Of a stretch of DNA of 64,000 bases, positions 1 to 64,000 are shown one piece after another. Numbering within the stretch: position 1 is the first letter of the stretch; the number at the start of each line of letters is the position of its first letter. Source of the DNA: Xiphophorus maculatus (taxonomy: Eukaryota; Chordata; Actinopteri; Cyprinodontiformes; Poeciliidae); contig NC_036453.1 in assembly GCF_002775205.1 (NCBI RefSeq), positions 15,251,594-15,315,593 of the forward strand, written 5' to 3'. The translations under genes and the position numbers were made by a program. The notes under the pieces were generated by a model. It did no database searches and had not been told where the DNA came from. It saw only the letters and a program-made list of their open reading frames with translations.

Positions 1-687
1 GTCTGTAATTAATTGCTCACATTTAAATCTAAAATCATACATTAATTAAATAAGCAACATTTCCAATTCAAGTGTTAAACCGCTGCTAAATTATTGAATA
101 ACTAGAATATGAGCTCAACAACAAAGATATTTAGTTTTTTATTCTTTCTTTTTTATTGCAAACAATTTAAAAAATAAAATAAAAATTATGTTGTTAAAAC
201 CAGAAATGTGCAAATACAAAGGTTCTGACTCAGAACTTCTGTATACAAACCCCCCCACAAAAAACAATTAATTCCGTTACAATTTTTAACAAGTTAAAAT
301 CTATGAAATCCATTAATTTAATTAATAAATTAAAATTATGACCATACATTTAACTTATTCGGACCAAAGCGAGGTCTGAATTATCCTAATGTGGCGATAA
401 ATACATGTGCGTGGCAAAGTACATTCTTGCATATAACACATATAGAGGAACTCTTTCACCCACAAATAGAGGTCAGTGGGGAAAGTGAGGACATTTTCAC
501 GGTCCTCACTTTTCTTGCAGCTTCTAGCTTAGGTAGCTTTAAAGGTAAGCAGTGGATTAAGTTCTGGTTAGGGTTAGTAAGGACTAAACTAGTATTGTGT
601 AGTGTCCAGGTTAGGCACAAATACAGTTAGTAAAATGAATGGAAGTCAATGCAAAGTCCTCAGTTTGTATAGAAGTACATGGATGTG

Positions 688-718
<31 letters not shown>

Positions 719-914
719 TGGTGGGGGTGTGCGCTCACATGTTAAAGTCATCACACAGGAATCTGTTGTTGGAAGGAAACTCTGAGCCTCTCTTCCCTTT
801 AACTCTTCATCATCTGAGAATAATTTAGTGTCTGCAAGATTTTTATGATCATCTTCAGATATTCCACCTTAAATCTCTCTGAGCCTGTGTGTGTGTGTGT
901 GTGTGTGTGTGCAG
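1..914. other. Intron of the ADAMTS gene, partial
   Basis: No exon is recognisable here. The stretch is AT-rich at its start and has two (TG)n microsatellites, about 684-710 and 886-910. The second runs straight into the acceptor AG of the first visible exon, so the polypyrimidine tract is replaced by a TG repeat. The gene's 5' exons (signal peptide, propeptide, metalloprotease) must lie upstream of the window. Confidence 0.7.
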
Positions 915-3900
915 AGGACAAGCGCTGCCGTCTGTACTGTCAGTCCAAGGAGACGGGTGCCGTGGTGTCCATGAACAGAATGGTGCATGATGGGACGCTG
1001 TGTTCCTACGACGATGCCTACAGCGTCTGCGTCCGAGGAGAGTGTGAGGTCTTTATTGTGCTTCAGTTTCCAGGCCTGACTCACATCTTGATCTGTTTTT
1101 TCCTGACTCTTGTTTCTAACTTACTGAGGAATAAAGAGGGAAATAAAAACTCTTGACCCAAGATGAGCCTGAATAATTAGGATTTTATTTTCTTTCAGCC
1201 AGTTGTTGTTTTCCCTGTAATTGACCAATTTGATCATTTTATTGTAGAATTAGTTCCTATTTTCTGAGGTCTTGTCGCTCAGCAGCGTTGCATTGCTCAG
1301 CATTGTTGCATGTCCTCCCCCCCGCAGCATGTGGGATGCGACGGCCAGATCGCCTCGGACCGTCGGGAGGATCAGTGCGGAGTCTGTGGGGGAGACGACT
1401 CCACCTGTAAGATCGTTAAGGGGAACTTCACCCGCAGCACCAGGAAGCTAGGTGACTCACTGATCAGGCACAACATTATGACCACCCACAGCTTCTCCAT
1501 CAGAGAAACCCCGGGGACCAGGTCAGGGGTCAGGGTCTTCAGTCTGACGGGTCTTATGTTCTCTTTGTCCAAGCTGTTCCATCCAATTGTCATGAAAATT
1601 ATAAACTAATGTTTGAAATGTCACAAAAAAACATCAAAGAAACAAACATAAAATGTGAATTTCCATGTTGGTATGGAGTAAATCAACCAGGCTGACATGG
1701 CTCAGATGTTGCTGCTACGTATGGCAGGAATAACAGGAAGTGGAGGTCGCTAACTGGACCAGGGTCCTTAGTGCCTCTGGTAAGGCTCAGACCCACCAGT
1801 GACTGGGAGCGATTGTTACATCTGAACTTACTCAGCTAATGTGTGTCACAAGTCTGTGTAGCGCTGTTAGCTACAGATAACCACTGCTAATGGCAGCTAA
1901 TAGCAGCTAGCAGGAGCTAGAAGCAGCTAACCAATAATATCTCCTGCCTCAGCTATGCTGATGATATTTAGCAGTTTCTCATCACCACCTCCTCAGATGA
2001 AACTGAAAACTTTCTTTCCTGTCTTTCTTTCTTCACTCTGGACAGTTAAAAACATTTTTTAATCTGCTTTTGGTTTTTCTGTCTAGTTTTAGCTTAACTG
2101 TTTAGGACTTTGGAATTTCTAAATCCTGAAGGAATTTGGAATTTAGAAATAAAGTTTTCAATTCTTCAAACTTCGGGTTGTGGACCAACCAGTCTGAGGC
2201 TTCAGGTTCCTCATATGGTCAGGTTCTGACTGCTTGGACTCCAGAACCAAAGCAGACCTTTGGAGTGCTGATGGAGTCTGTGGTTGTAATGTTATAACAG
2301 GTTCATGAATGTCTGAATGATGATTGGCCCCATACTGTAGGTTACCTGAAGATGCTGGAAATCCCCAAAGGAGCCAGGCATCTGGTGATTCAGGAGTTTA
2401 AGGGGAGCCCTCACACCCTGGGTAGGTGGACTAAAGACGCTTTCGGTCGGCCAATGACTCAGGAACAAAGTTGATCTAGTTTTACGTTGCAGCCGTGAAG
2501 AACCAGGAGACGGATCACTTCTTCCTCAACGATGAACATGAGATTCCTGAGAGCCGGGTGGTGATAGAGAAGGGAGTGGTGTGGCAGTACAACAAGACTG
2601 GTGAGCAGGAGGCGCTGCACAGCGACGGGCCGCTGAAGTACGGCGTCATACTCATGGTCAGTCCAAAGAAGGACCGGTGCAATACTGCCAATGGTTCTGA
2701 AAGGCCCAGAAGAGCCAACCTCCTCCTTTCTCTGCTGTTCAGGTCCGTTCTCACCTGGACTCCAAGGTAACGGTGTCTTACAGCTACATCATTCAGGACT
2801 ACATCCGCTCCTCTCTTGAGTCCAACCTGGTGCAGGAGGAAGCTGTGGTCTATGAGTGGGCCCTGAAGAAGTGGTCCCACTGTTCCCAGCAATGCGGTGG
2901 AGGTATGTCCTGGCCAGCAGGTGTCCAGTCTACAGTGACCCTCCTGGGACTAAAGGTCAGCGTCTGTTGTAGGGACGCAGTACACCCGGTTTGGCTGCAG
3001 GAGGAAGGCTGACGGGAAAATGGTGGAGAGGGTCTACTGCTCCGACATCAACAAGCCCAGACCCATCAGCCGCAAGTGCAATGCCGAGAGCTGCAGATCT
3101 CCACAGTAACTCATGCAGATGACCACAGAAACCCAACATGACCAATCCGTCTGGTCAGCAGCAGCAGGCTAACATTTGGCTCTTCCACCAGGTGGGTGAC
3201 TGGGGACTGGGAGGCCTGCAGCGCCTCCTGTGGGCAGACAGGGTGGCAGCGCCGCTGGGTGAGCTGCCAGCAGGAGTCCAGCAGTGGGAAGCAGCGCCGC
3301 TCAGTGAACAGCAAGCTCTGTGGCGATGACCGGCCAGAGGCCAAGCAGACCTGCAACCGGTTCCTCTGCCCCGCTGGTTGGAGGACCGGGCCCTGGACCG
3401 CGGTGAGGACATGGCTACAGGACCGCGTCTGACCCGTTTCTCCTCAAACTCTTAAAGCTTCCTTTCTGTTCTCGAGACCAAATTCCTTCAGACTTCCAGT
3501 TTCTTCCTTTATTCTGGTTTTAATTTGAATGTTGTTAAGGATTTTTACATGCTTCCCTTCACTAAGGTTCACATTTCTCTGTGGAACAGTTGTTCATGCA
3601 CCCTCGGCCTTCCTTCTTACAGCTCATATAGCTGCTAACTTCCTGTTTCCTCAGACAAGTCGAATGCCAGCGGGTCACTGGTTCTGGTCCAGCGGGTGAC
3701 TGGTCCAAGTCCGGCGGTCTGTTTAGAGTCTAACTACCATGAATGTGTTCACAGTGTTCGGCCTCCTGTGGAAACGGGACTCAGGACCGTCAGGTTGCGT
3801 GTTTGAATCCTGAAGGCTCACCTGGAAACTGCAGCGATCTGCAGCCAATAGCAGCGCGCCCTTGTCAGGCCCCGCCCTGCAACGGTAGGCCTTGACCAAT

Positions 3901-5876
3901 AAGCAGGTCTCTCGGCTGCAGCCAATCAACCGTTGACGGTGTGTTTCCTTCCCAGGAGACCCGAAGAATGCCATCATCCTATGGCTGTCCAGGTCCAACC
4001 CCAGCTTCCCGGCTCCACAGACATCTCCCAGTAAGAACCTGCTAATCCGTCTCCATCTTCTGACCCGTTAGACCGACGTCTCCTCGTTTGTCCTCTTTAT
4101 GCCAACAACTAAACCGGTCAGAACCATCAGCCACGTCCAACTGGACCTTTGGAGCGTTGCCTATGTAGCAGAGGGGTCGTCTCTCTGACCAGAACCGATT
4201 ATTGTTGTTGGTGTCTGTCTCACTGGGTCAGACTGGCATTAGCATTGCCCAATCTTTGAGGGTTCCGGCGGTTCTGTAGAACTTCTTGGACTGCTTAGAT
4301 CTCCCAGAACTTTCTTGATCCCTCTGTGTCTGCAGGGCAGCGTTGCCGTGGCGACCGCTCTGTCTTCTGCCGGATGGAGGCGCTGAGTCGGTACTGTTCG
4401 ATCCCTGGATACAGACAGATGTGCTGCAAGTCCTGCAGCGAGAGGAACGCCAGCAACTCTGATGGGTTCAATAACTTCACCAACTCCAGCAACTTCACTA
4501 ACTCCAGCAACTTCACCAATTCCAGCAACTTCACCAATTCCAGCAACTTCACCAACTCCAGCAACTTCACCAAATCCAGCAACTTCATCAATTCCAGCAA
4601 CTTCACCAACACCAGCAACTCCAGCAGCCAGAGTCCCACTGACTCCCCAGCAAACAACAGCAGGTCAGTAAAGTAATGAATACAGTTTTAAGACATAAAA
4701 TACACACTGATGTAAAACCCACTGAGACCGTGTCGGACCAGGTCTAACCAGATCAAACTGGTTCAAAATTAGTCGAAACGAGCCAGAATGTTCTGATTGT
4801 TATGAATCAGTTGTCTTCTTTATGATTGCATGACATATCTGCTGAATCAACAATTTAGCTGCAAACTTTTATTTATTTATTTTGTTTTCCTCACATTTTT
4901 CTTCTTCAAACGTTCAAAGGATTTATTGGACCAAACTCAGAAGACCATACCAAACAATTCATACCAAAGAGCAACTACTACAACTGTTTGGTATTAGCCC
5001 TAGCAAACAGCTAATACCAAACGGCTAACAGCCAGGGGTCTATATCAAACAGCTAATACCAAACAGCTATACAAAATGGCTAATACCAAACAGCTATACA
5101 AAATGGCTAATAGCAAACGGCTAATACCAAGCTACTTCTACCAAATGTCTTGCGCCTACATGGAGTAGAGAAGCCAATGTTTCAGAGCTCATACCTATTT
5201 TGATGTGAAATTTGTGCCTTTGTCTTCTAGTTCCTGGGAGTTGACTGAAATGATGATGTCGGTGACCTCGTCTACCTCATCGGTTGGTGATGTAATCAGT
5301 GATGTCACCAACACACCAACCCCTACAAGCAAGAGCAGCACCGACTTTGTCTATGTGGACTACGACTACGAGTTTCAGACGTACGTCGACAAAACGGCTG
5401 TTTTTCCAGCTACCACAGCTGCCGCAATTACTGCGGTTACCATGGTTACCACGGTTACCTCCACAGCTGGAACTACGACAGCACGGCCGATAGGAACCAC
5501 TCCAGAGTATCTGCTGAGCAGGAGAACCGCCCCGGTGTCCGTGGTTACGGTTGATCAGAACCAGACAGCGCCACCAATCAGAACCTCCGAACACACTGCC
5601 ACAGCACCAGTTGTGCCGGCACTGGCCTCCAGGGAGAAGAACTCGGTGGATGAGGTCCAGTACCGGGTGGTTGGAGCGGACGGTACCACCAGAAACCAGC
5701 AGAACCTCTTCGTTCCCCGAGTGCTGCCTTTCCACGAACGGACTCAGAACCAGCGCATCCAGCAGCTTCTGAAGGAGAGGCAGCTGCAGAACCTTCTGAG
5801 GCTGGAAGAACGGACCAGGGCGAGGCGGAACCTCCTGGCCCAGCAGAACCAGACCAGGGCAAGGTGGAGGGACTGA
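915..5876 (+). CDS. adamts2: ADAMTS2/3/14-type procollagen N-proteinase, 3' exons
   Basis: Secreted zinc metalloprotease family that removes the N-propeptide of fibrillar collagens; only the C-terminal half is here. Exons read: 915-1048, 1328-1451, 2341-2421, 2493-2656, 2743-2902, 2973-3105, 3192-3402, 3755-3884, 3956-4030, 4336-4663, 5231-5876. The order is Cys-rich domain ([11 protein letters not shown] at about 1376-1410), spacer, the [20 protein letters not shown] start of a thrombospondin-1 repeat, two more TSP1 repeats (WEACSASCG, then [10 protein letters not shown]), a PLAC domain ([16 protein letters not shown]), then a low-complexity tail ending with a basic helix holding TQNQRIQ, which matches the TRNQRIQ end of ADAMTS2. 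The chromosome-5q neighbours favour adamts2, but adamts14 or adamts3 are possible. A likely polyadenylation signal AATAAA lies at 6067-6072. An 18-bp repeat in exon 4336-4663 encodes stacked N-glycosylation sequons. Confidence 0.85.
1855..1940. repeat. GCTAA/AGCTAG-rich microrepeat in an intron
   Basis: About ten degenerate copies of the words gctaa, agctaa and agctag follow each other. The same word family builds larger minisatellites elsewhere in the window (4970-5135, 29650-31410, 40090-40430). Confidence 0.5.
4473..4616 (+). repeat. Coding 18-bp minisatellite, 8 units of Asn-Phe-Thr-Asn-Ser-Ser
   Basis: Eight 18-bp units lie in frame after the PLAC domain. Six read NFTNSS or a close variant with intact sequons; one has Lys at the fourth position and one has Ile in place of Thr. 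Each standard unit carries two N-X-S/T sequons, so about 15 N-glycosylation sites are stacked within roughly 50 residues. The unit length is a multiple of three, so copy-number change would not break the frame. Confidence 0.9.
4970..5135. repeat. Intronic tandem repeat based on 'agctaataccaaac'
   Basis: Irregular repeat of the words agctaataccaaac and agctatacaaaatggc within the last ADAMTS intron (4664-5230). The rest of that intron shows nothing else recognisable. Confidence 0.7.
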
Positions 5877-7457
5877 CCCAGTTCTGTTGGGCTTAATAAT
5901 ATCAGTCAATGAGAAACAGAAACTGACAGAAACTCCTCGATCTTTGTTTCTCTGAGCTTAAAGCAAAGTTACTCTATCAGGCATGAACGACCAGAACCGG
6001 GCTGCAGAATGCTCCGGTTCTGTTGGGTTTTATACTCATGCTGTTTGTACCAACTAATCCTGTCTTAATAAAGCAAAGTCTCTTCCAGCTTCTGATGTCA
6101 TCATGACTCATCAACATCTGGATCGCCTCAGTCCGTCTGAGTGTCCCACAGTCCGCCAAGGTTTCTAGAGAAGAGTTTTTCTCCTTCAATCCTTCCTAGC
6201 AGCCAGACTGGTTCAGGGTTATGACCTTTAACCTGCGGGATGTTTGGTCAGCTCTCTTAGCTTCACGCTCTGACCTCTGACCTTGGAGCAAGTGCTGACT
6301 TCAACCCAAATCACCAGGTTCTTGTCCCGTCTCAGGTCCTGGTGTTGCCATGGTAAGTGTTTCCCGGGCAGGTTCTCCGGGAGCCAACCTGCAGGTTCTG
6401 GAAAGTGCTGCAGATCCAGAATCGGTCCCTGCTTCCAGAACCACCTGATGCCAGTCAGTGAATCAGCCACCAACTGAGACAGGAAGCAGGGAAGGCCTAA
6501 AGCAGGCAGGGCAGGAGGACCAGGGAACATGCAGATCCTGCTGCTCCAGGATCTGCATGTTCTGGTTCTGGTTCTGTTTCCAGACCAGAACCATACCCAG
6601 GACTTAGCCTGGCCCTGCAGAATGAGGCGGTTCTGATTTGGTTTTCCGGTCCTGACTGGGTTAGGCACCGCCCCATGGTGAGCAACTTTTAAGCAACACG
6701 TTTAACTGATTAGCTTAGCGGTTACGTGGTCCATGAAGGCGTTGACCGATCAGAAAGCCCGGTCTGTTAGTGCGGTTCTGATCCAGAACAACATGGCAAC
6801 ATGGTTTGTTGTTCAGATAGATGAGAACAGTTTTTCTCTGGATGAAGAAATAAAACCATAACTATCTTCAGCACATATTTCAGGTCTTATTTTTATTACT
6901 TTTTCACTGATTTGATATCAGCCATATTTTCTCTCAGTTCTGATTCTGGTATATTAATTTGCTAAATGACTTCTCTGGATAATAACCTGAACATGATCCG
7001 TAACACTATAAGATATAAAACTTTCACACAATATAGAGAAAGAATCAGAATGCTCCAATTATCATAAAAGTCACTGATGTAACTATTGAATCGCTGTTTT
7101 TTCCCCATTAATCATAACAAATCCTGAATTTTAACAGCTCTACACTTCTCTTCACTCTGTGATAAAGAACTAGCAGGTGAGCGCCCTCTGGCGGCCAGTA
7201 GTTTATCTGTGATCAACTTTTCAGTCTGCTATCTTTAATGGCTTAAATATTTTCAGTTTGATGTCAGGTATAGCTGTACAGAGTTGGGAAGATGCTGCAA
7301 TTTGACTTCCTGTGAAAGGTTGTGCGTTTATTTACGCAGCCTGATCCTGTGTCAGGACAAACCCAGGGAGAAACACGCCCATATGAGGAGCCTGTCAGAA
7401 TTCACCCGGGGCTGAAACAACCCACAGCTCGTCCTTGACAGACGAGAAGAAGCCAAG
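5877..7457. other. adamts 3' UTR and intergenic region to ndufa2
   Basis: Contains the likely adamts polyadenylation signal (6067-6072), a hairpin at 6525-6562 and many copies of the GGTTCTG word. No further gene is seen. The last 150 bp before the ndufa2 start are GC-richer and include the probable ndufa2 promoter. Confidence 0.6.
6525..6562. repeat. Perfect hairpin, 16-bp arms, 6-nt loop
   Basis: Arms 6525-6540 and 6547-6562 are perfect reverse complements (gaacatgcagatcctg and its complement) around the loop ctgctc. The flanks ccag and ctgg continue the symmetry after a 2-base bulge. Confidence 0.9.
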
Positions 7458-10400
7458 ATGGCGGCCGCCGCAGCGAGAAGCCTAAGCTCCAATTTGGCTA
7501 AAAACCTCCGAGAGATCCGCCTCCACCTCTGCCAGAGCTCAGCAGCCAGCCAGGGGGCCAGGTGAGCGGGGAGCCGGGGCCGGGGAGGTTCTCCGGTTCA
7601 TACCGAGGCTAACTGCTGCTAACCGGGGCTAGCTAATGCTAACTGATGCTCACAGGGGGTACCTTCTCCCTGGTTCTGAATATTATTCTCAGTGTTGACC
7701 AGGGTTGGTCTCCACCTACCGCATTCTGCGGCCCAGAGACGGAATGAACGGAACAAGAACCTTCCTGGTTCTCTCCGGGTCAGCAGATTCTACTGAGGTC
7801 CAGTTTATTGGCGGTTCTGTCCCGGTCTGTCAATCCCAGAAGAGTGACCAACTGTTAGTGGGTCGACGGTTCTGCTGATTGGGTCACTGAGCTGAAGAGA
7901 ACCGGGTCCAGTTCAGAACTACTGCAGCTCCAGAGCCGCACCCTGTAATGGGTTGTAGTCCTCTGCTCACCTGGACCAGGTGGACCAGGTGTCTCTGTCC
8001 TTGTGGTGTGTTTAGGGGTAATTGGTTTCCTCAGACTCCAACAAACCAGTCGCTGACCATCAGTCTACCTGGTTATCACCTGGTTATTATCTACAGGTGC
8101 TAGTCAAAAAATTAGAATATCATGACAAAGTAATTCCCTGTAAAAAGTAAAATTTGTATGTTTCATTACTCAACTAATGAAAACTCCAAATTCAGCATCT
8201 CAGAAAATTTGAATATTGGGGAAAGGTTAAATATTGAAGACCCCTGATGCTACACTCTAATCAGCTAATTAACACCAAACACCTGTAGATCTGACCTGAC
8301 AGTTGTCTAAAAGATGACCTTTGACACCTTGTACAAGAAGGCAAGACACAAAGGTCATTGCTAAAGAGGCTGGCTGTCCGCTGAGCTCCGAGTTCAAACA
8401 CATTCATAGGGAAGGAAACGATGTGGCAGAAAAAAAATGGACAATCATAATAACCTCACCCTGCAGAGGACTGTGAAACAAACCCATTTAAAAATGTGGA
8501 GAAGATTCACAAAGAGTGGACTGCAGCTGGAGTCGGTGCTTTAAGAACCACCAGGCACAGATATAGACATGGATTGCAGCTGTTTCATTCCTTGTGTCAA
8601 ACCTGAACCAGAGACGGCATCAGAAACGTCTCACCTGGACTGAAGACAAACAGGTCTGGAGGAAGAGCGGAGAGGAGAGGCAGAATCCAAATTGCTTGAG
8701 GTCCAGTGAAAGTTTCCAAAGTCAGTAATGTTTTGGGTGCCATGTCATCTGCTGGTGTTGGTCCACTGTGTTTTCTGAGGTCAAAAGTCAACGCAGCCAC
8801 CTACCAGGAAGCTTTAGAGAACTTCCTGATTCTCACCAACTTTATGCAGATTTAATTTTCCAGCATGACTTGGCACCTGCACACGGTGCCAAAGCTATTA
8901 GTACCTGATTTAACGATCATGGTGTCCCTGTTCTTAATTGGCCAGCAAACGCTCCTGACCTTAACTCCATAGAAAATCTCTGGCGTATTGTGAAGAGGAC
9001 GATGTGATACACCAGACACAACAATTCAGAAGAGCTGATGGCCACCATCAGGACAACCTGGGCTCTCATAACAGCTGAGTAGTGCCACAGACTGATCGAC
9101 TCCGTTGCTGCAGTAATCTGGGCAAAAGGAGCCCCAACTAAGTACTGAGTGCTGAACATGTTCATACTTTTCATCTTCATACTTTCAGTGTGCCAACATT
9201 TCTAAAAATGCTTTTTTAATATTGGTCTTAAGTAATATTAACATTTTCTGAGGTACTGAATTTGGAGTTTTCATTAGTCGCGAGTTTTAATCATTTAATC
9301 ATCAACATTAAAAGAAAAAAATCATTTGAAATATATCAGTCTGAGTGTAAAGAATGAATATAATATACAAGTTTCACTTTTTGAAAGGAATTACTGATTT
9401 AACTTTTTCATGATAATCAAATTTTTTGACCAGCACTGCTATTATTACCTATGAATGAATGATAATAATAACCCATAAACTGAGGGAAATTCACATGGCT
9501 ATTACCATGTGAATTATTTTTTTTTATCTAGAAATTATCTAGTTATCAGCTGGTTATTATCTGGTTAATTCCTGGTTAGTTGGTTATCTAGTTATTATGT
9601 AGTTATCACTTGGTCTTTACCTAGTTATCTAGAAGACTGAGCAGAGGAGAGCCCACTTGTCCTATAGGGACACACCCTAATGGATTCATCCTGGATTTAT
9701 TTGGATTCATAATAACAGGATTTCTGCTGTTTGGAGTTGGCGGATATTGGCACATCAATAAATTTGTGATGGACTGATCCGAACCAGTGAACACTCAGAC
9801 TGACATGCTGTGGGACAGAGACGCGATTCTTTCGCAGGCAAGCTTTAGATGCTAAAACTCACTAGCGGCCTGGAATCCATCTTGGAGAAGTTGTTAGTTT
9901 CAGCCCAATGGGACGACCACGCTAATTTGGATGATTGGAGATGAGAGATGTACCTGTTGAGATTTTAGGGCAGATGGAAATTTTAATTCTGCCCGATCTA
10001 AAGACAATAGTTTATTCTGAATCTAGCTCCCTGTGGCCTTGGCTGGCTGACTATCTCAAATCTCCTGGAGTTTATCTAAACAAGTTGCTCTTTCCAATCT
10101 CCTCTCCCCTTCTGAGTGACAACCGTGGAGTCATATGGCAGGACTCAAGGACTTGCTCTGAGATAATACCACCTTATCAGAAACTGTTTTTTGCAAGGGA
10201 GAGCAGGCTGCACAAAATTCATGGTCAAACTGCACACACATTACATTGTTACAGATACATTTCCCTGACATCTCTGCCTTTGCTGGCCATGTCTTGAATG
10301 TTGCTACTTGTACTGTCTTTCCCTGATGTGTTGGTTCTTGCCCTGTTTGTATGTCTAGTTTATTACTTCTAGAAATTGTGCAGTACTCACTATTTAGACC

Positions 10401-11049
10401 AATATTATACTTTTTAGATTATTATGCAGAGAAATTCCTGTTAGTTTTTCCATGGAAACTCTTTCTAGCTTTTAAATTATGGAATACTTATAATTATCTT
10501 GCAACCCAGAAAAGGCATTAGAACAAACTTAGAATCCAGAAAACCAACTTCCAGAACAGGAACATTTAGTTTGCTATTTCCTTTGGTTTATTTTGTTTGT
10601 ATTTCCTTCTAATTCATGTAAAGCACTTTGAACTGTCTTGTTGCTGAAAATGTGCTAAATAATATTACCTTACCTTACGTTACCTGGTTATTACATTGTT
10701 ATTACCTGGTTATCACCTGGTTACAGACCCCCTGGTTGCCACGGCGCCCCATGATGATTGTGTTTGGTGTTTCAGGAACTTTGTGGAGCAGAAGTACGTG
10801 GCCCTGAAGAAGGCCAACCCAGACCTCCCCATCCTGATCCGGGAATGTTCTGGAGTCCAGGCCCGGCTCTGGGCCCGATACGGTGAGTAGACGAGGATCT
10901 GCGGAGGTCTCACTCTGCTGCATTAAGCTCAACCTGGCCTGATGTGTTTGTGCTCAGATTTTGGGAAGGAGAGGAGCATCTCTGTGGATAACATGTCAGC
11001 TGACCAGGTGGCCACCGCCCTGCAGACTCTGGCCCAGTCCAAACATTAA
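7458..11049 (+). CDS. ndufa2: NADH:ubiquinone oxidoreductase subunit A2 (B8)
   Basis: Accessory subunit of mitochondrial complex I with a thioredoxin-like fold; it sits in the matrix arm. Three coding exons: 7458-7561, 10776-10882, 10958-11049, giving 100 residues, the usual length. Exon 1 begins [20 protein letters not shown], as in the vertebrate protein; exon 2 reads [20 protein letters not shown], exon 3 ends with LQTLAQSKH. The start is the first ATG, in an aagATGG context after a GC-rich leader. A polyadenylation signal lies at 11110-11115. Intron 1 (7562-10775) is unusually long because it holds a Tc1-type transposon (8092-9441) and a second unclassified repeat (about 9790-10665). The gene is followed in tandem by ik, its near neighbour on human 5q31. 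Confidence 0.96.
8092..9441 (+). mobile_element. Tc1/mariner-type DNA transposon, degenerate
   Basis: Flanked by TA at 8092-8093 and 9440-9441, the target duplication of this superfamily. The ends are inverted repeats: GTGCTAGTCAAAAAATTAGA at the left, and GTGCTGGTCAAAAAATTTGA read from the right. Similarity of the arms continues inward for more than 100 bp (the word AACTCCAAATTCAG near 8184 reappears inverted near 9260). The interior is relic transposase: 8337-8480 resembles the helix-turn-helix region, and around 8955-9000 it reads in pieces as PNSPDLNxIENLW-like sequence. Many stops and frame changes; no intact transposase. It lies in ndufa2 intron 1 in the same orientation as the gene. 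Confidence 0.85.
9488..9515. repeat. Perfect hairpin, 11-bp arms, 6-nt loop
   Basis: Arms 9488-9498 (aattcacatgg) and 9505-9515 are perfect reverse complements around ctatta. It lies just outside the Tc1 element, in a stretch rich in the word ggttattatctagtt. Confidence 0.85.
9790..10665 (+). mobile_element. Unclassified repeat with a retroposon-like 3' tail
   Basis: The 3' end (about 10590-10665) reads gtaaagcactttgaactgtc followed by ttgttgctgaaaatgtgcta, a tail very common at the 3' ends of fish non-LTR elements. It is followed by a short ttacctta microrepeat. Upstream, 9935-10297 is an open frame of 120 codons without a domain I recognise. The left boundary is a guess; no target duplication was found. 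It may be a 5'-truncated LINE or a chimera. Confidence 0.4.
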
Positions 11050-12245
11050 GCCCCGCCCCCTCTGAGCCAGCTCTACTTTCTCTATTTTCTCTGTAAATGT
11101 GTTGATATGAATAAAGACTCTTGATTCCACAGCTGTGTGTTTACTGGGAGGACTGGGAGGAGTGGTCCAGATTGGTTCATGATGAACGGGTCAGAACCAG
11201 AACATCTCAGATTCACTCTTTATGATTTCATAAAACTAATTTCAAAGATTGTTTGTTTTATTGAAATAAAATCCTGTAAGATGTTCAGTTTATTCATAAA
11301 TAACCCAAATAAGAAAAAAATGTCTTGTGTTTTCTCTAAGTCAGATTTTAATGTCTGAGTGAAAATAAAAAATGTTGAACGTCAGGAGAGCCCTGGATGA
11401 TTCACAGCAGACCTCCATCTGTGTGAATGAGACCGACAGCTTCACTCCGCACTTTATAGATTTTATACTAAAACTCATCCAGAGATTCATAAGGTAGAAC
11501 AAAATAGATCAAATTAAACATGCATCTCAGTTTTTAAGCAGGAAAATTAGGATCTTTTTTTTTTTTTGGCACATTGTCCACACAAACAAAAAAAAATCTG
11601 AATATGGTTCTGCTTTGCTTTCAGCACAATACAACATTTAATACATAAAGATTATACATAAAAAGAGCCAGAAAATACATGTGCTTTCTATGTTTAGTTG
11701 CTTTATTTTATGGTTATTGTAGCTGAACGTCAGAGGTCGTTTATTAGATAATTGAGAGAACTGAAGCAGCAGCAGAACCTCCGGCTGGTCCTGGAGAACC
11801 TTCAGCAGAAGAAGCTGCAGTGACTTCTCCAGCCTGCAGGGGGCTGTGTTACCCTGCCCAGTCTGACGGGAAGAAAGCCCTAAACTGGTATTTAAAATAA
11901 ATTTAATTTCTACATAATCCGTGTCAAATCTTAGCTCTTTATTTTCTTTCATTATTTTATTTTCTTTCATCATGTTCACATTTCTAGTGTCTGTGCCCGT
12001 TGGTGCGCTGCTTTAAGCCTCCTGCTGGGGTCGCTGTCTGAATGAAACGGCAGGAAGTGACGCCAGTGCACCTCTACACAGCTTCAGACAAACACAACAA
12101 ACGGAGCAGCGGAGAAAATCATCTTCAACCTACAGAGAAACACTCAAACACTGAGACTTATACCGTCCCACAGCCGGGATAAAGCTCCTGTCAGCCCGGA
12201 GCAGAAAACCAGAAGCCCGCAGCGGAGAACCAGAGACCCGCAGAG
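11050..12245. other. Intergenic region, ndufa2 to ik
   Basis: Holds the ndufa2 polyadenylation signal (11110-11115), an AT-rich stretch and, from about 12000 on, the ik promoter and 5' UTR, which become GC-richer up to the ATG at 12246. No other gene or mobile element is recognised. Confidence 0.6.
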
Positions 12246-15200
12246 ATGCCTGAGAGTGAGTCTGTTAGCATGCTAACTGTCGGTTAGATAGTGTAGCATC
12301 CTGTAGCTAAAAACAAATCTCTATATAATATAGCAATATGATTATGAATTAAACTCTATAATCCCAGAAACATCTCTGGTTGTTTCAGAATGGGTCCTTT
12401 AATCTCAAAGAGACTCCGTTAGCTCAGACCGTCACCAGACTCCGCTCTTCTTCTGCCGGTTTGAAGCAGTTTTGCGGTTCAGTTTCTCCTCTTCGTTGCT
12501 TTTAAGCTCTTTATCAGGAAGATTAAAACTGAGGACTCGCGGATCATATCGGCATAACTCTCATCATCTGTAGGGTAAATTAGACCAGACAAAAGCAGAT
12601 TACAGTGGCTGGTTCCGTGCAGGCCAGATAAACCGGATTTCTGATCATGATGTGGAACCTCCAGATGTTTCCTCAACGGTCTGGCTTTAGGTCTGACACC
12701 CAGGGCCCGGCTGAGGCGGGCCGGGTTCCTTCTGGAGACTCCAGGCAACTTTCCTTCTCTTTGTGAAACGTGAGAGGAGGTTGATGAGCTGAGCGCCTCA
12801 CTCACTTCTTCTCACTCACTTCTCCTGAGTACACGGAGACCCTCCTGTAGGAGCAGAAGACAGGTGTTCTTAGGTGATCTCACATGTCTTCTGGTTTGTA
12901 GAGCTAGTGGACGCCTCAGTCAAAGGTCAAAGGTTTGTCCTGGGACTGGGGGTCGCGTTTGGTCCTCAGCCCCAGCTTCCTGTTGTTTGGAGGTAAATGT
13001 GTGGCGCCCCTGCTGTCCGCCTGCTGCCTAACATATTGTCTGTCTTGCAGCTGAGAGCTACTCCAACCCTCTGGCCCCTGAGGGCCACGAAGTGGATGAC
13101 CACCGCTCTGCCGCGCAGTGAGTGCTGCTCACACACACACTGCAACACACATCGTCACGGCTCCTGCTGAACTCTGTGTGTGTCTCCTCAGGTCCAAACT
13201 GACCAATGATGACTTCAGGAAGTTGCTGATGACGCCTCGGGCCACGCCCGCCTCGGCTCCACCCACCAAGTCCAGACATCATGAGTGAGTTGGCTCAGAG
13301 AGCAGGAGGAGGTCAAAGGTCAACTGTTTCTGCTGCACCCCTGCTGACGGGGAGCCGTGTGTTTATTTCCCAGAATGCCGAGGGACTACAACGAGGACGA
13401 GGACCCCGCGGCCAGGAGGAGGAAGAAGAAGAGGTCAGAGGTCATGTTCCAGGCTGGTCAGAGTTGGTCCATCTGTCCTCAGCCGTCCTCAGCTGTCCCC
13501 TGTGTGTCCCCTGTCTGTCCCCCTGCAGCTACTACGCCAAGCTGCGGCAGCAGGAGCTGGAGCGGGAGAGAGAGCTGGCTGAGAAGTACCGGGACCGGGC
13601 CCGAGAGCGCCGCGACGGCGTCAACAAGGACTATGAAGAGACCGAGCTCATCAGCACTACGGCCAACTACCGGGCCGTCGGACCCACCGCCGAGGCGTGA
13701 GTACTGCTGCTCCTCCTGGTCCAGGTCCAGGTTCTGGTTCTGGTCTCTACATATAAACCCGCCGTCTCATGTGATCCAGGGACAAGTCTGCAGCAGAGAA
13801 GCGCCGGCAGCTGATCCAGGAGTCCAAGTTCTTGGGTGGTGACATGGAGCACACTCACTTGGTGAAAGGTCTGGACTTCGCTCTGCTGCAGAAGGTCAGG
13901 CTGGGGATCAGGGGTCAGGGGTCAGGCAGGGTCCGCTGGGTCAGCTCTGAATGTGTGTGTCTTCCAGGTGAGAGCTGAGATCACCAGCAAGGAGAAGGAG
14001 GAGGAGGACATGATGGAGAAGGTCCAGAAGGAGACCAAGTAAGACCGGCATGTCCTGCACGGCTAGAACGGGTCAGAACCAGTTCTGATCTGCTCTGTGT
14101 TTAAACAGGAAGGACGTGGAGCCGGAGGAGAAGATCGAGTTCAAGACTCGACTGGGTGAGTCCCCGGTACCAAGGACATGTTCAAGAGTTCAACCCAGGA
14201 GTCCAACTGCTGCTAGGGGTGGACAAACCCGTTACTAGGTGGTCGACCCTGTTGCTAGGGTTGCTGTGATTGGTTGTAGGTGTGAACCTGGAAAGACAGG
14301 TTTACACCTACAACCAATCACAGAGACTTTTATTGGTGGTTCCTCTTGTGTAATGGCAGTTGATAACAGTTTTCTGCAGCATTGGCGCCTCCTGCTGGTG
14401 AGGTGCAGACGTCTGATAACTCTGTCCAGGTAGCTTTGACTTCCTAAGGCTCAGATAACGCAGCAGGTCAGGTCTTGGCTCTGATTGGCTGAAACGTGAA
14501 ACAAAGTAAAACAATAAACCCAATGCGCCGCCCCTCTACTCCAACTGAGTAGGGGGGCTTCTTTACTCAAATTGAAGCTCCGCTCCTTTACTGTTAACAT
14601 CAGCAGCAGCTGTGAAGGCCTGACACACTGCAGGAATCTGAGGGAACATTCAGAGAGAAATCGTTCTGTAGTCGTAAGAGTTTTTTCCCAAATGGTGTCA
14701 CCGGTGGCTGCTGTTAATCCCGTGCTAAAAGTAGCTGCCGTTAGCCTCATGTCCATCCTGAAGCCGTTGTCCCGGGCGTCCCCAGGCAGGAACATCTACC
14801 GCGTGGCGTTCCGGTCGGGCGTCCAGGAGAGGAACGAGCTCTTCCTGCCCGGCAGGATGGCCTACGTGGTCGACCTGGATGACGAGTTCACCGACACCGA
14901 CATCCCCACCACCCTGATCCGCAGCAAGGCCGACTGCCCCAGCATGGAGGTCAGACACGTCCCCACAGAAACACTGCTGTCCCTCTGTCTCCCTCTGTGT
15001 CCTCACGCTGTCCTCTTGCTGTCCCAGGCTCAGACGACTCTCACCACCAACGACATCGTGATCTCCAAGCTGACCCAGATCCTGTCCTACCTGAGACAGG
15101 GGACACGCCACAAGAAGATGAAGAAGAAGGATAAAGGTTGGACTCACTTGCAGCCTGTGTCCCCTGTTCTTGTCCCCTTCCTAACGTGTCTCTGTTTCAG

Positions 15201-15835
15201 GTAAACTGGATGACAAGCGAGCTCCTGAAGCTGATCTCAGGTGGGTTGTCCTTCACCGTCTCTGTCCCCACGCCCGGCTGTCCGAGTAACGCCTCCACTC
15301 CTCTTTCAGCATCTTTGACGACATCGGGGACTACATCCCGTCCGCCACGTCCAAACCCAAAGACAAAGAGCGCCACCGGGGACGAGACGAAGACAGCAAG
15401 AACAGAAGACACGCCTACTTTGAGAAACCGCGCGGAGACGAACACCCGCTGATAGATGTAGACACGGGTAGGTGTCCCCCACTCTGACCCAGACTGACCA
15501 GCTGATGGGTAACCTATCCATCTGTCTGTCCCCTGTCCTCCAGCTCCTGGGTCGATCAAAGACCAGATCAAGATGATCAATGAGAAGTTTGGAGCAGCAG
15601 CCAACCAGTGGCAGAACCAGGAACCATATCCTTATTTACTGGGACTTCCTGTCTGACTCTGATCCGGTTCTGAATGGTACCATGAGTCCAGTTTTCAGCC
15701 TTAACTGGTGTTTACTGGTTCCCAGAGGAGGGACTCCAGTAAGGAACAGCTGGGAGATTTCTTTGGAGGATCCAACTCCTATGCAGAGTGTTACCCAGCA
15801 ACGTGAGACACACATGCACACACACCCCCCCCCCC

Positions 15836-15866
<31 letters not shown>

Positions 15867-16641
15867 ACATGCTGAGCCAGGTGTGTCCTGACCTGAGGAC
15901 CAGCCGCTGTCCCCTCTGATCAGGTGTGTCTCTGCAGGATGGATGACCTGGCGGTGGACAGCGATGAGGAGGTGGACTACAGCAAGATGGACCAGGTGGG
16001 TAGTTCTCCCAGCATGCCTTGCTGCTGGCGGCATGGGGTTGGAGGTGATGGCCTGTGGTTCTGTTCCAGGGTAACAAGAAGGGTCCGCTGGGCCGCTGGG
16101 ACTTCGACACCCAGGAGGAGTACTCTGATTACATGAACAACAAGGAGGCTCTGCCCAAGTAGGCCGGCTGCTCCCTCAGCGCTGACTGGCAGGCGCCAGG
16201 CTGCTGCTGCTGACGCTGATGTTTGTCCCCGCAGGGCCGCCTTCCAGTACGGCATCAAGATGTCTGAAGGCAGGAAGACGCGGCGCTTCAAGGAGACCAA
16301 TGAGAAGGCAGAGCTGGACCGCCAGTGGAAGAAGATCAGCGCGGTGAGTCTGATGAAGGCTAGAGTCTGGTTGAAGCTCCTTCCTTCTGCTCTGGAGGCT
16401 AAACTCTCTGTTCTGATGCAGATCATCGAGAAGAGGAAGAAGATGGAGGCTGATGGGTAACTACTTCCTGTTTACTGCTTCCTGCTTTCCACTTTTTGTT
16501 TTCTCCTTCCTGTTTACTTCTCCTTGTTTTCTCCTTTCTGTTTACTCCTTTTTGTTTCCTCCTTCCTGTTTTGTGTCTATTGTCTATAAAACATTATCCG
16601 GTTGTTTTTCCAGTGTCGATGTTAAAAGACCAAAGTATTGA
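12246..16641 (+). CDS. ik: IK cytokine / RED spliceosome protein
   Basis: Nuclear protein of the spliceosomal B complex (RED, partner of SMU1), also needed for mitotic checkpoint function. Nineteen coding exons: 12246-12255, 13051-13117, 13192-13284, 13374-13433, 13529-13696, 13780-13894, 13968-14038, 14109-14155, 14786-14949, 15028-15136, 15201-15240, 15310-15467, 15544-15625, 15716-15802, 15938-15995, 16070-16158, 16235-16343, 16422-16456, 16614-16641; 529 residues (human 557). Near-identical blocks include YSNPLAPEGHEVDD, KLTNDDFRKLLMTPRA, MPRDYNEDEDPAARRRKKK, the RED-N core ISTTANYRAVGPTAEA, NELFLPGRMAYVVDLDDEF, LGRWDFDTQEEYSDYMNNKE and the end VKRPKY. The RED/RE repeat after IFDDIGDY, long in human, is only a short charged stretch here, which explains the shorter length. 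The first coding exon has only 10 bases. Intron 15626-15715 is U12-type. Polyadenylation signal at 16767-16772. Confidence 0.97.
12256..13050 (+). other. ik intron 1
   Basis: First and longest ik intron. It begins GTGAGT and ends in tcttgcag. No other gene, repeat array or mobile element is recognised; the open frames in it lack similarity to known proteins. Confidence 0.6.
14264..14323. repeat. Near-perfect hairpin, 27-bp arms, 6-nt loop, in ik intron 8
   Basis: Arms 14264-14290 and 14297-14323 are reverse complements with a single mismatch, around the loop gaaaga. The arm starts ctgtgattggttgtaggtgt. In RNA it would be a 27-bp stem. There is no terminal structure or target duplication like a transposon's. 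Confidence 0.92.
15626..15715 (+). other. U12-type AT-AC intron of ik
   Basis: Between coding exons 13 and 14. The 5' end is ATATCCTT, the exact U12 AT-AC donor. The branch-site motif CCTTAAC lies at 15699-15705 and the 3' end is AC at 15714-15715, about 11 bases after the branch A, the short spacing typical of U12 introns. Only this AC joins the exons in frame (NQEP, then GSQRRDSSKEQLGDFF); the nearby CAG at 15721-15723 would shift the frame. Confidence 0.93.
15825..15868. repeat. Poly-C tract (28 C) and (CA)n in ik intron 14
   Basis: A run of 28 C at 15825-15852, joined to (CA)8. Such tracts are error-prone in sequencing, so the exact length is uncertain. Confidence 0.9.
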
Positions 16642-17740
16642 AGACCTGCTGAAGTTCTGCTCTCTGACCCGTACTGACCTGTTGTTAGGAACCATAAACA
16701 CACAGTCTATTGTCATGCAAACAAGATTTATCCTGATTATTGTATCTGTTATTGTTGTGATTTCCCAATAAAACCATCAGATCCCAGTTTGTCTCACTGG
16801 TTTGATGTTCCGGACCTTCTAGGCTTGTGTAGCAGGAGATTGGGACAAGGGATGGACTGAGGAAGGTTCTGGTCTCCAGCGATCCTGAGGCGAGTCCACT
16901 CTGGGCCGGCCAGCAGAACTTGGACTCTCCTTCTAAGATAGAATCGTTTTGAACCAGTTCTCTGATGGTTCTGGGCTGGTTCTGAATGAAGTGTAGTATC
17001 TGATGGCTTGCAGGGGGCAGTGCTGCTCTGAGCTCAAAGTTCTGGTTCTGGTTCCATAGCACAAACTGAACAGGACAAGTATGCACTGGGTTGAACCCAT
17101 GGTTATTTACCACAGCAGGAAACAATGAAAGGTTTGATCTTTATTTCCTTGCCAAACTGGAAACAATAAACCGTAAAAAAAAAAAAAAAAAAAACGTCCA
17201 AGCTTCGGACATTGGACTTCTCTTGCTGTGTGCGACAAACTGGCGAACTGTCCAGGGTGTACCCCGCCTCTCGCCCGAAACGTTCGCTGGAGATGGGCAC
17301 CAGCACCTCCCGACACCACCAGGGACAAGAGTGTACAGAAAATTGATGGACTTCTCTTGCCTGCGTTGGAGACATCAGCTCAGTGATGTAACTTTTACAG
17401 GATGTTTGGTTTGACAAACAGTCCCCCCCCCCACCCACATACACAGAGGCTTCTACGGATTACAAATCCAGTATTACACACGCACGGGTATTTTGAGACT
17501 ATTTTATCTTCATAGAGAAACAGTTATATTAATATAATAATTAGCGCATCCATTTATGCTGACTGGATTTAATGACGTCAGTCAACAGTTAGGGTTCAAG
17601 CTTTAAATGGATATATAACTGTAACTCTATACTGGTACATTTAGGCATTTTCTCCCTGTATTATACCTGAAACTTCATAAATGACAGAACACGTGAAAAA
17701 ATAATGCTCTAAAAATAAACAATGAACACGTTTCCTCCTG
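16642..17740. other. ik 3' UTR and intergenic region to chm
   Basis: Polyadenylation signal AATAAA at 16767-16772. The remainder holds a LINE-like tail (17174-17360), a run of C at about 17425-17434 and AT-rich sequence. No gene seen. Confidence 0.6.
17174..17360 (+). mobile_element. Non-LTR retroposon 3' tail fragment
   Basis: A run of about 20 A is followed by sequence with the word tgtccagggtgtaccccgcc, then ctggagatgggcaccagcac and acaagagtgtacagaaaatt, ending in gatgga. This conserved tail is shared by many fish RTE-like LINEs and their SINEs. A second, diverged copy is at 60960-61070. Exact family not resolved. Confidence 0.6.
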
Positions 17741-17750
17741 GTCACATGAC
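17741..17750. promoter_or_regulatory. Palindromic E-box-like site in front of chm
   Basis: GTCACATGAC, 18 bases before the chm ATG. It is one base from GTCACGTGAC, the USF/MiT-TFE (CLEAR) site found near lysosomal and membrane-traffic genes. Position in the 5' UTR or core promoter is inferred, not shown. Confidence 0.35.
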
Positions 17751-17768
17751 CGTGTTTTTTCTGCCAAC

Positions 17769-20700
17769 ATGGCTACCGAGGACCTGCCGTCTGATTTTGA
17801 CATCGTCATTTTGGGCACAGGTAGGCGCTAACCTGGATGTTGTGACGTAATCTGGCTTGGGTCTTGTGTCGTAATAAGTTCTGGTTCTGGCTCGATCCAA
17901 ACCATCCCCAAAGACCGATGTAAACCAGTCTGAACCAGACCAGGAGCTGCACTTAGCCAAGCCGTTAGCTATAGGCTAACAGTCAATGCATTTTCAATGA
18001 CAGCGGCTAGAAGCTAACGGTTAGCTGCTAGATGGAAGAAGTAAGATAAACACTACTACTACTACTAATAACAATAATAATAATATTAATTGTAATAGTA
18101 ATAATGTAGTAACGAGGCTGAAAGTGACAAGAAAGAAGAGAAGCAAAAAAGGACTACAAAACTGAGCTAGCTTTAGCTAGCTGAGGCTAGCAGCTGCTCA
18201 GGCTGGTGGGTGTGTCAGATCATCGGTAGTAAACAATGTTTATGGTCAGCAGCAAATCAATAATCACTCTTATCATCATTGCTCCTCTTTATTAGAACTG
18301 AAACGCTGATTGGTTCCAGATTAATCAGAATCAGAACCTGGAACAGGACCCCCACCCACAGACTCAGCAGAACACCAGTGTGCTTACTGGTTACTGGTCA
18401 CTACAGAACCTCCACATGAGAGCCGTCATGTGGAGGTTCTGTAGAAACCCGGTTGTGTTCCTGGAGGTTCTGATCTGGAGGTTCTGCTGGGTCTAATAAA
18501 GTTCTGGTCCAGACTCTTCTGGTTTTGTTAAGTAGAACCCAGATGTTCTCCTCTTCAGAATGAAGCTTGCTGCTGAGAGGCGTTCACCAACATGCCTGAA
18601 TTAAAACATCTTCAGTTGTTTTTACTCCAGAGGAAAAGTTCATTTCACTGTTTATATTAATTTAATAAACAACAGAGCTGCACAGAGACTGAGCCCCGTG
18701 CTTTGACTAGGACACAAGGGAGGTCTGTGGGGATTGTGTGCTATGTGGTTCTGGGTCCGGATAGAAAAGAACTGAGGCGGGCCTCCTTTATCCCCTCCTG
18801 TCATCGATTCTGAATGTTAGATGATGAATCTGTATCGGTTATTGATTGATCAGGTTTGGCTGAGTCGGTGGTGGCAGCTGCCTGTTCGAGGGTCGGACAA
18901 CGAGTTCTCCACCTGGACAGGTGAGCTCCAGCCTGCCTTAGGTCAATGTCTACTTAATGATCAATCAGGTCATTGATTATCACCAATAATATCACCCGGG
19001 AGGGCTTTTATTGTGAAAGGCTTCCGTTTGTGTCCTCAGGAGGAGCTACTATGCCGCGAACTGGGCTAGCTTCACCTTCAACGGCCTGCTCACCTGGATC
19101 CAGGAGCAGAACGTGAGATTATTGGTTATTGATCATATGATCAGTGATTATTGATCTTCAGCTGACTGATTTGTGTGTCTTGGTAGGAGGAGCCAAAGCC
19201 AGAGGAGGTCAGGGATTGGTCAGGTCTAACGGAGGAAGGGGAGGAGCTAATTCACCTGTCACAGGCAGACTCCGCCTCCATCACCAACCTGCAGGTGTTC
19301 AGCTACGCCAGGTAAGCTACGCCCCCTGCCTCCACCTGTGGGCTGGGACGACTTGTGAGCTGTTTACATCTCCCCAGTGAGGAAGAGGAGGAGGAGGAAG
19401 CTGCAAACACCACAGAAGAAGAGAAAGCAGCTGATGAAGAAGTGGTTAAAGAGTCGTCAGAGACAGAATCTGCAGGTGGGACCTCATCGATACTCATTCT
19501 CTGTTATTGATCAGCATCTGGATTAACAACTCACATGTTCAGACTCAAAGGAGGAAGAGGAGGAAAAGGAGGGAGCTGGGGAGGAAGAGGAACAGGTGAG
19601 GAAAAGTCAGTGCATTAACCAGGTGTGATCATGTGACACTAACTGTTATCAACCAATCACAGGCCAATCAGGCCGAAGGGGAGGAGCCAGAGGCTGACCA
19701 GCCACACCCCTCTTCTCCTGGCCAATCAGAGCCAAGCAGGGAGAAGATCAGTTACGCCCAGCTGGTGAAGGAAGGCCGGAGGTTCAACATCGACCTGGTC
19801 TCCAAGGTAAACACAGCTGTGATGTCATCATTTGGACAGCAGGAGTAGCAGCTAATGATGTGACACACTAAGCCCCTCCCCCTCCTCAGCTCATGTTTTC
19901 TCGTGGCTCATTGGTTGATCTGCTCATCAAGTCAAACGTCAGCCGCTACGCCGAGTTCAAGAACGTCACCAGGATCCTCACCTATCGCCACGGCAACATA
20001 GAGCAGGTTGGGTTTTGGTCTGCCATCCTCCTGCTAGGCTCTCTACTGACCTGTGACCTCTGACCCCTGCCAGGTGCCGTGCAGCAGAGCAGATGTGTTT
20101 GCGAGTCGCCAGCTGTCGGTAGTGGAAAAGAGGAAGTTGATGCGCTTCTTGACTTCCTGTGTGGAGGAGACGGAGGAGCAGACAGGTGACTACTACCTCT
20201 CCTCCTGATGACATCATCAACTGTTCAGCCTGAGGCATTGTGGGTAATGCAATCTTCTGCCTTCAGCATACCACGGTCGGCCATATTTGGAGTTCCTGCG
20301 GGACCAGCAGCTGGGGGACAATCTGCAGCACTTCCTGCTTCACTCCATCGCCATGGTAGCCGAAGACACACCCACAGAGGAAGGTCTTGCCTCGACACGT
20401 CACTTCCTGCGCAGCCTGGGTCGCTACGGCAACACTCCCTTCCTGTTTCCTGTGTACGGCCTTGGAGAGATCCCCCAGTGCTTCTGCAGGTGAGAACCAA
20501 CTGTTCCCATGACGACGACGCCACAGGTGGAAGGGAGGGAGGTTCTGCTCCGACCCGGTACTGCTCGGCAGACATCAGTGCTTGTTCTGCTTGATTTTAA
20601 AGTTCTGGTCCGACCTTCTTGGGAGGTTCTGGTTCTGTTGGGTCGGGTTTGATCAGCTGGTACTGCCTCCAACCACAAGCTGGACAGTGTTTGTTTGCAG

Positions 20701-22691
20701 TTGGGATGTTACAGAAGAGAAGGGGCGTGGCTAGACAGACAGCTACCTCTGATTGGACGGCATTAGAAGCCAGTAGAATTGTGGTTCTGACGCTCTGACC
20801 CGGTGTCGTTGCAGGATGAGCGCCGTGTTCGGAGGGATCTACTGCCTCAGACATTCTGTCCATTGTCTCATCGTGGACCGGGACGCCAACAGGTAACCAT
20901 GGTAACCGCACCAACCAGAGTCATGGGACGGTTTGGACCGGTAGAGGCCCGTTTGGGTCAGAACCAGCATGTTCGGTAGTGTTCGGTCCTGCTCCGGCCT
21001 GCTCTGACCCTGTTCTCAAAGAGCGGACCTGGTTTGACCTTTGACCCGACTCACCTGTAATGAGCCCCAGGTCCAATCAGAACCACTCAGAAGTCAAACC
21101 TCAACCCAGTTCTGCTCCATGAGGGTGCAGAGGGGAAGAGGTCAAAGGGCACAACCCCATCCAAATGGGCCATGGTTCGGGTTCTGGTCCAACTGATGCT
21201 TTGTAACATCACTTCCTGTTGCAGGTGCAAGGCGGTGATCGACAGCCGAGGACAGCGAATAAGCTGCAGCCACGTTGTCATGGAGACCAGTTACCTGGAC
21301 AGGAGCAAGGTGGCCACACCCCCCAGGTGAGTTCAGTGAGACCATAGAGCACCTGGTGATGATGATGATAATGATGATGATGGTGATGGTGTGTGTCTCC
21401 AGGTTCCTGAGCCGAGCCGTCCTCATCACCGACTCCTCAGTCCTTCCCTCAGAGTCGAACCAGCAGGTAACCCCTCCATCAGCAGGTAGTCCCCAAACCC
21501 CCCGCCCCCTCATCAGCAGGTAATCCCCTAATATGGGGAGGTAACCTCTCCCCATCCCTCTATTAGCAGGTAACCCCGCCCCTATCCACACTGCTGGATC
21601 TTGATTGGAGCAGTAAACAGGAGTAGGAGCTTAGCCATCTCACCTGTGTGTGTGCAGATTTCCATGGTAACGGTTCCCCCTGAAGGAGGAAGTCCTGCAG
21701 TGAAGATGGTGGAGCTCAGCTCGTCCTCCATGACCTGCATCCCTGGAACCTGTGAGTGGGCGGGGTTCATCAGGTTGCCATAGAGATGGCCACAGGCTCT
21801 AATTGGTTTCCTGTTTCAGATCTGGTCCACCTCACCTGTCGGTCGGTTGGCTCTGCCCACCAGGACCTATCGCCGTTGGTAACCAGGATGTTCAGAACCA
21901 CAGAGTCTCAGGAGGAAGGTGAGAAGCAGAACTGAGGAGGAGGAGGCAACACAGGTCCGGTTTCCTCCCCTTCTTCTGTGGTGTAATGGCCATGTTGGTG
22001 GTAATGAGGAAGGCCTCTGGCCCCGCCTACCTTTGCCCGGCCTTCCCTGACCCCGCCTCATCTGGCCCAATCTCCTGATGTTGTCCCTTTGTCCCCAGAC
22101 CGGCGTCCCTCTGTCCTCTGGAGTCTGTATTTCAACATGGCAGACGGCATGGCGTCGCAGGTCGAAGGTCAGCCACTGCCTTCTAACGTCCACATTTGCC
22201 ACGGTCCAGACAGTGCTCTGGGACACGAAGACGCTGTCCAACAGGTGAGACACCTAGGGTCTCCTGGTCCTCACAGGTGGTATTGTGTTAAGGGTTATCA
22301 TGGCCTCCAGCTCTTCTTCTTCTGTTGTTTTCAGGCAGCTTCCATCTTCCAGAGGATCCTCCCAGAGGAGGAGTTCTGTCCTCCGGCACCCAACCCAGAG
22401 GACATTGTCTACGACGGAGACAACTCGTCCACTGGAGAGGACAGGGGAGACATGGGCCAAGACGATGGGCAGAACCCAGAGCAGAACCAGAACCAGGAGA
22501 ACCCAGACCCAGAGCAGAACCAGAACCAGGAGAACAGGAACCAGAACCAGGAGAACCCAGACCCAGAGCAGAACCAGAACCAGGAGAACAGGAACCAGAA
22601 CCAGGAGAACCCAGACCAAGAGCAGAACCAGAACCAGGGGAACCCGGAGCTGCAGAGGGTTGGACCTGAGGAATCTCCATCTTCATCCTGA
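17769..22691 (+). CDS. chm: Rab escort protein 1/2 (choroideremia protein)
   Basis: Chaperone that presents newly made Rab GTPases to Rab geranylgeranyl transferase; cytosolic. Exons: 17769-17820, 18854-18920, 19040-19112, 19187-19311, 19378-19475, 19543-19595, 19663-19806, 19890-20006, 20074-20185, 20267-20489, 20815-20892, 21225-21326, 21403-21466, 21658-21751, 21820-21918, 22099-22244, 22335-22691; 667 residues (human REP-1 653). The N-terminus [20 protein letters not shown] is the GDI/REP FAD-like motif; [16 protein letters not shown] follows, then an acidic linker (exons 5-7, runs of Glu) typical of REP and absent from GDI, then [32 protein letters not shown] and [14 protein letters not shown]. 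The intron-rich structure matches CHM rather than the intronless CHML. The last exon carries a repeat-derived tail. Polyadenylation signal at 22762-22767. Confidence 0.95.
17821..18853 (+). other. chm intron 1
   Basis: First and longest chm intron. It contains a (CTA/ATA)n microrepeat near 18050-18090, a GCTAGC-rich patch at 18160-18195 and the perfect hairpin at 18401-18444. No other gene is recognised. Confidence 0.6.
18401..18444. repeat. Perfect hairpin, 19-bp arms, 6-nt loop, in chm intron 1
   Basis: Arms 18401-18419 (ctacagaacctccacatga) and 18426-18444 are exact reverse complements around the loop gagccg. It would fold into a stable RNA stem in the chm pre-mRNA. Confidence 0.95.
22469..22640 (+). 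repeat. Coding minisatellite in the last chm exon
   Basis: Tandem units of cagaaccagaaccaggagaa and variants, about 21 and 33 bp long, translate to repeats such as [11 protein letters not shown] and [14 protein letters not shown]. All units are multiples of three. The repeat lies after the conserved REP fold, in the flexible C-terminal tail, and is built from the CAGAACC word that is abundant all over the window. Confidence 0.9.
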
Positions 22692-22886
22692 AATCTTCTA
22701 GAACCAGCACCGGGTCAAACTTTCTGCTGGCTTACTTTGTTCTGTTTCAATGTTTTGTCTCAATAAAGTTTCATTATGAATCCAGAAACACCAGCAGGTC
22801 AGGTGTTTACATACCCATCAGCCTCTCAGCGCATATTGGACCAGTACTGACATAAATAATAACATGCATGCATACATATAGCCGCA

Positions 22887-22940
22887 ATGCGCCTGCGCAG
22901 TTGTACAGTCACTTCCCGGAAGTGACGAAGCGAAAGTAAA
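22887..22940 (+). promoter_or_regulatory. Candidate GIMAP promoter: NRF-1-like, ETS palindrome, ISRE-like
   Basis: Within 55 bp lie atgcgcctgcgcag (22887-22900, NRF-1-like), GTCACTTCCCGGAAGTGAC (22908-22926, two back-to-back ETS GGAA cores), and gaagcgaaagtaaa (22927-22940, one base short of the interferon-response pattern GAAANNGAAA). A probable 5' UTR exon ends with the donor AACAG|GTGAGT near 23002. Roles are inferred from motif shape only. Confidence 0.45.
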
Positions 22941-23435
22941 TCCCTTCAGAAAGTTAACTCAGCTGCGGCTTCTAAGTTGTGTGAATCGTTTAACCTGAAC
23001 AGGTGAGTCCGCTCTGGTTGGGTTGTGATGTCAGAGTTCCGAACCTGCACGGTGCTGTTCGGCCCGGGTGAGGTTTGGACCTGAGCTCGTTACCAGCCTG
23101 GTTTTGGAGCTGCAGCTCAGGCGGTTGTAGGTTCTGCTCTCTGATTGGTTCTGATGAGTTCAGCTGTCAGTTTAAACGGAACCAGGAATGAGTGGGATCT
23201 TGAGTAGTTCAGATTCGGGTTCGGTTCTGGACCAGAACCACAGCTAAGCGCTGATTTCTGCTCCGGTTCTGTAGCTTCACTCCCTGGACCCGGATGGATG
23301 AGACCTGAGGGAAAAGAAGAGGAGGCCACCGACCCATCGGTCCCAGTCCCGCTGCGTCGGTCCATCATGGCTCCGATGGTTCTGTTGCGGCTCTCACCAG
23401 CAGAACTCTAACCCGAACCATTCAGACAGTCCAGC

Positions 23436-26266
23436 ATGTACGGTAAGCTAGAAGGGCCATGATTCAGTAAAAAGTTCTTTATAAACTAATAATTTAGTCA
23501 GTTTGTCTTAAATATCTAAAGTTTAATTCAGAATCAGCCAGGGTGTTGGACCCTGCTGAGCAGGTTCACCAATCAGCTGTCAGGATTTATTCTCAGAAAG
23601 GGGCGGGGCCTGGCGGCAGACCCATACCATATTTTAACATGCTCCACTGCACTCCAGAACCGAAGGGGGCGCTACTTCCCACATGAGCCTCGATCTTACA
23701 CTGTTGTTTTTTTTTTTTTTTTAAATCTTTTGATTTGTTAGAACAGTTATCAAACACTAACATAGTTGTTGGTTTTACTCTTAATTCTTTTCTAAAGCTG
23801 CAGACACTTACTGTTTACAACTTTTTTATTATTAGAAAAATTATCTAATGTATGAAATAGCTCCCCCTTCAGTTCTGGAGAGTCTCCAACTCCCCCAGTT
23901 ATGACTTGTAAGGCCGACTTTGCATTTCAATATGGTTGTTCCCAGCATCAGCAGCAGTGTTGGTTTTAGTTCCCTGCAGCAGCAGACAGACCAAGGTTTT
24001 TATTGGCTCTAGTGGCCTTTATTTGATAGTGAATTGACAGGAAAGTGGGTAATGAGAGAAGGGGGAAGACATGTGGCAAAGGTCACCATGCCGGGAATCG
24101 AAACTGCGATGGCCGCCTCCATTACTAAGGCATCCATATGTGGGTTGTGCTTGACCCCTGCACCACCACAGCACCCCATGATGAACGTTCTCTGTCCTGC
24201 AGGACCTTCAGCCATGGAACCAGAACCAGAACCGGACCTGACCATTGTCCTGCTGGGGAACTCTGGTGTGGGGAAGAGCGCGTCGGGGAACACCATCCTA
24301 GGCCGCGCGGCGTTCATGTCCCGGGCGTCCTTCAGTCCCAGCAGCATCCCTGTCAGACAGGAAGTGGGTCGGGTCTTCGGGACGCGGGTCCGGGTCGTGG
24401 ACACGGCCGGGATCCTGGAGTTCGAGGAACAGATCCGGTTCTGCTGCCAGGAAGTTCAGCGGACCAGCCGGGCCCACCTGTTCCTGCTGGTTCTGAAGCT
24501 GGACCGCTTCACCCAGGAGCAGAACCGGGCGGTTGAGGCATCCCTCAGGGCAGTCGGGGGGGAAGGCTTCGACCGCTGCTTCCTGCTCTTCACCCATGGA
24601 GACGCCCTGAAGGACGCCTCGTTAAGGGAGGCCGCCTCGTTAAGGGAGGCCGCCTCGTTAAGAGACGCCGCCCTGAGGGATTTTGTGTTCAGGGACGAGC
24701 AGAGCTCGCTACCGGAGGTGGCTCGTAGGTTCTATGGGCGGATGCACCTGTTCAACAATGAGGACGGTGGAGGACAGCAGGTCCAGGAGCTACTGGACAA
24801 GGCTGGACACCTGTTGCTACCTTCAGGTAATGAGCTGACTAGCTAATTAGATAACAAGCTAGCAAGCTAATTAGAATTAGATAGCCAACTAACGAGGTGG
24901 TATTATGTAATATTGACTTTATATTGTGTTCTAATGTTTTTCCCGCAGTGTTTCTTTGATTCTTTCATGTGTGAGAAATCCTTTAATCTCCATGGCAACC
25001 ATTCAGCTGTGCAAAACGCCTAGGTGGACCTACCCCCGTCTTCGAGGCTCAGCTCCTCCCTCACTCAGCTCCTACAGACTAGCCAGCAGCAATTAGCAAA
25101 CAGCTGGTGGAACTGCTGAGCTCATTATAGGAGCTGCTGCTCAGAGCAACACTGGTAATAATAGCAAAGGGTTAACAGAGGAGCTTGGGATGACTTCCTG
25201 GAGGCGGAGCTTCAGAAAGAGAAGGAGTTTCTTAAAGAGACAGATGCACACTTTCAAGGCATTAAATCAGAAAGTAAAATTTCTATTATGAAGCATTTTT
25301 ATAACAACTGAAGGTAAAATGGAAAACATGGTACCGGCCCTTTAAGGAGACAGCAAGCGGTCCACTGGCTCTGTTGGGTCGATTGTTCTGTTTGATATTC
25401 AAACTGGTTTAAACTGGAAGGGTGTGAATACTTTTCTCCCCACTTTCTCTGGTCTTGCAGAAACTTCCAGTGACGGGACAGACCGGGTCACAGGTTCTGA
25501 TGGTCCAGACGGTTCTGATGGTTTTGCTGGTTCCGCCCTGCTGAGGGACAGGAGGATCGTCCTGATCGGACCAGCTGGTTCTGGAAAGAGTTCTGCTGGG
25601 AACACTCTGCTCGGGTTCCGGCGCTTTGAACCAGACTCGGATTTTGCCGGAGTGCGGTCAGACCCGGAGCGCTGCTCTGCTGAGGTGGGCCGGGTCCAGC
25701 TCACTGTGGTGGACTCGGCTGGACTGTCGGAGGAGGTTCTGACCCTAAACCGGCTGGTTATGGAACTCCGGACCTGGATGTACCTGGCGGAACCGGGACC
25801 TCACGTACTGGTTCTGGTGCTGAAGATCGGCCGGCTGAGCTACGGTTCCACCCAACTGCTGCGCCTGCTGACCCGGCTCCTGGACCAGAACCAGAATCTG
25901 GCCCGGCATGCTGCAGTTCTGTTCACCCACGGAGACGCCCTGGGGGGCCGGAACCTGACTGACCGGGTCCAGGCCAGCAGCTGCGTGTCGGACCTGCTGA
26001 CCCGCTGCGGCGGCAGGCACGCGGTTCTGGATAACACTCAGAACCAGGATCAGGTCCAGGTGGACCGGTTCCTACGCCTGCTGGACCAGATGGTCCAAGA
26101 GAACTCGGGACGGTTCTTGAGCCCAGCTGACTGGAACCGGCCACCAGGTCCGGGTCAAACGTTCTGGAGCAGACTGAGAGGATCGGGTCTGCTCAGGGTT
26201 CTGTCTGCAGTCGGGTTGGTCCAGATTTTGCTGGTCAATAACCAGAACTATCGGTTCTGCTGCTGA
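23436..26266 (+). CDS. GIMAP-family GTPase with two AIG1 domains
   Basis: GTPase of the immune-associated nucleotide-binding family (septin-like, membrane-linked, lymphocyte survival in mammals). Exons 23436-23442, 24203-24826, 25461-26266; 478 residues. Domain 1: G1 GNSGVGKSASGNTILG, G3 DTAG, then FTHGDALKD at the conserved box. Domain 2: G1 GPAGSGKSSAGNTLLG, G3 DSAGL, FTHGDALGG. Both P-loops keep the GKS. The two domains are joined by an intron in phase 1 (S|ETSSDG), so this is one gene, not two. The C-terminus LLRVLSAVGLVQILLV is hydrophobic and could be a membrane anchor. In-frame 18-bp duplications near 24617-24670 give a SLREAASLREAASLRDAA helix. If the 7-base first exon is not used, ATG 24214 is the start. 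AATAAA at 26473-26478. Confidence 0.85.
24000..24196. mobile_element. Dispersed repeat fragment in GIMAP intron
   Basis: The stretch (agtgaattgacaggaaagtg ... gggaatcgaaactgcgatgg ... ctgcaccaccacagcacccc) resembles a short tRNA- or snRNA-related repeat that I know as common in fish. The family is not resolved. It supplies an open frame joined to the GIMAP exon, so the ATG at 24034 is not a credible start. Confidence 0.4.
24827..25460 (+). other. GIMAP intron between the two AIG1 exons
   Basis: The intron begins with a gctaat/agctag microrepeat and has no recognised gene or element. Confidence 0.6.
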
Positions 26267-27535
26267 CCCAGAGACACGGGGCCAGACCCGGTCCTGGTTC
26301 TATTCCTGGCTCCATTTCTGAATATATCTGGAGCATTCTCTGTTTCAGAACAGTCCTGTCGAACCGGACCGGGTCTGTCCAGGTTCTGCTGCTGAGCCAG
26401 AGACAACGGTTTTCATTTTTCTGCAGAACAAAATATTTCTGTTTTTTATTTTGCATTTTTGGATGATTTTATAATAAATTTCTAACATTTCATGAATCTG
26501 GATTCGTATCGTGACGTTTTTATTCATGAAGCTCGTTAAAAGTATTCACTCTCCCAGTTGGCAGCATCAGGATGCGGGAAGCTATTGGTAAGCTAGTCTG
26601 TAGTTTCAGTGTTTTGCTACCATGTTAGCTTACTGTTAGCTTGCTGTTCATCCCACATTACCCAGAATCCCTGTCTACTTTCTGTTGAAGGTTTCTAAGT
26701 TTCCTCTGCTACTTTCTCCTACTGCTCTCAAATTATTAAACCGAATGTTCAGATTCAGAACCAGCCGGGCCCAGAACACCCTCTGCTGGTTCATGGCTCC
26801 ACCAGCAGGGGGAGACACCACCTACTTCCTGCTGAAGGTTGTATGGTCCAGTCACTTCTCACTGTGTTCATCTATAGGGACGTCGCTCCTGCACAAGCCT
26901 GGTCCTGAGATCCTACCAGAATCTGACCTTGATTCAGAAACTGATCTTGATCCAGGTCTGGACCAGAACCGGACCAGAATCCTCCAGGAACAGCAGCAGC
27001 TCGGTTCTGGTCTCACTTCCTGCTTGGTTCACTTTGGTTCCACTTTGAGTCGGATCTGCAGCGATTCGGGTCGACCAACAACTCTCAGGTAGGAAGAGCC
27101 GCTACGGGTCAGAACCCCTACGGGTCAGAATCAGTACAGGTCAGAACCAGTACATGAACACACTCTAGGAATAAAGTAACATCCATAGTAAAAATATTAG
27201 TATGACGGTTTATGCTGGGGGTTCTGGAGGGGTGTCTCCTCTGGGTCCATGGTGGTCTCTGGTGTAGTGGGTTTCCACTCAGGGCTCTGGATTTGGGGGC
27301 GACTTGTGAACATTATTACAAGTCCATGCCTGTAAGGTTATGGAGAAACCTTACAGGCACACACACACTCAGTCTCAGGTGTGTGTGGGGGTGTGTGTGT
27401 GTTTGGCTACGGTTTGCAGTGAATGCATCAGCCAATAGCATGAAGCGTGTTTGTTCTACTGAGATTCTATTATTAAACACGCCGTTAGCTGTTCTAGTTT
27501 CCGTTTTTTCTCTTTCTGCAGGTTTAGAGGCAGAT
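26267..27535. other. Intergenic region after the GIMAP gene
   Basis: Contains the GIMAP polyadenylation signal, several GGTTCTG-rich stretches and a hairpin at 27327-27359. The open frame at 26685-27092 (135 codons) has no known domain and low-complexity Asp/Glu/Leu content, so I do not call a gene. Confidence 0.5.
27327..27359. repeat. Perfect hairpin, 13-bp arms, 7-nt loop
   Basis: Arms 27327-27339 (tgcctgtaaggtt) and 27347-27359 are exact reverse complements. It is followed by a (CA)/(GT)-rich patch. Confidence 0.9.
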
Positions 27536-27875
27536 CGAGGGCTTTAGCACCTCGTTACATTAAACACCTGCTGCCTTCCAGACCAGTCAGGTCTGCTGGT
27601 TCTGATCTGCATCCAGAACCAGAACCAAACACAGAGAAGCAGCATTCAGTTTCTATGCACCACAGATTTGGAACAGACTTCCAGAAAGCAGAAATACCGA
27701 CGAAACCCTGAGTTCACTTAAGACCAGGAACCTGGTTAGAGTTGCTTTGATTATTGATGACTGGAACAATGCTCAATATAATTGATAATGATTCTGATGG
27801 TTTGACATCATGTCTGATGTGTTTGTGAAGTAAATGTATTTGAAGCACCTTGGTGCGTGGGTGGAGGATGTAAGT
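27536..27875 (+). mobile_element. 3' end of an L2/CR1-like LINE, degenerate
   Basis: Reading parts gives YIKHLLPSRPVRSAGSDL, then the F-G-T-D-F-Q-K-A-E-I-P pattern, the usual end of a LINE reverse transcriptase ORF in fish (LPSRxxRS... FWNxLPxxIR). A tail like gtatttgaagcaccttggtg closes it. Only the last exon-sized part is present; several stops and frame changes. Confidence 0.55.
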
Positions 27876-27974
27876 TCTGTCTTGTTAGAAGTCATGTGAC
27901 CCAAACCCACTCTGACCACTGACTTGCATTTCCTCTCCACAGATCAGTGGGGGGGCGGAGCCAGCTGTCTCAGC

Positions 27975-30900
27975 ATGTTGCCCTGGGTGACGATCCTGTT
28001 GGTGATGATGATGAAGAGAAACAGTTAGTGACCTTTCATTGTTCCCACCAGAACCAGAACCACATGGGTCATGATGGTGACACCTTTATTCATAAATCAG
28101 AACCAGCAGGATTTGGTTAAACCACACAGGCTTACCAATGTGAAGCGTAACCATGGAAACAGTGCCTTAAACAAAGCCATAAATACCATCATTATCCCTC
28201 ATTTTTAATCAAATAAACTTGATAAAATGTTAAAATCAGATGTTTTTTTTAAACCTCAGAATCAGCTTCACTCAGACTGTGGAGGAAAACAGCTGCTAAT
28301 GCACTAAAAGTAGTGGTCATTTTTAGATTATAGTGCGTTAGCACTTTAGCTAACTTTGAAAACAGTTAGCATGCCTGGCTTCCTTTAAATGATTTTTTCC
28401 AGATTAATTCTAAAGCAGAAATGTACTTGGTCGTTTGTAAACTTTCAGTCAAATAAAATTCTACATCTGTGTTGAAGTTTTGTTTTTGACTGTAAAGAAT
28501 CCTTTAGGTAGTTAGTCTTGTATATTCATGCTCTTATTTTGAAGGGAGCGAACACTGTTTCTGTTTCCTCTCCACATGTCCTCTCTGCTTCTATGGGGCA
28601 AATTCTAAGGCTGCAATAAACGAACAAATGAAAAATACAAACGACCAGGATATTATATAAATATTTAAATACAAAAATTCATGAATAGATCTCTTTGAGG
28701 GAAGGTTGTTGTTCCTGGACAGCAGCAGGAAGTTCATCTCTGCTGTAACTTGTGAACAGAATGTGGGAGGAAATGATTCAAAGACTTGAAGGATATGAAA
28801 CATTAAATCTGGTTGATAAAGATGTGATGAACCTTCAATAACTGAAGGGAAATAACAGTGCCACCTGGTGGACAGGTAAGGTACTGATCCATCACATGTT
28901 CTCTGTGTGTGACCTCTGACCTCAGATGCCTCTGCTGACATTACCAATGTAACTAGAACCAGCGGTGAGAGCCTCAAGCTGTTCCCTGACCTCAGAAGGG
29001 GGCGTAAGGGGATCGAACTGCATTTCAGGTGGACCCACCCCCTCCTGCTGCTGGACAACCAGAGAACCAGGTGTCCCCACGGCCGCTGTGAGCTGCTGGA
29101 GGACGGGTCGCTGAGCTTCAGCAGTGTCCAGCCAGAGGACTCTGGAGTCTACACCCTGGAGGTCTACAACCAACAGGGGTATAGGCAACACAAGCAGGTG
29201 TTCCACCTGCAGGTGGAAGGTGAGTCCAGCAAACACCAACAGCCTCCATAAACGGTGTTTATGAAGGCTGAGGTTCTCCACCTTATGGCACCATGTTAAG
29301 GCCAAATTTAAGACTATTCCTCAGCCAGCGGGGCTGCTTCCCTCCCTCTGGAGTAAATACATCCTGAAACCACCCATCTGATTATTGATTGTTGATTAAT
29401 AATTAATGATTATTGATTAATGACTGATAGGCCAACACAGGGAACTCAGCAACCAGCGCCAGCCAATGAGAAGGAGAATACTAGCTAGCTTTGTAAAGGC
29501 TAGCATGCATTAGCTGGTCACCTGTAGCCACTTCTGTCTGTACGGAAAGTTCAACAAAGGATCATAAATGTTAAACGTTCTCTACGTGTGCAGGTTGTTT
29601 TCAGGTCCACAAGTCACGCTACATTTACCCATTCACACACTACAAGCTACGTACTGTAGCCACAGCCTATCCAATGCTAACACTAGTTTATCCATTAATA
29701 ACACTAGTTTATCCATTGCTAACTCCACCCTATCCAATGCTACCACTAGCCTATCCAATGCTAACATTAGCTTATCCATTGCTAACACCAGCTTATCCAT
29801 TGCTAACTCCAGCCTTTCCAATGTTACAACTTGACCAGGGGTGCCCAAAGTAGGTCCTCGAGGGCCAGCATCCTGCATGTTTTAATTCTATCCCTAGTGG
29901 TAGTAACAACCTTTTCAGCAAGTCAGTGTTCTTCTTAGGCCTCTAACGAGCCATCATTGGATCCAGGTGTGTTAAACTAGGGAGGAAACTAAAACATGCA
30001 GGATGCCGGCCCTCAAGGACCGACTTTGGGCACCCCTGAACTAGACTATCCAATACTGACATTAGCCTATCCAATGCTAACATTAGCTTACCCAAAGCTA
30101 ACACTAGCTTATCTACTGCTAAAACTACCCTATCCATTGCTAACTCCAGCATGTTAGCAATGGATAACATGCATTATCCATTGCTAAAACTAAGACTAGT
30201 TTTTCATAGACCTAAACTAGACTATGAAATGCTAACATTAGCCTATCCAGTGCCAACTCCTGCATATCCAATGCTAATACTAGCTTATCCATTGCTAGCA
30301 CTAGTATATCCATTGCTAACTCCAGCCTATCCAATGCTAAAACTAGACTATCCAATGCGAACATTAGCCTATCCAATGCTAACGCTAGCCTATCCAGTAC
30401 CAACTCCTACCTATCCAATGCTAACACTAGCTTATTCAATGTTAACACTAGCTTATCCAATGCTAACACTAGCCCATCCAAAGCTAACATTATCTTATTC
30501 AAAGCTAACACTAGCTTATCCAATGCTAACTTTAGCATATCCTATGCTAACACTAACCTATCCTTTGCTAATATTAGCTTATCCAATGCTGACATTAGTT
30601 TATCCAATGCTAACATTAGCCTATCCAATTCTAACACCAGCCTATCAAATGCTAAAACCAGCCTTTCTTATGCTAACCCCACCCTATTCAATGCTAACTG
30701 TAGCCTATACAATGCTAACACTAGCTTATCCATTGCTAACACTAGTATATCCATTGCTAACTCCAGCCTATCCAACATTAAAACTAGCCCATCCAATGCT
30801 AACATTAATTTTCCAATGCTAACACTAGCCTATCTAAGGCTAACATTAGCTTATTCAAAGCTAACACTGGCTTATCCAATGCTAGCTTTAGCATATCCTA

Positions 30901-32040
30901 TTCTAATACTAGCCTATCTTTTGCTAATATTAGCTTATCCAATGCTGACATTAGTTTATCCAATGCTAACATTAGCCTATCCAATACTAACATTAGCTTA
31001 TCAAATACTAACACCAACTTTTTTATGCTAACCCCATCCTATCCTATGCTAACTGTAGCCTATGCAATGCTAACACTAGTTTATACATTGCTAACACTAG
31101 TATAGTCATTGCTAACTCCAGCCTATCCAATGCTAACATTAGTTTTCCAATGCTAACACTAGCCTGTAAAATACTAACATTAGCCAATCCAATGCTACCA
31201 CTAGCTTATCCAATGCTAACACTAGCTTATCCTTGCTAAAACTAGACTATCAATGCTAACATTAGCCTATCCAATGCTAAAACTAGCCTATCCAGTACCA
31301 ACTCCTGCCTACCCAATGCTAACACTAGCTTATCCTATGCTAACACTAGCCTATCCTTTGCTAATATTAGCTTATCCAGTGCTAACATTAGCCTATCCAA
31401 TTCTAACCCCACCCTAACTGTAGCCCTTCAGTTGTAGGCCTTCCACTGCAGGTCATTAGCATCAGAGGTCAAGCAGCCTGAGCATGGTCACCTTCTCCAA
31501 AGCTAATGCAGTTCAGTAGTCTGGTTCCTGGTGTCGACCTATCATCACTCATGGTGATAGCTTCCTGCTACCAGGTCGTAGCCGTGACCATCCACAAATT
31601 TCTGTGTCCCCAGAAAGCAGTCAGTCCAGGATGACCGCCATCGTCTGCTCGCTCCTCCTGCTGCTAATCCTGCTGCTCTTCATCATCTCCTTCCTCCTGT
31701 GGAAGAGGAGGCTTCTCAGGTCCAGCATTTCAAGTGCAGCAGCCGGTCAGAGGAAGGCGGAGCCAACAGGTGTTCTCTCCAACCATAACATGCCGGCAGT
31801 CACTGACTACCTGTTTTGCAGGTGAAAGGGACACCCAGACCTACATGGCGATGCGTGGTAACCATGGCAACAAGGACCAAGAGGAGGGGGAAAAGAAGGA
31901 GGAAGAACCTATTTATGGTAAATACATGACCTCTGACCTCTGACCTCCGTGTTGGTCTGCAGCTGAAGTTCCCCCTGTTCTCCACAGTTCCCTGTTATCC
32001 TGCAGTTCCTGCTGAGCCGGCTGAGAACATCTATGTCTGA
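27975..32040 (+). CDS. Single-Ig-domain transmembrane receptor, CD2/SLAM-like
   Basis: Not a gene I can name. Exons 27975-28023, 28926-29219, 31614-31769, 31822-31917, 31988-32040; 215 residues. Exon 1 gives a short hydrophobic leader (MLPWVTILLVMMMK). Exon 2 is one Ig V-like domain ending QPEDSGVYTLEVYNQQG; the Cys normally after GVY is missing, as in domain 1 of CD2, CD48 and CD58. Exon 3 is a transmembrane helix (IVCSLLLLLILLLFIISFLL) followed by Lys/Arg. Exons 4-5 are a cytosolic tail with TYMAM (a YxxM motif that binds PI3-kinase SH2 domains, as in CD28 and ICOS), EEPIYV and ENIYV. One domain instead of the two usual in the CD2 family. AATAAA at 32145-32150. An adhesion or co-stimulatory role on leukocytes is inferred. 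Confidence 0.75.
28024..28925 (+). other. Intron 1 of the Ig-receptor gene
   Basis: AT-rich, with no recognised exon or mobile element. Confidence 0.6.
29650..31410. repeat. 1.8-kb minisatellite, about 21-bp unit 'cctatccaatgctaacactag'
   Basis: About 75-80 degenerate copies of a 20-21 bp unit lie in the intron between the Ig exon and the transmembrane exon. The array is split by a 203-bp hAT MITE (29836-30038), so it existed before that insertion. Because the unit is a multiple of three and lacks stops, both strands stay open for long stretches (for example 30151-30822, reading YPMLTLA over and over); this is a by-product and not a gene. Confidence 0.95.
29836..30038. mobile_element. hAT-type MITE, 203 bp, copy 1
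   Basis: Starts CAGGGGTGCCCAAAGTAGGT and ends with the inverted form ...CTTTGGGCACCCCTG. Flanked by an 8-bp target duplication AACTTGAC / AACTAGAC (one mismatch), diagnostic of hAT. The arms (cctcgagggccagcatcctgcatgtttta) are inverted over about 50 bp. No coding capacity. Inserted inside the minisatellite. Confidence 0.92.
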
Positions 32041-33158
32041 TGGCCAATCAGAGCGCTGCGCTGCAGAGATAGCCAATCAGAGCACTGTGGGGCCATCTCT
32101 CAGCTGTGATTGGCTGAGCTGTTAAACTGTTTTCCTTTCTACCAAATAAAAAAAAAAAATTAACCCAGACTTTGATGTTAGAACCTGCTGACATTTTTCT
32201 CTTCAGGTCTGGCCCGGTTTCTGTCAGACAGAGCCAGGTCCTTTACTGCTTGGTTCTGCTTCATGGATTCAGAACCAGAACTGGATAAGGACTCTGATCA
32301 TAAACCAGCTGCAGGTCCAGATGGTCCCAGAGTCCTGAAGGTCCTGGAGGTACTGGAGGCCCGCTCTGTGACCCAGGAGAAGGTTCTGGTGATGTTACAC
32401 ATCCGGACCAGCTTAGCATCAGGCCACAGGAAGCCGGTGGAGCTCTAATTAATGGGACAGGAAGTGGTTTCAGAATAAAGGTCATCAGAGCGGTTGTCAT
32501 GGTGATGCATCTCAGAGGTGACTTGTTAACTTGAGGAAGTGACCTGGAGCTTCACCTGGTGGCAGGAACACATCACCGCAGGTTGAGGATCCAGAGATCC
32601 TATTCCAGTCATGATAATATCACATTAAAGTTAAAGTACTATGTATTGCAGCTACTCCTGAATAAACATCATCTTAACAAGTTACTGAAGTAACTGAGTA
32701 AATGTAACTAGTTACTCTGCAGTGAAGAGGACAGAGGGTGAGTGAATAAAACCCTCAAGGAATGAAATGACTTTCTGAGGACAAAACAGGAAGCTGACAA
32801 ACATTCATGAGCTCAGAAAATCCTCCAGATCGCCTCCAGCAGATTAAAGATGGCCGCCACGAAGACCGCAGGACGCCATCACGGTGGACATGGACTCTGT
32901 CCTCTAAGGAAGACAATCAGTATACAGGCAGACGACCAGCAGCTTTAGGACTCCCCCTCCTTCAGGTGAGCCTGGTACTGAAGGAAGTCCAGAAGTTCTG
33001 GTATGAACCCGGTTCATGTACCGGGCCTTAGGGAAACAGTTCTGATGTCCTCCAGTGAGTAGAACCAAAGCAGCGGTTCTGTGGGCCACCTCCATGTTTA
33101 AGATAGCAGTAAAGACACAGAGCCGCCCAGCAGGGGGCGCCACAGTAGACACGAGGCT
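32041..33158. other. Intergenic region between the Ig receptor (+) and the ARAP-like gene (-)
   Basis: The two genes are convergent here. The polyadenylation signal of the Ig receptor is at 32145-32150, and that of the ARAP-like gene, on the minus strand, at 33159-33164 (TTTATT on the plus strand). A short open frame at 32300-32345 reads AAGPDGPRVLK, like a LINE reverse transcriptase motif, but too short to call. Confidence 0.6.
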
Positions 33159-33290
33159 TTTATTGTTTGAATCAGTGGGATTACATGAGATTGGATCAGA
33201 ACCAACACCCAGAGGACAGAAACAGGTCATGATTTAAAAAAGATTCTGATGATCAGGAAATATTCAGGCATTAAAATCAGAGAAACTTCA

Positions 33291-36200
33291 TCACAGGAGG
33301 GTGATCTGCTCCTCTTCATCATCCTCTTCTGCTTTGTCTTCATCCTTCCGGTCTGGAGTCTGCACACAGATTGGATCAGAACCATGAGCATCACCTTCAG
33401 CCTCACGTCCACCAGCAACAGCCAATCAGAGCTCAAGTTTACTCAACACACCTTGGACCATTCCTCGACACAAAGGATTCGCGTTACTGCCATCTAGTGG
33501 TCAGATTTATGTCAGGTTATTATGACTCCTTACTGGATTAGAGCAGCCTTTCTCAAACTGTTGGTGGCCCGCGGGCGCCCCCTAGTGGTCCGCGAGGTGC
33601 TGCACGTAAACGACCGTTTATTTGGCGTGACGTCTGCTCAAAGTGCGACGGTACAGCTAGCTTACCAAAGGACTGTGTTAAAAATAATAATGGAAAACTG
33701 GTTTTAAACCGTGTCACTCAAAAGAAAAGCTGCAGGTACAGGTGGAAAGAAAACAACTCCAGGAATATTCTTTAATCAGAAGAAGATAAGTCACAGCTGC
33801 TGAGTGTTGATTCACTAGCGACTCGATTCCTTTGAACGGTAGGAATCGCTCCAGTTAGTCAGAACTGTTCTTTGTTTTTCTAACTTTACTTGGTAATGAA
33901 TGATGCTCTGCTTTCAGGTCAACAGCAATTGTCATTTTTATTTAATTAAAAATTATTAAACTGAATTAAATAAATACAATTGATAGAAATGGGTTAAATG
34001 AATTTTATATTTAACGGTGCAGAAAAGGATTTTTTATTTCTGTTAAAGCAACTCAAATCTGTTTTTCTTTAATTGTGCTTCTGAATCACAAATAGCGCTA
34101 AATGTTATTAATGCACATAACACTTTTTTTTTATTTCTGTGTTTGACATCATTGGAAAGCTTAGACACTTTAAGAATCTGTAAATAACTCAAAGTACCCA
34201 AGTGTTCATGGCTTCGTCGTGGCCAGTCACATTTACCAAACAGCACCACTCTTCTCATTAAGATGAACAAAGAAAACAATAATATGTGAGTTAAAAGACT
34301 ATTTTCATTTCAGGTTGCATCATATATTAAGTTGTGTTATTATCGAGGGGGAAATTTCAGGTTAGGTGGTCCATGACAGCTTGCTAAATGGGTTAACTGG
34401 TCCTCAGCCTGATAAACTTTGAGAAACACTGGATTAAAGGCGGAGGAGGCCCCGGGGAAGACCCAGGACACGCTGGAGGGACTATGTTTCGCAGCTGACC
34501 TGGGAACGTTGGGATTCCCCTGGAGGAACTGGAACAAGTGGCTGGGGAGAGGGAAGTCTGGGCCTCCATTCTTAATCTGCTACCCTTGCGACCGACCCCG
34601 GATAAGCGGAAGAAAATGGATGGATTATAGGCTAACTTCGTATCTGTTATCTGAATTTTCAGTATAATTGTAAATAAATTCAGGCAGTGAAGGGACATCA
34701 ACAACAAATCAAAGCTACATTAGAGTCAAAGGTGAAAATCTGCAGTAATTTGTAAAGATTACTTTTCTTTTTCCGATTTATGTTGTAATTCTTTGACCTT
34801 TCCTGCCTAAGCAGCTAGCTGGGCTCTGGCTCAGGCTGGAGCTATCAAGCTAATATCAGAGCCAATCCCAGAGCTAATCCCAGAGCTAATCCCAAAGCCA
34901 ATCCCAGAGCTAATCCCAGAGCCAATCCCAGAGCTAATCCCAGAGCTAATCCCAGAGCTGGTCCCAGAGCTAGTCCCAGAGCTAGTCCCTGAGCTAATCC
35001 CAGAGCTAATCCCAGAGCTAGTCCAGAGCCAATCCCAGAGCTAGTCCCGCTCAAAGCCGCTAACGATGTTCCGACCGCTGTCAGTTCTGGTTCTGTTAGA
35101 CACAGGTAGCTATCTGATGGCTAACAGTTAGCTTACAGATGGCTAACAATTACATTACCGGTAGCTAACAGGTAGCTAATAGTTAGCTAACAGATGAGTA
35201 TCAGATGAGTCTCAGGAGTATTCTGTGATGTATTTCAGGTGTGTATCAGAGTTGTGTATTCTCAGGTGATTTCTCAGGTGTGTATCAGAGGTGTGTATTC
35301 TCAGGTGAGTCTCAGGCAGTGCAGTGGCGGCGGCGCTCACCAGGAACAGCAGCGTGTGGTGGATGATGAACTCTCTGGTGAGTGCGATCATGTCCTGGCT
35401 CATGACTTGGAACATGGAGGGCGCCAGTACCACGGCCAGGTTGTGGGCCGACATCTTGTTGTCCTGAGAGAACACCTGGACCCTGGATAGAGTGGGAGGA
35501 GCTAGTGAGCAGGTGGGCATCAGGCAGGTAATCATGTCAGGGTTCGGCTCGGTTACATGTAAAGGTGTCCAAACATCATGTTCAGGGTGGCTCTGCTGTC
35601 AGGGGGTAGTTGCCGTAGCAACCGTCGGTACTCTTTGAATCTGCTGCGCTCCTTTGGAATCACTGGGAGATAGTAACTGGTTAGACTGGTGGCTGCAGGT
35701 GGAGACGCTTCACCTGTAGGGTGGGGGAGAGGGGGGGAGTACCTGCAGCCTTCTGCCACTGCTGCAGCTCCGCCTGCGGCACCAGGCTCTGCTGGTCCCG
35801 GATGATCTGCTTGAGTGAGGAGCCAACGTCCAGGATGCCCTGCTCGTGAGCCTCCAGGGGGGCGGAGTTTGGTGACGTCATCAGGGCCTTCACCAGCTCT
35901 TTGACCTTCAGCGCCAGGCCGCAGCGCCGGTACAGGCCCTCCACCTTCAGCCCTGCACACAAGTACACTCCGCCCACTCAGGTTTCCATGGAAACACTCT
36001 TAACACAGTTCAGCACAGTTTAGATCAACAGCAGTTCTGGTTCTGCTGGAGGCAACCAGGTCAGTCAGGAGGTTTTGGTACCAAACTGGTTCTGGTCCAT
36101 CAATTGGACCGACCCGGTCTATCAGAATCAGACGTGGGCCACTGATCTGGACATGGACCCCATTGGTTCTGCTTCAGGTTCTACAGCTGGACCAGAATAA

Positions 36201-39200
36201 TCCAGGTTCTGACCTGGCAGCTCTCTGGTCCACTTCCTGTTGGCAGCTTGTGGCAACAGGAAGTGGACTCCTGACCCAGACTCACCGTAGGTGGTGATGT
36301 GTGAGACGCAGCGCTGGATGGCCGGGGAAACAGAACCTTTCACGGCGCCGTCAGTCATCGACATCTGACTCAGCCTAGCTGGGTTCTGATTGGCTGCAGG
36401 TGGACCCTCAGAAGCTGGATGCTGATTGGCCAGAGCTCTCTTCAGGTGCTGGAACATGGTCTCAGTGCTGCGCTGCTCCTCAAAGCGTAACGACACGGTC
36501 CTGATGGGAGAACACCTGTCCAGGCTCAGCCAATCACAGCTGGGGCGGAGCTGCTCTCCGTATGAATACTTTTGGACTGGACTGAAGGTGTGTGAGAGAC
36601 TCACCTTTCTGCTGTTACCAAGGTAATGGTGTCTTCATACAAAACCATATCTGAAAGAGGAAAGAGATCCAAACTGACTCAAGATATGAAGAAATGGAAA
36701 AAAATTTACATCAACTCAACCTGATGGGGGTACAGGTGTGTCTTCTCTAGAAAGAACAGGAAGTTGCAGTCAAAATTAAAAAATGACTATAAACATCCAT
36801 TTCCTTAAGGTGTGATTATTTATGGGTGTAAATATTTTTAGGGGGTGAATATCTTGGCGTCAGCCAGTGCGGCTCTACCTGTGGGACTGAGCATGCTCAG
36901 TGGGAAGGTCAGGCTGCGCTGCCCGGCTCTCTCCACCGGGTGGAGGCTCACTCCTTCGTCCCACAGCACCAGCCAGGCGTCAGACTGAGTGGAAGCCCCG
37001 CCCACGTCCACCATGCGCACCTTGCTGACGGCTGAGGCCCCGCCCACCTCAGCGTAGGACACCCCCCCTGGTAGAATGACCTGAAGGCAGGGCAGAGGTC
37101 AGTTTGTCTGCCTCGGCGTCAACGGCGACGGCAGCAGGTTTCTACCTTAAGGATGTGCACCAGGTGATTCTGCAGCGAGTCGCTGTTGTCGGCGTCACAG
37201 ATGATGTGATCGTTCAGCGTCACCATCTCAAACTGGAGCGCCGACCTGAAATAGCCACAGGTCACGGAATCAGAATTGGAAAACTGAACGAATCATTCCT
37301 GCTGGAAGAGCATCCTGAGGCTGCAGCATCTCTATCAAAATCTTCGTCTTCTGACTAGCATTAGCATGCTAACTCCTCAGGTCTTTTCATATTTAGACAG
37401 CCATTTTTCTTTTCGAGATGGCAGTCATTTGGAAGTCGCTTAGATCAATTTTGAAGCCTTTTAGACCAATTGAGGCAAACAACTGCCTCATCATTTGTTT
37501 TCCACTTTGCTCATCCGGTGGTTCATAATCTTCTGAAGCGAATCAGAAACTGAGGAGCTAGCTGTTAGCCAGCCTCACTCCAGGCACCAACCGTAAAAGC
37601 ATGAAGATGAAACACAGACTGAGACAGTCGTCTTTATGGTTATCGTTAGCTTCTGCTAAGTGCTTAGCTACTTACAGTCAGCTTCTAATAATTATTTTGT
37701 TTAGAGGCTTAGTGTTATCTTTCACTAGTTTTCTATGTTTTTGGTAGTTTATGATTAGTGGAGCTAAGATTCTCGTTTCGCGAATTAGTGGTTGGTGAAG
37801 CTAACTTTGGTTAGCTGTGCTGTGCTACTGCTGATTTTAGTGCTAATACATTCTTCATTACAACCATGGCGGCCATCTTGAAAAATCCAAATATTTTCAC
37901 GAAATATTTCTGTGTCCAGTTATGTCTGATTTGATACCAAAAGTATTAATCCGTGATAAATTATGGCACATTTTGTGCAAAAATTAAGTTTCATTGACAG
38001 CCATAACCACCATCTTGTTTTTAGTGGCCAGGCATTTGTTTAAAAAAAAAAATTAAAAAAAATCAATCCTCTGGAAACATCTGGACCACGTTCGGTTCTC
38101 ATGCACGCAAGTGAGGATTCAAAAGAAATAATCTGCTGCATCATGATGGAGGTTTGTGTTCACACTTCAGCTGGAATAATTAATTTTTCTGGAATCACGA
38201 CAGATTTCTGGGACTTGTTTATCATTTATTAATTTCTGTTACAAGTAAAATTAATTAATCTTTTAGTATTATTTTTACTGATGACTTCTGATTGGCTGGT
38301 TGAGTTTTATGTTTCTGATCTGGTTTCTAATCCTGTTCATAATCTGGATTTACCCGTCTTTGAGGAAAACGGACAAAACTTCTCTCAGGTCCAGGACGTC
38401 ACAGGCTGCAGAATCATTTTCCAACGAGAAGAAGAAGCGATCTGCCTCCAGTTTCCCATGGAGTTCTTCCTCCTCCTCTTCTTCCTCACCTGCCCAGGTA
38501 ACACAGAACACATTATTTAAAGGGACAGAGCGCCTCCTGGTGGACACACTGCACTGGGCCGACTACAGGCTCAGAGCGTTCTGGGAGGGGGAGGAGACAG
38601 CATTGAGGTCCAATCAGAACCACTGGCATGGACAACAGAACCAGCACCATCAGAACTGGGCCACCAGGTTCTGGTGCTGGTTCTGATAGCAGCTGGTCTT
38701 CAGCCTCCTACGGACCCACAGCTCCCTCTGCAGGCGGCATTGGGTACTGCAATGTTTCTGCTGTGATGGAAGAACCCAATCAGAACCTGGCCGGTTCTGA
38801 GCCTGGGGTGACACCAGAGAGCCTTTCTGGTTTGGGTCCAACTTCTGATGAGGTCTGACCACACCGGAACCAAACTCTCAGAACAGCCAGGACTTCCTAC
38901 ACCCCAGTCTGGTTCTGGCTCTGGTTCTGGTTCTGGTCCAGCAGTCTTCAGGTTCTTTGTGTTTCTGTTCAGAAGGAATCTAACCTCGGCAGTCATGGTG
39001 TCTTTGCTCCAAGGGTCAAAGGTAGAGCCTCACCTGAGGGGACGGAGGCCTGCTTCCTGTTGGCTGGTTGAGGCTGGTGAGGTCGGACTTCTGCAGGAGA
39101 ACACAGGTGTGTTAGAGGCTTCAACTGTGACCTCAGGTGAGGTCAGGTGAGGTTTACCTGTGTACTCGTTGAGACGCAGCAACTCAATCTGCAGAGCCTG

Positions 39201-42200
39201 GCTGGCTTTCTCAGCCAGCAGGATGGGGGAGGGGCTCTGAGGGTCAGACGAAGACACCTGCACACAGGTAGAATGGTTCAGTTGATGGTTCGGGGGTGTA
39301 GAGGGTGCAGCGCTAAGCTAAGAGAGAGAGACCTTGGCTCCAGAGCAGATCAGAGACATTGTTTCCTCCACATTGTCACTGACAACCACCTGGCACAGCC
39401 TCTGAAACAACAACAACAACATCAACATCATCATCATCATCATCATCATCCGTTTTCCTTTGACCCGGTCGCCTCTGCTCTCACCTGGTTCATCATGGAG
39501 CGGCTGGAGGTCAGAGCGTGGACTCGCCTGTAGCGCCCCCTGCTGTATTTGTTCTGGATAAACGCCGCCCTCTCCTGCTCCGTCGCCTCCGGATGCAGCT
39601 GGTCTGCTGCCGGCACGGCTGGAGCCCACACCTGATTGGCCAGCCGGTTGCCGTAGGTGACAAAGAGCTGAAAGGATGGAGAAAGGTCAGGAAGAACTTC
39701 CTGTGTGGCAGGTTCAGCCGACTGAAACGCTCAGGTTTGTTCAGGTCATGGATCCAACATGGCCTTCACCAAACTTTCACAAATCAAAGTTTAACAAAAC
39801 TCGAACTGTTTACTCCATGACTGAAGAGTCTGAACTTTTTAAACTAGAGCGATCCTCAACATGGGGAAAATATGGTGGAATCTCCCTTTAGCAGTTAAGA
39901 GGCTAACTTCAGCTTGTATAATTCAGGATGTTTATGTTTGGACTAACGCTGGATTACAGTCAAATATGTCAAAACACATGGTAGCACATACAGACGTAGC
40001 ATGGCAACCATGTTTATTTATACAGATTTCTTTAAAGAAGAAAATACAAGGCGTGAGTGGCTATCCCAGGCATACTAGCTATTAGCTTATCCAAGGCTAA
40101 TGCTAGCCCATCTGAAGCTAACATCAGCTTCTCCAACCCTAATGCTAGCCTACCTACAGTTAACACCAACTTTTCCAATGCTAATGCTAGCCTACCTACA
40201 GCTAACACCAGCTTCTCCAATGCTAATGCTAGCCTACCTACAGCTAACACCAACTTTTCCAATGCTAATGCTAGCCTACCTACAGCTAACACCAACTTTT
40301 CCAATGCTAATGCTAGCCTACCTACAGCTAACACCAGCTTCTCCAAAGCTAATGCTAGCCTACCTACAGCAAACACTAGGTTCTCCAATGATAATGCTAG
40401 CCTATCTAGAGCTAACTCCAGCTTCTCCAAACTTTGGAATGGTCATGGCCTCTTAAGACGATTTCCCTGAAGAACCAATGTTGATCCTTCAGGCTTCACC
40501 TGTATCAGTGGTTCAGTCTTAATTTTGGCAGTAATAGGACACCATATGTACGTAGTGTTCTGGAGACAGCCCTTCCTGGGTAAAGCACTCTGCTGTTTCC
40601 GTGTTGCTATCAAGAACCAAAACACTGCAGCCAGATTGCTGACATTTTGAGTCGTTCTGGTGATTCTAGTGAAGTTTAAACCTCTAAACCTCCAATTATT
40701 CAGCTTTAGCCAGACAGGAGCCCCTTACTTCAGACCCTCAGACCTATCAGTCCTCCTCACATTTCAGAATCACCCAAAGGAAACTTATGTTTTAGTTTTC
40801 AGCCTTGGCCGTTACACCCGGGGTGTTTAGAATGCTTAACACCTTCACTCTTCCTGCATGTTTGCTCAAAGCTGCATTTCCAGTTTGCTGCTGCTGCTGA
40901 TAATTATGCTGTTACCTTTGTGCCCCAACCTGAGACTGATCTATGTCTCTGTCAGCAAGCAACAGTTAGTGATGTGTATGTCTGAATCTGTTCTGGCTCG
41001 CCTCCACAGTGATAAACTCTAACTATTGTCAGGGTATTCCCTCCTCAGATGAAATACAACTTATACCCAACCAGTCAATCAGCATCAAGTTAAGCATAAA
41101 ACATTCTTACTTTGTGCCTTTTAGTTAATATCCCTGCATTTCTACAGCTACCATGTTGGGTATGAGAGAGATTTCATGGTTTTACAGGAGATTTTTAGAG
41201 ATGTAGCCAGAGTTGCTCATCTCGCCTTGTGTAGCAAGACTTCCGGAAAGCCAGTTTTGTCTTCTGTTGAAGCTGCTGCCACTGAGTAAACGGTACCAAC
41301 CCCCACGTGTTTAAAGCTTAGTTTTGTATGAATCTGAACAATGATCTACGTTTCCCAACATGTTGATCCTTCAGGCTTCACCTGTATCAGTGGTTCAGTC
41401 CAGGTCTTGTTGTCCATCCTCAGGCTGCGGACCCTGGACAGGCTGTTGCCCAAAACTCTGTGCTGAGCTGAGAGCAGACAGACATTGATGGACAATCAGA
41501 GCAGTCTGGTCTCTAGCAGTACCTTTGGTAGCCACATCCTCAGTGGCTCCGCCCACAAGTTGTTTGCTTCCTACCTGCACAGTTATGGCAGATGACCAAC
41601 AGCAGGTTAACCGATGCCCACTCAGGATTGGCAGCTCCGCAGTCACCACACACTTTGTTGTAGGGGTTCTCCCACAGACGTAGTGCCACCTGGCTGCAGG
41701 ATTCAGCACTCTGGATGGTGGAGGTCAGGCTATCCAGCCAGAGCGACAGGTCCTTTGACGAGTCAACGGACAGACTATAGCACAGAAACAAGGTTAGCAG
41801 TGGTGCCAAGCGTAGTGGACAGGAAGGCTTGACGGACAGGTGAGTACTTGAAGGTCTTGTATGGGGTGACGAGGGCAAACGAGTGCTTTCCTGTCGCTTT
41901 CACCGTGGCTACGTTCAGGGGCACGGAGAAGGAGGCGATGCCCAACTGGAAGCTGTCTTTGTTGGGGTAAATCCAAAGGTCGTGACCCCAGACGGCAGCA
42001 TAGGCACGGCTCCGGGAGTCTTTCAAGGTGACCTGTCCATGTAGCTCAGAGGGGGTTGGGCTTTGCAGGCCACGAGTCGCCAACAGAGATGTGACCCACC
42101 CTTCCTGAACCTCTGGGGGAAAGAAAGGAGAAGAAAATAAGGATGAGATTCCGAGGTCCTACCAAAGGAACAAATCCAGAGGATTCATGCTCCCATCTTC

Positions 42201-45200
42201 TGATCTACTGCCAGAAACGTGTCTGATCCTGGGTGATGGATAAGGGGTCTGAACTGGAAGTGATTTGATCTGACATTCCTGTTCTCACTCTGTAGCTCCA
42301 CCAAACTTCACATCAGGACCAGAACATCTGGAGGGATCTAAAGTGATATCAAATTCTACTGAAGTACTTAGGGACCACGACTAAAGCTATACAAGGCTAA
42401 AACAGTGGACAGAGTTAAGTCAGAAATGTCTTCAGCTCATATCTCAGGACAAGAGATGGGGCGAAAAGAGACGGGACAAACTGAGACCTATGAGGATGCA
42501 ATTCAGGAGAGAGTTTTTAACAATGTTCTTCTTGGAATCCATGTCTGTGTTTGTCTCTCCCAAGACGTGTGGACAGCACCTTCATAGGTAATCAATCATA
42601 TTAACATGAACCAGACATGAGTCTCTGAGGAACCAAGTCCCAGAAAGACAACAGGACTCTGTCCAGGCGTCACTGTCCTACCGTTACTGTGAGCCATGAA
42701 GTCGTAGTGTTTCTTCCTGAAGTAGACGGAGAAGCGTCTTTTGTCCTGAGGCTTCACGTTGGTGATACTGGAGACATGGAACAGCAACTCACTGAACCGG
42801 TCCTGATCCACAAAACAAGAACCCAGTCAGTCAGCTGGCCGACACACCGGAGAACACACACAGGTTAAAGCACACAGGAGTACACTTACTGTTCGTTTCT
42901 TACGCAGGGACATCAGCTGGCCATCCAATGTCACCCACAGAACGCTGTATCTGATGGACAGAAAAGATATCATCACCTGGTATCCATCCATCTATCCATC
43001 CCCCAAAGCCCCCCTGCAAAGCCTTGAGGTTCTGGTCCTGGTACCTGAAGCCCTTCCAGACGTCCAGCCAGCTGGCCCGGACCACAGCGCTCTGAGGAGC
43101 TGAGCCTCCGCCGCCGCCCTTCTTCCTGGAGACCCTGATGGTGGCTGCCCTGCGGAGCAAAGAGCTGTCAGCAGACTAGGGCATCTGTCAGGTTTTACTC
43201 TGTGATCCTTTAATATACCCTGAGTTAGATCCACTGCTCACTGGTGCTACCTGGTCAACATGACAGGTGTTCTGGTCACATGATTCTAGTGTGACCACGT
43301 TGGAATTCAGAGTCCATACGTTACCATTATTAAAACTGAGCTTTAATGTTATTGGTTTCTATGACAACATGTCTGTGTTTCTGGCATCAGCCAATAGGAG
43401 CGCCTGGAGGCATTAAAACCAATCATCAGCTCTAGTTAAATGTTGAACAGAAGAAGAACCCGGAAGGAGATCCCTCAGAGAACATCGGACCTGGACATAC
43501 CTGGGAATCTTCTGCTTCACTGGTTTGGACTTCCTGCTTGGAGGGGGTGGAGCCGGTCGAGTCGGTTTCAAGCGATCTGATTGGTTGGGTGAAACTCTAG
43601 ATGGTAACCAACGAAAGAATAGCGTCAGTGTTAGAAGAAGGAGAAATCATCATCATCATCACAGACTCACCTGGTGGTAACCGGGTCAGAACCAGGATCC
43701 TTATCCACTGATGCCTCAGAACCAGAGACGGCGGGGCTACTGCCTTTATCATCCTCCTCATTGGACGACTCTGATTCAGCTTCTTCCTGATTGGTCCAAG
43801 TACCCAACACTGTGACATATGGATCTTCTTCTTTGATGGACAGAGGGGATGGAGACTGAACTGGAACCAGAACCATTGACCAGAATCAGACAGAGAGAAG
43901 GAAGGAAGGTCAGCTGATCAGAAACAGATCAAAACTGCTTGGGTCAGTAAGACAGGAACCAGTGGAACCCTGGGCAGGAATGATTGGACAGTGAGACAAG
44001 AACTAGTAGAACCCGGAGAAAGGAAACCAGGGTTTATAAGAGCTTTGATCAGTGGACCACAGGTTCTAACTGTATTCAGATCAGTTTAAGCAGATTTAGA
44101 AGAATCTGGATTCAGACAGGTCCTGAAATTCCAGAACAGAGACAGGTTGATGGTACCAGTACCTTCCTGAGCAGTAACTCCAGCGACCTCCATAGATGGA
44201 AACTTGACTCCTGCGGTTGGGTCCAAAGATGCCTTGACCAGCTGCGACAGAGCCCCGACATCTGGACACGTTCAGAACAACATGGACAGGCAGGTTTTAC
44301 CATGGGAAGATGTCTGTCTGTCCTGGGTCAGTCTAAAACCCAGAGGATCAGGCTTTAGGGTCAGAGGTTCTGGTCCTATTTCTGGGTCAGAAGAAGACCG
44401 TCTGAACCCATCTCTAGAACTTCAGTCCATGTCATTTAAAAACAGGCGAATGGACAGACTTTTCTCTGGTTACAGAAGCAGGAAGCAGGTCATCCCCCCT
44501 CCCTGAAACAACCTCCAGCTCCTCCTGGTGGGTTCCACCCGTTCTACCTTCAGCTGTAATCAGCCACCAGGACCACGAAGAAGCAGCAGCTCAACTCTGA
44601 GCTCCATGGATGCACAAAACTCTGCATTCATCAATCTATGTTCTAGATTGATGAATCCAATCTAGAACATCTACGGTCCGTCTAAGGCAGCGATCCCCAA
44701 AGTCGGTCCTCGAGGACTGGCATCCTGCATGTTTTAGTTCTCTCCCTGGTTTAACGCACCTGGATCAAATGATGGCTCGTTAGAGGCCTAAGAAGAGCAT
44801 TGACTTGCTGTAAAGGTTGTCGGTACCACCAGGGAGAGAACTAAAACATGCAGGATGCCGGTCCTCGAGAACCGACTTTGGGGACCCCTGGTCTAAGGTT
44901 TGTCTATGTCAGATCCTCAATCTGATTGGATGGCTTACCTGTGTGACTCCCTCCGTTCATGTTCAGTGGTGGGTGTGGCTCAAGTGAAAGGGGCGGAGCT
45001 GATGGGTTAGGAATGTTGTTAACAAACTCCTCCAAGCTGGTGATGTTACTCAGTGAGCTGATGATGCTTTCTAGGCTCGGAGAGTCTGAGCTGTTGGCAG
45101 CAGGTGTGGAGGGGGCAGGCCTTAGCGTAGCCTCACCATTAGCAGCCACAGCGTTAGCAGCCTCAGCTAACCCAGGAATGGTTGTGGAGATACTGTCAGT

Positions 45201-46939
45201 TAGGCTGTCTATGGGGGGAGGCGCAGAGGGGGCGGAGGCGCTGAAGCTGGTAGCGACTCCAGCCAGAGACGGGATGTTGGCGGCGATGAGGTCTGTGATT
45301 CCGTCTAAAGTCGGGAAGTTGTCTCGCGTTGACTTTCGAGGTGAGGAGAGAGGGAGAGCATCTTCATCTGGGGGGAGGAGACAGTGATGTCATCAGTTAC
45401 ATCATTTCATAGGTTGATATTGACATTAATGCCCCCTGGTGGATTGCTCTGGAAATGTAGGACCCACCAGTGAGGACAGAGACTGAACGGATCAAAGTGA
45501 TTCTGAACCAGAGAGAAACGGGATTAATGATTCAGGACCAGAACCAGTCCCAGAACCAGCAGAAAAATCTGGCAACGTTTGTCAGGATGATTCCTGATGG
45601 AGCTTCCAGAAAAAACGACTTCATGATGATGAACTAGGCCGGAGGTTCTGGAGAATGACAGCAGAACTTTCTGGGTCTGCAGGATGGAGGAGACCCTGCT
45701 CATGGAGGCCCGGTAAAGATTTGGACCAGAACTTTCTGGCTCCAGTAACTTCATGATGTCTGACTCAATGTCTGATCAGATTCCCTCTCAGAACGAGCCG
45801 AGAGCCAACAGTTCTGCAGCTCAGCCTGGTTCCAGGCTCGGTTCTGGTCCGTTCAGGCTGCAGAGGTTCTGGTCCAGCTCCAGACTGAGCTCAACAGAAC
45901 AGCGTCTGAGGACAGACTGGTTCACAGAAGTATTGCTGGAGCCGGCCGGTCAGACTGGTTCTGCTGGTCTACGTCAGCAGCTGCTGGTGAACAATCAGTC
46001 AACCCGGGTCTTGTGACGGGCCTCAGCGGCCCGGGTCATGTGACCGATCTCTCCTCTGAATAACAAACTGAAAGGAGAAGAGAGAGCCACAGATTTTTAT
46101 CTTCAAGAAAGAGAAACTAAGATGGTTTATCAGCTGAGAGAATCTTTTACCGGATCACAACCGGTAAGACAAGAAAACTAAACAGTGTTCATGATTCCTG
46201 ACATGAAAACTAAGAGCCCAGAGTCAGAGCCCAGGTTCTGCTCTGCCATGGCTTCTGGTTCCGGTTCTGGTTCGGAACCCAGATCATTTCTGATAAACCT
46301 GCATATCAAACAGTTTTTCTCCTGGTTCAGTAGGAACGGTGGTCCTTCAGAACCGATCAGGTGGGTCCAAGTGGGTCCGGTTCTGGAAGATGATGACATC
46401 ACAGCAGAGGACAGGAAAGGTTGCAGATAAAATTCCTGCTGCTGAACAGAATCTCCCAGAACCGGACCAGTCAGGTCCATCTGATGACTCGCAGGCAGAC
46501 GGACCAATCAGAGCGCACCTGGAAACTCCTGTTTACATCCTGGCGGCAAGCTGTCTCACCATGATGCTCTGATGAGGTCATGATGATGTCACAGCTGGAG
46601 CCAACCTGCTGAGGTCAGTCTGTGACCTCATCTGTGACCAGGAGGTCAAAGGTCATTAGATGCCTGCTGGTTAGAGTAGTGAACCTGTTGGACCTTCAGT
46701 GAGGCCGGATCTGGACTGGAACCAGAACAAGAGTGTTTACCTGTGCTCTGGTGCCGTCCTCTTGGGAAGCTCAGCTGCAGCTCATGAGCCGAGTTTCTGA
46801 AACACAAAGTCTGAGTCAGCCCGAGTCGGTCTGGTGGATGAATCGGTACCAGGTGAGCTCACCTGTTTAGGACTGAGGGGACGCTCTTGGAGGAGTGGAG
46901 CCGAGGTTTTGGAACTGGAGGAGAAGGGGGCAGAGCCAT
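33291..46939 (-). CDS. ARAP-like Arf-GAP/Rho-GAP protein with PH domains
   Basis: Phosphoinositide-linked dual GAP for Arf and Rho GTPases, acting on actin and membrane traffic. Coding exons, 5' to 3': 46939-46863, 46796-46741, 45367-44939, 43860-43671, 43596-43501, 43149-43045, 42950-42890, 42802-42682, 42112-41848, 41774-41575, 41467-41382, 39667-39485, 39401-39333, 39257-39158, 39090-39034, 38489-38354, 37245-37146, 37080-36879, 36650-36605, 36500-36286, 35952-35743, 35662-35557, 35482-35341, 33359-33291; 1106 residues. N-terminus [13 protein letters not shown]; disordered to about 280; PH1 about 298-392 ([20 protein letters not shown]); PH2 to about 485; ArfGAP with CGDC-x16-CHNC and [14 protein letters not shown] holding the catalytic Arg; PH3 and PH4 about 675-890; RhoGAP with arginine finger EGLYRRCG and [17 protein letters not shown]. 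It ends with the acidic [16 protein letters not shown]. Human ARAPs are about 1450-1700 residues and add SAM, RA and PH5; none is found here. ARAP3 maps to human 5q31, so an arap3 relative is likely. Confidence 0.85.
33544..34431. mobile_element. Non-autonomous hAT element, 888 bp
   Basis: Starts CAGCCTTTCTCAAACTGTTGG; the right end, read inverted, is CAGTGTTTCTCAAAGTTTATC. It is flanked by an 8-bp duplication GATTAGAG (33536-33543) / GATTAAAG (34432-34439) with one mismatch. The left part holds a relic reading [18 protein letters not shown], like the start of BED-type hAT transposases. The rest is AT-rich filler. In the last intron of the ARAP-like gene. Confidence 0.88.
34440..34632 (+). 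mobile_element. RTE-like LINE 3' fragment
   Basis: Reads [19 protein letters not shown], the well-known end of RTE/Rex-type reverse transcriptase ORFs in fish, followed by cgaccccggataagcggaag and aaaatggatggat. 5'-truncated, with a stop inside. The hAT element above sits directly at its 5' edge. Confidence 0.8.
34855..35045. repeat. 12-bp minisatellite 'gagctaatccca'
   Basis: About 16 copies of gagctaatccca or gagccaatccca in the last intron of the ARAP-like gene. The 12-bp period gives an open [10 protein letters not shown] frame on the minus strand, which is not a gene. The preceding and following stretches are rich in agctaacag words. Confidence 0.95.
36228..36268. repeat. Perfect hairpin, 15-bp arms, 11-nt loop
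   Basis: Arms 36228-36242 (gtccacttcctgttg) and 36254-36268 are exact reverse complements. It lies 17 bases beyond the RhoGAP exon 36500-36286, within the following intron. Confidence 0.9.
37246..38353 (-). other. ARAP-like gene intron
   Basis: About 1.1 kb intron, mostly AT-rich with some ttagc/gctaa words. No exon or known element seen. Confidence 0.55.
38490..39033 (-). other. ARAP-like gene intron, GGTTCTG-rich
   Basis: This intron has the runs ctggttctggctctggttct (38911-38940) and many caatcagaacc words. No exon found. Open frames in it are low-complexity. Confidence 0.55.
39405..39451. repeat. (CAA)n(CAT)n microsatellite in an ARAP-like intron
   Basis: Perfect (CAA/CAT) trinucleotide run, just after the acceptor of the exon 39401-39333 on the minus strand, so it forms part of that intron's 3' region ((GATG)/(GTT) on the sense strand). 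Confidence 0.95.
40090..40430. repeat. 42-bp minisatellite 'aatgctaatgctagcctacctacagctaac...'
   Basis: About eight copies of a 42-bp unit made of two related 21-bp halves. The words ccaatgctaa and ctagcctac are those of the 21-bp array at 29650-31410. Open on both strands for over 100 codons because 42 is a multiple of three. Confidence 0.93.
40478..40518 (-). repeat. 41-bp exact copy of an exon/donor junction, copy in intron
   Basis: Identical over 41 bp to 41360-41400. On the minus strand it reads the last 19 bases of the exon 41467-41382 (...ctgatacag), the GTGAAG donor and 16 more intron bases. Sequences outside the 41 bp do not match. The two copies lie 882 bp apart. Confidence 0.95.
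41360..41400 (-). repeat. 41-bp exact repeat, copy spanning the genuine exon end
   Basis: Same 41 bp as 40478-40518. This copy spans the end of the ArfGAP exon (coding WTEPLIQ) and its donor site. Confidence 0.95.
43150..43500 (-). other. ARAP-like gene intron
   Basis: Intron of 351 bp between the PH1 start and the Pro-rich exon; nothing else recognised. Confidence 0.6.
44638..44670. repeat. Perfect hairpin, 13-bp arms, 7-nt loop
   Basis: Arms 44638-44650 (atgttctagattg) and 44658-44670 are exact reverse complements around atgaatc. The word cattcatcaatct just upstream is a further inverted copy of attgatgaat, so the locus is a nested quasi-palindrome. Confidence 0.9.
44688..44890. mobile_element. 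hAT-type MITE, 203 bp, copy 2
   Basis: Starts CAGCGATCCCCAAAGTCGGT and ends CTTTGGGGACCCCTG. Flanked by a perfect 8-bp target duplication GTCTAAGG at 44680-44687 and 44891-44898. Same length and arms as the copy at 29836-30038. The perfect duplication suggests this copy is the younger of the two. Confidence 0.95.
45368..46740 (-). other. ARAP-like gene intron 2
   Basis: About 1.4 kb. Many CAGAACC/GGTTCTG words. No exon, element or array identified. Confidence 0.6.
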
Positions 46940-49079
46940 CTGCAGAGCAAGAGCACAGAGACCCATCAGAGCTGACACTGACCTTCCTGAGGAAAACACA
47001 CCTAGCAGGGAGAGGTCAAAGGTCGTTCCCAGCTCCTTTCTCAGGAGGAAGACACACCTGGAAGAGCCAGACATTTCCCTGAACCAATAAAGCGAAGACA
47101 TGAGGAGAGCCAAGTCGGACCCTGAGTGTTCGGATCCATCCCGTCTCCACGGAGACTTTTCCTAACAACATGGAAGGTATGATATCACCAGGACCTGGAC
47201 TCCTATATGACACACGGGCCTGGTACCGACCCAGAGACGATGGTCCACTAGAGCCAATCAGTTTCTTAACATTTATGGGAAAACTAAATCAGTTTCTCTA
47301 AACGAAAAATTAATCAGCAGATTTCAGTTTAACTCCTGTAACCGAATCTGGGTCTCCTTCTTTCAGAACCGCTTGCCAATAGAACCCAGAACCTCCCTTC
47401 TCCATGTTCTCCTAACCCTCAGTTTGGGTTCACCTGAACAGGTAAAGTCTTCCTGAGAAACAGAAGCAGATCTTACCTTGCTGTCGTCTCCTCAGAGGCT
47501 CCCAGACACCTGCAGTTCACCTGTTCACTGGTTCACCTGTCTGTCCCGGGACCTGCACTGCTACCTGTGGCTCACCTGTGGACCGGGTGTGTCTGCTCTA
47601 TTCTTTTCTGCTCTAATAAACTGCTGCGGCTGGTTTTCTGTCTCTGTGAGGACACCCTTTGCAGAACTCTCAGGGTTCTGGTCTGGTCCGGTCTAACATG
47701 CTGGACTTCTGAAGGAGTCCAGAGATGTTTCCAGAACCAAAACCAGACAAAATGGGATCCAGAGATCCACAGAGCCCAGGTTCTAATCCGAACTGGGAAG
47801 TCAGAACCTGCTAGCTCAGAACCTTCAGAACCAGAGCTATCAGAACTTTACAGAGGACGTTTCACCAGAGCAGGACCGCCAGTTCCTCTGAGACGGTTTT
47901 ATAGAGCGGCTTCACTTGTTCTACCTGCTGCAGGAATGTGGGCGGAGCTTCCTCTGGCTGTGCCGAGTCATGTTGCTGTGTGTGCGTGTGCTTGTGTGCG
48001 GGCATGTACGTGTGTGGGTGTGTGTGTGTGTGTGTGTGTGTGTGAGCGTGTGTGTGTGTATTTACCGTGTCAAACCTGCATCAGAATCAGAACTCCAGAT
48101 TCTGGTGTCGGTCCAGGAGTTTCAGAACCTTCAGTCTGTACGCGGTTCTGACCCGCTGATCTGATCTGCAGAACTCCCTGAGAGCTGATGATGATGACGA
48201 TGGTGATGAAGAGTGACTTGTCAGACAGCAGATCTGAGTCCCACTGAAACCCGATCCAGCCGGTCTGAAAGGTTCTGCTGTAATGGTCCAGTTCTGGGAG
48301 CTTCAGTTGGCGTCAGAGTGAGACATCCGACCCAGAGAGGATCTCTGGTTCTGAGAACTGGGACAAGATTTAATCTGTTGACTTTCTTTAAGACCACGCC
48401 CCCATCAGACCACGCCCCATTATGCCACGCCCCTTATTTACCTGGGTCTCAGTGAAGCGGCACCACCTATAGGCCCAGCTTTGGGTCATTATGGTTCTGA
48501 ATCTGGCCTAAAAGCAGAACCATCTCTCTGGCACCAGAACAGGGTCTGTGTTCTTGCTGTTGAGCCAATCGGATCTGGGTCAACTGGTTCTGATCACAAA
48601 GAAATCAGATAGAGGTCAGATCTAACCCTATAGAGAGCCTGGTTCTGTCAGATCTAACCAGATAGAGAGCCTGGTTCTGTTCAGATGAACCTGGTTCATC
48701 AGAACCTGTGATCAGAACCTTCCAGTAGCTCTCCACCAGCAGACGGTGAGTGTGAAGCTTTGCAGTCCTCTGGGCTGGATGCAGCGACTGCAGGCTTTAG
48801 TATACACACCGCCTGCTATAACTATTCATTTTATGATATTTTAATATTGAAAAAGATTTATTTGAAAAAGTTTTACTTTATTAGTATTTTATATTTCAGT
48901 CTTTAAAATGCCAGAATTAATTTAAATTCTAAATCGGATTTTCTGATCAGTTATTTCAGAAACATTTCCACCAAACTCTTCCTCAGCCACAGTGACAACA
49001 TTCTGAGGCGTTTCTGCCCCCTGCTGGCTCCTTAATGCCAGCACAGTCTGCTTCACTCCTGCATTCAGCTGCTGCTGCT

Positions 49080-49212
49080 TACTGAGCTGGACCAGAAACA
49101 GGACCATGAACAAAACCAAGACCAGAACCAGAACAAAAACCAGGACCAAAACAAGAAGCAGGACCAGAATCAAAACCAGAACCAGGACCAGGAACAAAAC
49201 CAGGACTAGAAC
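49080..49212. repeat. accagaaccagga/accaaaac minisatellite
   Basis: Degenerate units of 6 and 12 bp (accaga, accaggaccaaa, aacaaaaccagg), built from the same CAGAACC word as the chm tail repeat. Open on the minus strand as VLVLVLVL, not a gene. Confidence 0.85.
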
Positions 49213-50849
49213 CTCATGTGGTTCTGGTTCAGTAAAGCCTGGGTTTAGAGTTTTCACTGACATGAACTGAAGACAGACTGAAGCTCCCATACTGCTGTAT
49301 GTGTGTTAGTGCATGTGTGTGTTCTGGTTTAGCTATTCTAATTAGGCCCATTTCTGATGTATTTCTATCCTTGTGAAGACCGATGGCATTATGGGGCCCG
49401 AAGCCCGGTTCTACTGCGCTGACCCCGTGGTTTAGGGAAAATGTCTGGGTTACAGATAAACACGTTTACTAAAATGAATCCTACACAAGTTCCTCATATG
49501 GGTAGAAACTGGTGTTTAGACCCGACCCACTTCCTGTCAAAGGAGAGACGGGGCGGGCGAGCGAATTGAAAACAGACCTCCTCTCTCTTTCTCGCTCGCC
49601 CAGCTGGATCAGAGTCAGACTGAAGAGGAGCAGTGAGGAAGAGGAACAGTGAGGAAGATCCGATAGAACCGAGGAGTGGAGCTTCATCTGAAGGTTTCTA
49701 ACTTTTCTTTCTGTAACTTTTGCTGATTCTGCAGTTCTGAGGTTCTGCCGGTCCAGTTGGAGGTTCCGTCTGTGCGGCTGGAGGTTCTGCTGGTCTGGTT
49801 GGAGGTTCTGGGTTCTGAACCCAGGCAGTCTGGCAGGAAAAGTCTCTGAGTGGAGTTCTGCTGGTTCTGATCCGATCCCCTCCACGGCTGCTCGGAAACT
49901 TGTTTCAGGTCAGGAAGTTGATCCACAGAGGATCTGGTCCCAGATCAGCAGCCGGCGGTTCTGATCCGGTCATCCAGATCCTCACAGAACTTCCAGGTTC
50001 CTAAAGAACCCAACTGAACTGCCAGAACCAGCAAAACTATTCTGGCAGAATGACATCAGGACCAGCTGAAGGGTTCTGACGGACAGCTCCAAATACATGG
50101 ACCGGACCGGGACCGGAGCTGGACCCAGATCTCCATCTGGACCTCTAACTGGAACTGAAACTGGACTTGGATCTGGACCCAGAACCGGACCTAAGACAGG
50201 AGGTTCTGGAGCTTCTGCAGCTGAGCCCGGTGAGCTCAGAGACCAAGAAGGAAACTGCTGTTGTTGTGACATCATGAGCATCTGCTGCTGACCCCAGACA
50301 GTCACATGACCGCATCATGACCTCATGACCATCATGACATCATCGTGACCTCAGCTCACCTTCCCGTGTCCTGAGTTGTAACAGCTGCTGGTTCTTGTTC
50401 TGTTCTGGTTCTGCTCACTCTTTCTTTCTCTGTCTGCAGGTCAGAGGTGATCAGTCTAAACCAATCAGGTGCCAGACAACAGGTCACCTGGGGCGCTGAC
50501 AGCCAGGTGAGAGTGACATCACAACTACTTTGTGATTGGCTGCTGCAGGTTACCTGGACAGACGTTACCTGAGGACGAGGACACAGCAGCTACTCTCTCT
50601 CTCCTCGCTGCAGCCACAGGAAATACCTTCTTGTTTATTTTCTTCTTCTGTGGTCCAGCCACATTCTTTCCTCAACCAGGACCAGCTGTGATTGGCTGAG
50701 CCCAGAGCAGGACGAGCTCTGATTGGACGGCTGCCCTCCGGCACAGTGAGGGATTTGTTTCCGTCTGTTTGAAGGAGCTCAACTGCTTTAACAGACGCTG
50801 CCTCCAGGAAAACCCACCAGAACCAGAATCTGGGTCAGTACCCTGCCTT

Positions 50850-50895
50850 TCCCTGTGGTTCTGTTCAGACAGTTTGCTGAACAGAACCACAGGGA
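50850..50895. repeat. Perfect hairpin, 19-bp arms, 8-nt loop
   Basis: Arms 50850-50868 (tccctgtggttctgttcag) and 50877-50895 are exact reverse complements around acagtttg. In the upstream region or first intron of the pdgfrb-like gene. Confidence 0.95.
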
Positions 50896-51241
50896 CAGAA
50901 CGGTTCTAGACCCGGTCCTGGTCCGGCAGACGAGTCAGAGGAGAAGTCGAGTCCAACTCATAAAACTGAATCAGAACCTGATAGACATGTTAAGAGGCTC
51001 GTTAACAATCTGGCAGATGAATCTGACCCTGGGTCTGATATAAACACTCGGATCAGTCGGGATGATCAGATTAATCTGGATTAGAGGACCATGCTTGGCT
51101 GATCAGAGCTGATCAGCTGATTGATGGAATCTGATCAATTTCAGGTCTTCAGGCTGAAGTCGGAGGCGTCTGAAAGTTTCATCTCCAGGCCTCGGCTTCT
51201 AACAGACTTTTATTGTGAAATGTCCATCAGGACCAGCAGCC

Positions 51242-59919
<8,678 letters not shown>

Positions 59920-60959
59920 AGGTGCCGCCTGGTGTTGGCCCCGCCCCGGTGCAGCTGGACCAATCAGAGACAGAGGAGCAGCCATATTTCCTGCTAATAC
60001 GAAGACAGAAGCAGCTCTGGCTCCGATTTATCCGCAGTCATACTCTACGCCATGTAGCTCTACTCAGATTACCTGCTCCTGGACCAAATGGCCCAGGACC
60101 AAATGCTTCAATAAAATATATTCAACAGCTTCTCAGTCTCATTCAACAGACGTGATCCACCTTCATCATCAGTTCTCTGCCCCATCCCTGTGGGGTCGCG
60201 AGGTCATACTGCTGCTAGTTTTCTGTAGCATGTCTGCTTCCTTCAGGTGAGTTCAGGAGTTCTTGGAGGTAAATCTTTTCAGTTTCTGGTTTTCAGACGT
60301 AAATGAAGGTTAAAACGTGAAGCATTTACTTAGCACCAGAGTCTTTAGCAGTTCATTTTAAATGACGGAAAGCTGTTAGCATGAACCAGTTAGCTCGCTA
60401 ACATCAGGCTAGCTTTGAGATTGACCAGTTAATGCAGAATCATCTGAAGAATCTGGTGAAACTTCCAGCTAATTTCACCCTCGTCGTCTCTAACCTGCTC
60501 TGATTGAAGAACTAATTGCACTAGATTATTCCACAGTCACAGCACAATAATCCAGTTTCTAACCTAGATTAAACTGCTGTGGGTTTTGGGTAATCGGGTG
60601 GAATGTCCCTTTAGCTGAATCAGAACCAGGTTCAGGTTTTTCCGTGTTTACGGGTTTCTGTCTGCAGCCTCTTCTGGTTTCTAATCGGATCAGGTGCCAA
60701 CCCCACAAACCGGGTCACCAGTTTCACTGTAGCTGTGTTCTGGTTCTGGTTCTCATTCAGCCTGAAGATTAACATTTAGTTATTATTAAAATACTAAAAT
60801 GACCTCTAAGGATAAAACACTGGTTTGTGTTGAATGTGATGAGTTATAATCTACTGGTCGTCTCATTAGAATCTATTTAAGCCTCAGGAAATGATGGAAA
60901 CAATTTTTATTCTAATTATTGTAGGATAAATAACATTTATTATGTTCCTCAAACCTTCG

Positions 60960-61070
60960 ATGGACTGGTGACCTGTCCAGGGTGTACCCTGCCTCGTCCG
61001 AAATGTCTCGCTGGAGATAGGCACCAGACCTCAAAAGGGACAAAGGCGTAAGAAAGTGGATGGATGTTCC
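60960..61070 (+). mobile_element. Non-LTR retroposon 3' tail fragment
   Basis: The words gtgacctgtccagggtgtac, cgctggagataggcaccag and gaaagtggatggatg match the tail at 17174-17360. Strongly diverged and 5'-truncated. Confidence 0.6.
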
Positions 61071-61093
61071 TCAAACTAAAATGGTGATGGTTG

Positions 61094-61434
61094 TAACACT
61101 TTATTTGAAGGGGTGAGCTCTGTACATAAGACATAACACTGTCATAAATAACAGGATGGAGTCTTCATGAATGTTTACAACTGTTGTCATAAGGTGTCAT
61201 TCGGTAAATAACACATTTAATCAATGTAGAGTTGCATTAAAAGTCCAATATAAGAGTGAACTTTGCATTATTTGGTCAATAATGATCCTTTTAATGCAAA
61301 GTTCTATTAAAAGTTGCATTGAAAATGTTATTTACAGAATGACACTTAATGACAACGGTCATAAACATTCATAAACACTCCATGTTCACGACTGTCATGT
61401 CAGTCTTATGTAGACCCCTTCAGATAAAATGGTG
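61094..61434. mobile_element. Palindromic MITE with long inverted arms
   Basis: Left arm aacactttatttgaaggggt ... tacataagac; the right arm read inverted is accattttatctgaaggggt ... ctacataagac. Arms stay similar for about 130 bp each (gtcataa, gaatgtttatgac, tgtcattctgtaaataac). No coding capacity. No clear target duplication, so the superfamily is not assigned. Confidence 0.8.
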
Positions 61435-64000
61435 CCATAGTTGTTTTCTGAAAGCATCGCATCATCATCATCATCGTTTCTGCGTTGCGTATTTCTGAGG
61501 TGTGTGAAAACAGCTGCAGTTTGGTCCTGAAGCTCAGCTCCTCATCTGGACGTTGAGGATCTAACGCTGCAGCGATAACGCCGACGTCCAGACGCTGCAG
61601 CAGTTCAATCTTCATACGGTCGGCTCTCATGGACAATCTGGAGGTGTGCGCTGTTACAGCCGGCCTGGGCTGCGAACAGCTACTGGCAGTTTCTACTATC
61701 TGCCAGGTTCTACTGCGGTCTGTGAGTCAATAAAACCACGGAAATCACACACACACGGTCAGGATAACTTATCTTCAGCTCAACAAAAATCGAGCTTTGG
61801 CTTTTGGAGCAAAACGGACAGAAATGATAAAAACAGCACTTATATAATTATTTATTGTAGTATAATGAAACATATTTCTCGCCTGCCATAGCAATGCATG
61901 GAAGGCACCTGTTGTTCTACCGTCAATAGAATGCCGCTTTATTTATATATTTCAAATGTATCAAAACGTGCGGCTTGATCTCGGCATTAGGCTATTTTTT
62001 TATTGGGGTTTCGACTAAAAATGGCGACGGAATTAGCGAAAAACGAGCAAAATTTCCAACTGCCGACATTTAGAGTGTGATTTATGGTGGACTTCTGATT
62101 TTTTAACTCCTCACGCCCACAAATATCGCTCTACTGGTATAAAAGTCGATCTTGACATCACACCGAATGCCTGCTTCTGAAAAATGTTTTCAAATTTTCT
62201 CTAAAGTTTAGGGTTTTCTGTCAAGATTCTCCAGAGCGAACTGGTGTCGCAGGGAAAACTCAGGCTCTCAGGCATTCATTTTCATACTTTTCTCAAAAGT
62301 GTCAGAGCACCTCTCTCTCGTTGCTATTACTGTGAGTGAGGTTCCGATATGTATCGAAAACTATTAATTTCATAATTATGAATGAAGTATTTATTCCCTG
62401 TAATGACTTTCTGCAAAAAACGTTCAAAATAAATATCAATTCCTGTGTTATTTCTATATCACCATCACTTTCTATGACTGAGATTTTGAGATGTGGTGGA
62501 AAATGACTACAAGTTAACATCTGCTGATCATGTTATATGAAATGCTTGTGAACTCTCACCAAAAGAACTACTTGGGTTACATGTACAAGGCTGGGAGTTG
62601 TTTTCTACAGCTGCATCAGAACCAGACTGTCTCGCCCCTTGTTTTTTAATTCCTTATCCTTGGTATAAAACTCATGTGTTGTCTCTGCCTGGCAGAGCTT
62701 TTCATCCAGACCTGCTTCATTACCGATTGTCCTTCAAGCTCTCTGTATTGTGCTCAATATTTGAATAAACCTGATTGAGTGATTTCACCTGAACAGTGCT
62801 TGGTAAAATAGTTTTTTTCCCCCCACAACAGAGACGATAAACCTCTTTTCCTTTGCAACTTCATGAAGGTTTTTAGGAAGATTTTCAGGAGTGACAGAAA
62901 TCTACTCCATCTTATAACAAAATTCGGTCTTCCAACAGGGATGTAGGATTAAATTATGATATTAGCGATTTAATCCTCGGGCTAAGTTTTTACCCACAAA
63001 TACTGATTTCTAAAAATCAGCTCAATTTTAAAAGTGAAATAATTCTATTTAAGAGAGTGCTTAAACGCTGCAACATCACAAAAGCCCAATGTTTATACCA
63101 ATATGTTAACATCTCAATTTAAGATTTGAAATTCCTCTTGCATTCGTTACATTTCGTTTAACTTTCCTCAATTTGTGACTATTCTTTTTATTTCGTCTTT
63201 TCCTGCTCAGTTTATCATATCTATCTTTTTTATTACTAATGTGTGCCTAGTACTGATTTTTTTTGTTGTAGAATTTTCTATAAAGACGAAAACACAAACT
63301 CTGCCATAATTTCGCCTTTTAACTCCATACGTCACATGCAGCAATGAATTGTGGGTAATACATTTCACCAAATGTGGGTTTAGTGTAAGGGCGGAAATAG
63401 GACACAAAACGGGCGGAGCCAAAGCAGGAAGTGGAGAATTTGGGACACACTACGACCTGAAACCCTCCAACACAACATCAGAAGGATGGACCGGATCTTC
63501 CTCACTGATGCTGGATCTGACCACGCCCCCTCTCCGACCACGCCCCTTCTCTGACCACGCCCCGGGTCTGTTGCCCCGCCCCCTCCTGTCTTTCCTCCTG
63601 CTGCTGAGTTCATTTTCATCATTCTCATAATGTTTACAAACATCTCAGATTCATAGAGACATGAGAATCATATTCAGATTGAATCACTATTCAATATAAT
63701 AAATGATAAAAGAAAACAAGAATCAGGATTATTTAAACTATTTGTAATTCCAACCATTCAATTTTTTCAGTTTTGGGCTGATCAGCTCCTCAGAGCAACA
63801 GAACAATTTTAATTAATTCATATTAAGATAATTCAGCCATTACCTCGACGTATCTGGACTCGGGTCACTCCAGGTCGTCACAGATGAACTTCTGGTCCCG
63901 TCTGATCCAAACCTGAACTGGTCAGTTTCTCAGAGTCAAAACGTCACAAACTGGAGTCGTTTATGAGCTTTGAAAATTGTTTGATGATGTGATTGCAGAA

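Follow-up and report, generated by a model that had tools for sequence, protein, structure and literature searches.

Template switching at replication forks and fold-back at DNA breaks are both already known processes, and each offers described systems with which short hairpins can be compared. Insertions made by polymerase-theta (Pol theta) end joining and SD-MMEJ, as outlined in PMC11292364, are adjacent inverted copies of 3-30 bp with a favoured 6-nt loop, and they likewise involve alternative re-pairing and joining at short microhomologies. In that account, the inverted templated insertions that Pol theta makes in mammals measure 3-30 bp; the 6-nt loop preference comes from Drosophila (Hanscom et al, 2022, via PMC11292364). 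Zebrafish Pol theta also yields bands in vitro that were taken by the authors as snap-back products (PMC12040184). Fold-back at microhomology near yeast breaks produces templated inverted duplications, most of about 5-34 bp; the site described there differs in its loop of 41 nt and in its dependence on Pol delta and NHEJ (PMC11724301).

Other systems share single features with the present set. Short template-switch mutations show one-step inverted copying, lengths near 12 and perfect stems (PMC7954356, PMC8794818), whereas here loops are confined to a narrow range, chains are frequent and a single insertion draws on both flanks. Small inverted triplications, reported to be unstable, have the direct/inverted/direct layout that we find at 30131-30187, but average 148/160/148 bp with 30-bp spacers (PMC13334657), against arms of 12-18 bp here. 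Perfect inverted repeats surveyed genome-wide are, in eukaryotes, mostly AT-rich with zero spacer (PMC13155455), whereas those considered here are non-simple with arms of at least 11-12 bp. Our literature search returned nothing directly on template switching in fish, on de novo miRNAs arising by template switching or on short-spacer repeats in teleosts.

Hairpins in the window

We analysed a 64-kb stretch of the Xiphophorus maculatus reference genome, hereafter the window. The original prediction listed eight hairpins with short loops, and all eight are present at the positions given, seven with perfect arms. The longest, at 14264-14323 (arms 27, loop 6), carries a single G-T mismatch and lies 5' of an open frame that encodes a RED_N domain. 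The remaining perfect hairpins are found at 6525-6562 (arms 16, loop 6), 9488-9515 (arms 11, loop 6), 18401-18444 (arms 19, loop 6), 27327-27359 (arms 13, loop 7; a hairpin with 7-bp arms lies nearby at 27301-27324), 36228-36268 (arms 15, loop 11), 44638-44670 (arms 13, loop 7) and 50850-50895 (arms 19, loop 8), the last inside a longer imperfect palindrome of about 50822-50922. The list was incomplete: arms of at least 11 bp also occur at 482-512 (perfect; arms 11, loop 9), 4986-5022 (arms 13, loop 11), 30131-30166, 30154-30187 and 44626-44656 (perfect; arms 13, loop 5). The placement of the hairpins in introns or intergenic DNA is a loose judgement based on open frames and Pfam matches.

Several of these hairpins are not solitary. 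The 44626-44656 and 44638-44670 hairpins interlock, and the pair is two inverted copies made in succession. At 30131-30166 and 30154-30187, two hairpins share a middle arm, a perfect inverted unit (30153-30166) in a 21-bp direct array; at 4986-5022, the inverted unit 4984-4999 lies among direct minisatellite units. The 6525-6562 hairpin is directly adjoined by another at 6563-6593 (arms 10, loop 11). The layout of this pair resembles that of locus L007 described below, here without a paralogue, and its right half is a common GGTTCTG motif. At 18401, direct recurrences of the right-arm motif at 18461 and 18475, with one mismatch apiece, hint that the copied arm may be the left one; this should not be leaned on, since inverted matches, though weaker, also occur at 18332 (three mismatches) and 18344 (two mismatches).

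Excess over chance

The window contains 12 perfect inverted repeats whose arms reach 11 bp or more around a loop of 3-15 nt, and in ten of them the arms reach at least 13 bp. Twelve dinucleotide shuffles gave 0-2 each (five in total) at the lower threshold and none in any of the 12 at the higher, so the count does not equal that of shuffled sequence. Mirror repeats of the same spacing, used as a control, numbered 25 in the window, all in simple sequence; filtering left none of them and all 12 inverted repeats. Across the window and 24 sample stretches, 42 repeats reached a score of at least 12, compared with 0-3 in eight shuffles. Shuffles and mirror repeats together rule out a chance origin, and low complexity was rejected as a source because arms of simple sequence had been filtered out (the filters differ slightly between counts). 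Hairpin density in the window is ordinary for the 704-Mb genome, as judged against the 240 kb of sample stretches. Short perfect hairpins are thus real and common across the genome.

Loop lengths, arm ends and chains

The loop and chain counts draw on 37 repeats from the filtered set, three of which were added by hand; locus L013, a single satellite with 14 copies of the same hairpin, was left out. Loops of 5-8 nt occur in 27 of the 37 (3-12 range), with a mode of 6 and arms of 11-27, and thereby fall within the loop of about 6 nt and the 3-30 length range of Pol theta inverted templated insertions. The 240-kb sample, at arms of at least 12 bp, holds 4, 3, 17, 4, 0 and 2 repeats at spacers of 0-2, 3-4, 5-8, 9-12, 13-20 and 21-40 nt, respectively; the mirror control is zero at every spacer up to 20. 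Longer spacers are populated too in the window, which weighs against fold-back: those of 41-160 account for 14 repeats, partly MITE ends and array units, compared with ten at 3-12.

Complementarity ends abruptly at the arm ends, the outer flanks of 17 of 19 isolated loci having none. It is clear at 50850 (anchored score 9; none of 760 null pairs scored as high); the 7146 hairpin of locus L005, part of a chain, also shows outer complementarity (p 0.043). Repeats are moreover joined into chains far beyond expectation: nine joins among the 37 compare with 0.20-0.25 expected and a maximum of three in 5000 placements. Abutting partners were found for nine of the 37 repeats (seven loci) against 40 of 2000 placements, and further inverted copies at 13 of 28 loci in the window and sample against 25 of 600 random 40-nt places. 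Thirteen repeats have arms no shorter than 16 bp; nine of these are perfect, three have one mismatch and one has three. This scarcity of mismatches hints at fast turnover, in a small set that includes repeats from the same locus and misses short arms once they have mutated.

Comparisons within the genome

In four places, comparison of related sequences indicates that the inverted copy is probably the derived state: the window units 4984-4999 and 30153-30166, and loci L007 and L018. At L007, a locus of the sample, a 20-nt stretch is made up entirely of inverted copies of the sequence to its left and to its right, which overlap by AT (2 nt) at a junction with no clear deletion. Three paralogues (C19, L038 and L020) lack the stretch cleanly, and it is absent, inside a larger gap, from the copy of this sequence in the window (24900-25050). 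This single locus matches what would be expected if both ends of a break had undergone snap-back synthesis, for instance by Pol theta.

Absence of the inverted insertion from the ancestral state is less clean at L018. Homology to repeat copies ends there at 6978-6979 in four of six fetched copies (BLAST; a fifth weakly). Beyond this point two repeat copies agree with each other, and L018 carries serial copies of its preceding bases. Element sequence has been replaced, up to an uncertain right limit near 7028 (weak match, shuffle p 0.01) or near 7047. The units flanking 30153-30166 lie 44 apart (2 x 21 + 2), and this array unit looks like an in-place inversion, which a fork switch or a micro-inversion would fit at least as well as fold-back.

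Alternative origins

The listed hairpins had been held not to be one MITE family, and this is borne out by searches of the whole genome (704 Mb; one of them scored 40 of 47 candidates): seven of the eight sites match only themselves, a missing match being no proof of rarity, and the eighth, 9488, has matches elsewhere to its flanks (about 9388-9436 and 9524-9581) but none to the hairpin. Self-matches alone were likewise found for the L010, L014, L015, L020, L035, L036 and L038 stretches, among 40 of 406 candidates scored, and for L037. At the sensitivity of the search, the hairpins are therefore mostly single-copy, and we rejected MITE or transposon ends, whose dispersed copies were not found for the listed hairpins in whole-genome searches. 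It is very improbable that the hairpins are transposon pieces (terminal repeats, Helitron ends or MITEs), even with the L016 hairpin at 7043-7079 and the window hairpin at 482-512 (matches of 69-85% identity) inside dispersed repeats and a hAT-like MITE starting at 44688, just past the 44626-44670 pair. The L016 hairpin is old, being common to a paralogue, and the L005 loci at 6226 and 7146 are located at edges of dispersed repeats. A link to miRNAs, also raised originally, fared worse. Drosha substrates are longer than stems of 11-27 bp with 6-11-nt loops, and no Rfam family reached the gathering score in the window, so that miRNA identity was rejected. The folds are stable in silico, up to the 27-bp arms of the longest; yet hairpin density is similar in stretches sampled regardless of genes, and maintenance by selection as functional, miRNA-like RNA is barely credible.

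Perfecting of older imperfect palindromes, by template switching or conversion between arms, would suit 50850-50895 within its longer palindrome, and homogenisation of arms is described in yeast (PMC8604942). As a general origin it was rejected, because outer complementarity is clear only at 50850 among the 19 isolated hairpins, and we regard it as improbable for the set. Short-range template switching at the fork deserves more weight, though we consider it rather unlikely. Under this four-point model, the nearby complementary or nascent strand is copied before return, giving one arm per step. Great-ape comparisons yielded 4017 such events, with a median copied length of 12 in the gold-standard set and mostly single inverted repeats (PMC7954356); one event can create a new stem (PMC8794818), and the model is compatible with the lone inverted units found in the arrays at 4984-4999 and 30153-30166. 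Fork switching alone, however, does not predict that loops in the sample should peak at 5-8 nt and be absent at 13-20, or that two inverted flank copies should meet at 2 nt, as they do in L007. An intrastrand version of template switching would have the same loop limit as fold-back. We prefer fold-back at a broken end to a fork switch on three grounds: loops confined to a narrow range, copies made in series and the two-flank insertion in L007. The original proposal of template switching is thus supported as regards inverted copying from nearby DNA, given the excess over chance, the mostly single-copy status, the mostly abrupt ends and the four derived places, but gains no specific support as regards the replication fork.

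Proposed mechanism and implications

On balance, fold-back (snap-back) DNA synthesis is the probable source of the hairpins, which would then be neutral mutational scars; the eight listed ones are assigned by analogy because they have no ancestor or paralogue for comparison. A 3' end set free, most likely by a double-strand break, would fold over a loop of about 5-8 nt with a few bases paired, and a polymerase would extend it, using roughly 11-27 nt of that same strand as template. Once unfolded, the extended end would be joined to the opposite side, so that a perfect inverted repeat remains. Chains could result if the end folded several times before it was joined, and two abutting hairpins if both ends folded. 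The break, the enzyme, the neutrality and the extension to the listed hairpins are what we infer from these patterns.

Pol theta-mediated end joining would be the best-fitting known pathway. In contrast to the described Pol theta and SD-MMEJ systems, the events here are read from sequence in a fish reference genome. We tentatively raise the possibility that most short perfect hairpins with 5-8-nt loops here, and perhaps in any vertebrate, are scars of germline Pol theta snap-back and not of forks. Stem-loops are also extended in vitro by Pol eta and Pol lambda (PMC11292364); in yeast, fold-back inversions required Pol delta and NHEJ, and Mre11 is said to remove hairpins whose loops do not exceed about 8 nt (PMC11724301). 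These findings count against the proposed mechanism. Individual cases also speak against fold-back as a general reading: the repeat-borne L016 and 482-512 hairpins, 50850, which fits correction of an older palindrome, the L005 loci at repeat edges, and the array unit at 30153-30166 with its look of an in-place inversion.

Since long perfect stems are unlikely to arise by point mutation, the copying error responsible tells the source of new RNA stems. If Pol theta is indeed the source, hairpins ascribed to fork template switching, including proto-miRNAs, would need re-assignment. Loop spectrum, chains and two-flank insertions would offer a test of fork switching against break repair that needs only sequence and can be applied to any genome; on the Pol theta reading, they would amount, in a single reference genome, to a standing record of germline Pol theta activity.

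Short-loop hairpins in the window and across the genome

All eight hairpins of the original prediction (starting at 6525, 9488, 14264, 18401, 27327, 36228, 44638 and 50850) were confirmed at their places, but the list was incomplete, as it lacked 482-512, 4986-5022, 30131-30166, 30154-30187, 44626-44656 and a smaller hairpin at 6563-6593. Counting perfect inverted repeats with loops of 3-15 nt in the window gives 15 at a minimum arm length of 10 bp, 12 at a minimum of 11 and 10 at a minimum of 13. The anticipated excess over shuffled sequence was borne out: 12 dinucleotide shuffles yielded 0-2 repeats each at the 11-bp minimum, against 12 in the window, and none at the 13-bp minimum, against 10. 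Mirror repeats in the same loop range numbered 25, every one of them simple sequence.

The window (C11:15251594-15315593 in an assembly of 704,300,149 bases) was compared with 25 stretches of 10 kb, 20 from round and 5 from random positions; one stretch, L013, was excluded from the counts because of a satellite carrying many copies of one hairpin, which left 240 kb. Repeats whose arms reach 12 bp or more and whose loops span 3-12 nt number 10 in the 64 kb of the window and 24 in the sample, and the hairpin density of the window is not special within the genome. The L013 satellite (5338-9105) has 14 listed hairpin copies; in some the 17-bp arms are perfect, in others there is a mismatch near the loop.

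Each hairpin was searched against the genome with some 100 bases of its flanks, or some 50 in the case of 50850, the right flank of 44638 being trimmed before the adjoining MITE in one search; very common words were skipped, and the best 40 of 47 and best 40 of 1266 candidates were scored. Among these, seven of the eight listed sites matched only themselves, in agreement with the earlier view that they are not one MITE family, and at the 9488 site matches elsewhere were confined to the flanks. The 482-512 hairpin lies inside a dispersed repeat, and one hairpin of the sample (L016, 7043-7079) also occurs in a paralogue of 77% identity.

The hAT-like MITEs at 29836-30038 and 44688-44890 are related to each other and have inverted ends; judged by eye, both are flanked by 8-bp duplications (AACTTGAC/AACTAGAC, with one mismatch, and GTCTAAGG twice). 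Elsewhere in the genome the latter is represented by 30 or more relatives, and the former breaks up a 21-bp array. Related minisatellites with 21- and 42-bp units occupy 29668-31394 and 40084-40430, about 9 kb apart.

Loop lengths, chains and arm ends

In the sample, repeats with arms of 12 bp or more are most numerous at spacers of 5-8 nt (17), compared with 4 at 0-2, 3 at 3-4, 4 at 9-12 and none at 13-20; longer spacers account for 2 (21-40), 0 (41-80) and 5 (81-160). The mirror-repeat control gave none at spacers up to 20 and 4 beyond. Across the same eight bins, from 0-2 to 81-160, the window has 0, 0, 8, 2, 1, 1, 6 and 8 repeats, the single 13-20 case being the outer part of 14264. The last two bins make long spacers commoner in the window than in the sample; these repeats are partly MITE ends and array units. 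Further counts used 37 repeats at 28 loci, comprising 34 with spacers of 3-12 and three window hairpins added by hand, namely 14264 (which has a mismatch), 9488 and 482 (both with arms of 11). Loops of 5-8 occur in 27 of the 37, with a mode of 6.

The 37 repeats show nine joins where 0.20-0.25 would be expected; none of 5000 placements gave more than 3. Abutting partners accompany 9 of the 37 (7 loci) versus 40 of 2000 random placements, that of 27327 being partly (CA)n sequence. When arms down to 8 were allowed, 13 of 28 loci had an extra overlapping or abutting inverted repeat versus 25 of 600 random 40-nt places; these 13 include seven chains already counted among the nine joins, and at L015 9963 the extra match is due to a tandem repeat inside the arm. 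Two 13-bp copies interlock at 44626-44670, and in L036 a row of four hairpins, each with a 5-nt spacer, spans 4335-4398. The surrounding 120 bp or so (L036, 4276-4398) consist mainly of back-and-forth inverted copies with spacers of 2-5 nt. This segment matched only itself among the best 40 of 406 candidates scored.

Single repeats make up 21 of the 28 loci, and in 17 of the 19 with enough flank no complementarity extends past the arms. The exceptions are L005 7146 (p 0.043) and 50850, whose outer complementarity score was reached by 0 of 760 null pairs. A longer imperfect palindrome surrounds the 50850 hairpin at 50822-50922, which suggests that an older palindrome was made perfect at its centre.

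Ancestral and derived states

Four comparisons reveal an ancestral state: the arrays at 29668-31394 and 4942-5119, and two sampled loci, L018 and L007. In the 21-bp array at 29668-31394, about 70 units run in direct orientation (allowing up to 4 mismatches in 14) and a single one, at 30153-30166, is perfect and inverted; its direct neighbours are 44 apart. The MITE at 29950 contains another inverted match, with 4 mismatches. Among the units of array 4942-5119, 8 are direct (allowing up to 5 mismatches in 16) and one, at 4984-4999, is inverted and perfect.

L018 is located in a transposon-like repeat. Left-hand homology ends at 6978-6979 in four of six fetched copies (BLAST) and, by weak alignment, in a fifth, the sixth having been fetched for the right side; two copies, L042 and L040, agree mutually across the site. 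Beyond 6978-6979, L018 carries three inverted copies (of 6961-6968, 6968-6980 and 6978-6988) and one direct copy (of 6975-6986), and copying leaves five bases of the replaced stretch unexplained.

At L007, a 20-nt stretch corresponds to a clean gap in copies from C19, L038 and L020, and the window copy of this repeat (24900-25050) has a larger gap spanning the site. The 20 nt are entirely covered by inverted copies of the left flank (3171-3182 from 3149-3160, 10-nt loop) and the right flank (3181-3194 from 3202-3215, 7-nt loop), which overlap in AT at 3181-3182. Since the right-hand copy agrees with variant bases peculiar to L007, it suggests a local origin after the repeat diverged, unless later correction brought that flank into line with the copy.

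Possible mechanisms: fold-back synthesis or fork switching

The original prediction attributed the hairpins to replication template switching; inverted copying is supported, a switch at the fork not specifically so. Break repair describes the two-flank layout of L007 more simply. On balance, we lean towards fold-back synthesis at break ends, in which both ends would fold back and extend and then join through 2 nt; one growing end folding repeatedly would give the chains. By analogy with the sample loci, the same mechanism may extend to the eight listed hairpins. Against it, L007 shows no clear deletion. Fork template switching is a real rival (PMC7954356, PMC8794818), which we consider rather unlikely: it suits the single inverted units at 30153-30166 and 4984-4999, but accounts less simply for two folded, extended ends joined by 2 nt.

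For fold-back at break ends, Pol theta is described as beginning stem-loop synthesis from two terminal base pairs and, given time, taking alternative pairings, and Drosophila work cited in the same article favours a 6-nt loop (PMC11292364). With zebrafish Pol theta, bands were interpreted by the authors as snap-back products (PMC12040184). Against it, a yeast study reports dependence on Pol delta and NHEJ, and cites Mre11 as removing hairpins with short loops (PMC11724301).

Age, function and significance

Allowing up to 3 mismatches, 13 repeats have arms of 16 bp or longer: nine are perfect, three have one mismatch and one has three. Instability has been reported for small inverted triplications (PMC13334657). 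Fast hairpin turnover is possible on these small numbers.

The window contains no Rfam family at gathering score and a miRNA-like role finds no support; hairpins of the same kind are present in stretches sampled without regard to genes; we therefore propose no function. Within 36228-36285, on the minus strand, the hairpin starts about 15 nt past GTGAGT, a candidate 5' splice site by eye. Of ten open frames tried in the window, seven matched Pfam (ADAMTS, RED_N, two AIG1 GTPases, ArfGap and a protein kinase domain), and an Ig_3 match fell under the Pfam cut-off.

The analysis adds, from a fish reference genome, the loop spectrum, the frequency of chains and one clean two-flank insertion.
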